Source of the DNA: Paenibacillus sp. DCT19
GTDB taxonomy: Bacteria > Bacillota > Bacilli > Paenibacillales > Paenibacillaceae
Length of the DNA stretch: 64,000 nucleotides
NCBI RefSeq assembly: GCF_003268635.1
Contig: NZ_CP029639.1
Location: 1,995,501-2,059,500, forward strand
Direction: 5' to 3'
Below are positions 1 through 64,000 of the stretch, one piece after another; the stretch's first letter is position 1; each line of letters starts with the position of its first letter. A program made the translations under genes and the position numbers. Below the pieces are notes generated by a model. It ran no database searches. It was given only the letters and a program-made list of their open reading frames with translations, and was not told where the DNA came from.

Positions 1-505
1 AAACTGCAATGCGATGGTATCGATTTCGAGCGACTTTTGGATTTGCGAAGCAAACCAAGGGAAGCAAGAAACGAAACCGGAGCATCACGAATCATTAATG
101 TATAGCAAGCCATATGAAATGGATTGCTTATGAAGTAAAACTGCAATGCGATGGTATTGTTTTCGAGCGACTTTTGGATTTGCGAAGCAAACCAAGGGAA
201 GCGAGAAAATAAAACCGGAGCACCCAGAATCATTAATGTATAGCAATCCATATGAAATGGATTGCTTATGAAGTAAAATTACAATGCGATGGTATCGATT
301 TCGAGCGACTTTTGGATTTGCGAAGCAAACCAAGGGAAGCGAGAAACGAAACCGGAGCACCCAGAATCATTAATGTATAGCAATCCATATGAAATGGATT
401 GCTTATGAAGTAAAATTACATTGCGATGGTATCGATTTCGAGCGACTTTTGGATTTGCAAAGCAAACCAAGGGAAGCGAGAAAACGATACCGGAGCATAG
501 GAGGA
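1..505. repeat. Tandem array of ~137-bp units (about 3.7 copies, left edge cut)
   Basis: The same unit recurs with a period of 137-138 bases: the GAAGTAAAA block recurs near 133, 271 and 408, and the fourth unit breaks off around 500, at the ribosome binding site of the next gene. Units differ by only a few bases. Each unit contains an imperfect hairpin, TTGGATTTGC-GAA-GCAAACCAA. Open frames on both strands through the array are by-products of the repetition, since they repeat themselves and lack ribosome binding sites. The array continues beyond the left edge, so the copy number is unknown. The unit has no spacer structure and is not CRISPR-like. Confidence 0.9.
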
Positions 506-511
506 ACAGTA

Positions 512-877
512 ATGAGTCAATTAAAAGTATATCAGTATGCCAAATGCGGTACATGCCGCAAAGCAGTGAAGTGGCTGGAGGCTCAAGAGCATCAGCTTGA
601 GTTAATTCCTATTTTTGATAACCCGCCTACCGAAGCTGAGCTTACCGATTTGATCCAGAAGAGCGGGCTTGAGGTTAAGAAATTTTTTAATACCAGCGGA
701 GAGGTCTACAAAGAGCAGCAGCTGAAGGACAAGTTGCCTGGCATGTCGGCCGAAGAGCAGATTCGTCTCTTGGCTTCGAATGGTCGCCTCATCAAACGTC
801 CAATTGTAACCGACGGGGAAAAAGTCACCGTGGGCTTCAAAGAAGATACGTATGAACAGGAATGGAACAATCGTTAA
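512..877 (+). CDS. ArsC/Spx-fold protein, YusI-like
   Basis: Thioredoxin-fold protein of the arsenate reductase/Spx/YusI family (121 residues, typical length). The N-terminal KCGTCRKA segment gives a CxxC redox pair, and the C-terminal half has the family blocks KKFFNTSG and LIKRPIVTDGEKVTVGF. It most resembles what I remember of Bacillus YusI, whose function is not established; it could be a redox protein rather than an arsenate reductase. The start at 512 has GGAGGAA just upstream. The frame stays open further upstream into the tandem repeats, but that part is repeat-derived. The repeats end directly at the ribosome binding site, so they may form part of the 5' leader. A terminator follows. 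Confidence 0.88.
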   Translation: MSQLKVYQYAKCGTCRKAVKWLEAQEHQLELIPIFDNPPTEAELTDLIQKSGLEVKKFFNTSGEVYKEQQLKDKLPGMSAEEQIRLLASNGRLIKRPIVTDGEKVTVGFKEDTYEQEWNNR

Positions 878-929
878 GAACTTCGGTTAACTTGGAATCT
901 ACCGTAATTGAAAAGGTAGGAGAATCGCT

Positions 930-959
930 GCCCTGAATGTTAAAATTCAGGGCTTTTTT
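930..959 (+). terminator. Rho-independent terminator after the ArsC/Spx-fold gene
   Basis: Stem GCCCTGAAT/ATTCAGGGC with a short loop, followed by TTTTTT. It lies about 50 bases after the stop codon at 877. Confidence 0.85.
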
Positions 960-1056
960 GGCTGACCGATAAGTGGTAGAACTATGCTATAATGATAGAG
1001 TTATTTTGCAATTTTATTTTATTGGTTACACACAAGATAGGAGAGAGTAAACACAA

Positions 1057-1950
1057 GTGAATCAACGTAATGAACCTACTTTGTTGCTGGTAGACGGTAT
1101 GGCAGTGTTGTTCCGGGCATTTTACGCAACATCTGCAAGCGGATATATTAGGCGTACAAAGGCAGGCTTGCCCACCAATGCAGTTTACGGATTTATCCGT
1201 TATTTCTGGGATGCGGTTCAGACCTTTGGGCCAAGTCACGTCATCTGTTGTTGGGATATGGGTGGTAAGACGTTTCGTGGTGAAGAGTACGCCGCTTACA
1301 AAGGCAATCGTCCCGAAGCCCCAAATGATCTAATTCCGCAGTTTGACCTGATTCGTGAAGTCATGGATAGTCTGAATATTCCGAACATTGGAGCTGCTGG
1401 ATATGAGGCTGACGACTGCATTGGCACGTTAGCGAAATATTACACAGAGCAGACAGACATGAATGTGATGGTACTGACGGGTGATCATGACATGCTGCAA
1501 CTGATTAATGATCGTACAAGCATTATTATTATGAAAAAAGGTCATGGCAACTACATGGTGTACACACCAGAGTCGCTTATGACGGAGAAACAGCTTACAC
1601 CTCGCCAGGTCATTGATATGAAGGGCTTGATGGGGGATGCGAGTGACAATTATCCAGGTGTTCGAGGCATTGGTGAGAAGACGGCGCTGAAGCTTGTTCA
1701 GGAGTATGATTCGATCGAAGGTATTCTGGACAACTTGGACAAGCTTACACCTTCGGTACGCAAAAAGATTGAGAACGATCTGGACATGCTTCATCTGTCT
1801 CGCAAATTAGCAGAGATTCACTGCGCAGTTCCAGTTGCATGTGCACTGGATATGTGTGAATTACGTCTGGATCCGGATATGGTGATGGACAAGTTTGAAC
1901 AACTTGAGATGAAGAGCCTTGGCTCTTGGATGGGAGTGGCAATAGGGTGA
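1057..1950 (+). CDS. 5'-3' exonuclease (flap-endonuclease family, YpcP-like)
   Basis: Stand-alone 5'-3' exonuclease of the family that also forms the N-terminal domain of DNA polymerase I (297 residues, normal length). Recognisable blocks are LLVDGMAVLFRAFY near the N-terminus, the metal-binding segments GYEADDCIGTLA and LTGDHDMLQL, and the helix-hairpin-helix region GLMGDASDNYPGVRGIGEKTA (written here in family form, residues about 190-210). It probably removes RNA primers or flaps during replication and repair. The start is GTG 1057 with GGAGAG upstream. Its stop overlaps the GTG start of the next gene by four bases, suggesting translational coupling although the two functions seem unrelated. 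Confidence 0.88.
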   Translation: MNQRNEPTLLLVDGMAVLFRAFYATSASGYIRRTKAGLPTNAVYGFIRYFWDAVQTFGPSHVICCWDMGGKTFRGEEYAAYKGNRPEAPNDLIPQFDLIREVMDSLNIPNIGAAGYEADDCIGTLAKYYTEQTDMNVMVLTGDHDMLQLINDRTSIIIMKKGHGNYMVYTPESLMTEKQLTPRQVIDMKGLMGDASDNYPGVRGIGEKTALKLVQEYDSIEGILDNLDKLTPSVRKKIENDLDMLHLSRKLAEIHCAVPVACALDMCELRLDPDMVMDKFEQLEMKSLGSWMGVAIG

Positions 1951-3061
1951 GCAGTATTCAATCACAAAGATCAAGTAAGAGATGGTGGACAGGGGCTATG
2001 GCTCTTGTCCTGGCTTTACCGGTATTATTGTCAGGGGCAGTAAGTGCTCCGCAGACAGTCGAAGCCAAAGCAGCAATCAGTACAAAAGTGCAGAAAGTAA
2101 AAGCAGCAGGACGAAGCTTCACCGTACAAACGGTTAGTATTCCAAAAGGCACACCAGTGACAGTAGGACTAGCGAAAAAGCAGGTAGGACAGACCGCAAC
2201 ATTGCCTTCCATTGTCAAAGCGTATGGGGCGCAAGCCGCGATTAACGGAGCTTTCTTTGAGGCTTATAATGGTGCTCCAGATCCATATGGCATGTTAATA
2301 GCTAATGGTAAAGTAATACATATAGGAAGATACGGTACAAGCATTGGTTTTAAAGAAGATGGCACAGCAATTATGGATTCACTTCGTGTAAACTTAACAG
2401 GCATGGTAACGACGCCAGAAGGCAAATCCCGCAGTTGGTATGCTACCTTTATTAACAGAACACCGTCTGCAAATGCAAGCATTACGATGCTGTATACGCC
2501 TGAGCGAGGTTCAACGGTTGGGTTCAAAGGGGTACAGCAGTAGTGATCGAGAAAGGGATTGTGACCAAAAAAGTACCGAATACCAATATTGCCATTCCGA
2601 AGAATGGTTCAGTTCTGGTCTTCACAGGTAGCCACAAATCAAACGCCGATCGTTTCGTTGTTGGCTCTACGGTGGAGATGAATTACAAATACACGAATGC
2701 AGAAGGTAAGGAGATTCCTTGGGACGAAGTCGTTACTGCTGTAGGAGCCGGTCCGCGTCTCGTTAAGGATGGGAAGATCTCAATTAATCCAGCAAGTGAG
2801 GGCTTCAAGGATCCGAAAATTCTCAATGCTTCTGGTGCAAGAAGTGGAATTGCCATTATGGCAGATGGTTCGGTTCTTCTGGCAACCGTTTCCGGAGCAA
2901 CGATGAAGGAATGGGCTGCTGTGATGCAGAAGCTTGGAGCGAAGCAGGCGATGAATCTGGATGGGGGTGCATCTTCGGGTATGTATGCGGATGGTAAGAT
3001 GCTCACTTCACCTGGTCGATTGCTCAGCAATACACTTGTTTTTGGTGGCTCTGTTAAGTAA
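1947..3061 (+). pseudogene. Secreted phosphodiester glycosidase family protein, one frame break
   Basis: Extracellular protein with a phosphodiester glycosidase (NAGPA-type) domain. The start is GTG 1947, overlapping the previous stop as GTGA. A signal peptide follows (basic SSKRWW, then a hydrophobic stretch ending near VSAPQTVEA). Family blocks include AAINGAFF and, near the C-terminus, KQAMNLDGGASSGMYADG. As read, the frame stops at 2543 after 198 codons and the rest continues one frame away from 2543 to 3061. Adding one G to the GGGG at 2529-2532 joins the halves through FKGGTAVVIEKG and gives a 371-residue protein. The break matches nine others in this window, so I regard it as a probable sequence error and the real gene as intact. 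Its natural substrate is unknown. A paralogue lies at 46697-47761. Confidence 0.8.
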
Positions 3062-3093
3062 GGCGTTGAACAAAGAAGGGGAGGAATGCACAA

Positions 3094-3776
3094 GTGAAAC
3101 TCACACAACAATTCGAATTGGGCGACAGCCCTACGGCTGTCCTAGCCATAAATGTGGGTCAGCCTAAACCCTTGCCTGGTCAGAAACGTGAAGTGCTGAG
3201 CGGAATTGTGAAGACTCCCGTTTCTAGTCCTGTTTTCTTGTCATTCACAGGCATGACGGGAGATGCACAGGCAGACCTAGAACATCATGGGGACCCGACA
3301 AGGCGGTTTGTGTTTATGATCATAGTCGTTATCCGTTGCTGGAGCAATTGATGAATCGCAAGCTCGAGTGGGGCGCTTGTGGTGAAAATTTGACGGTCGA
3401 GGGCTGTGCAGAGGATCTGGTGCGAATTGGCGATGTATATCAATTAGGCGATGCCAGGGTTCAGGTTAGCCAGCCCAGACAGCCTTGCTTCAAGCTGGCA
3501 GCTCGGTATGATTACAAGGGTTTACCTGTTTATTTTCAGGAAAGTGGTTATACCGGCTTTTATTTTCGTGTGCTACAAGAAGGAGAAGTGAAGCCAGGGT
3601 CTGGGTTCAGACGAATCAGCACGGATCTAACATCCATGACGATTCTGGAAGCGAACCGGGTGATGCATCAGGGTAAGCAGGATGCGGAAGGCATTCGTGC
3701 TCTGCTGGCCATTACAACGCTCTCGGACAGTTGGAGACAGACGTTGGTGAAGCGTTTGGACAAGCTGGAGGGCTAG
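3094..3776 (+). pseudogene. MOSC domain protein, YiiM-like, one frame break
   Basis: MOSC-domain protein of the YiiM type, a molybdenum-cofactor-dependent family linked in E. coli to detoxifying N-hydroxylated bases. The start is GTG 3094 with GGGGAGG upstream. The N-terminal part carries LSFTGMTGDAQADLEHHG and the C-terminal part carries the cysteine block SQPRQPCFKLAARY, the conserved cofactor-binding region. As read, the frame is lost at the GGGG at 3289-3292; one added G gives HHGGPDKAVCVYDHSRYPLLEQ, which is family-like, and yields 227 residues. This is probably an intact gene with a base-calling error. It lies 33 bases after the preceding secreted protein and may be co-transcribed with it. 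Confidence 0.8.
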
Positions 3777-3852
3777 TCTTTGGATTGAACAATTAGAATG
3801 ATCGATGACAGAATGGAATTCCTTTTTAACTTAATTGAGGAGTGTGACGAAC

Positions 3853-4731
3853 ATGACGATCTTAGGCGCAATTGAAGCTGGAGGCACGAAGTTTGTATGT
3901 GGTATTGGGAATGAAAAGGGAGAGGTTCTGGAACGAGCAAGCTTTCCTACGACAACACCTGAAGAAACGATGGCACAAGTCATTGCTTTCTTTGAAGGCA
4001 AAAATATTGAAGCGCTAGGTGTAGGTTCTTTTGGCCCAATCGATCCGATTGAAGGCAGTCCAACTTACGGATACATTACCACTACACCCAAACCACATTG
4101 GGGGCAATACAACCTTATTGGCAAATTGAAGGAACACTATGATGTGCCAATGACGTTTGATACTGATGTGAATGGAGCTGCACTTGGTGAAGCGACTTGG
4201 GGCGCAGCCAAAGGATTAGACAGTTGCTTGTATATTACGGTGGGTACAGGAATTGGTGCAGGTGCTGTAGTATCTGGTCAAATGGTGCATGGGTTGTCTC
4301 ATCCAGAGATGGGACATATCATCGTACGTAGACATCCGGAGGATACCTTTGAAGGCTTCTGCCCTTATCATAGCGATTGCTTAGAAGGACTTGCTGCAGG
4401 TCCAGCGATTAACAAACGATGGGAACAGCCAGCTTATGAGCTATCACCGGATCACAAAGCATGGGAGATTGAAGCCCATTACTTGGCACACGCACTGATG
4501 AACTATGTTCTGATTCTCTCTCCACAGAAAATTGTGATGGGCGGCGGTGTGATGAAGCAGGAGCAGCTCTTCCCGCTGGTACGCAAAAAATTACAGGAAT
4601 TGCTGAACGGTTATGTACAGCACCCAGCACTTCAGTCCGATATCGATCAATATGTGGTTTCACCGGGTCTTGGAGATAACGCAGGGCTGTGCGGCTCCTT
4701 GGCGCTTGCGAAGCTTGCACTAAATAAATAA
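3853..4731 (+). CDS. ROK-family sugar kinase, probable fructokinase
   Basis: Cytoplasmic ATP-dependent sugar kinase of the ROK family (292 residues). The N-terminal phosphate-binding segment GAIEAGGTKFVCGIG and the later VGTGIGAGAV are visible. The metal-binding segment has HPEMGH followed by CPYHSDCLEGLAAG, the Cys/His pattern of bacterial fructokinases such as ScrK and GmuE. Fructose is the likeliest substrate, but mannose or glucose cannot be excluded from sequence. The start at 3853 is preceded by GAGGAG; an upstream in-frame codon at 3835 lacks a site. The gene stands alone, with a terminator-like hairpin downstream. Confidence 0.88.
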   Translation: MTILGAIEAGGTKFVCGIGNEKGEVLERASFPTTTPEETMAQVIAFFEGKNIEALGVGSFGPIDPIEGSPTYGYITTTPKPHWGQYNLIGKLKEHYDVPMTFDTDVNGAALGEATWGAAKGLDSCLYITVGTGIGAGAVVSGQMVHGLSHPEMGHIIVRRHPEDTFEGFCPYHSDCLEGLAAGPAINKRWEQPAYELSPDHKAWEIEAHYLAHALMNYVLILSPQKIVMGGGVMKQEQLFPLVRKKLQELLNGYVQHPALQSDIDQYVVSPGLGDNAGLCGSLALAKLALNK

Positions 4732-4810
4732 AGTATACAACATGAAATGATTGACGAATTTTTCCATTATGGTATGATATGAGCAACAGCATAGCACGGT
4801 TTGTTGAGGA

Positions 4811-4856
4811 AGCACCTCTCTTGCATTCATTTTGCAGGAGGGGTGTTTTTTTTGCC
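4811..4856 (+). terminator. Rho-independent terminator after the ROK kinase gene
   Basis: GCACCTCTCTTGCA and TGCAGGAGGGGTG form an imperfect stem followed by a run of eight T. It ends the kinase transcript, but since the next gene starts at 4924 it could also act as a leader attenuator for that gene. Confidence 0.7.
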
Positions 4857-4923
4857 TTTTTTGAAGGTGATGAGGGTGAGCCTTACAAGCGGTGTAGCTG
4901 AAACTCGAAGGAGGGATTGGTCA

Positions 4924-5925
4924 ATGGAAGTCATTTTTATGAACAGATTAGCCAGAAATACAGACCAGAATGAAGAGCTCGCACAAGTGTGGATTGGCGA
5001 AGAAGAAGGAGCATGGCATCTGGGGTGGAGCTTGTACGAAGAAGGGGATCGAGAGGATATTATCTGGTATGAGGGCAGTTCGTGGGAAGAGCTCATGCAT
5101 ATTTATCGGCATCAACTAGCACTACAGATGAGTGCAGGGTTCCGACCGTTACTGCAAGGGTTATTTCATGAAATTGAAGAGCTCCGCTCACGAAATTATG
5201 GCGGACAACGGCTCCAATGTTACAGTGAATTGTATGCCAATGAGACATTGTACGAAGACTTATGCGCATGGCGTAGAAAGAGAGCCGCATCTGACCGAAA
5301 AGCACCTTATTTTATTGCAACGAACCGGTTGCTTCGCATGATTAGTTCGTATGTGCCGCTGACGATGAATGAGCTGATGCAATTGCCGGGTGTTGGAGAG
5401 AGCAAGGCTTCCGAGTATGGTCAAGCATGGCTGGAGCTAACAAACGGGGTGGAGCGTTCCACCGTATTTCCACTCGACTGGGTATACTCTGCATTGAAAG
5501 AAGAGGAGTATGAGAACTGGCTGTACCGACAGAAAGAGCAGAAGTATAAGCAGGAACTAGATAAGTTCAAGACTCGTAAGCAAGTACTGGAAGGCATGAA
5601 GGAAGGGCATACGTTAGAGGAGATTGTTAACCGTTCGGGATTGTCACGTCGAGAGCTAATCGAATTACTGGAAGTCTTGGATTTAGAGGGGTATGATACG
5701 GATTGTCTTCTTGATGCAGAGCTTGCGATTATGCCTGAACAAGAACAGGAAGCCGTTTGGAGCGCGTATGAGGAACTGGGAGATACGTTTCTGAAGCCTG
5801 TATTACATAAAGTATATGGTGAGGAGAAGCCAGGCGGAGGTAGCCTGGAGCAAGTATATGAGAAACTTCGTATGATCCGGATTCGTTATCGTCGTCATGT
5901 AGAGACAGAGCGAAACGTCGGTTAA
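4924..5925 (+). CDS. HRDC domain-containing protein
   Basis: A 333-residue soluble protein with an HRDC (helicase/RNase D C-terminal) nucleic-acid-binding domain around residues 110-190, recognised from YEDLCAWRRKRA, APYFIATNRLLRMI and LPGVGESKASEYG. There are no helicase or nuclease motifs, so it is a free-standing HRDC protein of unknown role. The C-terminal third is acidic and helical, with a possible helix-turn-helix near GHTLEEIVNRSGLSRRELIE. The start at 4924 has AAGGAGGG upstream. A bidirectional terminator separates it from the convergent corA gene. Confidence 0.8.
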   Translation: MEVIFMNRLARNTDQNEELAQVWIGEEEGAWHLGWSLYEEGDREDIIWYEGSSWEELMHIYRHQLALQMSAGFRPLLQGLFHEIEELRSRNYGGQRLQCYSELYANETLYEDLCAWRRKRAASDRKAPYFIATNRLLRMISSYVPLTMNELMQLPGVGESKASEYGQAWLELTNGVERSTVFPLDWVYSALKEEEYENWLYRQKEQKYKQELDKFKTRKQVLEGMKEGHTLEEIVNRSGLSRRELIELLEVLDLEGYDTDCLLDAELAIMPEQEQEAVWSAYEELGDTFLKPVLHKVYGEEKPGGGSLEQVYEKLRMIRIRYRRHVETERNVG

Positions 5926-5942
5926 TGGCTGATTAAACTCAA

Positions 5943-5998
5943 AAAAAGACGAGGCCTTATTCCCAGTAGGGAGGCTTCGTCTCCTGTTCTTTTTTTAT
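5943..5998. terminator. Bidirectional terminator between the HRDC gene and corA
   Basis: AGACGAGGCCT and AGGCTTCGTCT form a stem flanked by an A run on the left and a T run on the right, so it can end both convergent transcripts. Confidence 0.85.
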
Positions 5999-6017
5999 AT
6001 GTTGATTCTGCTGCTAT

Positions 6018-6953
6018 TCATATCCAGTCTTTTTTGCGGAAAATGAAGAACATACTCAGGCCAAGTGTTACCATAAGCCCAATAACGACAAAGTATGAAT
6101 ACTTCCAGTGCAATTCTGGCATAAATTCGAAGTTCATCCCATAGATACCGGTAATAACGGTCAAGGGCATGAACACTGTCGTGATGGCGGTAAACACACG
6201 CATAATCTCATTCGCTCGGTTAGCAATACTGGATTGATAAGCTTCACGTAAGTTGCCCATCAGATCCCGATAGGTTTCGAATGTCTCGGATATTTTCACT
6301 GCATTCTCATAAATATCGCTAAAGTATTTCTGCAATTGATCATCAATGAGACGCAGGTCTTTTTTGTTAAGAGTATTAATGACCTCTTTTTGAGGACCAA
6401 GCACTTTTTTGAGCCATAGAATCTCACTACGAAGCCCGATGATTTCGTTAAGGTGAGATTTTTTGGTGTGCATTAGAATATCTTCCTCAAGCTTTTCGAT
6501 CCGTGCCTCAATCCGATCACCGACAGTAAAATAATTATCGACAATTAAGTCAACCAGCAAATATAACAGACGATCCGGAGTGCTGATTTCCTGTTCCCAT
6601 AGAATAGGTTTTAAAGTTCGCAGCTCACTGACTTTCTGTTTAGTCACACTGATAATAAAATGTCTGCCCAAGAACAGGTTGACAGCACGTAAGAATATCT
6701 CTTCATCATCAAAACGAATGCTGTTAATGACAATAAAATAATGACTTTCATAAATTTCGATCTTTGGACGCTGTTCCTCGTCACTTAAGCAGTCTTCGAC
6801 CGCCAGGTCATGCATCATAAATAGCGGCTGAAGCACGGCCAGATCATCCACATCTGCATCAATCCAGTAAAAGCCCTCCGCTGGTGGAGTCAGCGCTTGC
6901 TGAATGTCCTCCACTGGGATAAATACACCGTTGTTTACCAACCGGATTTTCAT
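6018..6953 (-). CDS. corA: Magnesium/cobalt transporter CorA
   Basis: CorA-type divalent cation channel (311 residues, usual size). It has a long acidic cytoplasmic N-terminal domain, then two C-terminal membrane helices. The signature YGMN lies at the end of the first helix (GIYGMNFEFMPELHWKYSYF region) and a basic tail FRKKDWI ends the protein. It imports magnesium, possibly cobalt or nickel. The start at 6953 (MKIRLVNNG) is chosen because AGAAGGAG lies just upstream; an in-frame ATG at 6974 sits upstream of that site. A long structured leader precedes the gene. Confidence 0.92.
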   Translation of the reverse strand: MKIRLVNNGVFIPVEDIQQALTPPAEGFYWIDADVDDLAVLQPLFMMHDLAVEDCLSDEEQRPKIEIYESHYFIVINSIRFDDEEIFLRAVNLFLGRHFIISVTKQKVSELRTLKPILWEQEISTPDRLLYLLVDLIVDNYFTVGDRIEARIEKLEEDILMHTKKSHLNEIIGLRSEILWLKKVLGPQKEVINTLNKKDLRLIDDQLQKYFSDIYENAVKISETFETYRDLMGNLREAYQSSIANRANEIMRVFTAITTVFMPLTVITGIYGMNFEFMPELHWKYSYFVVIGLMVTLGLSMFFIFRKKDWI

Positions 6954-7200
6954 CGTTATCGACTCCTTCTGCACCCGCCGAGTTGGCGGATCTTCATCAT
7001 TATGGGCGCAAAAAGAATAGATCAGCCGGTCGGCAGCGGAGCCTGGTGATCAGGTCTGCGTTCGCTCTATATGCAAACGGAAGTAACGTCCCGCTGCCGG
7101 CATGCTGATGTCAATTCTCTATGCTGTTTGTCGGAATTCGGCTGCCAGTCAGGCCTCGGGTCGCCATCCATTGATTATGTCACCTCTCACATAAGGGTTT
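6954..7200 (-). promoter_or_regulatory. Long structured leader of corA, class not recognised
   Basis: About 250 bases upstream of corA hold no credible gene. On the minus strand GCCGGCAGCGG (near 7100) can pair with CCGCTGCCG (near 7035), and the 3' arm is followed within about ten bases by TTCTTTTT, so it could act as an attenuator. A second hairpin, CCGCC-AACTC-GGCGG, sits just before the ribosome binding site. I compared it by eye with the M-box and saw no convincing match. A regulated leader is plausible for a magnesium transporter but unproven. Confidence 0.4.
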
Positions 7201-7406
7201 ACAACACCTGTTTAGTATACCGCTGGTCCAAGGTGCTTTCAAGCGCAAAAATGTGTCTATTTCGCGCCCTGAGGCAGTGTATGACAGGAGGTGAAAAACG
7301 GTTCCGAGATGTAGATGCTTAAGATGAACTGTAGCTTGACGTGAACGGATTAATGTTTTAAAGTAAACGGAAAGCAATTATATTTCAAAAATTAAATACA
7401 GCGAAA

Positions 7407-7530
7407 TCTTATCAAGAGTAGGTGGAGGGACTGGCCCGATGAAACCCGGCAACCGGCGGTATACCGCACGGTGCTAATTCTTGCAGCGACTAAGTGCCCA
7501 AGAGGTACTGTTGTAACTGAGAGATGAGAG
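7407..7530 (+). ncRNA. SAM-I (S-box) riboswitch upstream of metA
   Basis: Shows the S-box landmarks in order: CTTATCAAGAG, GGTGGAGGGA, the GATGAAACCCGGCAACC block, GGTGCTAATTC and a closing GAGATGAGAG. Together with the following terminator it should switch off metA-metI-metC when S-adenosylmethionine is plentiful. Nothing gene-like is seen between the corA leader (7200) and this element. Confidence 0.95.
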
Positions 7531-7550
7531 AGGCGCATATCTGTTTACAT

Positions 7551-7588
7551 ATGACCTTTCTCGGAATCCGAGGAAGGTCTTTGTTATA
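7551..7588 (+). terminator. Expression-platform terminator of the SAM riboswitch
   Basis: GACCTTTCTCGGA/TCCGAGGAAGGTC forms a strong stem followed by TTTGTT. It lies just after the aptamer and about 140 bases before metA. Two further small hairpins occur between it and the start codon. Confidence 0.8.
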
Positions 7589-7728
7589 TGCCCCGACTTC
7601 TCAGCACTGATTTTCGCTAAGGAACTTGAGCTTGTTCTACGCCTTAAGATGTAGAAATCTATGCTTGTCGGCAAGCTCAGGGCAGCAAATGCTGCAATCT
7701 ATTTATGCTCAAGGAGGAGTTTGACACC

Positions 7729-8646
7729 ATGCCAATCAAAATACCAGACACTTTACCTGCCAAGGAAGTGCTTGCAGGAGAGAACATTTTTGTCATGGAC
7801 GAGACATCCGCATATCAACAGGATATTCGTCCACTTCGTATCGCTATATTAAACCTTATGCCAACCAAAGAAACGACAGAGACGCAGCTCTTACGTTTGG
7901 TGGGGAATACACCTATACAGGTTGACATCGTTCTGGTGCATCCAAAATCCCATACGTCCAAGAACACTTCCCAGGAGTACCTGGATGAATTCTACAAAAC
8001 ATTTGATGAAATTGAGCACCGCCGCTTCGATGGCATGATCATTACAGGTGCACCTGTAGAACAGATGGATTTCGAGGACGTGAACTATTGGAAGGAAATC
8101 CAAGAAATCTTCGAATGGACCAAAACAAATGTAACTTCAACCATGCATATATGTTGGGCCTCACAGGCAGGCTTATATCATCACTTCGGCGTTCCTAAAG
8201 TTTCACTGGACGAAAAATGCTTTGGCGTATTTCCACACACGATTAACAAATCTCATGTCCCACTCTTGCGTGGTTTCGATGAAGTGTTTAATGTCCCTCA
8301 TTCACGTCACACTGAAGTGCGTCATGAAGATATTGAGAAGGACGAGCGTCTAGAAATTTTGGCTGAATCTGAGGATGCAGGTATTTTCCTAGTTGCAACC
8401 AAAGACGGTAAACAGATTTTCGTTACCGGACATGCTGAGTACGATCCGTTATCCCTCAAATGGGAATATGATCGTGATGCAGCTAAAGGATTAAATGTAG
8501 CCCTACCTAAAAATTATTTCCCGAAAGATGATCCTTCCCGTGTTCCTCCAGCGACATGGCGGGCTCATGCTAACTTATTATTCTCTAATTGGCTCAATTA
8601 CTATGTGTATCAAGAAACACCTTACGATATTGGTCCGCAAATTTAA
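7729..8646 (+). CDS. metA: Homoserine O-acetyltransferase MetA
   Basis: Activates the hydroxyl of homoserine for methionine synthesis (305 residues). The catalytic cysteine is C142 in [10 protein letters not shown]235 and E237 lie in VTGHAEYD. Residue 111 is glutamate (GAPVEQ), which in this family goes with acetyl-CoA rather than succinyl-CoA, so I call acetyltransferase although the fold is that of homoserine O-succinyltransferases. The start ATG 7729 has AAGGAGG upstream. It is first in the metA-metI-metC operon under the SAM riboswitch. Confidence 0.95.
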
Positions 8647-8670
8647 TCGAGATAACAGGGGGATTCTGCA

Positions 8671-9858
8671 ATGGAAGATAACAAGTTGAAAATCGAAAGC
8701 CGCTTAGCTCAAATTGGCTCTATTAATGAACCGGTCACAGGCGCAATTAACTTTCCAATCTATCAAGCAACAGCGTTTCGTCATCCGAAGCTTGGACAGA
8801 GCACGGGATTCGACTATATTCGTACAACCAATCCTACACGTAAAGTGTTGGAGGAAGCGGCCGCTGCACTGGAGTCTGGTGATGCAGGTTTTGCCTGTAG
8901 CTCAGGCATGGCAGCACTACAAACGATTTTTGCATTGTTCAGTCAAGGAGATCATCTGATTGTATCACTCGATCTGTACGGGGGCACATATCGTCTGCTT
9001 GAACGGATTCTGTCTCGTTTTGGTGTAACAGCAAGCTATGTCGATACGAATGATCTGGTTGCACTAGAGAAAGTTCTTCAGCCGAATACCAAAGCGGTCT
9101 TTATTGAGACACCAACGAATCCGCTGATGATGATTACAGATGTTGAAGCGGTAAGCACATGGGCGAAGAGCCATAACCTGTTGACTATTGTGGATAACAC
9201 ACTGTTAACGCCATTCTTCCAACGTCCAATCGAGCTTGGTGCGGATATCGTCATTCACAGTGCAACGAAGTACCTTGGTGGACATAACGATGTCCTTGCT
9301 GGATTGATTGTGACCAAAGGAGAGGAACTGTCAGCGGAAATGGCATTTCTACACAACTCCATTGGTGCAGTGTTATCTCCAACAGATTCCTACCAGTTGA
9401 TGAAGGGGATGAAAACATTGGCTCTTCGGATGGAGCGCCATGAATATAACGCATTAACAATCGCGAAGTATCTTTTGGAGCATCCAGCTGTTGGTGAAGT
9501 CTATCACCCAGGATTGTCGGATCATCCCGGATATGAGGTGCAGAACAAGCAATCCAGCGGTAACACAGGTATCTTCTCTTTCAAAGTGAAGGATGCTCGT
9601 TACGTAGAGCCATTGCTGCGTCATATTAAACTCATCGCATTTGCTGAAAGCTTAGGCGGTGTTGAATCATTAATGACATATCCAGCAGTACAAACTCATG
9701 CCGATATCCCGATTGAGATCCGTGATGCTGTCGGTGTAGATGATCGTTTGTTACGCTTCTCCGTTGGTATTGAGCACGCCGAGGATCTTATCGCAGATTT
9801 AGCCAATGCGCTCGCAGCAGCAAAACTCGAAATTGAAGGAGGAGCACATCATGAGTGA
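8671..9858 (+). CDS. metI: Cystathionine gamma-synthase / O-acetylhomoserine thiolyase MetI
   Basis: Pyridoxal-phosphate enzyme of the Cys/Met metabolism family (395 residues). It joins O-acetylhomoserine, made by MetA next door, with cysteine to form cystathionine or with sulfide to form homocysteine. K200 in HSATKYLGGH is the cofactor lysine, and TNPTR, SSGMAA and ETPTNP are family landmarks. GGGGG lies a few bases before the start. It sits 24 bases after metA and overlaps metC by eight bases, so the three genes form one transcript. Confidence 0.93.
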   Translation: MEDNKLKIESRLAQIGSINEPVTGAINFPIYQATAFRHPKLGQSTGFDYIRTTNPTRKVLEEAAAALESGDAGFACSSGMAALQTIFALFSQGDHLIVSLDLYGGTYRLLERILSRFGVTASYVDTNDLVALEKVLQPNTKAVFIETPTNPLMMITDVEAVSTWAKSHNLLTIVDNTLLTPFFQRPIELGADIVIHSATKYLGGHNDVLAGLIVTKGEELSAEMAFLHNSIGAVLSPTDSYQLMKGMKTLALRMERHEYNALTIAKYLLEHPAVGEVYHPGLSDHPGYEVQNKQSSGNTGIFSFKVKDARYVEPLLRHIKLIAFAESLGGVESLMTYPAVQTHADIPIEIRDAVGVDDRLLRFSVGIEHAEDLIADLANALAAAKLEIEGGAHHE

Positions 9859-11038
9859 ACAGAATAAAAATTCCGGTTCTTCTAATTCTTCTGAATTGAA
9901 ATTCGATACCAAACTGCTGCATTTCGGGGACGAGGTAGATAAAACAACGGGAGCTTCCAGTGTGCCGATCTATCAGGCATCCACCTTCCATCACTTTGAT
10001 ATTTTCAATCCACCACAACATGATTACAGTCGTTCCGGGAACCCAACACGTCAGGCTTTGGAGGATTACATCACGCTGCTTGAAGGCGGGGTACGTGGTT
10101 TTGCGTATTCTTCAGGGATGGCAGCGATCTCCAGTGTGTTCATGATGTTCTCGGCAGGGGATCACATCATCGTGACAGAGGATGTATACGGCGGAACGTA
10201 TCGCTTGCTAACCTCGATTCTTAATCGGATGCAGATCGAAACGACATTTGTAGATATGACTAAAATCGAAGAAGTGAAGGCAGCGATTCAACCGAATACA
10301 AAGGCTGTTTATATGGAGACCCCTTCCAATCCAACGCTGAAAATTACGGATATTGCAGCAGTGACATCATGGGCTCAGGAGCATGAACTCGTTACCATTT
10401 TGGATAACACATTTATGACTCCTTACTACCAGCGTCCAATAGAGCTAGGTGTAGATATCGTTGTACATAGTGCAACCAAGTTCCTTGGTGGTCACAGCGA
10501 TGTGTTGGCAGGGCTTGCCGTGGCTCGTACAGAAGCGCTTGGCAAACAGCTCAAGCAGTTACAGAACGGGTTGGGAACTGTGCTTGGTGCACAAGAGTCC
10601 TGGCTGCTGATGCGTGGTATGAAGACACTTGGCGCTCGTATGGCACACAGTGAACAGAGCACAGCCAAGCTTGCAGCATGGCTGAATGAACGAAGTGATG
10701 TTTCAGCCGTTTATTATCCAGGGTTACAAGAACATCCAGGTCGCGATGTGCATGAACGCCAATCAACTGGCTACGGTGCTGTCGTATCATTTGATGTAGG
10801 TTCTGGTGATCGTGCCAAAGCAGTGCTTAATCGTGTGAAACTGCCAATCGTTGCTGTAAGCTTGGGAGCGGTAGAGAGTATACTGTCTTACCCAGCCATG
10901 ATGTCTCATGCTGCTATGCCTGCGGCGGTTCGTCGTGATCGCGGAATTACGGATGGATTGCTTCGCTTCTCGGTCGGTCTTGAGGACATTGATGATCTGA
11001 TTGCAGATTTGGAGCAAGCACTAGAGGAATCCAAGTAA
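9851..11038 (+). CDS. metC: Cystathionine beta-lyase MetC
   Basis: Paralogue of the preceding gene (395 residues) expected to cleave cystathionine to homocysteine, pyruvate and ammonia. The cofactor lysine is K210 in HSATKFLGGH; SGNPTR and YSSGMAAIS are also present. The start is ATG 9851, inside the end of metI, with GAAGGAGGAG upstream. The assignment as lyase rather than synthase rests on order (metI-metC) and is not certain from motifs alone. No methionine synthase is seen nearby. A terminator follows. Confidence 0.9.
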   Translation: MSEQNKNSGSSNSSELKFDTKLLHFGDEVDKTTGASSVPIYQASTFHHFDIFNPPQHDYSRSGNPTRQALEDYITLLEGGVRGFAYSSGMAAISSVFMMFSAGDHIIVTEDVYGGTYRLLTSILNRMQIETTFVDMTKIEEVKAAIQPNTKAVYMETPSNPTLKITDIAAVTSWAQEHELVTILDNTFMTPYYQRPIELGVDIVVHSATKFLGGHSDVLAGLAVARTEALGKQLKQLQNGLGTVLGAQESWLLMRGMKTLGARMAHSEQSTAKLAAWLNERSDVSAVYYPGLQEHPGRDVHERQSTGYGAVVSFDVGSGDRAKAVLNRVKLPIVAVSLGAVESILSYPAMMSHAAMPAAVRRDRGITDGLLRFSVGLEDIDDLIADLEQALEESK

Positions 11039-11135
11039 GACAGGCTAAATTTTCTCTGAGCGTAGTAAATAAAAACAATTGGATATGTACGTGTTTTTGA
11101 ACAATCTCTATATGTCTGAATTTTCACTTATTTTT

Positions 11136-11164
11136 AAAGCACCTGCTCATAAGGTGCTTTTTTT
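11136..11164 (+). terminator. Terminator of the metA-metI-metC operon
   Basis: AAAGCACCT and AGGTGCTTT form the stem, with a T run after it, about 100 bases after the metC stop. Confidence 0.85.
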
Positions 11165-11291
11165 CACATGTAACCTGTGTTACGATAGTTGGAGTACAGA
11201 AATACGATGTTTTCACCGGAACTTGTGTATCTAATCCACAAGCTAGGATGATCGTTATCATATTTTCACTTCATGAGGGAGGCTTTTTATA

Positions 11292-12431
11292 ATGAGTACG
11301 GTAGACCGTATCTTAGATAAAGCCCTTCGGGGCGAGCGTTTGGATTTGGAAGATACGATTCAACTATTTGAATCGGACGAAGTGGACAAAATTGGGGCAG
11401 CAGCTAATGTCATTATGAAACGTATGCACCCTGAACCATACAGAACATTCGTAATTGGGCGTAACATCAACTACACAAACGTATGCGATGTATACTGCCG
11501 TTTTTGTGCTTTCTATCGTAGACCTGGTTCCGATGAAGGCTATGTATTGCCGGATGAACTAATCTTCCAGAAGATTCAGGAAACAGAAGACGTTAACGGT
11601 ACAGAGATTCTTATGCAAGGTGGTACAAACCCGAATTTGCCATTTAGCTACTACACAGACATTCTCAGAGAGATTAAAGTGCGTTTCCCGAATATCACGA
11701 TGCACTCCTTCTCTCCAGCTGAAATTATGAAGATGGTTGAAGTATCGGATGGCCTTTCACTGGAAGAGGTTGTTCGTGCGATTCACGAAGCGGGGTTGGA
11801 TTCCCTTCCAGGTGGCGGCGCTGAGATTCTAGACGACCGCACACGTCGCAAAATCAGTCGTCTTAAAGGCTCATGGCGCGATTGGATGGACGTTATGCAA
11901 ACGGCTCACCGGATTGGTATGAATACAACAGCAACGATGGTAATTGGTCTTGGTGAATCCATGGAAGAGCGTGCATTGCATCTGATGCGTGTTCGTGAAG
12001 CTCAGGATGAATGTATCGCTAATAAATATGATTCCGAAGGATTCTTGGCATTTATTCCGTGGACATTCCAGCCGGACAATACGAATCTCAAGTTAGAGCG
12101 TCAGACACCTCAAGAGTATCTAAAAACGGTAGCAATCAGCCGTCTCGTGCTGGATAATATCAAAAACATTCAATCCTCATGGGTTACAATGGGACCTGAG
12201 ATTGGTAAGAAATCACTGGAGTTTGGTTGCAATGACTTCGGTAGCACAATGATCGAGGAGAATGTCGTATCCGCTGCAGGTGCAACCTACAAAGTAAACA
12301 TTGGTTCAATTCTGCAACTAATTCGTGAAGCAGGCTATATTCCAGCGCAACGTAATACCAGATATGAAATTTTGCGTATGTTTGATGAGGAAGAGAACAC
12401 CCTTGAGCAAGACTTCGTTATGCAAAACTAG
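11292..12431 (+). CDS. mqnC: Cyclic dehypoxanthinyl futalosine synthase MqnC
   Basis: Radical SAM enzyme of the futalosine route to menaquinone (379 residues). C65, C69 and C72 in CDVYCRFC hold the 4Fe-4S cluster. Other family blocks are FVIGRNINYTNVCDVYC, ILMQGGTNP, SFSPAEI and LPGGGAEILDDR. MqnE, its closest relative, has a different central region, so MqnC is the better call. The start at 11292 is preceded by GAGGGAGG. It stands alone here; the other mqn genes are not in this window. A terminator follows. Confidence 0.9.
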   Translation: MSTVDRILDKALRGERLDLEDTIQLFESDEVDKIGAAANVIMKRMHPEPYRTFVIGRNINYTNVCDVYCRFCAFYRRPGSDEGYVLPDELIFQKIQETEDVNGTEILMQGGTNPNLPFSYYTDILREIKVRFPNITMHSFSPAEIMKMVEVSDGLSLEEVVRAIHEAGLDSLPGGGAEILDDRTRRKISRLKGSWRDWMDVMQTAHRIGMNTTATMVIGLGESMEERALHLMRVREAQDECIANKYDSEGFLAFIPWTFQPDNTNLKLERQTPQEYLKTVAISRLVLDNIKNIQSSWVTMGPEIGKKSLEFGCNDFGSTMIEENVVSAAGATYKVNIGSILQLIREAGYIPAQRNTRYEILRMFDEEENTLEQDFVMQN

Positions 12432-12475
12432 TTATACATTGAACATAAGCTTTTGATACCTTAAGAAGCCATAAT

Positions 12476-12516
12476 GCCGCGATGATCCTTCATACAGAAG
12501 GACGTCGTGGCTTTTT
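12476..12516 (+). terminator. Terminator after mqnC
   Basis: GCCGCGATGATCCTTC pairs with GAAGGACGTCGTGGC (imperfect), followed by TTTTT. Confidence 0.8.
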
Positions 12517-12682
12517 GCATTCACCGACTATTATTTCCCATATATAAAATGGCAGAACCTAATCAGATCATGAAACAGTATATAATTCACATTTGAAGGT
12601 ATTTTATATTCTTTTTGAACTGTTACAATGAAAAGGCAATGCAGTTAGATGAGATCAGATGACATATGAGGAGAGGGGCAGG

Positions 12683-13615
12683 ATGATGAAGCAAAGATTA
12701 CTTGGAAGAACAGGACTGAACGTGCCCGTACTAAGCTTCGGCGCATCCTCATTAGGTTCGGTATTTCGTGATATTGATCCTAACGAAGGCATTCGAACTG
12801 TACATGCTGCACTAGATGCAGGAATGAACTATATTGATGTATCTCCTTATTATGGATTAACGAAAGCCGAGACCGTACTAGGTAATGCAATTCGTAATGT
12901 GCCACGTCAATCCTACACGTTATCAACGAAGGTAGGACGGTATGGTGAGGATGAGTTTGATTTTTCACGTAAGCGCATTCAGGAAAGTGTGCAGCAGAGC
13001 TTAAAACGACTTCACACCGACTATTTGGATATGTTGTTTCTTCATGATATCGAATTTGTACCCGTTGAAATCATCATTGAAGAAGCTTTTCCAACTTTGT
13101 TAGAACTCAAAGAGCAAGGAGTCATTCGATATGCGGGCATATGTGGACTGCCGTTAACCTTGTTTGAGAAAGTATTACCACAGATCGAAGCCGATGCAAT
13201 CATCTCGTATTGTCATTACACCTTGAATGATACGTCGTTATTGTCGTTACTACCACTATTGGAGGAACGTAATGTTGGACTTGTGAATGCTTCGCCACTC
13301 GCCATGGGGTTGTTAAGCACCAGAGGTGCATCAGCTTGGCATCCTGCGAGCGAAAAAGTGAAGCAGGTTTGTCTGGAGGCAGCACAATTCTGTGCCGAGC
13401 AAGGTAGTGATATCGCTAAGCTGGCTGTACAATATGCAACCGCCAATGATCAGATTCCAACCACTCTAGTGAGTAGTGCAAGTGTTGAGAATATTCGGAA
13501 GAACGCTGGTTGGGTAGATGAGACGTTAGACGAGGAATTGCTCTCAGCCGTGCTCCGTATACTTGCACCGATTCATAATGAAACCTGGCCAAGTGGTCTT
13601 TTAGAATATAATTGA
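12683..13615 (+). CDS. Aldo/keto reductase
   Basis: NAD(P)H-dependent aldo/keto reductase (310 residues) resembling the L-galactose/D-threo-aldose dehydrogenase branch. RLLGRTGLNVPVLSFGASSL opens the barrel; the active-site tyrosine is in VSPYYG, the lysine in STKVGRYG and the histidine in FLHDIE. It probably oxidises a sugar lactol or reduces the reverse; the substrate is unknown. ATG 12683 and 12686 are both possible, with GAGGAGAGGGG upstream. It is followed 33 bases later by a zinc alcohol dehydrogenase, forming a likely two-gene sugar dehydrogenase operon. Confidence 0.85.
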   Translation: MMKQRLLGRTGLNVPVLSFGASSLGSVFRDIDPNEGIRTVHAALDAGMNYIDVSPYYGLTKAETVLGNAIRNVPRQSYTLSTKVGRYGEDEFDFSRKRIQESVQQSLKRLHTDYLDMLFLHDIEFVPVEIIIEEAFPTLLELKEQGVIRYAGICGLPLTLFEKVLPQIEADAIISYCHYTLNDTSLLSLLPLLEERNVGLVNASPLAMGLLSTRGASAWHPASEKVKQVCLEAAQFCAEQGSDIAKLAVQYATANDQIPTTLVSSASVENIRKNAGWVDETLDEELLSAVLRILAPIHNETWPSGLLEYN

Positions 13616-13648
13616 GATCATCCAGAAAGCTTCTAAGGGGGAATAGAG

Positions 13649-14662
13649 ATGAGAGCTGTCGTATGTGAAGAAGTTGAACATTTATCTTTACAGGATGTGC
13701 CTGAGCCTGAACGAACAGAGCATGAAGCGATTGTTTCAATTAAACGCATTGGTATCTGTGGTACAGACCTTCATGCATATAAGGGGAACCAACCCTTTTT
13801 TACGTATCCTCGCATTTTAGGACATGAATTGGCAGGCGTCATCGAGGAGATCGGACAGAACGAAGCAGGTCTACAGATCGGTGACACGGTTAGCATTATT
13901 CCCTATTTGCACTGTGGGCGATGTATTGCTTGTCGTTCAGGTAAAACCAATTGCTGTGTCTCTATGCAGGTGATGGGGGTACATGTGGATGGAGGCATGC
14001 GGGAAAGAATAGCCGTGCCTGTAACCCATCTATTGCGAGCGGATGGGCTGACGCTGGATGAAGCTGCTATGGTGGAACCCCTAAGTATTGGAGCTCATGC
14101 CGTAAGGAGGGCTAGATTACAACCCGGAGAACAGGTTGTTGTCATTGGTGCAGGGCCGATCGGGCTTGGTGTAATGGCATTTGCGAAACAAGCGGGAGCT
14201 AAGGTTATTGCCGTGGATCGTAATCAGGAGCGATTGGAACTTAGCCGCTCTTTGGCAGGGGCAGACGTCCTGGTACAAGCAACAGGACAAGCGGTAGAAC
14301 AAGTCAGAGAAGTTACGGGAGGAGATTACGCCACCGCAGTCTTCGATGCAACAGGCAACGTGAATTCGATGAATGAAGCCATTCAGTATGTTGCTCATGG
14401 TGGGCAGTTGATATATGTAGGTTTGGTCAAAGCGGATATTACCTTCCATGACCCAGAGTTTCATAAACGGGAGATGAGTATAATGGGAAGTCGGAATGCG
14501 ACGCGAGAGGACTTTGAACAGGTCATGCAGGTTTTGCGAGCGAAGAAGCTGGATTTGGATACCTACCTTACGCATCGAACGCCATTTGACCTGTTACCTT
14601 CGGCAATTGAGCAGTGGCTGCTTCCAGAGTCTAGAGTCGTAAAAGCGATCGTTGAATTATAG
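13649..14662 (+). CDS. Zinc-binding alcohol dehydrogenase (sugar-acid/polyol type)
   Basis: Medium-chain zinc dehydrogenase (337 residues). The catalytic zinc site is seen in GICGTDLH and LGHELAGVIEE. The structural zinc cysteines are in CGRCIACRSGKTNC. The Rossmann glycine motif is VIGAGPIGLG. It resembles polyol or galactonate dehydrogenases (LgoD/YjjN type), so a sugar acid or polyol is the likely substrate, but this cannot be fixed from sequence. AAGGGGGAAT precedes the start. Together with the upstream aldo/keto reductase it suggests oxidation of a rare sugar. Confidence 0.85.
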   Translation: MRAVVCEEVEHLSLQDVPEPERTEHEAIVSIKRIGICGTDLHAYKGNQPFFTYPRILGHELAGVIEEIGQNEAGLQIGDTVSIIPYLHCGRCIACRSGKTNCCVSMQVMGVHVDGGMRERIAVPVTHLLRADGLTLDEAAMVEPLSIGAHAVRRARLQPGEQVVVIGAGPIGLGVMAFAKQAGAKVIAVDRNQERLELSRSLAGADVLVQATGQAVEQVREVTGGDYATAVFDATGNVNSMNEAIQYVAHGGQLIYVGLVKADITFHDPEFHKREMSIMGSRNATREDFEQVMQVLRAKKLDLDTYLTHRTPFDLLPSAIEQWLLPESRVVKAIVEL

Positions 14663-14690
14663 AGTTCGTTCCTCACAATTATAAATACTA

Positions 14691-14746
14691 AAAACTCTCT
14701 CAGATCTTCAGGATAACAAGTATCCAGAAGGTAGAGAGAGTTTTTG
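14691..14746. terminator. Bidirectional terminator between the dehydrogenase and the YitT gene
   Basis: ACTCTCTC and GAGAGAGT close a long stem that includes GGATA-ACAAG-TATCC; A and T runs flank it. It serves the plus-strand dehydrogenase operon and the convergent minus-strand gene. Confidence 0.85.
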
Positions 14747-14806
14747 GTGTCTTACCTATATAGTATTAATCGTGTTTAAGAAGTAAAGATCACTTCTCTG
14801 GATTGG

Positions 14807-15694
14807 TCACAAGACCCGCATGGGATCAATGTGTCGCACGATTGATTTGAGCCAGATCATTTCAAGAAAGTGAACCTCGTAATAGAGTGCGCCTGGAAAA
14901 TGTTGAACCCATCCATCGCTTGCAGCTGATTGTATAGAATGACTAGACGGGTTAGATGTTAAAGGTTCTCTGCGCAATCGTTTCCGCAAAGCCTGCGTGA
15001 CTTGATCCCTTTGCGCGGTTAAAATATACACCTTACGTTTCGCAGAGAATCCACGGAAAGCCACGTACACCATTTCATAAGCAATCAGATATGCGATGAC
15101 AGAATACATGGCCTGATCCCAACCAAATACAACACCAGCAGCCGTTAGAATCAGCAAGTTAAGCAGCATGATTATTTTTTCGATAAGCATCCGTTTCCCG
15201 CTAAATAAACGTTCAGGTGGCCGAGAAGACGGATCACCGATTTCCAGCGTATCCAGTGTCCCGCCATAACGCACCACTAGCCCAATTCCTATTCCCAGAC
15301 ATAACCCGCCGAACATCGCTGCGGCAAGTGGATGTTCTACTAGTGGTGGCATGGGATGAAGCACGATGGCACCGATCGAAAAGACAACCAGACCCAACAC
15401 AGTAACGAGTACAAACTTTTTCTGCACGATCTTATAGGATAAAAATATAAATGGAACGTTGAATAAGAAGAGGAATAATCCAATTCTCATCTCAGTCCAA
15501 TGGGCAAATAACGATGAAATGCCCGTAATGCCTCCAATAATGATTTTATTGGGATGAAGGAACAATTCAAGTCCCACGGAGGCCAGAATGCCACCTGCTA
15601 TCACAAGTAAAAGATTTAACAGGCGACGGCTCGATGAGATTCTGGTCTTGGTGGTTTGTGGCGCCGGATTAGCCGATATCAGAGGTGCCTTCAT
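14807..15694 (-). CDS. YitT/DUF2179 family membrane protein
   Basis: Polytopic membrane protein with an N-terminal YitT domain (about five helices, from NLLLVIAGGILASVGLELFL) and a C-terminal cytoplasmic DUF2179 domain (KVYILTAQRDQVTQALRKRL to IVRHIDPMRVL). Length 295, usual for the family, whose function is unknown. AAAGGAGG lies upstream of the start. One oddity: residues about 152-170 (GDPSSRPPERLFSGKR) are polar where relatives have a hydrophobic helix. A shift of frame there gives VIRLLGHLNVYLAG, so a local sequence error is possible. Confidence 0.8.
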   Translation of the reverse strand: MKAPLISANPAPQTTKTRISSSRRLLNLLLVIAGGILASVGLELFLHPNKIIIGGITGISSLFAHWTEMRIGLFLFLFNVPFIFLSYKIVQKKFVLVTVLGLVVFSIGAIVLHPMPPLVEHPLAAAMFGGLCLGIGIGLVVRYGGTLDTLEIGDPSSRPPERLFSGKRMLIEKIIMLLNLLILTAAGVVFGWDQAMYSVIAYLIAYEMVYVAFRGFSAKRKVYILTAQRDQVTQALRKRLRREPLTSNPSSHSIQSAASDGWVQHFPGALYYEVHFLEMIWLKSIVRHIDPMRVL

Positions 15695-15800
15695 ACGTCA
15701 TCCTCCTTTGTGCGGTTCCGAGCCCTTCTCCCTGGGTAATTTACAGAAAGATCGGCGTAGAGCCGCGAGTTGCTATATAATGCCTATTCAGATAGACATG

Positions 15801-17035
15801 TTATCCTTCTTTTTGCAAAACCTTAGGTTCTTCTTTTTTCTTGCGTGGATCTTTGAACTTGAATATTTTATCCAAAATTCTAAACACATGTTTGGACTCT
15901 TTGGTCAACAATGGTCCAAGGATTGCCAGAATGAGTACATACAACGCGGCAAATGGTTGAATCATTGCCATCCCCCGGCTTTACCCATGTTGGCCAAGAT
16001 AATGGAAAATTCACCACGTGACACAATGGTTAATCCAATATTAGCCGATGCTTTTGGAGATAAGCCTGCGCTACGTCCAGCCAGCATGCCTGCAAGGAAA
16101 TTACCAAACAATGTTAGAGCTACTGCAATCAGAGCTAACCACACGGCATCGCCACCCAGAGACAACGGATCAATGGAGAGCCCGAAGCTGAAGAAGAAGA
16201 TAGCTCCAAAGAAGTCACGGAACGGTAGAATCAAGTGCTCAATCCGTTTAGCGTGTTCCGTTTCAGCAAGAACGAGTCCGACTAACAAAGCCCCAATGGC
16301 TTCAGCAACATGAATGGTTTCAGAGAAACCGGCCACGAGGAACAATGCACCGAATACAACGAGTGAGAATATCTCGTTAGATCGTATTTTAAGCAGTTTA
16401 TTCAATAATGGCGTTGCTTTACGTCCAAGAATAATCACAATTAACATGAACCCAAGGGCAATAAGTGCGGACATAATGACGCCTCCGATGGAGGATGAAT
16501 CACTGAGTACCAGTCCGGACAAGATCGAGATGTATACAGCGAGAAACACATCTTCAAACATGATGATTCCCAGGATCATTTCAGTCTCTGGATTAGCTGT
16601 ACGTTTCAGATCGACGAGTACCTTGGCTACAATGGCACTTGATGAAATAGTGGTGATACCTGCAATAACCAATGCTTCTGCAACTGGGAAACCGGAAGCA
16701 AAACCGAATATTAATCCCAGTGTAAAGTTAATACCGATATAGATCGAGCCGCCAACTGCAATAGAGCGACCCGATTTAACTAAACGACCTACCGAGAATT
16801 CAAGACCAAGGTAGAAGAGAAGGAACAAAATACCAATCCGACCCATGAAATCAATAAACGGCTGACTCTCAATGAAACGGAAGTCCATATGCCAAATCTT
16901 CATGGCATGTGGCCCAACGGCCATTCCGACTAAAATATAAAACGGAACAACCGAAAAACGTAGTTTAGCAGATAGGAGTCCGGCTGCTGCAATGAGCACC
17001 AGCGCCAGACCCACTTCGAATATCAAATGATCCAT
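15801..17035 (-). pseudogene. Cation/proton antiporter (KhtU-like, CPA2), one frame break near the C-terminus
   Basis: Membrane antiporter of the CPA2/KefB family (KhtU type), expected to export potassium or another monovalent cation in exchange for protons. Blocks include LLFYLGLEFSVGRLVKSGRS, GITTISSSAIVAKVL and IVSRGEFSIILANMGKAGG. As read it stops at 15962 (357 residues), cutting off the last helix. Adding one G on the coding strand at the run 15972-15976 continues the frame through MIQPFAALYVLILAILGP to a charged tail ending KVLQKEG at 15801 (411 residues). This fits the pattern of single-base G/C run losses in the window. It directly follows its regulatory subunit gene. Confidence 0.82.
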
Positions 17036-17533
17036 TCACTCACCCCTCCCGCTCAGGAGGAGGGATTTAAACAGTTTCTGTTGATTGCGTTCGCCAACGG
17101 CTACCACCGTGGATTCTGCACTGATAACTACCTCCGGACCTGGGCTGATATGTTTTTTGTGGTTTTTCTCAACAACGGCAATAACCGTTGCTCCAGAGTT
17201 TTGACGTACGTCTAGTTCGCCAATGGATTTACCGATACATCCGTAGGATGCCTCAATTTTGTACCATTCAATGATCAGATCATCAAAAGTAACTTCAATG
17301 TTCTCAAGTTGTTTAGGCTTATAGGTCAAGCCGCCGACAATAGCAGCGATCTGTCTTGCTTCATAATCATCCAGGGTGATCATGGAGATGCTTTGATCTG
17401 GATCATCGTATTCAAAGTGATACATTTCACGACGTCCATCATCGTGAATAATGATTACAATTTTATCGCCACTGCTCGTTTCAATCTGAAATTTCTTACC
17501 GATACCTGGTAGATCCGTTTCGCGTACATCCAT
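17036..17533 (-). CDS. Antiporter regulatory subunit with TrkA-C domain (KhtT-like)
   Basis: Soluble 165-residue protein; the C-terminal half is a TrkA-C (RCK-C) ligand-binding domain ([20 protein letters not shown]). It resembles KhtT, which partners KhtU and responds to nucleotides or other ligands to gate cation efflux. AAGGAGG precedes ATG 17533. Its TGA is followed immediately by the antiporter ATG, so the pair is co-translated and probably forms one complex. Confidence 0.88.
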
Positions 17534-17883
17534 GGATAGTTGCCTCCTTAAAATGAGGGCTGGCCACAGAAGACAGGCTTATTTCCCGTAAATAGAATGA
17601 TCTAACGATGGGAAGAAACATTAAATATGCGGGTAAACAGAGCCAGGGACTCCTGACACACAGCCGTTTGTTTTGAATTGAATATGAAATATGGGTATGA
17701 CAAAAGAGTGCTGCAAAGATTGGCATCAAAGCCAATAGGGTATTGTTATCTAACTTAGCTAAAAGAGTATTGAGTTATGCACAAGTATTCCGTCTTTTCA
17801 TAAATGAGTAAAGAGGAACCTCTATGCAAAGCAACCTTAAATACGCTGCAACGACTAGCGAAGAGTGTAGACGTATTTTGGTG
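17534..17883. other. 350-bp stretch without a recognised gene
   Basis: Contains the upstream region of the antiporter operon (minus strand) and the 3' end region of the small gene at 17884-18258. A short hairpin ATTGGC-ATCAAA-GCCAAT lies near 17719-17736. The open frames here lack ribosome binding sites and family features. Confidence 0.6.
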
Positions 17884-18258
17884 CTATAGGAGTGGGGAAA
17901 CATACATACTGGTGTATTTGATAGGTAGCAGAATTAATCTGCGCTTAAACAGACAAATCAACGGTTTAAAGGGCAGACGTGGCGTCGGAATCCGAAGTAT
18001 CAATAGCAATGCAAGCACAAGAAAGACTGGTTTCTTATGCACAACCGCAAGGAGTTTAGCCATCACTTGTGGGTATCTACGGATGACGGGCTTCTGTTGA
18101 GACTCTGGAATCTGAATCATTATTTCCTTGTTAGAGTTGGAATCAACAGATACGCCGACAGCGGATTCTGTCTGCATCGGAATAGGGAAGCAGAGGGCTT
18201 GGAATACGCACAAAATGATAATCAAAACGCTGCGAAGAATTCTTGGTTGTGTTCTCAT
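17884..18258 (-). CDS. Hypothetical small membrane protein
   Basis: A 124-residue protein I do not recognise. The N-terminus looks like a signal anchor (MRTQPRILRSVLIIILCVFQ), followed by a polar stretch, then a second hydrophobic helix (KPVFLVLALLLILRI) and a basic C-terminal part rich in proline and leucine. AAGGGGGGAA lies just upstream of ATG 18258, the main support that the gene is real. It is divergent from ytxC, with about 300 bp between the starts. Confidence 0.55.
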   Translation of the reverse strand: MRTQPRILRSVLIIILCVFQALCFPIPMQTESAVGVSVDSNSNKEIMIQIPESQQKPVIRRYPQVMAKLLAVVHKKPVFLVLALLLILRIPTPRLPFKPLICLFKRRLILLPIKYTSMYVSPLL

Positions 18259-18565
18259 TCTGGCTTCCCCCCTTTTCCGTGAAACATACTGTTATAAAAA
18301 TAATAACACATTTTTGGCTGATCTCCAAACCACTTTCGAAAAACCAATGCAATTTTTTGTGAATAAAGACCCCATTTGGTCAGCAACATGTAGTATAAAA
18401 CTAGGAAATAAGCCGCTAGATCTTGTACTTTAGAACGATTAAGAGTGAATGTGGCAAAATGCTGAAATATACTGAGAAATCATGACATGCTTTCCATCAA
18501 TCCGCTTCGTATATCCCCATACACCTTGCCATATACTTTGAACAGGACGGAAAGGAGTGATTTTT
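18259..18565. promoter_or_regulatory. Divergent intergenic region, small membrane protein / ytxC
   Basis: An AT-rich stretch of about 300 bases separating the minus-strand small gene from plus-strand ytxC. It must hold both promoters, but I see no clear consensus promoter. No gene-like frame is present. Confidence 0.5.
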
Positions 18566-19510
18566 GTGGAACTGTTTACCGTATGGACAGATGTATCCGG
18601 GCAGGAGGAAGCGGATCAATTTCATCACTGTATCAAGGAAAAAACCAAAGGTTTACATATAAGCAAAAGAGGTTTCAGGCTTACCTTCAAACATAATGAT
18701 GGAAGGGCAGTCTGGGTATGCAGAGGTAATGAGAATCACAATGACTTTCAGCAATGGCTACCAAAGATTAGTGAATTGTTTGCTAATGGCTTGGCTGATT
18801 TTATTATGCTTACCCGTGAGCGACATATGGTTGAAGAAATGATCTCCAAAGCATGTTCTGTCATGGATGAGCACGAAGTAGAGAAGGTAAACCGAATTTG
18901 TATGCCGTTGTTAATCAATGGTGATCTGGATCAGCCAGGGCTCCGTGATCGTCGACGCTCAACACTCGCAAGTGAATTGAAGCGGGATTTGGAGGAGGTA
19001 CATTTTTTTCTTCTGGATGGCATTGTGAACTTTCGAATGAAGCAGTACAAACAAGAGCTACATGAACTGGTGGAGTATGCTCTAGATGAGTTTTGGATGG
19101 ATCGACAATATGAAGAGTTCATGGGATTGCTTAAATATTTTGTTTTTTTTCAGGAAGCGAAAGTGCCTCTAATTCATCTCGTTCATAAAGGTAAGCATGA
19201 ATTCCAAGTGTATGATGCTGCGCTTAATCTCTTGCCTGTGCAAAAAGATGAACAGGTTGTGGTGGAGATGCCTGGACTGGAACTGGAGATGGATATAGAA
19301 GATATGATTGTAAGTACGCTTATATCGATCTCGCCTGAGAAAGTGATGCTGCATACCAGCACGGCAGATATGCCCATTATTAATACCATTCGCCAGATCT
19401 TTGAGGACAAGGTGCAGTTATGCCATCATTGCCCGGAATGTGAGGTGCTGCGTTCGGGATTACTAACCGGTCTTGACGCAAGCGATCTCGGCAATTATAA
19501 TAACTGTTGA
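18566..19510 (+). CDS. ytxC: Sporulation protein YtxC
   Basis: A 314-residue protein matching the YtxC family, a putative sporulation protein of spore-forming Firmicutes whose gene typically lies directly upstream of thrS, as here. The C-terminus has a cysteine-rich segment, LCHHCPECEVL, that may bind metal. The start is GTG 18566, spaced seven bases from AAAGGAGTG; an in-frame GTG at 18557 overlaps that site and is less likely. The molecular function is unknown. Confidence 0.82.
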   Translation: MELFTVWTDVSGQEEADQFHHCIKEKTKGLHISKRGFRLTFKHNDGRAVWVCRGNENHNDFQQWLPKISELFANGLADFIMLTRERHMVEEMISKACSVMDEHEVEKVNRICMPLLINGDLDQPGLRDRRRSTLASELKRDLEEVHFFLLDGIVNFRMKQYKQELHELVEYALDEFWMDRQYEEFMGLLKYFVFFQEAKVPLIHLVHKGKHEFQVYDAALNLLPVQKDEQVVVEMPGLELEMDIEDMIVSTLISISPEKVMLHTSTADMPIINTIRQIFEDKVQLCHHCPECEVLRSGLLTGLDASDLGNYNNC

Positions 19511-19557
19511 TCCACGAATTATGGGTCGCATTACTTATAATGACTAATGAACCAAAA

Positions 19558-19856
19558 GCGTTGACAAAGATATGAGCCACTCGAATGGTCGGTGCAGAGA
19601 GAGGAAACCTTGGCTGAAATTTCCTCCGGATGCCACGTTTGGTTTACCCCTTTGTAGTTGCGGTTTTGAAAGCGGAATGGTAAGAGCCTATGGTAAGATA
19701 TCATAAGGATACAAAGCCGTGAGTAAGGATCTGCCGGGTCATGCCCGTTATCGTCATGCCAATGAGGGCTGTACATCCAGATCGGATGAATCAGCTGAAT
19801 TAGGGTGGAACCACGAGTATATTACACTCGTCCCTTTACCGGGACGGGTGTTTTTT
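19558..19856 (+). ncRNA. T-box leader upstream of thrS
   Basis: The leader carries the AGAGAG element near 19600 and the T-box sequence AGGGTGGAACCACG at 19802-19815. A terminator follows directly, with stem ACACTCGTCCC/GGGACGGGTGT and a T run at about 19824-19856. It should bind uncharged threonine tRNA and allow read-through into thrS. I did not assign the specifier codon. Confidence 0.93.
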
Positions 19857-19947
19857 GCGTTTTTTTGCCTTTGTGCGAAAGAGTGCAATAGATAATCAGT
19901 CCATTATTGAATGGACAAAGGTTACATTTACAGGAGGAATGAGACAA

Positions 19948-21885
19948 ATGGCAGTTAACATTAAACTCCCTGATGGTTCCGTACGTGAGTACGCTGAGGG
20001 AAGCAGTATCGAGGATGTAGCGGCTTCGATTAGTAGTGGCCTGCGCAAAAATGCTGTAGCGGGTAAATTGGATGGCATCGTAGTGGACTTGTCCACAACG
20101 CTTCATGAAGGTGCACTGGTAGAGATCGTAACGTTGGATTCACCAGAAGGTCTGGAAGTAATGCGTCACAGTACAGCTCACTTGATGGCTCAAGCAGTTA
20201 AGCGTCTATACGGTAACAAAGAGGTTCATCTGGGCGTAGGGCCTGTTATTGAAGATGGTTTCTATTATGATATGGATCTGGAACAACCACTCAATCCTGA
20301 AGATCTGCAGAAGATTGAGAAGGAAATGGAACGTATCGTTAACGAGAATCTACCGATTGTTCGTAAGGAAGTTAGCCGTGCTGATGCAATCAAAACGTTT
20401 GAAGAAGTGGGCGACCCTTACAAGCTTGAATTGATTCGTGATCTACCAGAAGATAGCGTGATCACCATCTACGAGCAAGGTGAATTCTTCGACTTGTGCC
20501 GTGGACCACACGTACCATCAACAAGCAAAATCAAAGTATTTAAGCTGATGAATGTTGCAGGTGCATACTGGCGCGGAGACAGCAAAAACAAAATGTTGCA
20601 ACGTATTTACGGTACTGCATTTGTGAAGAAAGCACAGTTGGATGAACATCTGCACTTGCTTGAAGAAGCTCGCAAACGTGACCACCGCAAATTGGGTAAA
20701 GAGCTGGAAATGTTCACATTCTCTCAATTGGTGGGACAAGGCCTGCCAATCTGGCTGCCTAACGGTGCCAAATTGCGTCGTACTTTGGAACGTTATATTG
20801 TAGATTTGGAAGAAAGTCTGGGATACCAGCACGTATACACACCTGTTCTCGGTAACGTAGAACTGTATAAAACGTCCGGTCACTGGGAGCACTACCAAGA
20901 GGATATGTTCCCGAAAATGGTTATGGACAATGAGGAACTGGTTCTTCGTCCAATGAACTGTCCTCACCATATGATGGTGTACAAGTCCAGTATGCATAGC
21001 TACCGTGATCTTCCGATCCGGATTGCTGAGCTTGGTATGATGCACCGTTATGAAATGTCAGGAGCACTCACAGGGCTGCACCGTGTACGTGCAATGACAT
21101 TGAATGACTCTCACATCTTTGCACGTCCAGACCAAATTAAAGAAGAGTTCGCTCGTGTAATCGAGTTGATTCAAACGGTGTATAAGGACTTTGGTATTCA
21201 TGAATACCGCTTCCGCTTGTCTTATCGTGATCCACAAGATACAGAGAAGTATTTCCAAAATGATGAAATGTGGGAAATGTCCCAACGCATGCTGCGTGAA
21301 GTTGTGGAAGAACTGGATCTACCATTCTATGAAGCCGAAGGTGAAGCGGCATTCTATGGTCCGAAGCTGGACGTTCAGATCAAAACAGCACTGGGCAAAG
21401 AAGAAACGCTCTCTACTGTGCAGTTGGACTTCCTGTTGCCAGAGCGCTTTGAGCTTGAATATGTCGGAGATGATGGACAGAAGCACCGTCCAGTTGTTAT
21501 CCACCGCGGCGTAATCAGCACAATGGAACGCTTCACAGCATTCTTGCTCGAGAACTTTGCTGGAGCTTTCCCGCTGTGGCTCTCTCCTGTACAAGCAAAA
21601 GTAATCCCGGTATCGGGCAACTTCGAAGATTATGCGCGTGAGGTTGAAGAGAAGCTGAAACGTGCGGGCATCTCGGCGGAAGCAGACTTGCGGAACGAGA
21701 AGTTAGGATACAAAATCCGTGAAGCTCAGCTTGAGAAACTTCCTTACATGTTTGTCGTTGGTGAGAATGAGCGTAATGCTGGTAGTGTCTCTGTGCGTAA
21801 GCGTGGAGAAGGCGATCTCGGCATGAAGCCACTCGATGAAATTATTACTCAACTCAAAGAAGAAATTACGACACGTCTCGTGTAA
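19948..21885 (+). CDS. thrS: Threonine-tRNA ligase
   Basis: Class II aminoacyl-tRNA synthetase (645 residues, normal length). Domains in order: TGS (about 1-60, [16 protein letters not shown]), second additional/editing domain with [15 protein letters not shown] (about 75-225), catalytic core with the zinc-binding [10 protein letters not shown], and the C-terminal anticodon-binding domain ([12 protein letters not shown] onward). The start at 19948 has AGGAGGAAT upstream; an upstream in-frame ATG at 19855 lies in the T-box terminator and is ruled out. Expression is controlled by the T-box leader. Confidence 0.97.
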
Positions 21886-21907
21886 TGTTCTAAAAATAAG
21901 GTTATCA

Positions 21908-21952
21908 CCGTCTGGTACAGTGGATTCGTCTGCTGTGCCAGACTTTTTTTAT
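21908..21952 (+). terminator. Terminator after thrS
   Basis: GTCTGGTACAG and CTGTGCCAGAC form a stem, with TTTTTTT following. Confidence 0.85.
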
Positions 21953-22015
21953 TTTGCCAGATACCTGTATAACGTGAATGCTTTTTGGAAAACCTTTGCA
22001 GTGAGGGGAGGTTTT

Positions 22016-22795
22016 ATGATGAAAAAGCAATTTATATTACAACAGGGTAGTTTACGATTACTGATCTCATGGTGTGTGATCGCCGTCGGATTAGTGATAG
22101 GTATAAATCAGGCAGAGGCGTATACATTTGAAGAGGAAAATGCAGTGAGGCATGTTGAGAATCGTTATAGTAGTAGTCCAAACGTGGTACAGGTTGAAAA
22201 GCGGGAAGTCAAGTTACCTGAGAAATACAGTGATCAAGCTCAACTAACAACGATGGTCTACATGGGTTTATTGTGGTCACCGCAACCCATTGTCATTCCT
22301 AAACCTGCAGTGCCTGGTCAACAAATTGTTCTTGATCCATCCATGCCTGTTTTGGCTCCGCGTTCAGAGCAAGTGCTCGGCACGCAAAAGGTAACTGCAA
22401 CGGGTTATACCGCTGGAATTGAATCGACGGGAAAAGGGCCTAAGCATCCTCAATATGGAATTACATATTCAGGTGTTAAGGTAAGGCGTGATAAGGAGAC
22501 GGTTTCTACGATCGCTGCTGATCCCAAATTGTTTCCTCTAGGTTCTATCCTTTATATTCCTGGTTATGGCTATGGGATCGTGGCAGATACAGGCTCAGCC
22601 ATTAAGGGCAACAAAATCGATCTTTATTTCCCAACAACCAAACAGGTGTATAAGGAATGGGGCAAAAAGGATGTAGAAGTTCAGGTGATTAAACAAGGCG
22701 CCGGAAAATGTACGGAACAAATGCTGGACGAGCTCTCACAAGCGATTGATGTGTACAAGTCGGTACCGGATTCATGGCTTGATAAAGCGGTATGA
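22016..22795 (+). CDS. Exported 3D-domain protein (YuiC/YocH type)
   Basis: A 259-residue protein with an N-terminal membrane anchor or signal peptide ([21 protein letters not shown]) and a C-terminal 3D domain of about 95 residues. The three aspartates of the 3D fold are visible in [20 protein letters not shown] and KIDLYFPT. Such domains occur in lytic transglycosylase-like wall proteins such as MltA and YocH, so it probably acts on peptidoglycan. ATG 22016 and 22019 are both possible; AGGGGAGG lies just upstream. Confidence 0.85.
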
Positions 22796-22909
22796 TTTTG
22801 GATGTTCCAATCCATGAATAAGCGCGGTGCTCTCTTCACATAATACTCTCTGGGGACGAACCCCACGGCTCAGCAATGAGGCGCAAATATGAAGAGAGAG
22901 GTGATTGTT

Positions 22910-23095
22910 TTGGCTAAGAAATCCCAAGGTTACAAAACGCCAAACGAGAAGTACAATGCGGAGTTTGGTCAAGAGAACGTAGCGAGCAAAATTAAACAAT
23001 CCGAGCAAAACAAAGTGAAGGATAATTTCCAAACACCTGACGAAAAATATAACGCTGAGTTTGGCGTAGAAAACACAGGCAAAACACAAAAATAA
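22910..23095 (+). CDS. Gamma-type small acid-soluble spore protein-like
   Basis: A 61-residue hydrophilic protein, rich in Asn, Gln, Lys and Glu, built of two repeats: TPNEKYNAEFGQEN and TPDEKYNAEFGVEN. Composition, size and the FGxE-like repeats resemble gamma-type SASPs, which serve as amino-acid stores in spores. This is by analogy; the repeat differs from Bacillus SspE. I prefer TTG 22910 (MAKKSQGYK), with GAGAGGTGA upstream, over an ATG at 22889 that lacks a good site. A terminator follows. Confidence 0.7.
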   Translation: MAKKSQGYKTPNEKYNAEFGQENVASKIKQSEQNKVKDNFQTPDEKYNAEFGVENTGKTQK

Positions 23096-23106
23096 GCTGC
23101 ACACAA

Positions 23107-23140
23107 ACACCTTGGAGCATGTTCTCCAGGGTGTTTTATT
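23107..23140 (+). terminator. Terminator after the SASP-like gene
   Basis: ACACCTTGGAG and CTCCAGGGTGT form the stem, followed by TTTTATT. Confidence 0.8.
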
Positions 23141-23328
23141 ATGAGAATGTGACTAACGGATATATGTCTACTACATATCAGCATTCATGAAGCAACAACG
23201 CAAAAATTACCATAAATATCCTACGTTCTCGGTCTAGAGACTGAGATGACTTCCACCTGCCGCCGCTGTTATCAGCGCCTCGTCTGAGGTACACTGGATA
23301 CAGAATACAGACGAAGGAGACATGAGCG

Positions 23329-24374
23329 ATGAAACGATCTACGCGGGACCGCTGGTGGGTGGGCATTCCCCTCATAGCTATTGGTGCAATGATCTTGTTC
23401 AGACAATTGGGATATGACATTGATATAGGATACATTTTCAGAACCTACTGGCCGTTGTTTTTAATCTGGTGGGGTGCAAAAGGGATTTCCGAAATTCGGC
23501 GCAATGGGGGCTACGCCTTCATCGGTCCTGTTATCGTATTGTTGATCGGTGGTTACTTTCTTGCCCGCAATCTGGGATGGATCGACTATTCAATGGGAGA
23601 GTTCATCCGTTATTTGATTCCGGTGATGCTGATTGGCGGAGGATTGTTTGTATTGGTCGGACCACGGAGACGTGATCGGAAGCATCAGGATAAAATGCAG
23701 TCACCTCCACCACCTGAACAGCCTTATCAGCCTTTGCCACCAGAGGATTTGGAAATGCATTCAACATTCGATGAGCAGTTCGAGAAAACATTTGGTAAAC
23801 CAAAGCAGGAACAGAAACAGAATCCACATGGTTCATTCCATACAGAGCAAGAGCACTCCAACTCTTATGAGCATGAGCAATATAAAAAGCACAGCACACA
23901 AGATACTTCTCACAAAAAATATGGAAAATTTGATTCGAGCGACCATTATGGTCAGCATTCCAACGATTACGGGAGCTACGGAGGCTATGGCGGCGATACA
24001 ATCAATAAGTCTGCCTTTATAGGTGATCTGTACATGGGACAGGAAGTATTCACGCTGAAGCCGATGAACATTTCCGCATTTATCGGGATACGGTAATTGA
24101 TTTGACGAAAGCACAGATCCCGTATGGTGAGACCAAAATTGTGATCTCGAACTTTATAGGGGATGTCAAAGTATTCGTTCCAGAGGATATGGATCTTGGT
24201 GTGACGGTGACAACCAATTCCTTCATAGGTGATATGTCGCTGCTGAACCAGAAGCGTGGTGGTTTCATGAGCAGTGCCCAAGCTGAAACTGCACATTATC
24301 GTGAAGCAGGCAAAAAGGTGCGGATCATTGTGAGTGTATTTATCGGTGATGTCAAAGTCAATAAGGTGGGTTAA
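23329..24374 (+). pseudogene. liaF: LiaF-like membrane regulator, one frame break
   Basis: Membrane protein of the LiaF family, the accessory inhibitor of the LiaSR cell-envelope stress system. Four N-terminal hydrophobic segments (from WWVGIPLIAIGAMILFRQLG) are followed by a long Gln/His-rich linker and a C-terminal LiaF domain with repeated SAFIGD, SNFIGDVKV and NSFIGDMSL units. As read, the frame stops at 24096 after SAFIGIR. One G added to the GGG at 24085-24087 continues as FIGDTVIDLTKAQIPYGETK to 24374 (348 residues). This is a probable sequence error. liaS starts three bases after the stop. Confidence 0.85.
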
Positions 24375-24377
24375 CGC

Positions 24378-25415
24378 ATGATTCGAACGATTCTCAAAGC
24401 GAATAAATGGGAGCTGATGATGTATTTTGCGCTAACGGGTCTAATCACACTTGGCGGCTTCTACCTATTATATGGAGATGTGCTAGCCGGAGAGAGCCGT
24501 CAACGTGCTTGGACCTATGTTGGCGTAGTTGTATTAGCCACTATCGTTACCGGATATATTGCTGCCTTGCGGCTACAACGCAAAATTGATCTGCTGGATC
24601 TCAATATGCTGAAAGTATCCAAGGGTAATCTATCGGTTCGTATGCCGGATGCAGATGATGCTTCGTTTGGTCGGGTATATCAGGAGTTTAATGTGATGAT
24701 GGATTCCATTGAGAAAAAAATGAGACTTCTACAGCGCCTTGGTGAGCAGGAGGTCATTGAGAAGGAGCAAGCCTCAGAGCGTGCTGTTATCGAGGAGCGC
24801 AAACGAATGGCTAGAGATCTGCATGATACGGTAAGTCAACAGTTATTCGCGATGCATATGTCGGCTTCATCTTTGCCACGTTTGCTGGAGATAAATCCGG
24901 AACAGGGGCATAACGTGCTGGATCAGCTCATTCAGATGTCTCATATTGCACAGCGGCAGATGCGAGGGCTTATTGCACAGCTTCGGCCAGTGGAGCTGGA
25001 GGGACGTGATCTCTCCGCCGCACTGGATAGCTGGTTTCCTGACTACTGTAGACAGAATGGCCTCAAAGGTGTGAAAGAGCTGGAACTGGATGGCGGGATT
25101 TCGGATGCCATTGAGCACCAGCTGTTTCTTGTTATTCAGGAGGCTGTTGCCAATGTGGTGAAGCATGCCGAGGCAGGGCTGGTCAGTTTGTCGATTCGAG
25201 AAAGTGAACATCAGATTAGCATGAGCATTAGCGACGATGGGCAGGGCTTCCTGCAACAAGCCGAACGTCCCGGGTCTTACGGGTTATCCACGATGCGTGA
25301 ACGGGCAGAGAAGCTTGGAGGACAGGTACAGATTATATCAAAGCCGGGAGCGGGAACAACGGTGCGGGTGTTCATCCCGAAATTCCCGAATGAATCAGAG
25401 GGGGAGACCGAATGA
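24378..25415 (+). CDS. liaS: LiaS-like sensor histidine kinase
   Basis: Membrane sensor kinase of the NarL/LiaS class (345 residues). Two membrane helices span about residues 14-32 and 46-63, enclosing a very short outer loop, as in intramembrane-sensing kinases. A HAMP-like segment follows. The phosphorylated histidine is H149 in ARDLHDTVSQQ (HisKA_3), and the ATPase has VANVVKHA and SDDGQGF. It forms one operon with liaF and liaR and should respond to cell-wall damage. Confidence 0.9.
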   Translation: MIRTILKANKWELMMYFALTGLITLGGFYLLYGDVLAGESRQRAWTYVGVVVLATIVTGYIAALRLQRKIDLLDLNMLKVSKGNLSVRMPDADDASFGRVYQEFNVMMDSIEKKMRLLQRLGEQEVIEKEQASERAVIEERKRMARDLHDTVSQQLFAMHMSASSLPRLLEINPEQGHNVLDQLIQMSHIAQRQMRGLIAQLRPVELEGRDLSAALDSWFPDYCRQNGLKGVKELELDGGISDAIEHQLFLVIQEAVANVVKHAEAGLVSLSIRESEHQISMSISDDGQGFLQQAERPGSYGLSTMRERAEKLGGQVQIISKPGAGTTVRVFIPKFPNESEGETE

Positions 25416-26074
25416 GCGGAAAAGTAAAGGTAATGATCGTAGATGATCATGATATGGTTCGCATGGGGCTCAAGACGTATCTCATGCTGGAGCCGACATT
25501 CCATGTAATTGGCGAGGCGGGAAATGGAGAAGCGGCACTGCATCATCTGCGTAAATTGGATGAGAGTGAAATGCCTGATCTGATCTTGATGGATCTGATG
25601 ATGCCCGTAATGAATGGTGCAGAAGCAACACAGGCGATCATGAGTGAATTTCCGGCTATGAAAATTGTAATGCTGACGAGTTTCCTTGAAGACGATCTGG
25701 TCGTACAGGCCATTGAAGCAGGGGCTGTGAGTTATGTGTTGAAGACTGTATCTGCTGAGGAGCTGATCTATGCCCTTCAAGGCGCATACCGTGGGATGCC
25801 AGTCATGACAGGTGATGTGTCACAGGCGTTAACCCGTGGGATCAGACAGCGGACTGCTCGGGAGAGTGAATCTGGTCTCACTGAACGAGAGAAGGAAGTG
25901 TTGCTGCTGATTGCAGAAGGTAAGACCAATAAGGACATCGGCGAAGAATTACATATTAGTATCAAAACCGTCAAAACACATGTCAGCAACCTATTAATGA
26001 AATGTGAGATGGATGATCGCACACAACTGGCAATCTATGCTCATCGTCAAGGATGGGTGAAGACGAAAGATTAA
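25412..26074 (+). CDS. liaR: LiaR-like response regulator (NarL family)
   Basis: Response regulator (220 residues) with a receiver domain (D61 in LILMDLMMP as phosphoacceptor, K at VLKTVSAEE) and a LuxR-type helix-turn-helix at about 150-210 (LTEREKEVLLLIAEGKTNKDIG). The ATGA overlap with liaS couples translation. No liaIH-type target genes lie in the window. Confidence 0.92.
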   Translation: MSGKVKVMIVDDHDMVRMGLKTYLMLEPTFHVIGEAGNGEAALHHLRKLDESEMPDLILMDLMMPVMNGAEATQAIMSEFPAMKIVMLTSFLEDDLVVQAIEAGAVSYVLKTVSAEELIYALQGAYRGMPVMTGDVSQALTRGIRQRTARESESGLTEREKEVLLLIAEGKTNKDIGEELHISIKTVKTHVSNLLMKCEMDDRTQLAIYAHRQGWVKTKD

Positions 26075-26099
26075 AATGCTGGTCGGACGGGAAAAATGA

Positions 26100-26290
26100 A
26101 CTTATAGAGGTTGTTCAAAAAGTCCGCTTTTGATTACGAAGGATGCCCTGAGGCATCTCAGCATCGAATATGGGATTCAGCCGAAATGTCCGTTGCTCAC
26201 GTAGCTCCATCTACGCTCCGCTACTCCATTTCTAGCTTCATCCCATCTTCTCGGTACTGAAAACCGCCCTTTTTGAACACGCACTTATAG
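26100..26290 (+). repeat. Dispersed TIR-type element, full copy A
   Basis: About 185 bases starting TATAGAGGTTGTTCAAAAAG and ending CTTTTTGAACACGCACTTAT, so the ends form an imperfect inverted repeat (GTTCAAAAAG / CTTTTTGAAC). The inverse of the same sequence recurs at 54920-55145; shorter derivatives occur at 31637-31678, 35971-36031 and 41192-41283. It has no coding capacity. It lies between liaR and htrA and is the only notable content of this 376-bp gap apart from the htrA promoter region. Confidence 0.85.
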
Positions 26291-26450
26291 AGGTCGGCAC
26301 TAAAAATCGTACTTTTTTGAATATGAACATATTATGATAGGGTTTTATCTCCTTTTTAATTGTTTTTAAGGTACAGTTAAGGTTTAAAGTACAAAATAAG
26401 GACAGTTAAAGAATATCTCTTACGAAGAAGAGATTGGGAGGTAGAGAGGC

Positions 26451-28118
26451 ATGGACGAACGTAATTATAGATCAAGCCGTCAAGACGAGGAAAATGAAAC
26501 AAAGCAAACGGAGAACCGTAATTCTTCCGGAACGGACGATTCCTCATATTATTATTCTTATGGACCTTTTCAGTCCGTGAATCAGGAAGATACAGCAAGC
26601 AATCAAGCGAATACGAACCCACGTGAAGAAGCAGACGTACAGATTACTAGACCTGATCCCGTGAAGCCGGTGCCTTCATATTATAGCCAAGGATCTTCCG
26701 AAGAGGCTGGTCGAGGTAAAGTAGGAAGCGGTGGTGGAAATGGCGGGAACGACGGTAAAGGTGGCAATTGGAACTATAACAATCGTCGCCCACGCTCGTC
26801 CGTCAGATCCCTTATGTTCTCTTTCATTGCAGGGATGTTAGTTATTACCGTTCTGATGTATGTGGCAGACACCACGAACATGTTTACACCACAGGCATCT
26901 ATGACAAGCGCCCAAAGTGAAAGTACAAGCAAAGAATCTTCAACAAACACGGGTGGAGGAAACAATGTAACAGCATCGTTACTGCCAACAGGTAAAACGG
27001 ATGTATCATCCGTCGTGACGAGCACTAGCCCGGCTGTCGTCAAGATTGAGACATTGGCGAAGCAATCAACTCGTAGTGGTGGCTACCAAGGCGGCTCTAC
27101 AATGAGTGACCCGCTATACCAATATTTTTTCGGTAATGGTGGAACCAACGGCAATCAGGATCAAAATCAGCAGCAACAACAACAGCAACAGCAAAGCAGC
27201 AATCAACTTGTCCCACTGGGGATTGGTTCTGGATTTATTTTTGACAAAGAAGGTTATATCCTGACGAACCAGCACGTAGTCCAAGGTGCAGATGTCATTC
27301 AGGTTACTTTAGAGAACAATAGCAAGCCTTATGAAGCGAAATTGCTAGGAAGCAGCTTCGATCTTGACTTAGCTGTATTGAAAATTGAGAAAAACAGTGG
27401 TGATGCTGATTTCCCTGTGGCTCCACTAGGAGATTCGAACAGCACACAGGTTGGTGAATGGCTTGTGGCCATTGGTAACCCTGAAGGATTCGAACATACC
27501 GTTACTGCAGGTGTTCTGAGTGCGAAAGAACGTACGATTAGCATTCCGGACGAAGAAACAGGCAAAACACGTGAATACAGTCACTTGCTGCAAACAGATG
27601 CGTCCATCAACCCTGGTAACTCCGGTGGTCCGTTGCTTAACCTTAATGGTGAAGTGATTGGTATGAACGTTGCTGTTAGTGCAGATGCACAAGGTATCGG
27701 ATTTGCTATTCCTTCCAGTGTAATTTCGGAAGCAGTGAAATACCTGAAAGAAAACAAAGAAGTTCCAAAAGAGCCAGTACCTTTCATCGGTGCTTCTCTG
27801 ATGGCACTTACACCTGAAGTTGCTAAACAAATGGGAACTGACATCACTGAAGGTTCTGTAGTAGCAAGCACAATTTATCAATCTCCGGCTTATCAAGCAG
27901 ACCTGCGGGCCTATGACATCATTACAGGTGCCAACGGTACGGCGTACAATACAAGCCAAGACTTGATCGATTTTATTAAGAAACAGGAAATTGGTAGTGA
28001 AGTAACGTTGAATGTCGTTCGTGATGGCAAGAAAATGGATATCAAGATCAAGATCGGCAACAAAAACGATTACGATACATCACAAACTTCAAACGAGCAA
28101 CAACAAACGCAGCCTTAA
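26451..28118 (+). CDS. HtrA-like membrane-anchored serine protease
   Basis: S1C/DegP-family quality-control protease (555 residues). Order: disordered Gly/Asn-rich cytoplasmic N-terminus (1-115), one membrane helix (about 120-140), Ser/Thr linker with a nine-residue polyglutamine run (about 240-248), protease domain, C-terminal PDZ domain (about 435-535). The catalytic triad is H275 (TNQHVV), D306 (SFDLDLAVL) and S391 (NPGNSGGP). It should act outside the membrane on misfolded secreted proteins. GGGAGG precedes the start. It is followed by a two-component system gene pair, a frequent arrangement for stress proteases. Confidence 0.93.
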   Translation: MDERNYRSSRQDEENETKQTENRNSSGTDDSSYYYSYGPFQSVNQEDTASNQANTNPREEADVQITRPDPVKPVPSYYSQGSSEEAGRGKVGSGGGNGGNDGKGGNWNYNNRRPRSSVRSLMFSFIAGMLVITVLMYVADTTNMFTPQASMTSAQSESTSKESSTNTGGGNNVTASLLPTGKTDVSSVVTSTSPAVVKIETLAKQSTRSGGYQGGSTMSDPLYQYFFGNGGTNGNQDQNQQQQQQQQQSSNQLVPLGIGSGFIFDKEGYILTNQHVVQGADVIQVTLENNSKPYEAKLLGSSFDLDLAVLKIEKNSGDADFPVAPLGDSNSTQVGEWLVAIGNPEGFEHTVTAGVLSAKERTISIPDEETGKTREYSHLLQTDASINPGNSGGPLLNLNGEVIGMNVAVSADAQGIGFAIPSSVISEAVKYLKENKEVPKEPVPFIGASLMALTPEVAKQMGTDITEGSVVASTIYQSPAYQADLRAYDIITGANGTAYNTSQDLIDFIKKQEIGSEVTLNVVRDGKKMDIKIKIGNKNDYDTSQTSNEQQQTQP

Positions 28119-28149
28119 TCGTTGAAAGACGGTTGTTGCAAAAGCAGAT

Positions 28150-28185
28150 AAGCGGAAGGGTTTGAGGGCCCTTTCGCTTTTTTTG
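28150..28185 (+). terminator. Terminator after htrA
   Basis: AGCGGAAGGG and CCCTTTCGCT form the stem, followed by TTTTTTT. Confidence 0.85.
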
Positions 28186-28253
28186 CCTGAAGATGCAGAT
28201 CGTGCTTGTGCCTGTTACAATAGGAATAAAATGTAGGATAAAGGAGAAAGACC

Positions 28254-28943
28254 ATGCGCTCAACTATTCTGATTGTTGATGATGATGAAAAAATCGTGTC
28301 CATGCTTCGTCGGGGGCTGGCATTTGAAGGTTATGAAGTACAGACAGCTTCTAATGGGGCTGAGGGTCTCAGTAAACTGATGGATAAGGAACCGGATATT
28401 GTCGTTCTGGATGTCATGATGCCCCAGATTGACGGATTCGAGGTGTGCCGCAGATTACGAGAAGCGGGCAGTAAAGTGCCAGTTCTTATGCTAACGGCCA
28501 AAGATGAAGTACAGAGCCGGGTTACAGGCCTGGATACGGGAGCGGATGATTATTTGGTTAAACCGTTTGCTCTTGAAGAGCTGCTTGCGCGAGTTCGCGC
28601 GTTGCTACGACGCAAAGCGGACATTGTCGATAAGCAGGATAACCGACTTATGTACGAGGACATCATTCTCGATAATGATTCCCGTGAAGTATTGCGTGAT
28701 GGACAGCGGTTGGAACTCACGGCCAAGGAGTTTGAGCTTCTGAATTTATTTATGCAAAATCCAAAAAGAGTGTTATCCCGTGATCTCATTATGGATAAAA
28801 TCTGGGGCTATGATTATAGCGGCGAATCTAATGTTCTAGAAGTATATATCGCGATGCTTAGACAAAAAACCGAAGAGTATGGAGGCAAACGCTTGATCCA
28901 GACCATTCGGGGAGCGGGTTACATTCTAAGAGGTGATTCCTGA
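28254..28943 (+). CDS. OmpR/PhoB-family response regulator
   Basis: Response regulator of 229 residues. The receiver has D53 (VVLDVMMP), the acidic pair DDD at 9-11 and the lysine in DYLVKPF. The C-terminal winged helix runs from about 130, with LTAKEFELLNLF and the final TIRGAGYIL. It overlaps or abuts the kinase gene (stop 28943, kinase ATG 28945). It resembles MprA-type regulators, which often govern envelope stress and htrA, but its target is unknown. AAAGGAGAAAG precedes the start. Confidence 0.92.
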   Translation: MRSTILIVDDDEKIVSMLRRGLAFEGYEVQTASNGAEGLSKLMDKEPDIVVLDVMMPQIDGFEVCRRLREAGSKVPVLMLTAKDEVQSRVTGLDTGADDYLVKPFALEELLARVRALLRRKADIVDKQDNRLMYEDIILDNDSREVLRDGQRLELTAKEFELLNLFMQNPKRVLSRDLIMDKIWGYDYSGESNVLEVYIAMLRQKTEEYGGKRLIQTIRGAGYILRGDS

Positions 28944-28944
28944 T

Positions 28945-30404
28945 ATGTCCATTCGGTTAAGATTAACCGCATGGTATTCGGGTATTTTGGCAGCCGTGCT
29001 TATCTTCTGGGCAGTCGTGATTTATGCTTTTGTCTATTTTAACTCTTACCAGGAAGTGGAACAGCAATTAAAGGTTAAGAGCGAACGCATTACCGAGCAA
29101 ATCGGTGTTAATCCGCTTTCCCAATCGCTCGACCTAGATCCATTTACAGAAAGTCAGCTTCAAGAAGCACAGATCTATATTCAACTGGTGGACTATCAGA
29201 GCAGATCGATCAAGATCTCAGGAAATATGGAGAAGGCTGGCATTGACTTTCCTGTGGTGGAGCTGAAGGACATACGGGAACAGCGAGGCATATCCAAAAT
29301 ATACGTACATGGTACTCCTTTTCTTGTGAATCAGCAGCCGTTATCCCTTCAAGGAACGAATGAAATTAGGGGACTTCTGCAAGTGGGTGCGAATGTTACT
29401 TCCCAGGAGCGGCTACTGGAAGCACTGCGTAATATATTGATTTTTGGCTGGCTTGTGGCGATGGCTCTTGCCATTACATCAGGGCTTATTTTGGCTCGTA
29501 AATCGATGCGGCCGTTGGTTAATGTCATTGATGCTGCCAATCAGATTCAGTCAGGAAATGACCTCAGTGTGCGGATTCAATACACAGGGCCAAAGGATGA
29601 GATTGGACGGCTTATTGAAACGGTGAATAACATGCTTGAACGAACAGAATTATCCTTCCGGGGCTTGGAGGAAACCAATGCGGCTCAGCGACGATTCGTA
29701 TCTGATGCATCGCATGAGCTACGTACACCACTTACAACGATTCGGGGTAACGTAGATTTCCTGAAGAAGCTGTGGGATCAGGAGAGTACGGATCGTCCGA
29801 ATCTTGATGAAGAGACCGTTAAAGAGATGTCGCTTGAGGCGATTGAGGATATGGCGGATGAGGGGAAACGGATGAGCCGACTCATTAGTGACATGTTGTC
29901 ACTAGCGAGAGCGGATACGGGTCAGAAGATAGAGCTGAATCCAATTCCATTGCAGATTCTGGTGCAGGAAGTGGCTCGCAGATCGCAATTCTTAGATCGT
30001 CAGTCCGAATGGCGTCAGGGTGATCTATCGATCCTTAATGGCATTTATGTTAACGGTAGCAAAGATTATTTGCAGCAAATGCTGTTTATTTTTATTGAGA
30101 ATGCGTTTAAATACACTCCGGAAGGGTCAGTCACACTTGACGCTATCCTGTACAAAGGTCAGGTAGGGCTACGCATCAGTGATACAGGCATTGGTATGGA
30201 GCGAGACGAGGTACCGTTTATCTTTGACCGTTTCTATCGTGCAGATGAATCACGCGGAGCGACACCAGGGATCGGCTTAGGGCTATCGATTGCCAAGTGG
30301 ATTATTGAAGAGCATCATGGCTCGGTAGAAGTCGTTACTAAACGTGGAGAAGGTACCACATTTATTATCTGGTTGCCTGTTGTCTTTGCTCCCCTATCGA
30401 ATAA
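28945..30404 (+). pseudogene. Sensor histidine kinase, probable frame break at the extreme C-terminus
   Basis: Membrane kinase partner of the preceding regulator. Two membrane helices (about 10-33 and 163-184) enclose an extracytoplasmic sensor. Then come HAMP, HisKA with H257 in SDASHELRTPLT, and HATPase_c with N-box IFIENAFKYTPEG and GIGLGLSIAKWI. The frame as read runs on to 30561, but residues after WLPVVFAP are unlike kinases and overlap the 5' end of ispH out of frame. Adding one C to the CCCC at 30391-30394 ends it as APPIE at 30404 (486 residues), which I take as the real end. The functional part is unaffected either way. Confidence 0.85.
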
Positions 30405-30473
30405 AGGTATAATAGAGTGGACTGCAATTACATCGGCAAATTTGCCGAAGAAAGAAAGCGGGTGGCAACCAAA

Positions 30474-31426
30474 GTGGAAGTACTGCGAATTTCGCCACGG
30501 GGATATTGTTACGGAGTTGTGGATGCCATGGTATTGGCACGTCAGGCTGCACGTAATCTAGATCTACCCCGGCCTATATATATATTGGGAATGATTGTGC
30601 ACAACAAACATGTGACAGATTCCTTTGAAGATGAAGGCATTGTCACATTGGATGGGCCTAATCGGATGGAAATTTTGAGCCAGGTAGAGAGTGGCACTGT
30701 TATTTTTACAGCACATGGTGTATCTCCAGAAGTCCGTAAGCTGGCACGTGATAAAGGGCTGACTACAGTGGATGCGACTTGTCCAGATGTAACGAAAACC
30801 CATGACCTTATTCGCGAGAAGACGGCTGAGGGGTATCAGATTATCTATATCGGCAAAAAGAATCATCCAGAACCTGAGGGTGCCATAGGTGTTGCTCCGG
30901 ATCAGGTTCATCTGATTGAAAAGGAAGAAGAGATCGAGCAATTGAATGTACCAAGTGGCAAAATTCTGATTACCAATCAGACCACAATGAGCCAATGGGA
31001 CATCAAACATATTATGAGTCGTCTGCTGGAGAAATTTCCAGGCGCTGAAATTCACAATGAGATATGTTTAGCTACACAGGTTCGTCAGGAAGCTGTGGCT
31101 GAACAGGCAGGACAGTCGGATCTCGTTATCGTTGTTGGTGATCCGCGGAGTAACAATTCAAACCGGCTGGCTCAGGTTTCCGAAGAAATCGCGGGTGTCA
31201 CAGCTTATCGTGTGTCAGATGTATCTGAAATTCAGCAAGAATGGCTGAAGGGCGTGAACAAAGTAGCGGTTACTTCAGGAGCATCAACACCGACACCGAT
31301 TACGAAGGAAGTCATCACGTATCTGGAGCAGTATGAGCATGATCAACCAGAGACGTGGGAAATCAAACGTACAGTGAATATGAGTAAACTGTTACCCCTG
31401 TTCGCGAGAAAACACGTACAACCTAA
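30474..31426 (+). pseudogene. ispH: 4-hydroxy-3-methylbut-2-enyl diphosphate reductase IspH, frame break in the last residues
   Basis: Last enzyme of the MEP isoprenoid pathway; an iron-sulfur enzyme making IPP and DMAPP. The three cluster cysteines lie in PRGYCYGVV (C12), VDATCPDV and [21 protein letters not shown] is also present. As read, the frame runs on to 31610 through a transcription terminator, giving an unlikely tail. One C added to the CCCC at 31395-31398 yields [13 protein letters not shown] and a stop at 31426, ten bases before that terminator (317 residues). The start is GTG 30474 ([10 protein letters not shown]) or GTG 30462; neither has an ideal ribosome site. Confidence 0.85.
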
Positions 31427-31433
31427 ATTACGA

Positions 31434-31495
31434 AAGAATCTTGTGCTAGTCCTCCTTTGTCGGGAGAACCTAAGCGCAAGATTCTTTTTTTTTTG
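31434..31495 (+). terminator. Terminator after ispH
   Basis: AGAATCTTGTGC pairs with GCGCAAGATTCT, followed by ten T. It supports the repaired ispH stop at 31426. Confidence 0.88.
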
Positions 31496-31520
31496 GATGA
31501 TGTACAAACGTATGGGGTCC

Positions 31521-31549
31521 TTGACGAAGAAGGCAGACTATGGTATATT
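31521..31549 (+). promoter_or_regulatory. Vegetative promoter of the DAHP synthase gene
   Basis: TTGACG and TATATT with a 17-base spacer, after the ispH terminator and about 150 bases before the DAHP synthase start. Confidence 0.6.
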
Positions 31550-31636
31550 TACTTTAGTGATTAAAAGCTTAAAAGCGAACAAGCGTTTAAGCGCGACAGA
31601 GAAAAGTTGATAATCAGATGCACTTCTTATGAGTGC

Positions 31637-31678
31637 TTTTATGGTTCGTAATCAGAAACGGACATATTGAATAACCTC
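31637..31678 (-). repeat. Dispersed TIR-type element, remnant end
   Basis: GGTTCGTAATCAGAAACGGA and the following ATATTGAATAACCTC match one end of the element seen at 54920-55145, with several changes. Only this end remains. It sits in the leader of the DAHP synthase gene. Confidence 0.6.
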
Positions 31679-31705
31679 ACATACAAGGAAGGATGGGAAT
31701 ATATT

Positions 31706-32770
31706 ATGATCGTTATTGCAGGTAAAGCTACTCCGGAGGAACAGATTCAGGATATTGTAGCCGTAATTGAAAAGGAAGGTCTTCAGGTTCATATTTCACG
31801 TGGAGAAGATCGTACAATCATCGGCTTGATCGGCAAGGTTGAACCGAAAATGCAGGAGCATCTTCGCCAAATGAAGGGTGTAGAGAATGTAGTCAAAATC
31901 TCGAAGTCTTACAAATTGGCTAGTCGTGACTTCCACCCGGAAGATACAGTGATTTCGATTAAGGGCGTTGACATTGGCGGTAAAGAACTTGTCGTTATGG
32001 GTGGACCTTGTGCGGTTGAATCGGCTGCACAGATTGATGAGATCGCTGGCCTGGTCAAAGCAGCAGGGGGACAGGTACTTCGTGGTGGTGCGTTTAAACC
32101 ACGTACAGGTCCATACAGCTTCCAAGGTACAGGCGTGGAAGGTCTGATCATGATGGCTGAAGCAGGTAAGAAGCATGATCTGTTAACCATCACAGAGGTC
32201 ATGACACCAGAATATGTAGATATCTGTGCAGAGTACGCTGATATTCTGCAGGTAGGTACACGTAATATGCAGAATTTTGATCTGTTGCGCAAATTGGGCG
32301 AGTGCGGTAAACCTGTCCTGTTGAAACGTGGATTTAGTGCGACTTATGATGAGCTGTTGAATGCAGCAGAATACATTCTTGCAGGCGGTAACCCTAACGT
32401 AATGCTCTGTGAGCGTGGTATCCGTACATTTGAATCTTACACTCGTAACACGCTCGACTTGTCAGCAATCCCTGTATTGCAGTCTCTGAGCCATCTGCCA
32501 GTCATTTCAGACCCAAGTCACGGAACTGGACGTCGTGAGCTCGTTGAGCCAATGACGAAGGCTTCTGTTGCAGCGGGTGCTAATGGTCTGATTATTGAGA
32601 TGCATACGGATCCAGATAACTCCATGACAGGAGACGGTGTACAATCGTTGTTCCCTGATCAATTCGCGAACCTGTTGCAGGATCTTGAGAAGTTGGCACC
32701 AATCGTAGGTAAAACATTCAATACAGCTAAACAACCAGCAGAGTTCTTTCCAGCTAGAGTTGGCGTATAA
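31706..32770 (+). CDS. aroF: 3-deoxy-7-phosphoheptulonate synthase (DAHP synthase, type I-beta)
   Basis: First enzyme of the shikimate pathway, condensing phosphoenolpyruvate and erythrose 4-phosphate (354 residues). The N-terminal ~70 residues form a ferredoxin-like regulatory domain (MIVIAGKATPEEQIQDIV), which in related enzymes gives feedback control. The barrel follows with VVMGGPCAVES, LRGGAFKPRTGPYSFQG, GTRNMQNFDLL and SDPSHGTGRR. The start is ATG 31706 with AAGGAAGGA upstream. It is a single-gene unit between two terminators. Confidence 0.94.
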   Translation: MIVIAGKATPEEQIQDIVAVIEKEGLQVHISRGEDRTIIGLIGKVEPKMQEHLRQMKGVENVVKISKSYKLASRDFHPEDTVISIKGVDIGGKELVVMGGPCAVESAAQIDEIAGLVKAAGGQVLRGGAFKPRTGPYSFQGTGVEGLIMMAEAGKKHDLLTITEVMTPEYVDICAEYADILQVGTRNMQNFDLLRKLGECGKPVLLKRGFSATYDELLNAAEYILAGGNPNVMLCERGIRTFESYTRNTLDLSAIPVLQSLSHLPVISDPSHGTGRRELVEPMTKASVAAGANGLIIEMHTDPDNSMTGDGVQSLFPDQFANLLQDLEKLAPIVGKTFNTAKQPAEFFPARVGV

Positions 32771-32796
32771 TTCATAAAGAAAGTTATATGAGCATA

Positions 32797-32858
32797 GCTT
32801 CCGGACATCTACAGGCCGTTCATTCAACATGAATGCAGCTTGAGGATGTCCGGTTTTT
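32797..32858 (+). terminator. Terminator after the DAHP synthase gene
   Basis: TCCGGACATC and GATGTCCGG close a long stem, followed by TTTTTC. Confidence 0.8.
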
Positions 32859-33023
32859 CATTCTTTTGGGCATTGAATGGATTTATTAATCAATGGTGAT
32901 AAGAAACATTTATGATGTGAAGTTTTTTCCACAATTTAGGTATAAAACTACCCGCTTTACCGCATTAAATCGATTAAATATAGCTTGTGCATGTTGTTAA
33001 GTGAAGTGGGTGTATTTATAAAA

Positions 33024-33040
33024 TGTAAGTATAGCTAACA
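33024..33040. promoter_or_regulatory. GlnR/TnrA-type operator upstream of glnA
   Basis: TGTAAGTATAGCTAACA matches the TGTNA-N7-TNACA consensus of GlnR and TnrA exactly. It lies about 30 bases upstream of the putative -35 element of glnA. Confidence 0.75.
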
Positions 33041-33068
33041 TCTTCGCAAAAAATACCTTACATAAGTA

Positions 33069-33098
33069 TTGACGATGTCATGTTTGAGATTTTATAAT
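33069..33098 (+). promoter_or_regulatory. Promoter of glnA
   Basis: TTGACG and TATAAT with an 18-base spacer, about 80 bases before the start codon. The 408-bp gap between the DAHP synthase gene and glnA contains this promoter, the operator and the upstream terminator, and no gene. Confidence 0.65.
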
Positions 33099-33178
33099 GA
33101 CGACAGAAAAAAATTCGAATATGGACATTTTCATTAGTGGGGTTGTTTATTGTTCGGAATATTTGGGAGGACGAATAC

Positions 33179-34603
33179 ATGTCGGTTGAAAACGTATTGA
33201 AATCAATTCAAGAGAACAACATCGAGTGGGTAGATTTTCGTTTTGTAGATTTAGCTGGTCGTGCACATCACATCTCGTTGCCAGCTTCGGCTGTTGATGC
33301 AGACACATTCGTAAATGGAGTAGCTTTTGATGGTTCTTCTATCCAAGGTTTCCGTGGAATTGAAGAGTCCGATATGGTTATGATGCCAGACCCTGAAGCG
33401 ACATATGTCGATCCGTTCACAGCACACCCTACATTGAATGTAATGTGTGATATCTTCACACCTGATGGTGAGCGTTATGAGCGTGACCCACGTAGCATCG
33501 CTGTTAAAGCAGAAGCTTTCCTGCAAGAAAGCGGCGTTGGTACAGCAGCATTCTTCGCACCTGAGTCCGAGTTCTTCATCTTCGACGATGTACGTTACGA
33601 GAGCGGTACGAACAGCTCTTCTTACTATGTAGATTCCGAAGAAGCATCTTGGAACACAAACCGCAAAGAAGAAGGCGGTAACCTGGGCTTCAAAGTTCGC
33701 ACTAAAGGCGGATATGTTCCAGTAGCTCCAGTTGATACGCAACAAGATATTCGTAGTGAAATGTGTCGTCTCTTGGAAGAAGCAGGTTTGTCCATCGAGC
33801 GTCACCACCACGAAGTGGCGACAGCAGGTCAAGCCGAAATCAACTTCCGCTTTGATACGTTGAAGAAAACAGCAGATAACCTGCTTGTATACAAATACAT
33901 CGTGCACAACACTGCACGTCAATATGGCAAAGTAGCAACTTTCATGCCAAAACCATTGTTCGGTGACAACGGTAGCGGCATGCACGTACACCAATCCATC
34001 TTCGATGGCGATTCCCCATTGTTCTATGACAAAGCGGGATATGCTAACCTGAGCGAAATGGCTTTGCACTACATCGGAGGTATTCTGTACCACGCTCCAG
34101 CACTGATCGCTTTGACTAACCCTAGTACGAACTCATTCAAACGTCTCGTACCTGGTTATGAAGCACCAGTTAACTTGGTTTACTCCAAAGGTAACCGTTC
34201 TGCAGCAGTTCGTATCCCAGTTGCAGCAGTGACACCTAAAGGTTGTCGTATCGAGTTCCGTACACCTGACTCCACAGCTAACCCTTACTTGGCATTCTCC
34301 GCAATGTTGATGGCTGGTCTGGACGGAATCAAACGTAAAATCAACCCAACAGAGCTTGGATATGGTCCATTGGACAAAAATATCTATGACCTGTCCGATG
34401 CAGATAAAGAAAACATCCGCAGCGTGCCAGCTTCTTTGGAAGAAGCGCTTGATGCATTGGCAGCTGATAACGAGTTCTTGACTGAAGGCGGCGTATTCAC
34501 TAAAGAATTCATTGATAACTATATCAACCTCAAGCGTGATGAAGCTAAAGCAGTAGCGATTCGCATTCATCCGCACGAGTACAGCCTCTACTTCGACTGC
34601 TAA
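33179..34603 (+). CDS. glnA: Glutamine synthetase, type I (beta-like length)
   Basis: Makes glutamine from glutamate, ammonia and ATP (474 residues). Active-site blocks are FDGSSIQGF, FFAPESEFFIFD, GNGSGMHVHQSI-like (DNGSGMHVHQS) and the ATP-binding KRLVPGYEAPVNLVYS. It is about 30 residues longer than the 444-residue Bacillus GlnA and retains a DKNIYDL segment, where E. coli-type enzymes carry the adenylylated tyrosine. It therefore looks like the I-beta type, unusual for a Firmicute. The start is ATG 33179 with GGGAGG upstream. Regulation by a GlnR/TnrA-type repressor is suggested by the operator at 33024. Confidence 0.93.
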   Translation: MSVENVLKSIQENNIEWVDFRFVDLAGRAHHISLPASAVDADTFVNGVAFDGSSIQGFRGIEESDMVMMPDPEATYVDPFTAHPTLNVMCDIFTPDGERYERDPRSIAVKAEAFLQESGVGTAAFFAPESEFFIFDDVRYESGTNSSSYYVDSEEASWNTNRKEEGGNLGFKVRTKGGYVPVAPVDTQQDIRSEMCRLLEEAGLSIERHHHEVATAGQAEINFRFDTLKKTADNLLVYKYIVHNTARQYGKVATFMPKPLFGDNGSGMHVHQSIFDGDSPLFYDKAGYANLSEMALHYIGGILYHAPALIALTNPSTNSFKRLVPGYEAPVNLVYSKGNRSAAVRIPVAAVTPKGCRIEFRTPDSTANPYLAFSAMLMAGLDGIKRKINPTELGYGPLDKNIYDLSDADKENIRSVPASLEEALDALAADNEFLTEGGVFTKEFIDNYINLKRDEAKAVAIRIHPHEYSLYFDC

Positions 34604-34633
34604 TCCAGTTGGAACAGACTGTTCCTCATTCAG

Positions 34634-34668
34634 AAAAAGCCTCCGGGATTCGTTCTCGGAGGCTTTTC
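34634..34668 (+). terminator. Terminator after glnA
   Basis: AAGCCTCCGGGA and TCTCGGAGGCTT form the stem, followed by TTCC. Confidence 0.8.
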
Positions 34669-34837
34669 CTCGAATTGAAATGTTGTAGTGCTTTAACTTT
34701 GCAGGGTGATAAAGGAATTTGATAGCTCAGATTGTGTTTTCAGTGCTTATTTCACTTGAAGCATATAGGGAATACTGATATCATAGCGATAATATTTACT
34801 TCTTATGTAAGCTATGGATGGAAAGGGCGGGGATATT

Positions 34838-35926
34838 TTGACAAAGAGAGCGTATAATTTTAATGCAGGACCAGCGGCACTGCCACTTGAGGTTTTGGAG
34901 CGTGCTCAGGCGGAATTTGTTGATTTTCGTAATACAGGTATGTCGATTATGGAGATGTCCCACCGTGGAGCTGTGTACGAATCGGTACATAACGAAGCTC
35001 AAGATCGTTTGTTATCTTTGCTTGGTAACCCAAAAGGTTACAAGGTTCTGTTTTTACAGGGCGGTGCGAGTACACAATTCGCTATGTTGCCTATGAACAT
35101 GCTCGGTGCGGGTCAGACAGCCAGTTACGTAAATACAGGCAGCTGGGCTAAAAAAGCACTGTCTGAGGCTAAATTGATCGGTGAGACCCAAGTAGTCGCT
35201 TCGTCCGAAGCCGACAAATTCATGAAGCTACCAGATGTATCGAATCTGAGCCTGCCAGAAAACAGCGCTTATGTGCATTTGACATCCAATGAGACGATTG
35301 AAGGGACACAGTTCAAGGACTTCCCAGACACCGGCTCTGTGCCTCTGATTGCAGATATGTCCAGTGATATCTTCTGTAAGCCATTTGACTTGAATCAATT
35401 CGGAATGATCTATGCTGGTGCGCAAAAGAACTTGGGACCATCAGGAATTACGGTTGTCATTGCTCGTGAAGAGCTAGTGAGTGAGTCACCGAAAACAATC
35501 CCAACCATGTTCCGTTACAGCACACATGTAGATAATAATTCCCTTTATAACACACCGCCTTCTTTCTCGGTATATATGGTGAATGAAGTGTTGAAATGGA
35601 TTGAAGAACAAGGTGGCCTAACAGGTGTTGAGCAAAAGAATAAGAAGAAAGCAGAATTGCTCTATAGTACGATTGATTCTTCCGGAGACTTCTATCGTGG
35701 TTGCGTAGATGTTAATGACCGTTCCTTGATGAATGTGACATTCCGTCTGGCGACTGAGGAGTTGGAAAAACAGTTTATTAAGGCTTCTGAGCAAGAAGGA
35801 TTTGTAGGTCTGAAAGGGCACCGTAGCGTAGGTGGACTGCGAGCATCCATTTATAATGCAGCTCCATATGAGAGTGTGAAAGCACTCACGGACTTTATGA
35901 ACCATTTCCAACAAACGAACGGGTAA
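34838..35926 (+). CDS. serC: Phosphoserine aminotransferase
   Basis: Pyridoxal-phosphate enzyme that makes phosphoserine from 3-phosphohydroxypyruvate (362 residues). Blocks: AYNFNAGPAALPLEVLERAQ at the start, FLQGGASTQFAMLPMN, the cofactor lysine in YAGAQKNLGPSG and the C-terminal GHRSVGGLRASIYNA. I prefer the TTG start at 34838 (MTKRAYNFN), with AAGGGCGGGGA upstream; an in-frame ATG at 34814 has no ribosome site. No serA or serB lies nearby. Confidence 0.93.
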   Translation: MTKRAYNFNAGPAALPLEVLERAQAEFVDFRNTGMSIMEMSHRGAVYESVHNEAQDRLLSLLGNPKGYKVLFLQGGASTQFAMLPMNMLGAGQTASYVNTGSWAKKALSEAKLIGETQVVASSEADKFMKLPDVSNLSLPENSAYVHLTSNETIEGTQFKDFPDTGSVPLIADMSSDIFCKPFDLNQFGMIYAGAQKNLGPSGITVVIAREELVSESPKTIPTMFRYSTHVDNNSLYNTPPSFSVYMVNEVLKWIEEQGGLTGVEQKNKKKAELLYSTIDSSGDFYRGCVDVNDRSLMNVTFRLATEELEKQFIKASEQEGFVGLKGHRSVGGLRASIYNAAPYESVKALTDFMNHFQQTNG

Positions 35927-35970
35927 AGAGGAGAGAGTTACAGATCAACAAGAGATAGGCGCATTAAAGC

Positions 35971-36031
35971 ATGTGTTCAAAAGGTAAGCATCCTTTGTAA
36001 TCAAAAGCGGACGATATGAACAACCTCTCAA
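35971..36031 (-). repeat. Dispersed TIR-type element, internally deleted copy
   Basis: ATGTGTTCAAAAGGTAAGCA at one end and TAATCAAAAGCGGAC then ATGAACAACCTCT at the other, about 60 bases in total. Both ends of the element are kept and the middle is missing. It lies between serC and its terminator. Confidence 0.7.
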
Positions 36032-36052
36032 ACGTTGCATCTGTGCCTTTCC

Positions 36053-36090
36053 AGAGCCTTCCACATTGACGTGTGGAGGGCTTTTCTTTA
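36053..36090 (+). terminator. Terminator after serC
   Basis: AGCCTTCCACA and TGTGGAGGGCT form the stem, followed by TTTCTTT. It lies beyond the deleted repeat copy. Confidence 0.78.
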
Positions 36091-36139
36091 AGATTAAGGG
36101 ATTGTCGTTAAACATGAATAAAAAGGAGATCGAACCTAT

Positions 36140-36604
36140 ATGGCTTTACACATTGTTCTGGTTGAGCCCGAAATTCCTGCGAATACGGGCAATATATCCC
36201 GCACATGCGCGGCTACCGGCATCCACCTACATCTGGTTCACCCACTGGGCTTTCGTACGGATGACGCTACACTGAAGCGTGCAGGCTTGGATTACTGGCA
36301 TGCTGTACACATTGAATATCATGATTCTTTTGCTGAAGTTCAAGAGAAATTCCCTGAAGGACGATTTTTCTACGCAACGACGAAGGCGAAAAATCGGTAT
36401 AGCGATTTTGAATTCCGTGATGGGGATTTTCTCGTTTTTGGTAAAGAAACCAAAGGCCTTCCGCCGGAACTCATTGCAGCTAACCCAGAAACGTGCATGA
36501 GAATGCCAATGACAGGTGACGTAAGGTCGTTGAACCTCTCCAATTCTGCAGCGATTATCGCCTATGAGGCATTGCGTCAACTGGAATTCCCGGGTCTAGA
36601 TTGA
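36140..36604 (+). CDS. trmL: tRNA (cytidine/uridine(34)-2'-O)-methyltransferase TrmL
   Basis: SPOUT-family methyltransferase that modifies the wobble base of leucine tRNAs (154 residues, full length). Landmarks are VLVEPEIPANTGNISRTCAA, GFRTDDATLKRAGLDYW, LVFGKETKGLP and the SAM-binding knot MPMTGDVRSLNLSNSAAI. AAAAAGGAGAT precedes the ATG. Confidence 0.93.
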   Translation: MALHIVLVEPEIPANTGNISRTCAATGIHLHLVHPLGFRTDDATLKRAGLDYWHAVHIEYHDSFAEVQEKFPEGRFFYATTKAKNRYSDFEFRDGDFLVFGKETKGLPPELIAANPETCMRMPMTGDVRSLNLSNSAAIIAYEALRQLEFPGLD

Positions 36605-36776
36605 CCGGGGTTCCATCCTGCGAACAGGTTACGAATGGTCAAAAAAAACATTTTTCAAAAAAAAGGACAAAAAATGTTTATTTCCAGCAGGATTCGACAA
36701 AATGTTGGCGAATCTATAAACTTAGTACAAATGTACCTAGAAATTTAGAGTGAGATAGGAGAGGTGTGCCGTAGCT

Positions 36777-37031
36777 ATGAAGCCAGCTGGAGTCGTTCGC
36801 AAAGTTGACCAATTGGGTAGGATCGTATTGCCTAAATCTTTGCGTAAAAGGTATCAAATGAATGAGGGAGATCCTGTAGAAATCCTAGTTCAAGGGGATC
36901 ATATTATTTTGGAGAGATATCGCCCAAAATGTATTTTCTGCGGATCCATGGAAGAAGTCAATGAGTTCAAAGAGCGTTACATATGCGCACAATGTTTAGA
37001 TGAAATGACCCAGCTTCCACAGCACGGGTAA
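36777..37031 (+). CDS. AbrB/SpoVT-family transcriptional regulator with two CxxC pairs
   Basis: Small DNA-binding protein (84 residues). The N-terminal ~48 residues form an AbrB swapped-hairpin domain (VVRKVDQLGRIVLPKSLRKR). The C-terminal part has C-x2-C twice (CIFC and CAQC, 18 residues apart), which probably binds zinc and is absent from Bacillus AbrB as I remember it. It likely represses transition-state genes, but this is by family only. GGAGAGG precedes ATG 36777. Upstream, CATTTTT and AAAAATG around 36650-36677 may form a weak hairpin ending trmL. Confidence 0.87.
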   Translation: MKPAGVVRKVDQLGRIVLPKSLRKRYQMNEGDPVEILVQGDHIILERYRPKCIFCGSMEEVNEFKERYICAQCLDEMTQLPQHG

Positions 37032-37040
37032 TAAGATTAC

Positions 37041-37073
37041 GTCATGGAGGAACACTCCATGGCGTTTTTTCTT
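37041..37073 (+). terminator. Terminator after the AbrB-like gene
   Basis: GTCATGGAG and CTCCATGGC form the stem, followed by TTTTTT. Confidence 0.8.
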
Positions 37074-37151
37074 TTTGAAGACTAGATTAACACATGGATA
37101 GGAGAGAGATAACTCAAGCACGTGTAGTTGATCTTATCATTTGTTTCTTGT

Positions 37152-38062
37152 TTAGGATAGGATCGGGAGAATCTCAGTCCACACAGCGTCAAGAATCTGT
37201 TGCATTTGATCTTCTTCACTGTTGATCGAGATGACGGCTTGCTGTGCAGGCAAAATGATACACAGTTGACCGTGAGCTCCATCGGCACGATATGCATCAT
37301 GCGAACACATCCAGAATTGATATCCGTAACCTTTACCCCAATCACCGGCTCCAGATGTCATAATCTGTCTACGTGTAGCACTTCGAATCCACTCAGCACG
37401 TATAAGCTGCTGCCCCCTCCAGTTGCCCTCCTGAAGAAGCAATTGCCCGAATCGACTTAATTCCTCATTACTAATCCAAAGACCTGCGCAACCCAAAGTG
37501 ACACCAAGTGGAGAGGTTTCCCAATCAACGTCATGTATACCGAGTGGTTCAAATAAACGGGGGTTAAATAGTCTTTCACGGTTTGCCCGGTTGCTGCTTG
37601 AAACAGAGCAGAGATCATGAATGTATCCCCACTGCTGTATGTAAATTGTTCCCCTGGCATCCGATCTAAAGGTAGCGACATGTAATATTTGACCCAATCC
37701 TTCTCTTCCAAAGAAGCACGTTCTTCTACGTGTAGCGGAGGATTGTTATGTCCTGAAGACATACGAAGCAGATCCCCCAACGTTAACTGCTGTGGAGGAA
37801 AAAACGTCTCAGAGATGGAGGGGAGATTATCGTATGTGAAATACTCGCCAAGTGTTGAATTAAGGTGAAGTAAGCCTTCTTCAATCGCAAGGCCAACAGC
37901 CATGCATGTGAAAGATTTACTGATGGAGTGCTGTAAACGGCGAGCATCTTGATCGCGATCCCATTGTGCTATGAGCTTCCCGTTACGCAAAACGCGAGCA
38001 GACAACACGTTAAGTTGATCATTCTTTATTTTATGGACAAATCTATTTAGCTTGTTAGTCAT
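37152..38062 (-). pseudogene. Serine hydrolase, beta-lactamase fold (class C type), one frame break
   Basis: Cytoplasmic-looking serine hydrolase of the beta-lactamase/esterase family. The catalytic serine-lysine pair lies in SISKSFTCMAVG, and the YxN-like position is YSSGD. No signal peptide is seen. The start ATG 38062 (MTNKLNRF) has GAAAGGTGG upstream; the longer frame to 38134 includes the operator and is rejected. As read, the frame breaks at the GGGGG at 37559-37563 (plus strand). One added base joins DYLTPRLFEPLGIHDVDWET and gives 303 residues. It is divergent from the sugar-uptake operon and probably shares its regulation. Substrate unknown. Confidence 0.78.
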
Positions 38063-38109
38063 ATATAAACCACCTTTCGTCGGGTGAAACCCTAGTGAAG
38101 TAGGTTGGT

Positions 38110-38119
38110 GAAACGTTTC
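38110..38119. promoter_or_regulatory. LacI-type operator candidate
   Basis: GAAACGTTTC, a perfect 10-base palindrome, lies 48 bases upstream of the serine hydrolase start on the minus strand. It belongs to a cluster of GAAACG sites in this intergenic region. Confidence 0.45.
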
Positions 38120-38183
38120 CGTAACGAAATCCAAAATTAGGGCTTATGTTAGTACATTCCGAGATTGATGTCAATGAATAATG

Positions 38184-38197
38184 TGAAAACGGTTACG
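38184..38197. promoter_or_regulatory. cre-like or LacI-type site
   Basis: TGAAAACGGTTACG resembles the CcpA cre consensus over its first ten bases and the neighbouring GAAACG sites. It could serve CcpA or the local LacI regulator. Confidence 0.4.
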
Positions 38198-38333
38198 AAA
38201 AAGCAGGTAGTTCCCTGAAAAAGTGTCTTTTAGCGTAATATATTCGTTGCGAACCACGTTTTTTAATAAAAAAAGCGCGAAAATTGTAAAAAGGTTATTG
38301 ACAGGATTTACTGATCGGGATTATGATTTATTC

Positions 38334-38433
38334 GAAACGATTCGAAGAAATCGCTTCCAAGATAATTATGGGTTTTACAAGTCCATATATATTAAAGTTG
38401 ATCGAATTTGAAACGATTCGAGAGAATCGTTTC
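38334..38433. promoter_or_regulatory. Paired inverted repeats, LacI-type operator candidates
   Basis: GAAACGATTC-GAGA-GAATCGTTTC at 38410-38433 is a perfect inverted repeat. A second, imperfect copy begins with the identical GAAACGATTC at 38334 and continues GAA-GAAATCGCTTC. They lie 76 bases apart upstream of the esterase-importer operon. The 470-bp gap 38063-38533 otherwise holds no gene. Confidence 0.55.
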
Positions 38434-38533
38434 GATAACCCAGCACACTACAGGGGAATCTACGACATGCTGCATTCAAACACCGCTAACAGAGTAGAGT
38501 GAAGGCGGCAGTTGATAATGAAAGGGGTTACAA

Positions 38534-39298
38534 ATGGCGCATATCACGATCGAAACGGGATCACCCACATTATGTATGAATACGAGCATACATGTTGTAT
38601 CCAGCGACTCTGGAGAGACTTCAGGCGGTACGCTATATCTGCTACATGGGGCAGGCGATAATGCAAGTACATGGCAGCGTCTGACGACAATCGAAATGTA
38701 CGCTCAGCAGTATGGCTGTACCATCATTATGCCAGAAGCGAATCGAAGCTATTACACGGATATGGAATACGGCCTGAATTACTTCCACTACATCACTCAG
38801 GAGTTACCTGACTTATGCAAGCGTCAGCTTAATCTGAATTCCGATCCAGCGAAGACGTATGTTGCCGGTTTATCCATGGGTGGATACGGTGCACTGAAAT
38901 GTGCACTGACCTATCCGGAACGATATCGCAAAGTCGTTTCCTTATCGGGTGTGACGGATATTCAGAAACGTTTACAAGATCCTATGATGCCTCCAGGCAT
39001 GATCAAAGAAATGAAAGCGGTTTTTGGTGAACAGCTGACAGTGAAGCCTGATCAGGATCTATACACCTTGTCAGCCAACTTGTTGCAGCAGGGTGGAACC
39101 TTACCCCGTATTCTGAGTTGCTGTGGTGATCATGATCCATTTGTCGAGATGAATCGAGCATTTGCCGAGTACATGCAGGATACCGCTTTTGAATTTCGAT
39201 ATGTGGAGACACCAGGCACGCATGAATGGAGATTTTGGGAACAGCACCTAAGAACGATGTTTGATTTTCTGTATAACGACAAGACCAAAGTAGAGTGA
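38534..39298 (+). CDS. Alpha/beta-hydrolase esterase (esterase D / acetyl esterase type)
   Basis: Soluble carboxylesterase of the esterase D/CE1-like family (254 residues), without signal peptide. The nucleophile serine is in GLSMGGYGALK; the oxyanion segment is LLHGAGDNASTW and the C-terminal histidine is in GTHEWRFW. It is the first gene of an operon with a sugar importer and a GH3 glycosidase, so removal of acetyl or similar groups from imported oligosaccharides is a reasonable inference. GAAAGGGG precedes the ATG. Confidence 0.85.
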   Translation: MAHITIETGSPTLCMNTSIHVVSSDSGETSGGTLYLLHGAGDNASTWQRLTTIEMYAQQYGCTIIMPEANRSYYTDMEYGLNYFHYITQELPDLCKRQLNLNSDPAKTYVAGLSMGGYGALKCALTYPERYRKVVSLSGVTDIQKRLQDPMMPPGMIKEMKAVFGEQLTVKPDQDLYTLSANLLQQGGTLPRILSCCGDHDPFVEMNRAFAEYMQDTAFEFRYVETPGTHEWRFWEQHLRTMFDFLYNDKTKVE

Positions 39299-39308
39299 GG
39301 AGATGCAA

Positions 39309-40268
39309 ATGAAACCTGCAGCCGAAGGACCCAGCAAAAAGCTGAAGGGACACGTGAAAGGCAATTCGCTCTGGAGTGAAATCTGGAAGCACCGAATGAC
39401 ATATACCCTGCTGATACCGGGACTTGTCTGGTTGATCCTATTCGCCTACATGCCAATGGGAGGTCTATCTCTGGCATTCAAAGACTACAAGGCGAACCTG
39501 GGAATCTGGGGTAGTCCATGGAGTGGATTTGAGAATTTTAAATATGTTTTCCGTGACCCGACCTTTATTGATGCCGTGTGGCGCACGCTGTACATCAATA
39601 TTCTGAAACTGATCATCCAGTTCCCATTCCCGATCATTCTGGCGTTGTTGCTGAATGAATTGCGAATGCGCAGAGGGAAGAAATGGTTCCAAACCGTCCT
39701 TACCTTCCCACACTTCCTGTCCTGGATCATTGTATCGGGGGTAGTTATCAATGTGTTGGCATATGACGGACTGGTAAACAGTGCGCTTGGATTACTCGGA
39801 TTGCCAACGATTAACTTCTTAGGTTCCGAATCAAACTTTGTACCGATGCTGTTATTGACTGATATTTGGAAATCAAGTGGATGGGGCGCAATTATCTTCC
39901 TTGCCGCAATCTCCGGTATTGACCAGGATCAGTATGAATCAGCACAGATTGACGGAGCTTCTCGTATGCAGCAGATGTTCCGTATTACACTGCCTAACAT
40001 TCTTCCAACGATCACGGTTATGTTTATTCTGTCGGTTGGTGGGCTAATGTCTTCCGGTTTCGACCAGATCTTCAACTTAGCCAACGCCGCAACCAAAAAT
40101 GTATCAGAAGTACTCGATGTATACATCTATCGAATCACGTTCCAGTCTTCAACCGATTTCTCATTCTCGACAGCAGTCAGCCTATTCCGTTCCATCGTGA
40201 ACATGATTTTGTTGCTTCTCGCTGACCGATTTGCGAAATGGCTTGGCGGAGACGGATTGTTCCGATAA
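39309..40268 (+). CDS. Sugar ABC transporter permease, LplB family
   Basis: Inner-membrane permease of the CUT1 class (319 residues, six helices from LLIPGLVWLILFAYMPMGGL). The EAA loop is present around SAQIDGASRMQQMFRITLPN. It pairs with the next permease. The start at 39309 is spaced from GAGGAG; the ATG at 39303 abuts that site. No ATPase gene is in the operon, as is usual for such importers, which share an MsmX-type ATPase. Confidence 0.92.
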   Translation: MKPAAEGPSKKLKGHVKGNSLWSEIWKHRMTYTLLIPGLVWLILFAYMPMGGLSLAFKDYKANLGIWGSPWSGFENFKYVFRDPTFIDAVWRTLYINILKLIIQFPFPIILALLLNELRMRRGKKWFQTVLTFPHFLSWIIVSGVVINVLAYDGLVNSALGLLGLPTINFLGSESNFVPMLLLTDIWKSSGWGAIIFLAAISGIDQDQYESAQIDGASRMQQMFRITLPNILPTITVMFILSVGGLMSSGFDQIFNLANAATKNVSEVLDVYIYRITFQSSTDFSFSTAVSLFRSIVNMILLLLADRFAKWLGGDGLFR

Positions 40269-40285
40269 GAGAGGAGGAGTAACGA

Positions 40286-41188
40286 ATGAGTAAGAAAGCG
40301 AACAAGAAGCCGAGAATTGGCACTGAAAAAATGACCTTTCTCGATTACATCATATTTGCCATTCTACTTGTGCTTGCATTGATGATTCTAATTCCGTTCT
40401 GGAATGTCATCATGATCTCATTTGCAACACAAAAAGAGTACGCTGAAAATCCATTTCTGATGTTCCCGAAAGAGTTCACACTGGATTCGTACCGAGCATT
40501 ATTCGCTGATGGAAGTATCATTTCGGGGTACAAAAACACACTTATTTTGCTGGTCATTGGATTGCCGCTTAGCTTGTTCCTGACAACAAGTATGGCTTAC
40601 GGCTTGAGCCGTAACAATTTTCCATTCAAAAAGTTTCTGTTTTTCCTGGTGCTGTTCACCATGATCTTTAACGGTGGGATTGTACCACTGTATCTCATTA
40701 TGAAATCGTTGCATCTTACAGGCACGTTGTGGTCAGTGATCCTCGCGGGAAGCTTCAGTGCCTTCAATATGATCCTAATGATGAACTACTTCTATACCTT
40801 GCCAGAGTCCTTGATGGAGTCAGCGAGACTGGATGGAGCGGGTGAATGGAGAATCCTATTCTCTGTCGTTCTTCCACTGGCGACACCGATTATAGCGACC
40901 ATCACACTCTTCTATGGTGTAGCTTACTGGAACAGTTGGTATGATGCGATGATCTTCCTTCGAAAAGCCGATCAGTTACCTTTGCAGAATGTGCTCAGGA
41001 CGATCATTGTTACGTCTCAGACGAATGCATCCAATGCATCTAGTGTCGATGCAACCCAAGTGAGCAACTTCTCTATGGGAATGAAGATGGCGGCTGTATT
41101 TGTAACGATGGTTCCGATTATGTGTTTCTTCCCAATGCTGCAAAAGCACTTTGCCAAAGGGGTATTAACAGGGGCAATCAAAACCTGA
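40286..41188 (+). CDS. Sugar ABC transporter permease, LplC/YtcP family
   Basis: Second CUT1 permease (300 residues, six helices). The EAA loop is in MESARLDGAGEWRILFSVVL, and the C-terminus LQKHFAKGVLTGAIK is typical of the LplC/YtcP branch. GAGAGGAGG lies upstream of the ATG, 17 bases after the first permease. Confidence 0.93.
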   Translation: MSKKANKKPRIGTEKMTFLDYIIFAILLVLALMILIPFWNVIMISFATQKEYAENPFLMFPKEFTLDSYRALFADGSIISGYKNTLILLVIGLPLSLFLTTSMAYGLSRNNFPFKKFLFFLVLFTMIFNGGIVPLYLIMKSLHLTGTLWSVILAGSFSAFNMILMMNYFYTLPESLMESARLDGAGEWRILFSVVLPLATPIIATITLFYGVAYWNSWYDAMIFLRKADQLPLQNVLRTIIVTSQTNASNASSVDATQVSNFSMGMKMAAVFVTMVPIMCFFPMLQKHFAKGVLTGAIKT

Positions 41189-41191
41189 TTA

Positions 41192-41283
41192 TACGTATAG
41201 AAGTCATTCAAAAAAACGCTTTTGATTACGCAAGATGCCTGTTGGTATCAGCAGCATCGAACGTCCTTTTTGGACACCAGTAG
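41192..41283 (+). repeat. Dispersed TIR-type element, shortened copy inside the operon
   Basis: TATAGAAGTCATTCAAAAAA and CGCTTTTGATTACG then GATGCC match the left end of the copy at 26100; AGCATCGAA and CCTTTTTGGACACC match its middle and right end with changes. It lies between the permease and binding-protein genes, where a stem could favour separate expression of the binding protein. Confidence 0.65.
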
Positions 41284-41318
41284 GCTTGGAAATTCAACTA
41301 CAAACATGGGGTAAGAGC

Positions 41319-42914
41319 ATGAACACGAACAAAAAGTTGTCAGTTAGATCGATCTTTGCTATCACACTTTGTTTATTGATGCTGGTGGTGACGGCTTGTT
41401 CTAATGGTGGCTCAGAAGGCAGTAACGAAAAGGACGCTGATGGCAATTACAAAGATAACCTGACCATCTCTGTAGCGAACCTGACGGAAATTAAAAACGG
41501 AAATTTGGATAATGACTTCCATAAGTTCTGGACAGACAAATTCAACGTAACTTGGGACTACAACTATATCGATTGGGATTCATGGGGTGAGAAGCTTCGT
41601 CTGTGGATCAACTCCGGTGACTTGCCGGATGTATCGGTATGGAACTACGTTCACGGGGATGCGCTGAATAACATTGATCAAGGTTTGTTCTACAAATTCC
41701 CGGATGACTGGAAAGAGCGCTGGCCTAATGTTGCTGCAGCTTATAACTTGACAGGGCTTGGTGATAAATTGGAGGAGCTGACAGGTGGAACGTATCTCTT
41801 GCCTAGACCGATTTATTATGAGAACAAACCTGCTGATCCACTAACAAACCAAATCGGTGTTATTGCTCTTCGTAAGGACTGGGCAGAAGCGGTTGGTTTC
41901 GAATTGAAGGATGCGTATACCACATCTGAATTGAATGAATATGCTGCACTTGTAAAAGAGAAAGATCCAGGCAAAGTGGGGAACAAACTTGTACCCCTGT
42001 CCTATAACGCCGCTGATGCGATGACAAACATCATTATGCCAAACAGCGTGCATGCGATCACAGATTCTCCGTTCTTCAAAGGTGAAGACGGTCAGTTCCA
42101 CTGGGGACCAGCAGAGCCTGAAACACTTACAGGGCTAAAATTGATGCAACAAGCATACAAAGATGGATTGCTTAACCCTGAGTTCTACACATGGAAGAAC
42201 AATGAAGGTCAGAACAACTTTAAAGTAACAGGTACAGCAGCAGTAACCAGTCTGGGTGGACTTGCTTCATACAGACAAGGTCTGGATTCGGATATTCGCA
42301 AAAATCTAGGTGTAGATAGTGATGAGATGGTTCACACGGCAATCGTTCTTGGTGACGACGGTAAATATCGTAACCTGGAGCAAGCCAACTTCTGGTCCGC
42401 ATTGATCTTCAATCCGGAGATTAGTGACGAGAAGTTTGAACGTATCATGGATCTGATTGACTATTCCGCAACCAAAGAAGGACAATTGCTCATCAACATG
42501 GGCTTTGAAGGAACCGATTGGAAGTACGATGAGAACAATGAATTGGTGAGCTTACTGCCAGAAGGAACGGTTCTGGAAGATAAGTACCCAGCTCGTTTCG
42601 AAGGATTGTATCTGCTCGGTGACGATTTCAGTGTAGTCAACCCTGCGATCAAAAAGGATTACCGCGATCGTGCTGTGAAACTGTTCGAGGAAAAAGCAAA
42701 ACTCGGAACAGAGGGCCAATCGCTGGCAACATACGACTGGGATGTCAACCTATACGACTCCAAAGCGAAAAGTCAGGCTTCATTCGATTACCAGAACGAA
42801 TATGCAAACCTGATTCTCAAAAGTGGAGATCTGGAGGCTAACTGGAAAGAATGGGTGAACAGTAAAATGTCTCTGGTTCAACCTTACCTGGATGAGCTGA
42901 ACGAACAATTTTAA
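41319..42914 (+). CDS. Extracellular sugar-binding lipoprotein (LplA-type)
   Basis: ABC transporter substrate-binding protein (531 residues). The signal peptide ends in a lipobox, MLVVTACSNGG, so it is lipid-anchored outside the membrane. The length, well above usual binding proteins, fits the LplA/YtcQ branch that pairs with LplBC permeases. The ligand is likely an oligosaccharide, judged from the GH3 gene downstream. The start is ATG 41319 with a modest GGGGTAAG upstream; the open frame upstream runs through the repeat copy and is not coding. Confidence 0.92.
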   Translation: MNTNKKLSVRSIFAITLCLLMLVVTACSNGGSEGSNEKDADGNYKDNLTISVANLTEIKNGNLDNDFHKFWTDKFNVTWDYNYIDWDSWGEKLRLWINSGDLPDVSVWNYVHGDALNNIDQGLFYKFPDDWKERWPNVAAAYNLTGLGDKLEELTGGTYLLPRPIYYENKPADPLTNQIGVIALRKDWAEAVGFELKDAYTTSELNEYAALVKEKDPGKVGNKLVPLSYNAADAMTNIIMPNSVHAITDSPFFKGEDGQFHWGPAEPETLTGLKLMQQAYKDGLLNPEFYTWKNNEGQNNFKVTGTAAVTSLGGLASYRQGLDSDIRKNLGVDSDEMVHTAIVLGDDGKYRNLEQANFWSALIFNPEISDEKFERIMDLIDYSATKEGQLLINMGFEGTDWKYDENNELVSLLPEGTVLEDKYPARFEGLYLLGDDFSVVNPAIKKDYRDRAVKLFEEKAKLGTEGQSLATYDWDVNLYDSKAKSQASFDYQNEYANLILKSGDLEANWKEWVNSKMSLVQPYLDELNEQF

Positions 42915-42969
42915 GTGAAGATTCAGGAAGTAGATGGGACATGGTGGAAGTAACCTGTCTCATCCACCC

Positions 42970-43007
42970 GAACCCGGTGCGTAGTTAAATATGCAGCCGG
43001 GTTCTTC
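42970..43007 (+). terminator. Hairpin after the binding-protein gene
   Basis: GAACCCGG and CCGGGTTC form the stem, followed by TTCAATTC. The T run is poor, so it may be partial, letting some transcription into the GH3 gene. Confidence 0.55.
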
Positions 43008-43032
43008 AATTCAATGAGGTGTGGAGGAATAC

Positions 43033-45201
43033 ATGATGAATAATGAGCAATTGATTGATCTGGTGGGGCAGATGACTTTGGAGGAAAAGACAGCCCAGCT
43101 GCTCCAATTAACTTCTAACTTTTATGAAGGGACGGATACGCAGGGGCAGATTACAGGGCCGATGGAAGAGATGGGTATCACCAAACAGTCTGTGGAGGCC
43201 AGCGGCTCCATTCTAGGTTTGTCCGGTGCTCAGGCGATTATTGATGTGCAGCAAGCTTATATGGAAAAAAGCCGACTTGGTATCCCACTTTTGTTCATGG
43301 CAGATGTTGTGCATGGTTTCAAAACCATTTTCCCCATCCCGCTGGCAATTGGCTGTTCATGGGATACCCAGTTAGCGGAGAAATCTGCTGAGATTGCAGC
43401 ACGTGAATCCGCAGTCTCTGGTTTACACGTTACGTTTGCCCCTATGGTGGATTTGGTTCGTGATCCTCGCTGGGGTCGTGTCATGGAAACAACAGGAGAA
43501 GATCCTTATCTGAACAGCTTGTTCGCGGCGGCCTTTGTTCGTGGATATCAGGGGGACAATCTGAAGGAGGAGACAGACCGTCTTGCGGCTTGTGTAAAAC
43601 ACTTTGCTGCATATGGTGCAGCAGAGGGTGGTCGGGATTACAACACGGTAGATATGTCAGAGCGCAATCTGCGGGAGTATTATTTACCTGCTTATAAAGC
43701 TGCGCTTGATGCGGGTGTAGAGATGGTCATGGCGTCATTCAATACAGTGGACGGTATCCCAGCTAGTGGTAATGAGAAGCTTATGCGTAACATTTTGCGT
43801 GAGGAATGGGGATTCGAAGGGGTGCTTATCTCGGATTGGGCTTCCATTCGTGAGATGATTGCCCACGGGGCAGCGGAGGATGATCGTGAAGCTGCATATC
43901 GTGCCATCCGCGCTGGCGTGGATATCGAAATGATGACACCGTGCTATGTTCACCATCTACCTGCGTTGATTGCAAGTGGTGAAGTGAACGAGAAGCTTGT
44001 GGATGAAGCGGTACTTCGTATATTGCAGCTCAAAGAAAAATTAGGCTTGTTCGATAATCCGATCCGTGCAGCTAATCCAGAACGTGAGCGGGAGATCGTG
44101 TTCTCGAAGGAACACCGTCAGGTGTCCTATGAGCTGGCTACCAAGTCTGCAGTGCTGCTGAAAAATGTGAACAACGTTCTTCCGCTGAATCCGCAAGCAC
44201 ATGTTGCTCTGATTGGACCATTTGCCGAGAGTGAGGATATTCTGGGATGGTGGTCATGTGAAGGCGTAAAAGCAGATGCAGTTAAGCTGGGAAGCACATT
44301 GCAGAAACGTCTTGGCACAGATCAAGTTCATCTGGCTCAAGGCAGTGGTGTGCACACGATTACATCTGAGCAGATTGCGGAAGCGCTTGAAGTTGCAAGC
44401 AAGGCAGATCTGATTGTGCTTGCGCTGGGTGAAGATTCAGAGATGAGTGGTGAGGGTGGATCACGCACCGATATTCGTTTGCCAGCAGCACAATTAGAGC
44501 TCATTAAGCATTTGAAAACAACAGGTAAACCGTTGGCGAGTGTCATCTTCAATGGTCGCCCACTTGATCTGCATGGTGTATGGGGAGAATCGGATGCTGT
44601 GCTTGAAGCATGGTTCCCGGGTAGTGAAGGCGGGGCAGCAATAGCTGATGTCCTGACAGGCGTGGTGAACCCTTCTGGTCGCTTGACGATGTCCTTCCCT
44701 CAATCGGTAGGTCAAGTTCCTGTGTACTACAATCATTTTAATACCGGCCGCCCATTGAATCCGGAGAAGACTGAAGAGCGCTATGTTTCCAAATATATTG
44801 ATAGCCCGAATGACCCATTGTTGCCGTTTGGTTACGGTCTATCTTATACCACGTTCGAGTATGGTTCACTTGATATCTCAAGCCAAGAGTTGAGCAATGA
44901 GCTTCCCCTGACTATTAAGGTAAAGGTAACAAACACTGGAGAACGTACAGGTGTGGAGACGGTTCAGTTATATGTGCGGGATGTAACTGGTGAAGTAGTG
45001 CGACCGATGCGAGAGTTAAAAGATTACGTCAAGCTGGAGCTGGCTCCAGGTGAAACGGGCACAGCAACATTTACGCTAAATGAAGCCCAGCTTCGCTATC
45101 ACCACTCGGATCTGAGTTATCGCAGTGACAAAGGTGCATTCAACGTCTATGTAGGGCCAAATAGCCGCGATACTCAAGAGGGTAGCTTCAAATTAGTGTA
45201 G
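43033..45201 (+). CDS. Glycoside hydrolase family 3 (beta-glucosidase/beta-xylosidase)
   Basis: GH3 enzyme of 722 residues without a signal peptide, so cytoplasmic. It has an N-terminal barrel with the nucleophile D268 in LISDWAS and the substrate-binding KHFAAYGAAEGGRDY. An alpha/beta sandwich follows with EDSEMSGEGGSR, the probable acid/base region. A C-terminal fibronectin type III-like domain begins near KVTNTGERTGVETVQLYV. It probably cleaves imported beta-linked oligosaccharides; glucosidase and xylosidase cannot be told apart from sequence. GGAGG lies just before ATG 43033/43036. Confidence 0.92.
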   Translation: MMNNEQLIDLVGQMTLEEKTAQLLQLTSNFYEGTDTQGQITGPMEEMGITKQSVEASGSILGLSGAQAIIDVQQAYMEKSRLGIPLLFMADVVHGFKTIFPIPLAIGCSWDTQLAEKSAEIAARESAVSGLHVTFAPMVDLVRDPRWGRVMETTGEDPYLNSLFAAAFVRGYQGDNLKEETDRLAACVKHFAAYGAAEGGRDYNTVDMSERNLREYYLPAYKAALDAGVEMVMASFNTVDGIPASGNEKLMRNILREEWGFEGVLISDWASIREMIAHGAAEDDREAAYRAIRAGVDIEMMTPCYVHHLPALIASGEVNEKLVDEAVLRILQLKEKLGLFDNPIRAANPEREREIVFSKEHRQVSYELATKSAVLLKNVNNVLPLNPQAHVALIGPFAESEDILGWWSCEGVKADAVKLGSTLQKRLGTDQVHLAQGSGVHTITSEQIAEALEVASKADLIVLALGEDSEMSGEGGSRTDIRLPAAQLELIKHLKTTGKPLASVIFNGRPLDLHGVWGESDAVLEAWFPGSEGGAAIADVLTGVVNPSGRLTMSFPQSVGQVPVYYNHFNTGRPLNPEKTEERYVSKYIDSPNDPLLPFGYGLSYTTFEYGSLDISSQELSNELPLTIKVKVTNTGERTGVETVQLYVRDVTGEVVRPMRELKDYVKLELAPGETGTATFTLNEAQLRYHHSDLSYRSDKGAFNVYVGPNSRDTQEGSFKLV

Positions 45202-45210
45202 TCCGTTAGA

Positions 45211-45245
45211 GTTTAAGCGAGGCTACTGAAAGGTCTCGCTTAAAC
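45211..45245. other. Perfect 11-base inverted repeat between the GH3 and LacI genes
   Basis: GTTTAAGCGAG and CTCGCTTAAAC flank a 13-base loop. No T run follows, so it is not a classical terminator; it might act with a factor or be an operator. Confidence 0.5.
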
Positions 45246-45335
45246 AAAACGTCATTTTGAATATTTAAAGCACATAGAAGACGTCGGGTTCTCTGATCTG
45301 GGGAGCCTGATCCATATAACAGGGGAGCGAAGAAT

Positions 45336-46352
45336 GTGGTCAGTATTAAGGATATCGCCAAGAAGGCGGGGGTTTCGATCTCCACCGTGTCGTATGCACT
45401 GAATGGTAGCAACAAAGTGACAGATGAAACAAGCTCCAAGATTTTGGCCATCGCCAAAGAGCTGAACTATGTTCCTAATGCTGCTGCAAGGACGTTGAAG
45501 AAGAGGGAATCCAAAATTGTAGGCGTATTTCTGACCGATTTTAGCGGAGATGTCTATGGAGACTTGCTCACTGGCATGAAGGCGGTCTGTAATGCACAAG
45601 GGTATGACTTAATTGTATGCAGTGGTAAAGAGTCTCACCGGATGCTTCCGGAACGAATGATCGATGGAGCCATCATACTGGATCACACGTTTGCCAGTGA
45701 AGAATTGCTACAGTATGCTGATCGTGGACACAAAATCGTTGTGCTTGACCGGGAATTAGATCATCCGAACATCAATCAGGTTTTGCTGGATAATAAGGCT
45801 GGAGCAACGCTTGCAATGGAGCATCTCATTGAACAAGGGTTTACGAAAATCTATGTGGTGACAGGTCCAGAAGGCTCTTTCGACTCAGTACAGCGTATGA
45901 AGGCGGTAAGGCAGGTTACAGAGCGTGAACCCAACGTAGAGTGGATGGAGATTACGGGAGATTTCGAGAAAAGTGGCGGAGAAATGGCTGCCAATCAGAT
46001 CATTCAAGAATTTACGAGCCCTGTTGGCGTATTCTGCTTGAACGATGAGATGGCGATTGGGTTATGCAACCAGATTGCCAGCAGTGAACTACAGGTTGGA
46101 CAAGACGTTCACGTCATTGGATTTGATAATATTGAACTCAGCAGTTACGTTAGTCCAAGGCTCGTCACGATTGATTATTCCAAACGAAAATGGGGTTCAT
46201 TGGCGGCAGAGCAATTAATCAAACTTATGGCGGGAGAACCAGTAGAACATGAACGAATCTACGTGCAACTCGTAGGAGGGGACTCTGTTCGCTGTCAGAT
46301 TGAACATACACCTGTTATAACTGTAGGAAACAATTCGGCGGCGCGCTATTGA
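45336..46352 (+). CDS. LacI-family transcriptional regulator
   Basis: DNA-binding repressor (338 residues). The N-terminal helix-turn-helix and hinge read IKDIAKKAGVSISTVSYALN and NYVPNAAARTLKK; the sugar-sensing domain ends around IGFDNIELSSYVSPRLVTID. The start is GTG 45336 with AGGGGAG upstream. As the last gene of the sugar locus it is the natural candidate to bind the GAAACG palindromes at 38110-38433. Confidence 0.92.
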   Translation: MVSIKDIAKKAGVSISTVSYALNGSNKVTDETSSKILAIAKELNYVPNAAARTLKKRESKIVGVFLTDFSGDVYGDLLTGMKAVCNAQGYDLIVCSGKESHRMLPERMIDGAIILDHTFASEELLQYADRGHKIVVLDRELDHPNINQVLLDNKAGATLAMEHLIEQGFTKIYVVTGPEGSFDSVQRMKAVRQVTEREPNVEWMEITGDFEKSGGEMAANQIIQEFTSPVGVFCLNDEMAIGLCNQIASSELQVGQDVHVIGFDNIELSSYVSPRLVTIDYSKRKWGSLAAEQLIKLMAGEPVEHERIYVQLVGGDSVRCQIEHTPVITVGNNSAARY

Positions 46353-46401
46353 TGATGCAGTCTCATTGTAGCGATGATGCAATTCTTCGTGCACAAAGTA
46401 T

Positions 46402-46452
46402 AAGAGACAAGAATTAGAAGAATGACTACATTCTTTATAATCCTTGTCTCTT
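46402..46452 (+). terminator. Hairpin after the LacI gene
   Basis: AAGAGACAAG and CTTGTCTCTT form a ten-base stem with a long loop, followed by GTTGTG. The T-poor tail makes it a weak terminator candidate. Confidence 0.5.
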
Positions 46453-46483
46453 GTTGTGTCGTCTACAATCTCTATAGGCAAAG

Positions 46484-46511
46484 AAAAAAGCCTCTTCCGC
46501 GAAGAGGCTTG
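46484..46511 (-). terminator. Terminator of the 34-residue membrane protein gene
   Basis: On the minus strand AAGCCTCTTCGCGGAAGAGG is followed by CTTTTTTC, a compact strong stem with a T run, starting about five bases after the stop. Confidence 0.82.
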
Positions 46512-46515
46512 GCCA

Positions 46516-46620
46516 TCAGAGACCTTTCGTTTTGTCATTGTTGTAGGATGCAGTCAGGATGCCTGTCATATACAAAGCGAGTACGATTGCGATAATCCAG
46601 AATGTCAATGAGAACGACAT
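46516..46620 (-). CDS. Small single-pass membrane protein (34 residues)
   Basis: A very short gene on the minus strand. The product begins MSFSLTFWIIAIVLALYMTG and ends NNDKTKGL: one membrane helix with a short charged tail. AGGAGGTGG lies seven bases before the ATG and a strong terminator follows the stop, so it looks like a complete independent unit. I do not recognise the family. Small subunits of oxidases or transporters have similar shapes, but nothing nearby points to a partner. Confidence 0.7.
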   Translation of the reverse strand: MSFSLTFWIIAIVLALYMTGILTASYNNDKTKGL

Positions 46621-46696
46621 ATACTTGCCACCTCCTGCACAATCTCAATTTCTTCTATTATAACCAATATGGGAAGAAAAGGAATGCCTATACAGT

Positions 46697-47761
46697 TTAT
46701 TTATAAAATAAAAAGTGAGTAGGTACAGGTCTGAGATTTCCATCTGATGGATTGTTGACCACCCGATTGTTCAGAACCAGTGACGAAGATCCGCCTCCGT
46801 CCAGATTATAAGCGTCAACGACGCCAAGCTTGTACAGTCGGCCTTGTAGCTCTTCTAAGGTTGCCCCGGAGCTGCCTTTCTCGTTATAACCATCCACTAC
46901 GATAATCAATAGCTGATCATCCTTATAATTGCCGATGACCGTACGTGGAGCCCGCTTAGGAGATACCTTCCACTTGGCGGGTATAGGCGTTTTACGACCA
47001 TTTTGAAGCAATACAGGCACAAACGTAGCTCCAAATTGTGGTTGCAGGCGATCTAGGGAGCCTTTGTCAAAAAACTTGCCACCGACGAGCTTACCTGCAT
47101 CGTTCAGTCCTACAAAAAATAAATCTTTAAAACTAGCTTGAAACCCATTTACGTACTTTCCGTCCATGACGGTTGTACTGAGAGGATAACGTTTGCCTCC
47201 GCTATCAGCGAAGCCGCCCGCATTAATTCCAGCAATAGCTCCATTACGTTTGACGGCCTGCATAGTCGTCTCTGACCTTCCAGCTTCACTACTGAGAGCC
47301 ATCTGCATCGCTGTAGGGTCCTTAAGCTTGATTTTCATTGCATAGCCCTTATAGGTGCCTGGATTAACACGGTACATCTCAATTGTAAGACGGTCACTGT
47401 TAATTCGTTCAAATGGAACGCCTAGTTTAGACGAGATCCGTTGATTGTAGATCGCTTCTGGGCGAGTGGCTTGTGCCGTCGCCTTTTGCACGAGAGCTGA
47501 CATTGTACTTGTTGTTTGATTGTATAATTGCGTTGTCTTTTTAATAGAAGAAGATGTTTGAACAGCAGCTTCTTCAGCCCCTGAGAGATTCTGACGAATC
47601 GCCTGGGTTTGAGGCGTGATTGTCTCTTCAGGCAGCGATAGATCCATTAGACTAGCCGGTTCAAGCGAAGGACGGAACAGCAGCAGACAGAGCATAAGTC
47701 CAACAAATGGAGCGAGTGCAAGCATAAAAAAACGATTAACCTGTTTAACGGGTGTAATCAT
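46697..47761 (-). CDS. Phosphodiester glycosidase family protein, membrane-anchored
   Basis: A 354-residue protein with one N-terminal membrane helix (FFMLALAPFVGLMLCLLLF), a coiled or extended linker and a C-terminal NAGPA-type phosphodiester glycosidase domain. Domain landmarks are AIAGINAGGFADSGG and AYNLDGGGSSSLVL. It is a distant paralogue of the protein at 1947-3061, with the active domain outside the cell. The substrate is unknown; wall teichoic acid or exopolysaccharide phosphodiesters are possible. The start overlaps the stop of the upstream gene by four bases, so the two are translationally coupled. Confidence 0.87.
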   Translation of the reverse strand: MITPVKQVNRFFMLALAPFVGLMLCLLLFRPSLEPASLMDLSLPEETITPQTQAIRQNLSGAEEAAVQTSSSIKKTTQLYNQTTSTMSALVQKATAQATRPEAIYNQRISSKLGVPFERINSDRLTIEMYRVNPGTYKGYAMKIKLKDPTAMQMALSSEAGRSETTMQAVKRNGAIAGINAGGFADSGGKRYPLSTTVMDGKYVNGFQASFKDLFFVGLNDAGKLVGGKFFDKGSLDRLQPQFGATFVPVLLQNGRKTPIPAKWKVSPKRAPRTVIGNYKDDQLLIIVVDGYNEKGSSGATLEELQGRLYKLGVVDAYNLDGGGSSSLVLNNRVVNNPSDGNLRPVPTHFLFYK

Positions 47762-48168
47762 TTGAGCAGATCCATCTTTTTCTGGAGGGTCTCCAGTTGT
47801 TTTTTGACTTCGCTCAGTTGGGTATACAATTTGTTGCTATTGTCCGTTTTGTCGCTTGCATTGTCCTTGGTGAAATTCAGCAATTCATTGAAGGATTGCA
47901 CTTGTCCCTGAAGATCAGAAACTTCCTTCGATATCGTTGTTAGCTGCTTTTCGTATTCTGATTTCAATGCGTTAATCTGCTGTTGATTATGTGTCTGAAG
48001 CTGATCAATCATCTGCCGCTGGAGATGGTTACTATAATAGTAGGTTCCGATTACTCCGAGTGCAATGAGCACAATCCACATGACCAGAAACAGTTTAATT
48101 GAAGAACCGGCCTTGCTTTTGGTGCTCCGGGTGTGATGGGTGTCAGAAGGTTGAGCAGAAGGTTTCAT
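47758..48168 (-). CDS. Hypothetical membrane-anchored coiled-coil protein
   Basis: A 136-residue protein with a polar N-terminus, one membrane helix (FLVMWIVLIALGVIGTYYY) and a long heptad-rich region to the end (ISKEVSDLQGQVQSFNELLN, LSEVKKQLETLQKKM). AGGAGTGA precedes ATG 48168. It is coupled to the phosphodiester glycosidase gene and may scaffold or localise that enzyme. Family not recognised. Confidence 0.75.
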   Translation of the reverse strand: MKPSAQPSDTHHTRSTKSKAGSSIKLFLVMWIVLIALGVIGTYYYSNHLQRQMIDQLQTHNQQQINALKSEYEKQLTTISKEVSDLQGQVQSFNELLNFTKDNASDKTDNSNKLYTQLSEVKKQLETLQKKMDLLK

Positions 48169-48601
48169 ATCATCACTCCTGGTTATTTATAGGTACTAAA
48201 AAAATTCCAATCCTCATTCTATCATGCCCCTATTGATTACGCAAAAATGAAATTCTTTCAGTAATAGGATAAAAAGAGATTGCATCGGAAGGAAGTCCTA
48301 GGATACAATTTCTTATAGATGCAATAAGTAGGAACTTTGGGCAAGTTTTTCGACCTTTTTAGCTAGTGATACAGGAGAATTATACTATATTGTGACCTAA
48401 ATAAATGGAATAAATGGTATTTTATCACATTATAGAACGATTGTAGGGCTTATTTTTAGCCTTATCACTTATTTTTCTTCAAATTTCGACATTTTGCAGC
48501 GCATGCTTCTTCTATACGTGGACTGTCGCAGGCAAAGGTGAAGAGTGAAGTCGAAGGATAGAAAAGCAAATTTGTCCAATACATAACCAGGGGGAACAAC
48601 A
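48169..48601. promoter_or_regulatory. 433-bp divergent intergenic region
   Basis: AT-rich region between the minus-strand coiled-coil gene and the plus-strand response regulator. It must hold both promoters, but I cannot assign them with confidence. No gene or strong repeat is seen; TTGATTACGCAAAA near 48233 recalls the dispersed element's end but is too short to call. Confidence 0.5.
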
Positions 48602-49258
48602 ATGAAAAAAGTATGGCAGGTGGTCATCGTAGATATCCACCCCACCAGCATGCTGGGAACAAAACTAATTTTGGAGGAACAGCAGGATCTGTTGGTACGT
48701 GGTATGACTTCGACGGGAACAGAAGGACTTGACTTGGTGAAAGCTAATCAGCCTGATTTGGTATTGATGGATTACCGACTTCCTGAAGGTCAAGCAGATC
48801 AATTTATTTCCGAAATAAAAACGGTATCAGCGCACAGTCATATCGTTATTCTTACGGATGAGGATAACGTGAAGTTATTCCGTCATCTTATGAATCTCGG
48901 GGCAAGCGGAATGCTGTCCAAGCAGGCATCCCCTAGCCAACTGATTCATCTGATATCTGGACTGCGCGAAGGTTATGTATCCATGCCGATGTCTTGGTTG
49001 ACGAGCGCAGAGTGGGCAGAGCCGATTGAATCGAGAGCGGAAGAATTCATCGTAGATTTGACGGAAACAGAAAATTTTATTATGGAAAGAATTGTTCAAG
49101 GGGTAACCTATGATAAAATAGCGAGTGAGATCAACGTTAGCCGTCGTTCGATCGACAACTATTTGCGTAAAATCTATGTGAAGCTAGACGTGAGCAGTAG
49201 AGCGCAAGCTATCGAGCGGTATGCGTTGTGTGCCAGACAGACAAAATCCATCTCTTGA
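48602..49258 (+). CDS. Orphan NarL/ComA-like response regulator
   Basis: Response regulator of 218 residues. D57 (LVLMDYRLP) is the phosphoacceptor. The usual acidic pair is reduced to a single aspartate (VVIVDIHPTS, D11 then I12). A LuxR-type helix-turn-helix lies at about 155-210 (IVQGVTYDKIASEINVSRRS). The N-terminal DIHPTSMLGTK is reminiscent of ComA. No kinase gene lies nearby. AGGGGGAA precedes the ATG. Confidence 0.85.
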   Translation: MKKVWQVVIVDIHPTSMLGTKLILEEQQDLLVRGMTSTGTEGLDLVKANQPDLVLMDYRLPEGQADQFISEIKTVSAHSHIVILTDEDNVKLFRHLMNLGASGMLSKQASPSQLIHLISGLREGYVSMPMSWLTSAEWAEPIESRAEEFIVDLTETENFIMERIVQGVTYDKIASEINVSRRSIDNYLRKIYVKLDVSSRAQAIERYALCARQTKSIS

Positions 49259-49402
49259 TGAGCCACATTTCATAACTCTCGCGTTCTAGGATTCGTTAGG
49301 TGACATGTACAATCGTCATATTCTGTGTTCTTCTGGAATAGGTTGTAGTGGCTACGAGCTATGTGCATAGCTTGGAATAGGGACGAAAGGAGAACGAGAC
49401 CA

Positions 49403-50626
49403 ATGAGATATTTCTTCGCCTCCCGTACAAACAGACTGTTGTCTTCACCGCTAAGAGATATTCGCAAAATGTCTGACAAGGATTATTTCATCTCTCTAGC
49501 GGAGGAATTGCCAGCAGAGGAACTGTTCCCGTTTAAACTGCTGGAAGAAGCGGCTGTGTCTGTATTTAGTTCGGGTCCCTCTGCACTTCAATATGGTGAG
49601 CCGGCAGGATACAGACCGCTAAGAGAGTGGCTGGACAAGGACTGGAACACGCGTAAAGGCATCCGAACAATTCCTGAGCAGATCCTGTTAACCACAGGAA
49701 CACAGCAGGCTATTGATCTCGTCATGAGGCTGCTGTTAGAGCCGGGGGATTCTGTTCTAGTTGAACATCCCACATCTCCAGGCTGCCTCGAAGTTTTGGA
49801 GATGCAAGGAGCTACTATTGTACCTGTTATGGGTGACTCTGATGGGATATTGCCGGATCAATTGGAACGCCATATGCAGCAGGTGAGGCCGAAGCTGCTT
49901 TTTGCTGCACCTAGTTTCTGTAATCCCACGGGTGCGTTATGGAGCATGGAGCGGCGCGAGGCGGTATTGGACTTATGTTCTCGTTATGGTGTGCTGCTTG
50001 TAGAGGATGATTCGTACGGTGAATTGCATTTTGATGGACTGCAGACGGAGGATTTCTATCGCAAGTACCCCTCACTCTTCGCATTGGATACAGCAGATCA
50101 GGGTGGACATGTCTTGTACATTGGTTCGTTCAGCAAAACGGTTGCGCCAGCATTACGTACAGGATGGGCAGCAGGTCATCCAGCCTTAATTCAGGCAATG
50201 GCATCGGTGAAACGGATTGCGGATGGACAATCCAGCCCAATGAATCAGCGATTGTTGTATCAACTGTTAGCACATTCTCCTTTTCGCTGGACCGATCATT
50301 TATCATTATTGAACCGGGAATACAAGACCAGGCTTAAGTTGATGCTGGAATTGTTGAAGAGACCTGGCTGGAAGGGCTCCAACTACGATATACCCCAAGG
50401 GGGCATGTATTTATGGGTGGAGTTACCTGAAGGATTAGATAGTGGGGCGTTGCTTAAAGCTGCTCTGTTAAAAGGTGTATCTTTTTTACCAGGCTCTCTC
50501 TGTTCTACAGGAGAACAAGACCACCGTCATATTCGATTGAACTTCAGTCATCCTGGTCGAGATGAGCTGTTACTTGGCATGAACCTAATCAGCGAGTCCA
50601 TTGCCGAATTTACGGCACGTAGTTAA
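49403..50626 (+). CDS. PLP-dependent aminotransferase (MocR/2-aminoadipate type, no HTH)
   Basis: Fold type I aminotransferase (407 residues) resembling the aminotransferase half of MocR regulators and LysN-type 2-aminoadipate transaminases. There is no N-terminal GntR helix-turn-helix, so it is likely an enzyme. Landmarks are LQYGEPAGYRPLREWL, TTGTQQAIDL, SFCNPTGALWS, VEDDSYGEL and the cofactor lysine in GSFSKTVAPALRTGW. AAAGGAG lies upstream of ATG 49403; the frame upstream of that is not used. Substrate unknown. Confidence 0.87.
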   Translation: MRYFFASRTNRLLSSPLRDIRKMSDKDYFISLAEELPAEELFPFKLLEEAAVSVFSSGPSALQYGEPAGYRPLREWLDKDWNTRKGIRTIPEQILLTTGTQQAIDLVMRLLLEPGDSVLVEHPTSPGCLEVLEMQGATIVPVMGDSDGILPDQLERHMQQVRPKLLFAAPSFCNPTGALWSMERREAVLDLCSRYGVLLVEDDSYGELHFDGLQTEDFYRKYPSLFALDTADQGGHVLYIGSFSKTVAPALRTGWAAGHPALIQAMASVKRIADGQSSPMNQRLLYQLLAHSPFRWTDHLSLLNREYKTRLKLMLELLKRPGWKGSNYDIPQGGMYLWVELPEGLDSGALLKAALLKGVSFLPGSLCSTGEQDHRHIRLNFSHPGRDELLLGMNLISESIAEFTARS

Positions 50627-50873
50627 TTGAACAATAGAAAATAACCAAATATTATAGAAGCAAAAAATTGGATCTGCGCCTGAGATGGTTGTTATACGTA
50701 CATTTCAGGCTGCGGGTTCTATTCCATATGCGTCCGAAGTAATTACGTTATTGCATCCACTAACATTTTTATATATAATGTGTATTAATAAGTTGTGCCC
50801 TTATAAATAGGGCGGCAATTTTAATTTAGTGCCTACAGCACTTATCATTTTAAACTAACGGGGGAAACCAAAC

Positions 50874-51500
50874 ATGGCTAATATTTTATTTGTTAAAGCA
50901 AACGACCGCCCTGCGGATCAAGCAGTGAGCGTTAAATTGTATGATGCATTCTTGAGTGCATACAAAGAATCCCACCCAGGTGACACAGTAACTGAGTTGG
51001 ATCTTTACAATACAGATATCCCTTACTACGGTAACGATGTAATCACTGGTGGTTACAAAGCAGCTAACGGTATCGAAGCAACACCAGCAGAACAAAAAGC
51101 AGCTGCACTTGCTGCACAATTGCAAGATCAATTTTTGGCAGCTGACAAAGTTGTATTTGCATTCCCGCTCTGGAACTTCACAGTTCCTGCTCCATTGGTA
51201 AACTACATTTCTTACCTGAGCCAAGCTGGTAAAATGTTCAAATACACTGCTGAAGGCCCTGTAGGTCTGGTTGGCGACAAAAAAGTAGCATTGCTTAACG
51301 CACGTGGTGGCGTATATTCTGTAGAGCCTATGGCTTCTGTAGAAATGTCCGTTAAATATGTAACAAACGTATTGAACTTCTGGGGTATCCAAAACCCTGA
51401 ACTGGTTATCGTTGAAGGACACAATGCTTCCCCTGATAACTCCGAAAATATCGTTAATGCTGGTTTGAAACTGGCTGCTGAAGTAGCAAACAGCTTCTAA
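50874..51500 (+). CDS. azoR: FMN-dependent NADH-azoreductase
   Basis: Flavodoxin-fold NADH:quinone/azo reductase (208 residues). Landmarks are ILFVKANDRPADQAVSVKLY at the N-terminus, FAFPLWNFTVPAPLVNYISY and LLNARGGVYS around the FMN. It probably protects against quinones and electrophiles. AACGGGGGAAA precedes the ATG. Its codon use looks more optimised than that of its neighbours, suggesting high expression. A strong bidirectional terminator follows. Confidence 0.93.
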   Translation: MANILFVKANDRPADQAVSVKLYDAFLSAYKESHPGDTVTELDLYNTDIPYYGNDVITGGYKAANGIEATPAEQKAAALAAQLQDQFLAADKVVFAFPLWNFTVPAPLVNYISYLSQAGKMFKYTAEGPVGLVGDKKVALLNARGGVYSVEPMASVEMSVKYVTNVLNFWGIQNPELVIVEGHNASPDNSENIVNAGLKLAAEVANSF

Positions 51501-51518
51501 TTCAAACGATATGACATA

Positions 51519-51565
51519 TAAAGCGCCTGTCGTTCCCCATGAGGAAACGATAGGCGCTTTTTTGT
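51519..51565. terminator. Bidirectional terminator between azoR and the DUF2161 gene
   Basis: AAAGCGCCTGTCGTTTCC-like left arm (AAGCGCCTGTCGTTCC) pairs with GGAAACGATAGGCGCTT, followed by TTTTT. Confidence 0.88.
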
Positions 51566-51642
51566 ATAAACGTCGCAGCGATATGCGTCGATTCGAATCA
51601 TGGTTGGTTGAATCATACAAACGGGAAGGTGCATCCCGTAGT

Positions 51643-52454
51643 TCAGTCCTCTTTTCCAGCTATATAGGATAATACCTCTTCAGCAACATGCTCCAAATCG
51701 TTACTCCATTCCAACTCATTCATGCGACGTTCTAGCAGATCCTGTTGATCAAGCATATGTGCATGTGCTGTAAGAGCCTCAATTCCCTTAACGGTAAGGA
51801 TGTATTTCCCCGGGATACTCGTTCGAACCAGCCGTAATAATTTTTCTGCAGAATCGATGCGGTCGAACCCACTCCTGTTTGTTTCACAATCATAGCTGGC
51901 GAAGCTTCACCTTCGCTCCTTAAAGCAGCAGCAACACGTAATGCTTTTTCGCGGTAAGCCGTAATCAAGGGCCTTCGTGTGCTCCCCCCTGTATTGTAAT
52001 CCCCGGTACGTTCATCGAATTCCTTTAGAAGCCGCTGCCGTCTTACTCCGCCTTTACGAGAAGCTGAAGGGAGCGCATGATTCAGTGAGGTGGGTTCACA
52101 GAGGACGTCAATCAGAGGCGATTTGGTTTTGTAGAACGTGACAGCGATCAAGCCAAGTTCCAGTTTAGTGCAGACTGCGGTCAATTCACTCCAGCGTTGG
52201 TTCACCGCTCCGCGTTTGCTACGGTTACGTTCTACCGCTAAATATACGTTTGGACTTAGTTTCAATCGCTGCATCCCTTGTAGAAGGAGAGACAGGTTGA
52301 AGGACTTCTTCATCTCCACAATTAAAGGTACGTCCTCATCTGCCCTGATGCCAACCAGATCACAATGCTTTACTTCGGCTCTCACGGTGTATCCCCGCTT
52401 CTCGAAGAATGCTTTTACAGGTGGATATAATTCGGTTTCGTATTGTATGGCCAT
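51643..52454 (-). pseudogene. DUF2161 family PD-(D/E)XK-type protein, one frame break
   Basis: Protein of the DUF2161 family, predicted to have a PD-(D/E)XK nuclease-like fold: the core motif is CDLVGIRADEDVPLIVEMKK (D, then E-x-K). A basic middle and a winged-helix-like C-terminus follow. The start is ATG 52454 with AAAGGAGAA upstream. As read, the frame breaks at the CCCC at 51808-51811 (plus strand) and ends at 51732 with an odd tail. One added base gives RVSRGKYILTVKGIEALTAH and a stop at 51643 (270 residues). This is a likely sequence error. It is divergent from prkA; biological role unknown. Confidence 0.78.
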
Positions 52455-52813
52455 TCCCGCTTCTCCTTTCCTAAGTAGATCCTCTTCCTTGCTAAGTGCT
52501 GTCCGTTTTCCTGAATTAGAACCTTTATTATAGCATATCAGTTCTTTTTTTTCTGAGGGCCAAGATGTCTGATAGAACAAGGAAAGGGTAAAATTAAGAC
52601 CTACGAATTGAAAAAAAGAGGTCAACTTATCCAATTTGCCGCATAGGTATGTAATACACTTTTCACAACAATATCAGTCGTTTGGACAGAGGGTGGCGGG
52701 ACTAATCCGGACCGCAGATGGGTATTCAAGCAGGAGCCGCAATTCTATTGATTTCTTCATACCATTCGGAATGGTTGACAATCACACTAAAGGAGCCATG
52801 GGAGGTACCAAGC

Positions 52814-54709
52814 ATGAATATTTTTGAACGCGTTGCGGAACATCGGGCAGAGAGTGACCGTTTGTCATGGAACGGAACATTTGAGGATTACATCGCACTG
52901 CTGAGAGAAGATCCGACTCCGGCAATGACGGCTCACGCACGAGTGTATCAGATGATTGAATCATTCGGCGTGGAAGAAGTGGGTGGACAGAAACGATACA
53001 AGTTTTTTGAACAAGAGATTTTTGGCTTGGATCGTTCCATTGAGAAGCTAGTCGAGGAATATTTCCATTCAGCAGCACGCCGATTAGATGTACGTAAACG
53101 GATATTATTACTTATGGGACCCGTTAGCGGAGGGAAATCTACACTGGTGACGTTACTGAAACGTGGCTTGGAGAAGTTCTCCCGTACAGAAAAGGGTGCA
53201 GTGTACGCCATTGAGGGATGCCCAATGCATGAGGAGCCTTTACATCTCATTCCACTGGAGCTTCGTCCAGAAGTGGAGAAGGAAATAGGTGTTCGAATTG
53301 AAGGCAACCTATGCCCTTCCTGCCAGATGCGGCTTCGTACAGAATATGGCGGAGATATTAGCCGGGTGAAGGTGGAACGAGTCGTCATTTCGGAAGATAA
53401 CCGTGTAGGGATCGGAACATTCAGTCCATCTGATCCGAAATCTCAGGATATCGCAGACCTCACAGGGAGCATTGACTTCTCCACGATTACCGAGTTTGGT
53501 TCGGAGTCTGATCCGCGTGCTTATCGTTTCGATGGGGAGCTTAATAAGGCGAACCGTGGACTCATGGAGTTTCAGGAGATGCTGAAATGTGATGAGAAAT
53601 TTCTCTGGAACTTGTTATCTTTAACGCAAGAAGGGAATTTCAAGGCTGGACGATTTGCATTAATCAGTGCGGATGAAATGATTGTTGCACATACGAATGA
53701 ATCGGAGTACAAATCGTTTATTTCCAACAAAAAGAACGAGGCTCTGCAATCCCGGATGATTGTAATGCCGATACCTTACAATCTGAAGGTGTCTGAGGAA
53801 GAGAAAATTTATGAGAAACTCATTCAACAAAGTGACATGAAGCATGTTCACATTGCGCCGCATGCGCTGCGGACAGCAGCCATTTTCTCAATACTTACCC
53901 GCTTGAAAGAAACGAAGAAACAAGGTATGGATCTGGTTAAGAAAATGCGGATGTATGATGGCGAGGAAGTTGAAGGGTACAAGGAAGCGGATCTGCGTGA
54001 AATGCAAAATGAGTATTTGGATGAAGGGATGTCGGGAATCGATCCGCGGTACGTCATCAACCGGATATCCAGTGCTTTGATTAAGCAAAATCTTCAGTGC
54101 ATTAACGCGCTGGATATCCTACGGGCGATCAAGGATGGTCTGGATCAGCATGCTTCTATCTCGAAAGAAGAGCGTGAACGTTATCTGAACTTTATTGCTC
54201 TGGCTCGCAAAGAATATGACGAGCTTGCGAAGAAAGAAGTGCAAAAAGCGTTTGTTTATTCATTCGAGGAGTCTGCAAAAACATTGTTTGAGAACTACCT
54301 TGATAATATTGAAGCTTTCTGCAACTGGTCCAAAATTCGAGATCCATTGACGGATGAGGAGATGGATCCAGATGAGCGCTTGATGCGTTCGATTGAGGAG
54401 CAGATTGGAATTTCTGAAAATGCGAAAAAAGCGTTCCGGGAAGAGATTTTGATCCGAATCTCAGCATACTCCCGCAAGGAGCGCAAGTTCGAATATAGCA
54501 GTCATGATCGACTGCGTGAAGCGATTGAGAAAAAGCTGTTTGCTGATCTGAAAGACATTGTCAAGATTACGACATCAACGAAAACTCCGGATGCGACGCA
54601 GTTAAAACGAATGAACGAAGTCATTAAGCGATTAATCGAGGAACATGGCTACACTGCGGCGAGTGCCAATGAGTTATTGCGCTATGTGGGCAGTTTATTG
54701 AATCGCTGA
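52814..54709 (+). CDS. prkA: Serine protein kinase PrkA
   Basis: AAA-type protein kinase/protease-like protein of 631 residues, the same length as Bacillus PrkA, involved in sporulation control. The Walker A motif is GPVSGGKST (about 102-110); the C-terminal half is the PrkA kinase-like domain. The start is ATG 52814 with GGGAGGT upstream; the frame upstream (from 52718) is not used. In many genomes prkA travels with yhbH and spoVR. Here yhbH is absent, and spoVR lies 9 kb downstream on the other strand. Confidence 0.95.
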   Translation: MNIFERVAEHRAESDRLSWNGTFEDYIALLREDPTPAMTAHARVYQMIESFGVEEVGGQKRYKFFEQEIFGLDRSIEKLVEEYFHSAARRLDVRKRILLLMGPVSGGKSTLVTLLKRGLEKFSRTEKGAVYAIEGCPMHEEPLHLIPLELRPEVEKEIGVRIEGNLCPSCQMRLRTEYGGDISRVKVERVVISEDNRVGIGTFSPSDPKSQDIADLTGSIDFSTITEFGSESDPRAYRFDGELNKANRGLMEFQEMLKCDEKFLWNLLSLTQEGNFKAGRFALISADEMIVAHTNESEYKSFISNKKNEALQSRMIVMPIPYNLKVSEEEKIYEKLIQQSDMKHVHIAPHALRTAAIFSILTRLKETKKQGMDLVKKMRMYDGEEVEGYKEADLREMQNEYLDEGMSGIDPRYVINRISSALIKQNLQCINALDILRAIKDGLDQHASISKEERERYLNFIALARKEYDELAKKEVQKAFVYSFEESAKTLFENYLDNIEAFCNWSKIRDPLTDEEMDPDERLMRSIEEQIGISENAKKAFREEILIRISAYSRKERKFEYSSHDRLREAIEKKLFADLKDIVKITTSTKTPDATQLKRMNEVIKRLIEEHGYTAASANELLRYVGSLLNR

Positions 54710-54733
54710 CCGAATATCAGACCATTCCGGATC

Positions 54734-54789
54734 AGGCTCTTAATGCCTGCTGTGAGGCTCCTTCACGGCAGGATTGAGAGCCTTTTTAC
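54734..54789 (+). terminator. Terminator after prkA
   Basis: AGGCTCTtaaTGCCTG pairs with CGGCAggaTTGAGAGCCT (imperfect), followed by TTTTT. Confidence 0.8.
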
Positions 54790-54919
54790 ATGATTTACGT
54801 AGAAATGAAGTGAGTTTAATCACAATTCAGTACAAATTTATGACAAAATAGTTCTAATGGTTTATGAAAAGGTAGGCCATTTAGTCTATAATCTATACAA
54901 TATTTAGAAATTAAAGTTT

Positions 54920-55146
54920 CTTATAGTACGTGTTCAAAAAGATCGGTTTTCAGTATCGAGAAGATGGGATGAAGCAGAAATGGAGTAGCGGAGCGTAGGC
55001 AAACTACGTGAGCAACTACATGTTTCCGAAGGAAACAAGCTGCGTAAGCATCCACTTATTTCGGCTGAATTCCATATTCGATGTTGAGATGCCGCTCGCG
55101 CATCATTCGTAATCAAAAGCGGACTTTTTGAACAACCTCTTATAGC
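54920..55146 (-). repeat. Dispersed TIR-type element, full copy B
   Basis: About 225 bases, the inverse of the copy at 26100-26290. It ends GCGGACTTTTTGAACAACCT and begins GTACGTGTTCAAAAAG. It differs by an extra ~30-base segment with the palindrome GTTTCC-GAA-GGAAAC near 55022. It fills most of the prkA/globin-sensor gap (54710-55171), which has no gene. Confidence 0.85.
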
Positions 55147-55171
55147 TTACTAAGGAGTCGATTACATCACT

Positions 55172-56170
55172 ATGAGTATTACTGCAGCAAGACAGAAACA
55201 ACTCGATTATATTGGACTAACAAACAAGGATTTGCAGTTACTTGCCGCTCACCGGCCTGTTTTTGAGAAGGTAGTCAATGAAGTTGTTGATCACTTTTAC
55301 AGACATGTAGGCAACTATCCTGAACTGGTGGATCTGATTGCTCGATTCTCGAACATTGACCGATTAAAAGAAACACAACGCATGTATTGGTTATCGATGA
55401 CAGATGGTGTCGTGGATGACGCCTATATTCATCAACGCATTGAGATTGGGCTGGTACACTCACGAATTGGATTGTCTGAAGATTATTATTTAGGTACATA
55501 TATGGTCTATCTCGATATTGCGACAACCATTTTCCAGCAGGTCATTCCAGAGTCATGGCATCCCATCATTCAGGCACTTAGCAAAATGTTCAATCTGGAC
55601 TCTCAGCTTGTACTGGAAGCTTATGAGAAAAAAGAAAAAGAAAAGCTGCATCATCTCGCTGCGGATCAACAAAATACGTTGCTGGCGATTACGCAAATTA
55701 CACAACAGTTGACAGGTATGATCACTGAACTGAATGAAAATGCACGAGCGATCTCCGATGTAGCTATGCAGACGGCAGCTTCCCAGGATCAAGCACATAA
55801 ATTGCTGGAAGAGTTAACAGGAGAGATTAATCAGATCGGTAAGATGGGAGAACTGATCCGTGAAATTTCAGATCAGAGTCACCTTGTAGGATTGAATGCA
55901 GCAATTGAAGCTGCACATGCCGGGGAGTTCGGTCGGGGCTTCGAGGTGGTTGCGAGTGAGGTGCGTAAGCTTGCAGCGAGTTCTCGCGATGCGCAAGGTA
56001 AGATTCAGGCTAATCTAGAACAGATTATGAAGAAGCTCAGCCATGTACAGAAAGAATCAGAACATACATCACAGGGGGCACAGAGTCAAGCATCCCGTTC
56101 TCAGGAGCTGGCTGTATTCGCCACAACGATGGAGCAATTGGCAGTAGATCTGCAGAAACTGGATCATTAA
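55172..56170 (+). CDS. Globin-coupled sensor with MCP signalling domain (HemAT-like)
   Basis: Soluble heme sensor (332 residues). The N-terminal ~160 residues form a protoglobin-type sensor (proximal His region [18 protein letters not shown]). A short MCP signalling domain follows, with its conserved hairpin tip and [20 protein letters not shown]. It resembles HemAT, which senses oxygen for aerotaxis, but is about 100 residues shorter than Bacillus HemAT, with a truncated coiled coil. Output may be chemotaxis or another partner. AAGGAGTCG lies upstream of the ATG. Confidence 0.9.
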
Positions 56171-56305
56171 GTTGTAGATAATACACCTGTTGGAACCGGT
56201 ATTACCGTTTCTGGCTGTTTTGAGCTATAATGGGTAGACAAACCTGCCGATGCGTTAGCGAAAGCAGTCGGAGACAGGGGATTTATAAGAGGTTGAGGTG
56301 ATCAG

Positions 56306-57308
56306 ATGGCTTCTATCCATGATGTGGCCAAAGAAGCGGGCGTATCTGTTGCAACCGTTTCCAAAGTGCTGAATGACTATCCGGATGTAAGTGATAAAAC
56401 TAGAAAAAAAGTCAATATAGCCATCGAACTATTAAAATATCAACCGAATGTGGTCGCACGTGGATTAGTTAAACGTCGCTCTTGGACAGTAGGTGTTCTC
56501 TTAACCGTTCCGTTTACCAATCCATTTGTATCGGAATTACTGGAAGGGATCAAAACAGCGCTGGAGAACAGTGGATATGATCTTGTTCGTTTATCTACAC
56601 GTTTCGATGACCCTGGCTACTCATTCATCAAGCATTGTCGTAGCCGTAATGTGGATGGTGTTGTTGTATTTGGCGAAGGAAGGGAAAACCAAAGTATTCA
56701 AGAACTGATTCATGCAGAGATTCCAACGATGTTTGTGGACACCGATTTGTTTGGCAAACGAGCTGGATATATCACAACAGATAACGCGAATGCTATCGGC
56801 ATGAGTGTTAAACATTTAGTTGAGCTCGGGCATCGCCGGATCGCATATATTTCGGGTACATTAGGATCGGCGGTAGCGAATCTAAGGCTGGACGGGTACA
56901 AAGAAGGACTGCGGCTCTGTGATATCCCATATTCGACCATCTATTTGGAGGAATGTGATTATTCATTTGATGGTGGGGTAAGGCGGCAAGAAGACTATTA
57001 GCCCTGAAGGATCATCCTACTGGCATTGTCTGTGCTTCAGACATGTCTGCATTTGGAGCGATTCAAGAAATTGAACGGCATGGTCTGCGTGTACCTGAGG
57101 ATATATCGGTTATTGGCTTTGACAATACATACTATGCGCAGGTGTTTAAGCCTGGACTAACGACCATTAATCAAAATATATATTCAATTGGAATTAAGTC
57201 GATTGAGTATCTGATTGCAATGGTCGAGAATCCAGACTATACCCCCCGGTAGTTACGGAGCCTTCCAATCTAGTTATTCGTCATACAACAGCACCTGTGC
57301 CTGAATAG
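56306..57308 (+). pseudogene. LacI-family regulator near the xylanase, two frame breaks
   Basis: LacI-type repressor. The N-terminus is MASIHDVAKEAGVSVATVSK and the sensor-domain end GFDNTYYAQVFKPGLTTINQ. As read it falls into two pieces (56306-57001 and 57043-57252). One added G at the GGGG at 56975-56978 joins FDGGGKAARRLLALKDHPTG. One added C at the C run 57242-57247 continues YTPPVVTEPSNLVIRH to a stop at 57308 (334 residues). Both repairs restore family sequence, so the gene is probably intact. GAGGTGATC precedes the ATG. It lies 225 bp upstream of the xylanase gene and may control it. Confidence 0.82.
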
Positions 57309-57327
57309 GTGGCAATATTAACAAAGA

Positions 57328-57358
57328 GAGGACAGCCAATGGCTGTTCTTTTTTTGTG
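57328..57358 (+). terminator. Terminator after the second LacI gene
   Basis: GGACAGCC-AAT-GGCTGTTC forms the stem, followed by TTTTTTT. It confirms that the regulator and xylanase are separately transcribed. Confidence 0.85.
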
Positions 57359-57472
57359 TGTAATTGGGTGATCGATATGCTTCATCTAAAGCTAGGCGTA
57401 TTCCCTGCTGAAGGTTGCTGATGGTAAAAGTTGAAATGGAACAAGATGGTAATTAAATCTCTTGGCGGTCTA

Positions 57473-57491
57473 TATAATGAAAGTGTTTACA
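57473..57491 (+). promoter_or_regulatory. Xylanase -10 element with overlapping cre-like site
   Basis: TATAAT at 57473-57478 runs into TGAAAGTGTTTACA (57478-57491), which matches the cre consensus except for the central CG. The overlap suits repression by CcpA or the neighbouring LacI regulator. The -35 element is unclear. Confidence 0.45.
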
Positions 57492-57533
57492 AAGGAATTG
57501 AAGCTTAAAAAGAAGTGCGAAGGAGGCAATGGG

Positions 57534-60500
57534 ATGAGATATCGAAAATGGTGGAGCTTGTGCTTGACAATGGTCATGGTAATCAGTGTACTGCCTTTGA
57601 CGAGTCTGGGAAAGATAGGTGCTGAGGCAGCGAGTGAGGGTGAACTATTGCTGTCTCATTCTTATGAAGAGGGCACGTCCCAAGGGTGGATACCTAGAGG
57701 CAACGTTACACTTGCAGTGACGGAGGAAGATGCATACGAAGGTACACATGCTCTCCAGACGACAAGCCGAACTGCTGCGTGGAATGGGCCTGCCTTATCC
57801 GTAACGAATATATTGGAGAAACATGCTGTCTATGAAATAACAGGATATGTGAAGCTGTTGCCTGGGGCGACGCCGTCTAATCTTAAATTTACCGTTGAGC
57901 GTCGTGAAGGTACTCAGGCTGCACAATACGATCAAGTGAATACGGCTATCCCTGTAACCGATCAGGGATGGGTTAAGTTACAGGGGCAGTACAGCTATCA
58001 GCAAGGAACAGATCTGTTATTGTACTTAGAAAGTGATGACCCAACGAGTAGTTATATGTTGGATTCGTTCCAATTGCGACGGGTTACTCCTGCACCGGAG
58101 CCGGAGAATCCAGGTGAACCTGGTGAACAGCTGTTTGTAGCCGATTTTGAGGATGATCAGGTAGGGAACTGGCGCCCACGAGGTTCTGAACAGCTAAGTA
58201 TTGTCACAGGCATTGGTTATAACAGCATGCGTAGCTTGAAGACGTCCTCCCGTACTGAAACATTTCATGGACCGCTCATTGAGGTGTTAAATCACTTGGA
58301 AAAGGGAAGTACCGTGCATGTTTCCTTTTGGGCGATGTATGATGAAGGACCAGCTACTCAAGTGATTAATGGTTCTTTGGAGAAGGAGTACCATAACGAC
58401 AGTTCAACCCGAGAGTATGCTACGTTTGCTTCAACAAATCTAACCAAGGGTCAATGGAAGAAAATCGAGGCGGATGTCGTCGTTCCAAGTGAAAGTAGTG
58501 GAATTACTGGCTTTCGATTCTACGCGGAAACGCCGTGGAAACCGTCTGGAAATGTGACAGAGTCAGATACGATTCCATTTTACATCGACGATGTTGTTAT
58601 TACAGCGGTAGCTCCACTCGAAATCGAACAGGACATTCCGAACCTAGCAAGTACGCTGGGAACATCCTATGACGTTGGGGCGGCCATTGACTTGTCAGCT
58701 CTAAACCCACAAGATCCACATGCTCAGTTGCTAGTCAAGCATTTTAACAGTATCACTGCGGGTAATTTTATGAAGATCGATGCGATGCAGCCACGTGAGG
58801 GAGAGTTTGTCTGGACGGATACGGATCGATTGGTTGAGTTTGCCGAAAACAACAATATGCGGGTGAGAGGTCATACGTTAGTGTGGCATAGCCAAGTCCC
58901 CGAATGGTTTTTTACAAGTCCAGATGATGTATCGCAGCCAGCGACTAGGGAACAACTTCTTGCACGGATGAAGACACATATTCAGACAATCATGCATCGA
59001 TATCAAGGCAAAGTGCATACTTGGGACGTCGTCAATGAGGTCATTTCCGATGGAGGAGGTCTGCGTAATCAGGCTAGTGGTTCCAAGTGGAGAGATATCA
59101 TTGGTGATGTCGATGGTGACGGCGATGACAATGATTACATTGAACTTGCGTTCCGGTATGCGCGTGAAGCTGACCCTAACGCTGTGCTGGTCATCAACGA
59201 TTATGGGCTGGAAGGCAGCATTAATAAACTGAATGATATGGTGAATTTGGTAGAAAAGTTGCTCGCAAAAGGTACACCCATTGATGCGGTCGGATTTCAG
59301 ATGCATGTGTCCATGTATGGGCCAAACGTACAGCAAATCCGTGAAGCTTTCGAGCGAATTGTTGCGCTAGGGGTCAATATACAAGTGACGGAGCTGGATG
59401 TGTCTATCTATTCAGGTTCATCGGAACAGGAGAAGCCTGTTACGGATGAACTCATGATGCAGCAGGCATACCGGTATAAGGAATTATTCGATCTGTTTCA
59501 GGAGTTTGATCAGCGTGGAGTGCTGGACAGCGTAACTGTCTGGGGGCTTGCCGACGATGGAACATGGCTGGATAATCATCCCGTGCAGGGACGCAAAGAT
59601 GCACCGCTTTTATTTGATCGGAAATTGAAAGCGAAACCTGCATACTGGGCTTTGGTTGATAAGACAACACTGCCGGTGTATCGCAACGAATGGACAGCAA
59701 GCAAGGCCAGCCCTGCTACGCCGGATTCCAAAGGAAAGGAAGATATACTTTGGGGAGCTGTGAAAGGTGTGCAAGTTGCCCATCGGGTAGAAGGTACATC
59801 GGATGTTACGGGGCAAGCCAGCGTGCTGTGGGACGATAAAAAGGTGAATCTTCGCATAGAGATACAGGACACCTCCCGACATAAGGGAGATCAAGTGCAG
59901 GTTTTCCTTGAAGAGGAATTATATGAAGCAACAGAAGGAGCAGGGAATGATTTTACTGTTACTTCTAAGAAGAAGAAAGAACCCAAGCCACTGAATGGGC
60001 AGTATACATTCGAACGAGATGGAGGCAAAGGCAAGGACCATAAAATTTACAAAGTAAAAGAGACATCGACCGGTTATATCGTTTATGCATCTATCCCGTT
60101 ACCTGCCTCTGTACTTGCTGAAGGCAAAACATTGTCCATGGATTTTCGGATTAAGGATCAGCAGGCTGACGGTCAAACCTCCATTGTCGTCTGGAACGAT
60201 GTAAATGATAAACAACCGAATGAACCGGGGAATCGTGGCAAATTGAAATTAGGCAGTAAGCTGAAACATACGAAGGTCACGTACGGTACCCCGGTGTTAG
60301 ATGGTCAGAAGGATCGTATATGGAAAAAGGCAGCTTCCATTCAAACCGATGTGTGGGTTCTTGGTAACTCAGGGGCTACAGCGACAGCACAATTGTTATG
60401 GGATGAACAATACTTGTATGTACTCGCAGAGGTCAAAGACCCGTTACTCAGTAAAGCTAGTGTGAATGCATATGAGCAGGATTCCATTGAAGTTTTTGTT

Positions 60501-60833
60501 GATCTCAATCATAACAAAACGTCGTTTTATCAAGAGGACGATGCTCAATATCGAATCAATTATGATAATGAAACATCTTTTGGAGGTAATGCTCTTCAGG
60601 ATCAGTTTCAATCTTCTACACGTTTGACGAATGCAGGTTATATTATAGAAGCAGCAATTCCATTAGATCTGGTGCCTACCAATGCTATACCGTGGATCGG
60701 ATTTGATCTACAAGTGAATGATGATAGCACAGGTGAAGGCAGGCGTAATAGTGTATCGATCTGGAGTGATGCTTCAGGGAATTCATATCGGGATACCTCT
60801 GGATTCGGTAACCTACTGCTTGTTGGAAAATGA
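57534..60833 (+). CDS. Secreted multidomain endo-1,4-beta-xylanase (GH10)
   Basis: Extracellular xylanase of 1099 residues. A signal peptide ends near GAEAAS. Two N-terminal CBM22/CBM4_9-like carbohydrate-binding modules follow (about 35-185 and 200-360). The GH10 domain spans about 370-720, with acid/base E502 in WDVVNEVISD and nucleophile E620 in TELDVSIY. Two C-terminal CBM9-like modules lie at about 740-900 and 920-1099. No SLH or sorting motif is seen, so it is released or held only by its binding modules. GAAGGAGG lies upstream of ATG 57534. It should degrade xylan into oligosaccharides. Confidence 0.94.
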   Translation: MRYRKWWSLCLTMVMVISVLPLTSLGKIGAEAASEGELLLSHSYEEGTSQGWIPRGNVTLAVTEEDAYEGTHALQTTSRTAAWNGPALSVTNILEKHAVYEITGYVKLLPGATPSNLKFTVERREGTQAAQYDQVNTAIPVTDQGWVKLQGQYSYQQGTDLLLYLESDDPTSSYMLDSFQLRRVTPAPEPENPGEPGEQLFVADFEDDQVGNWRPRGSEQLSIVTGIGYNSMRSLKTSSRTETFHGPLIEVLNHLEKGSTVHVSFWAMYDEGPATQVINGSLEKEYHNDSSTREYATFASTNLTKGQWKKIEADVVVPSESSGITGFRFYAETPWKPSGNVTESDTIPFYIDDVVITAVAPLEIEQDIPNLASTLGTSYDVGAAIDLSALNPQDPHAQLLVKHFNSITAGNFMKIDAMQPREGEFVWTDTDRLVEFAENNNMRVRGHTLVWHSQVPEWFFTSPDDVSQPATREQLLARMKTHIQTIMHRYQGKVHTWDVVNEVISDGGGLRNQASGSKWRDIIGDVDGDGDDNDYIELAFRYAREADPNAVLVINDYGLEGSINKLNDMVNLVEKLLAKGTPIDAVGFQMHVSMYGPNVQQIREAFERIVALGVNIQVTELDVSIYSGSSEQEKPVTDELMMQQAYRYKELFDLFQEFDQRGVLDSVTVWGLADDGTWLDNHPVQGRKDAPLLFDRKLKAKPAYWALVDKTTLPVYRNEWTASKASPATPDSKGKEDILWGAVKGVQVAHRVEGTSDVTGQASVLWDDKKVNLRIEIQDTSRHKGDQVQVFLEEELYEATEGAGNDFTVTSKKKKEPKPLNGQYTFERDGGKGKDHKIYKVKETSTGYIVYASIPLPASVLAEGKTLSMDFRIKDQQADGQTSIVVWNDVNDKQPNEPGNRGKLKLGSKLKHTKVTYGTPVLDGQKDRIWKKAASIQTDVWVLGNSGATATAQLLWDEQYLYVLAEVKDPLLSKASVNAYEQDSIEVFVDLNHNKTSFYQEDDAQYRINYDNETSFGGNALQDQFQSSTRLTNAGYIIEAAIPLDLVPTNAIPWIGFDLQVNDDSTGEGRRNSVSIWSDASGNSYRDTSGFGNLLLVGK

Positions 60834-61016
60834 TGAAGCTTAATTCTTGTCTGATTCAATGAAATGAAAGACGATAGATATGGAAATAAGTGTTGATTTT
60901 CGTGTGTAGGACGTTTAGACTATATACATCAATATTAAACGGATTTCAGATGTGCATATAGCTAGGGATACGTGATGTATCCGCTCGCTGGAGTTTGTGG
61001 TTACAAGTTAAATGAA

Positions 61017-61066
61017 GTGAAGGGAGTGCCTGTCACCGGGACAGAGCACTCGCTTCTTTTTTTACT
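61017..61066 (+). terminator. Terminator or leader attenuator before the GGDEF-EAL gene
   Basis: GAGTGCCTGTC and GACAGAGCACTC form a very stable stem followed by TTCTTTTTTT. It lies 185 bases after the xylanase stop and 46 bases before the next start, so it may end the xylanase transcript or attenuate the next gene. A further hairpin GGATAC-GTGAT-GTATCC precedes it at about 60966. Confidence 0.75.
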
Positions 61067-61111
61067 TTTAACATACATACAAGACATTTGCCGGTTGAAA
61101 GGAAAGACGGA

Positions 61112-63574
61112 GTGGAGCACATACATGGAACGTACAACTCGGAACTTGTTATTTTATCTTACATTATTGCAGCAGTAGCTTCGTACGCAGCACTTGATCT
61201 TGCAGGGCGGGTAAGCTTGGCTAAGGGGATGCCAAGAAACGTATGGCTCACCTGTGGTGCAATGTCGATGGGACTAGGGATTTGGTCGATGCATTTTGTT
61301 GGCATGTTGGCCTTCACCCTCCCAATGAACGTTTCCTATTCAACGGGTGGAGTTACACTTTCAGTTCTGCTTGCCATCGTTGCATCCGGTGTGGCTCTGC
61401 ATATCGCGGGTAGAGAGTCTGTGTCGATGAGACAAATCATTGTCGCGGGCTTGCTTATGACTGTCGGGATTAGCAGTATGCATTATGTGGGGATGGCGGC
61501 GATGTCCGCATCAATTACGTATGAGATATCTAAGGTGATCTTATCCATATTGATTGCAGCTGGGGCTTCCTTTGCCGCATTGTGGCTTATGTTTTTTTTC
61601 AGGCATCGACATTCACGGTTTACATGGGTGTATAAACTGGGTAGTGGACTCATCATGGCAATCGGCATTACGGGAATGCACTACACGGGGATGTCTGCTG
61701 CGCAATTTCATAATGGGCATGTCATGGGAAAACACCATGGAATGCAGATGAACCCCGACATGCTCGCATATTTAATTGCGGCAGGTACGTTTGTTACGTT
61801 GGGCTTTACCTTATTCGGTATTTTCTTCAATCAACGTCTCTCTCAAAAAGACCAGCGTATCCATGAGAATGAACAATGGTACCAAGCGCTGTATCATAAC
61901 CATTCGGATGCTATTATATCTGTGGATCGAGAAGGCTACGTCAAAGGCATTAATGCTGCAGTTACTCGTATAACAGGATTTGAAGAGCAATATGTGATTA
62001 ATCGACGCATTGATCATACTCTCGATAATGTTGAGATTTATTGGCAAAACGATATTCAGCAAGTGGCTTGGGCAGATGGTTTTCTGGATCAGCACAACTA
62101 CAACGCAACGATGAGAGTCGTGGATGGCCGATTGCGTGACTTGCATATTAGTGTTGTGCCTGTGATGATCGAAGGTAAACATATGGGGAGTCATATTTTG
62201 ATCAAGGATGTCACAGAGGAGAAGCAGGCACAGGAGGATATTCTTTATCAAGCTCTGCATGATTCACTTACAGGGTTACCCAACCGGCGAAAGCTGGATG
62301 ATGTACTGGCGGCAACTTTGGCATCCTCTGAGTTAACAGGTCATAAATTCGCGGTTATGGTGATGGATATCGATCGTTTCAAAATGATTAATGATTCGCT
62401 GGGGCACTCCATCGGAGATATCTTCTTGCAAGAGGTTAGTGTTCGGATCATGGATGCGATGCAAGCCTGGGATGCCAAAGCCGAGGATAATGTTATGTTG
62501 GCTCGTATGGGCGGGGATGAATTCACATTAGTTGTCGCTAATGATCAGAGAAACGAGATTGGCGTGGCTGAGCTTGCAGAGCGAATCGTCAATGCAATTC
62601 AATTACCATATCGACTTAAAGAGAATGACTTCTATGTTACCGCAAGTATTGGTATTGCGATGTACCCCGATCATGGGACGGAAGCGGATAGTTTATTGAA
62701 ACATGCAGATACCGCTATGTATGAAGTGAAGAAAAATGGTAAGAACGGCTTTCAGTTCTATACAACCCAACTCGATTCAGAGTTATACGAGCGAATTGAG
62801 CTCGAAGGATATTTACGTAAAGCGTTGGAGCGCGATGAGATGCTGCTGTATTACCAGCCTCAGATTCGAACGGAGGACAGCCGGATGATTGGTGTGGAAG
62901 CTCTTATTCGCTGGAACCATCCACAGAAAGGCATTCTGGCACCCAATGTCTTCATTCCACTCGCAGAGGAGACAGGCATGATCTATGCGATTGGGAACTG
63001 GACGCTAAGGGAAGCCTGCAGACAGATGAAACAATGGCATGAGGCTGGTGGACCGCTCATTCCGGTCTCGGTTAACTTATCAAGCTTGCAGTTCCACCAG
63101 ACTAACCTGTTAGAGCAGGTGCAACATGCGCTGCTTGAAACCGGGCTGGAAGCGAAATATCTGGAGCTGGAGATTACAGAGAGCATGATGATGGACGCTT
63201 CTGTATCTGCGGACATCCTTAATGAACTTACCTCACTTGGCGTGAAGATCAGCCTTGATGATTTTGGTACAGGCTACAGCTCGCTCAGTTATTTGAAGCA
63301 TTATCCGATCCATAAGCTGAAGATTGATCGCTCGTTTGTCACCGATATTACGGAGAATCGGAGTGATCAGGCGATTGTCGCGACGATTATTTCAATGGCT
63401 CAGCATTTGAAGATGGAAGTTATTGCGGAAGGCATTGAGACCAAGGGGCAGCTGGATATCTTAATGGAGAATGACTGCAAAGAGATTCAGGGTTACTATT
63501 TCAGTCGTCCTCTGCCAGCTCAAGAGGTTGAAGATCACTTTTTCGTTCCACTGCGGTTAGAAGAGCAATCTTAA
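61112..63574 (+). CDS. MHYT-PAS-GGDEF-EAL cyclic-di-GMP signalling protein
   Basis: Membrane protein of 820 residues. The N-terminus has a seven-helix MHYT sensor with repeats such as SMHFVGMLAF, SMHYVGMAA and GMHYTGMSA, thought to bind copper and sense a gas. A PAS domain follows (about 270-380), then GGDEF (intact MGGDEFT, no clear RxxD inhibitory site) and EAL (VEALIRW, and DDFGTGYSSL). Both catalytic domains look active, so it could make and break cyclic-di-GMP. The start is GTG 61112, with AAAGGAAAG upstream. Confidence 0.92.
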   Translation: MEHIHGTYNSELVILSYIIAAVASYAALDLAGRVSLAKGMPRNVWLTCGAMSMGLGIWSMHFVGMLAFTLPMNVSYSTGGVTLSVLLAIVASGVALHIAGRESVSMRQIIVAGLLMTVGISSMHYVGMAAMSASITYEISKVILSILIAAGASFAALWLMFFFRHRHSRFTWVYKLGSGLIMAIGITGMHYTGMSAAQFHNGHVMGKHHGMQMNPDMLAYLIAAGTFVTLGFTLFGIFFNQRLSQKDQRIHENEQWYQALYHNHSDAIISVDREGYVKGINAAVTRITGFEEQYVINRRIDHTLDNVEIYWQNDIQQVAWADGFLDQHNYNATMRVVDGRLRDLHISVVPVMIEGKHMGSHILIKDVTEEKQAQEDILYQALHDSLTGLPNRRKLDDVLAATLASSELTGHKFAVMVMDIDRFKMINDSLGHSIGDIFLQEVSVRIMDAMQAWDAKAEDNVMLARMGGDEFTLVVANDQRNEIGVAELAERIVNAIQLPYRLKENDFYVTASIGIAMYPDHGTEADSLLKHADTAMYEVKKNGKNGFQFYTTQLDSELYERIELEGYLRKALERDEMLLYYQPQIRTEDSRMIGVEALIRWNHPQKGILAPNVFIPLAEETGMIYAIGNWTLREACRQMKQWHEAGGPLIPVSVNLSSLQFHQTNLLEQVQHALLETGLEAKYLELEITESMMMDASVSADILNELTSLGVKISLDDFGTGYSSLSYLKHYPIHKLKIDRSFVTDITENRSDQAIVATIISMAQHLKMEVIAEGIETKGQLDILMENDCKEIQGYYFSRPLPAQEVEDHFFVPLRLEEQS

Positions 63575-63587
63575 AATTAATTCATGC

Positions 63588-63640
63588 CAAGCGGCAAGTC
63601 CCCGTCATTCTACAGGGACTTGCCGCTTTATTTGTTAAAC
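63588..63640. terminator. Bidirectional terminator between the GGDEF-EAL gene and spoVR
   Basis: AAGCGGCAAGTCCC and GGGACTTGCCGCTT form a strong stem, with T-rich sequence on the right. It serves both convergent transcripts. Confidence 0.85.
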
Positions 63641-63715
63641 ATACATATTAGATTACATAAGAAACTGAATCATTAAATCCATTCGGATTCATCGAGCCAT
63701 TCAAGTGAGGATATC

Positions 63716-64000
63716 TCAGAGAAACTTGCGATGATGCTTCTTGCCATCATAGGTGAACCAGATTGGTTTTTCTTCCACACGGGTTTCCAGATGCACTGTG
63801 CGTCCCCACAACTTGTAGAGATAAGGAAGGGTGCGCTCCATATATTTAAGATCCAGTTCGATGCCTTCATATTGATGTTTGAGGACAAGCTCGCCGGTTC
63901 GCAAATAGTCTGCGTCTTGAACAACGAGATAAGGAGAGCCGCCGTTCACGCGTGAGAATACAAGTTGATCCCGTATGTTCTCCCAAGACTTGTCGGTAAT
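63716..64000 (-). CDS. spoVR: SpoVR family protein, 3' end only (cut by window)
   Basis: The last 94 residues of a SpoVR-family protein; the rest lies beyond the right edge. The visible part, with [45 protein letters not shown] and the end [11 protein letters not shown], is the characteristic SpoVR C-terminus. In Bacillus SpoVR takes part in spore cortex formation. No stop interrupts the frame up to the edge. The GTG at 63949 is internal and not a start. Confidence 0.92.

Follow-up and report, generated by a model that had tools for sequence, protein, structure and literature searches.

Under-counted G/C runs as the almost certain source of frame breaks in the genome record of Paenibacillus sp. 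DCT19

Published parallels and the present assembly

Genome assemblies from long reads have been found to retain errors in runs of identical bases. According to extracts of two reports, all differences observed in PacBio assemblies were located in G/C runs of 4-10 bases, which were one base shorter (PMC11649196), and the 205 indels remaining after PacBio polishing fell nearly all into G or C runs (PMC4832174). Clostridium autoethanogenum is a further case: its PacBio genome is described as carrying about 240 single-base deletions in runs, which made genes appear frame-shifted (PMC4687164). For nanopore data, the excerpted findings are that run lengths are underestimated, more strongly for C/G than for A/T, and that genes become fragmented (PMC8486125; PMC12007338).

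The genome record of the soil bacterium Paenibacillus sp. DCT19, a single contig of 6,667,063 bases, shows a comparable pattern in the stretch of 64,000 nucleotides analysed here (bases 1995501-2059500, in the following called the window). As in the extracts of the first two reports, the residual errors reside in G/C runs, and the shortfall is the one base known from PacBio; however, those assemblies were polished or checked with other reads, whereas only relatives were compared in this study, and the error density is higher here (PMC11649196; PMC4832174). The case of C. autoethanogenum shares one-base run deletions that mimic frameshifts, but T runs were also hit there, whereas A/T runs are spared here (PMC4687164). 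With the nanopore assemblies, as excerpted, the present record has in common that runs are under-counted, that C and G are affected most, and that genes are fragmented (PMC8486125; PMC12007338). From nanopore reads, long A/T runs would be expected to suffer as well, yet they are spared in this record. The G/C-only signature is matched best by the published PacBio assemblies and second by the nanopore assemblies. The likeliest source would be an assembly from long reads only, probably from PacBio reads used without short-read polishing; nanopore, which ranks second to PacBio, may be the platform, but is clearly less likely.

As judged from the sequence comparisons presented below, the breaks are almost certainly consensus errors, i.e., under-counted G/C runs in the assembly, and not biology. 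The length of G/C runs would have been under-counted almost always by one base, rarely at runs of three or four, but at about a quarter of the runs of five and at four of the ten runs of six. Under-counting of this kind would affect genes, intergenic regions and rRNA copies and would make about one gene in ten of the stretch studied seem frame-broken, and the living organism almost certainly possesses the longer runs and working genes.

The interrupted runs of the window

Among the genomes compared, the closest relative at a probe gene is P. tundrae DS1314 (G013; 91%), which is collinear with the window across 63.4 kb at 92-93%. Together with G011, G023, G022 and G016, it makes up the five relatives that were aligned at the window sites. 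The original prediction had named ten G/C runs at which nine genes lose their frame, and this part is borne out: all ten are exact runs of G or C with lengths of 3-6 (Table 1), and the frame differs from that of the aligned relatives. The window is one base short relative to all five relatives at 2529, 3289, 24085, 30391, 37559, 51808, 56975 and 57242. The further claim that one added base restores the family sequence everywhere goes too far, since 15972 is no simple one-base site: four bases are lacking there relative to 5/5 relatives. At 31395, G013 alone could be aligned; it has one additional base there, which is cancelled by a gap further on within the block. Through 15972, 24085, 30391 and 31395, the family frame is kept in 27/27 of the named relatives compared (27 of 49 loci, the 22 at 46-63% identity being left out).

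Table 1. Frame-changing G/C runs of the window and the genes affected (window positions; run bases at the ten original sites are those of the plus strand).
Gene	Gene position	Run	Gene strand	Remarks
Phosphodiester glycosidase-domain gene	~1947-3061	G, 2529..2532	+	reads as two ORFs; PF09992 in the G013 copy
MOSC-domain gene	~3094 to 3776	G, 3289..3292	+	frame loss; PF03473
YitT-family gene	15694-14807	14819..14821 (14820), beside short G run	-	PF02588; position in run approximate
CPA2-type antiporter gene (Na/H exchanger type)	17035 downwards	C, 15972..15976	-	net four bases short; PF00999
Gene	17533-17036	C, 17043..17046, at stop codon	-	one residue added; position approximate
LiaF-like gene	23329 onwards	G, 24085..24087	+	frame loss; PF09922
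Histidine kinase gene	28933/28945 onwards	C, 30391..30394	+	at very end of gene; HisKA and HATPase_c whole
ispH	30474 onwards	C, 31395..31398	+	in C-terminal tail; frame kept in 27/27 relatives
Serine hydrolase gene (beta-lactamase fold)	38134-37152	G, 37559..37563	-	frame loss; PF00144
DUF2161 (PD-(D/E)XK) gene		C, 51808..51811	-	frame loss; PF09929
LacI-family regulator gene, first run	56306 onwards	G, 56975..56978	+	frame loss; PF00356, PF13377
LacI-family regulator gene, second run	56306 onwards	C, 57242..57247	+	frame loss again

As judged from their sequences, two of the affected genes are barely broken. In the histidine kinase, about the last 3 residues, which are the same in 27/27 relatives, are altered before the frame runs on into an added tail. 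In ispH, the single match in the genome, about the last 10 residues are altered and a tail is added, but the LytB domain is whole and its match (LYTB) ends about 22 residues before the break, which would not be lethal on its face. The use of ispH as an essential-gene argument in the original prediction is therefore weak, and rplB carries that argument instead.

By a reading of the gap list, the window shows 16 deficits relative to G013 at G/C runs of at least three, including the ten. The list of ten breaks was incomplete, since the frame changes at 14820 and 17046 had been missed. The YitT-family gene loses its frame at 14820 about nine residues before its end, where the tails of the window and G013 copies differ; the C run at 17046 is one base shorter than in 5/5 relatives. 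A further deficit lies at 17897 within a small ORF whose status is doubtful; the intergenic ones are found at 34828, 41307 and 50809. The claimed absence of insertions applies to the interiors of genes, but outside genes there are a gain in a G run at 36606 and a gain of one C at 54709. The run at 36606 has four bases instead of the three in G013, is located directly after a gene that ends at 36604, and represents the sole G-run gain in the window. A SAM riboswitch (RF00162, 73.9 bits) was also recognized in the window at 7406-7530, upstream of the genes starting from 7705.

Known contingency loci carry G/C runs, and the location of the breaks in such runs might recall phase-variable tracts whose length switches genes on and off, or tracts expressed by slippage that restores the frame. 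However, the runs are only 3-6 bases long, and no tract is conserved, because the relatives interrupt the runs: this is the case in 5/5 relatives at 2529, 37559 and 57242, and in 4/5 at 3289, 15972, 24085, 30391, 51808 and 56975. Moreover, the losses also occur in housekeeping genes, in rRNA and in runs between genes. Phase variation or expression by slippage is rejected as an explanation and is regarded as extremely improbable.

Dependence of the losses on run length and their effect on reading frames

Run lengths were compared with G013 over 342 kb around the window and 54 kb around the ribosomal operons, with runs being paired only where they were bounded by identical bases; runs bearing substitutions were left out, and the counts refer to clean cases only. 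The relatives G016 and G022, which are 92.2% identical over 233 kb, served as control pair. The loss rate climbs with the length of the G/C run in G013: the run is shorter in the DCT19 record in 6/2726 cases at length three (0.2%), 13/484 at four (2.7%), 20/84 at five (23.8%) and 4/10 at six (40%). Losses far outnumber gains, with 43 G/C runs being shorter and 7 longer (p 2e-7). In the control pair, no shortening was seen among 52 G/C runs with five or six bases, one of 318 was shorter at length four, and 4 shorter runs were found against 3 longer ones over all G/C runs. As to A/T runs, 47 are shorter and 40 longer than in G013 (p 0.52), and those of 5-8 are shorter in 16/821 cases. The systematic homopolymer under-calling put forward in the original prediction is accordingly retained for G/C runs but not for A/T runs. 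A general homopolymer artefact is excluded because A/T runs vary both ways, and the bias is towards G/C runs.

The same numbers bear on a mutator strain that, due to a defect in mismatch repair, would truly be losing bases at runs. The frames of MutS2 and of a third MutS-like protein are indeed interrupted in the record, but these interruptions themselves adjoin G runs, and MutS aligns gap-free with G013 over 3553 bases, a comparison covering MutS outside its N-terminal part and not extending to mutL. A/T runs are the expected first victims in a mutator strain, yet they vary equally in both directions, and such a strain would still require a working rplB. The mutator explanation is rejected and has next to no probability. 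As a separate observation, a C-run gain also lies ahead of the gene for the third MutS-like protein.

No clear motif was recognized when 24 shortened runs of at least five bases were compared with 70 that had kept their length. An A precedes the run in 14/24 shortened and 28/70 kept cases, and G and C runs of the plus strand are hit in proportion (G:C = 19:5 among the shortened and 57:13 among the kept runs). Among runs of at least five, shortening is commoner outside ORFs (11/29) than inside (13/65; p 0.08), and part of the non-coding share may therefore be real variation.

Frame events relative to G013 were sought over the 342 kb in those G013 ORFs that comprise at least 150 codons, with the ORF ends being excluded; 254 ORFs of that size lie wholly within the alignments. 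In total, 41 net frame changes were recorded in 40 ORFs (33 of -1, 4 of +1 and 4 others). In 22 of these 41 events, a single base is lost in contact with a G/C run of at least three; if the run may lie within two columns, the number is 23, in 22 ORFs. Two window sites are not among the 23, namely 51808, which the alignment puts three columns off, and 15972, the four-base case. The events were found regardless of runs, and bases inside G/C runs of at least three, which define the chance level, amount to 4.4% of the window. Under the same rules, the control pair yields 0/8 events touching a run and 1/8 within two columns (0/9 and 1/9 in the reverse direction). Some of the frame events do not occur at G/C runs. 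One-base losses in T/A runs were also noted inside ORFs outside the window, at contig positions ~2067761, ~2087303 and ~2170035; these three may be real mutations or rarer under-calls.

True gene decay, in which the frame losses would be real mutations in genes no longer needed, draws on the facts that some differences in G/C runs between species are real and that the affected genes of the window mostly look dispensable. The expectation expressed in the original prediction, that real decay would be more varied, is in line with the prevalence of one narrow kind of event (22/41), an excess that is missing from the control pair. Furthermore, the codons behind the breaks evolve like those of working genes. 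Nonsynonymous and synonymous codon differences from G013 number 195/759 ahead of the 23 breaks and 169/837 after them, where one stop occurs in 4533 codons, compared to 2884/12363 and 11 stops in 219 unbroken ORFs; the relaxed constraint that marks pseudogene decay was not found behind the 23 breaks in this comparison with G013. In addition, rplB and rRNA are affected. Gene decay is likewise rejected, and we consider its chance to be minimal.

Although the completeness of the genome is listed as 99.98%, about every tenth gene in the stretch studied seems to have a broken frame, so that pseudogene counts, claims of missing genes and protein sets derived from this genome are unsafe.

Ribosomal protein L2, other housekeeping genes and rRNA

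The decisive case is rplB, located outside the window, together with 23S rRNA copies that differ in G/C-run length. Only one match to rplB is present, which has 248 open codons compared to 282 in both G013 and G016, its frame being lost where a C run around codon 34 is one base short. TIGR01171 assigns the G013 copy to ribosomal protein L2, which is essential. A sequencing error is almost certain because the same shortfall hits this ribosomal protein gene needed for life, and the frame breaks are almost certainly present in the record and not in the organism. What under-calling predicts is indeed observed: the losses depend on run length, go in one direction, do not spare essential genes or rRNA, and are absent from the independently assembled relatives. 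As judged from the aligned sequences, the pattern itself, its dependence on run length and its extension to rplB and rRNA are shown. Such cases can be settled from assemblies alone by a read-free test that combines a matrix of run lengths, drawn up against a close relative and backed by a control pair, with an inspection of rRNA copies and of a gene for a ribosomal protein.

The 54 kb around the ribosomal operons contain 10 frame events relative to G013, 9 of them of -1, whereas 5 events and no one-base G/C-run losses were found between G016 and G013 over the same 54 kb. The genes with frame events include those for RadA, DisA, RlmB, an Eis-like protein and a Clp ATPase, and the frames of RadA, DisA, RlmB and the Clp ATPase are lost in the same way as that of rplB. 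The Clp ATPase, which we take to be ClpC, has ClpB as its best NCBIfam model, scoring below the cut-off of that model. Other events of this region include some in opposite-strand ORFs that are possibly not genes. Essential genes are affected only now and then, since six genes of the tRNA-synthetase family PF00133 have open frames at least as long as those of G013. Matches to PF00009 show shorter frames here in 3/12 cases (197 vs 659, 477 vs 549 and 411 vs 437, paired by rank).

In another reading, the short G/C runs are truly in the DNA and hundreds of one-base losses, those in rplB and rRNA included, are tolerated because RNA polymerase or ribosomes slip at G/C runs frequently enough to yield functional products. 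We regard this as extremely improbable compared with under-counting in the assembly.

Among the rRNA genes, one of the four 16S copies lacks a C from a run of four. The 23S copies (three full and five partial) show nine gap-bearing columns, seven of which represent differences in G/C-run length. Three of the columns were testable in five relatives, for which 28 copies, out of 47 matches, were compared over the first 845-1081 bases of 23S; the longer form is present in 28/28 copies at two of the columns. At the third, 12 copies have five bases and 16 have four, with uniform lengths within each genome; this column is equivocal because the relatives differ there between species. In one relative, G020, the rRNA copies differ from each other block by block, and one C column of the 16S rRNA is among the differences.
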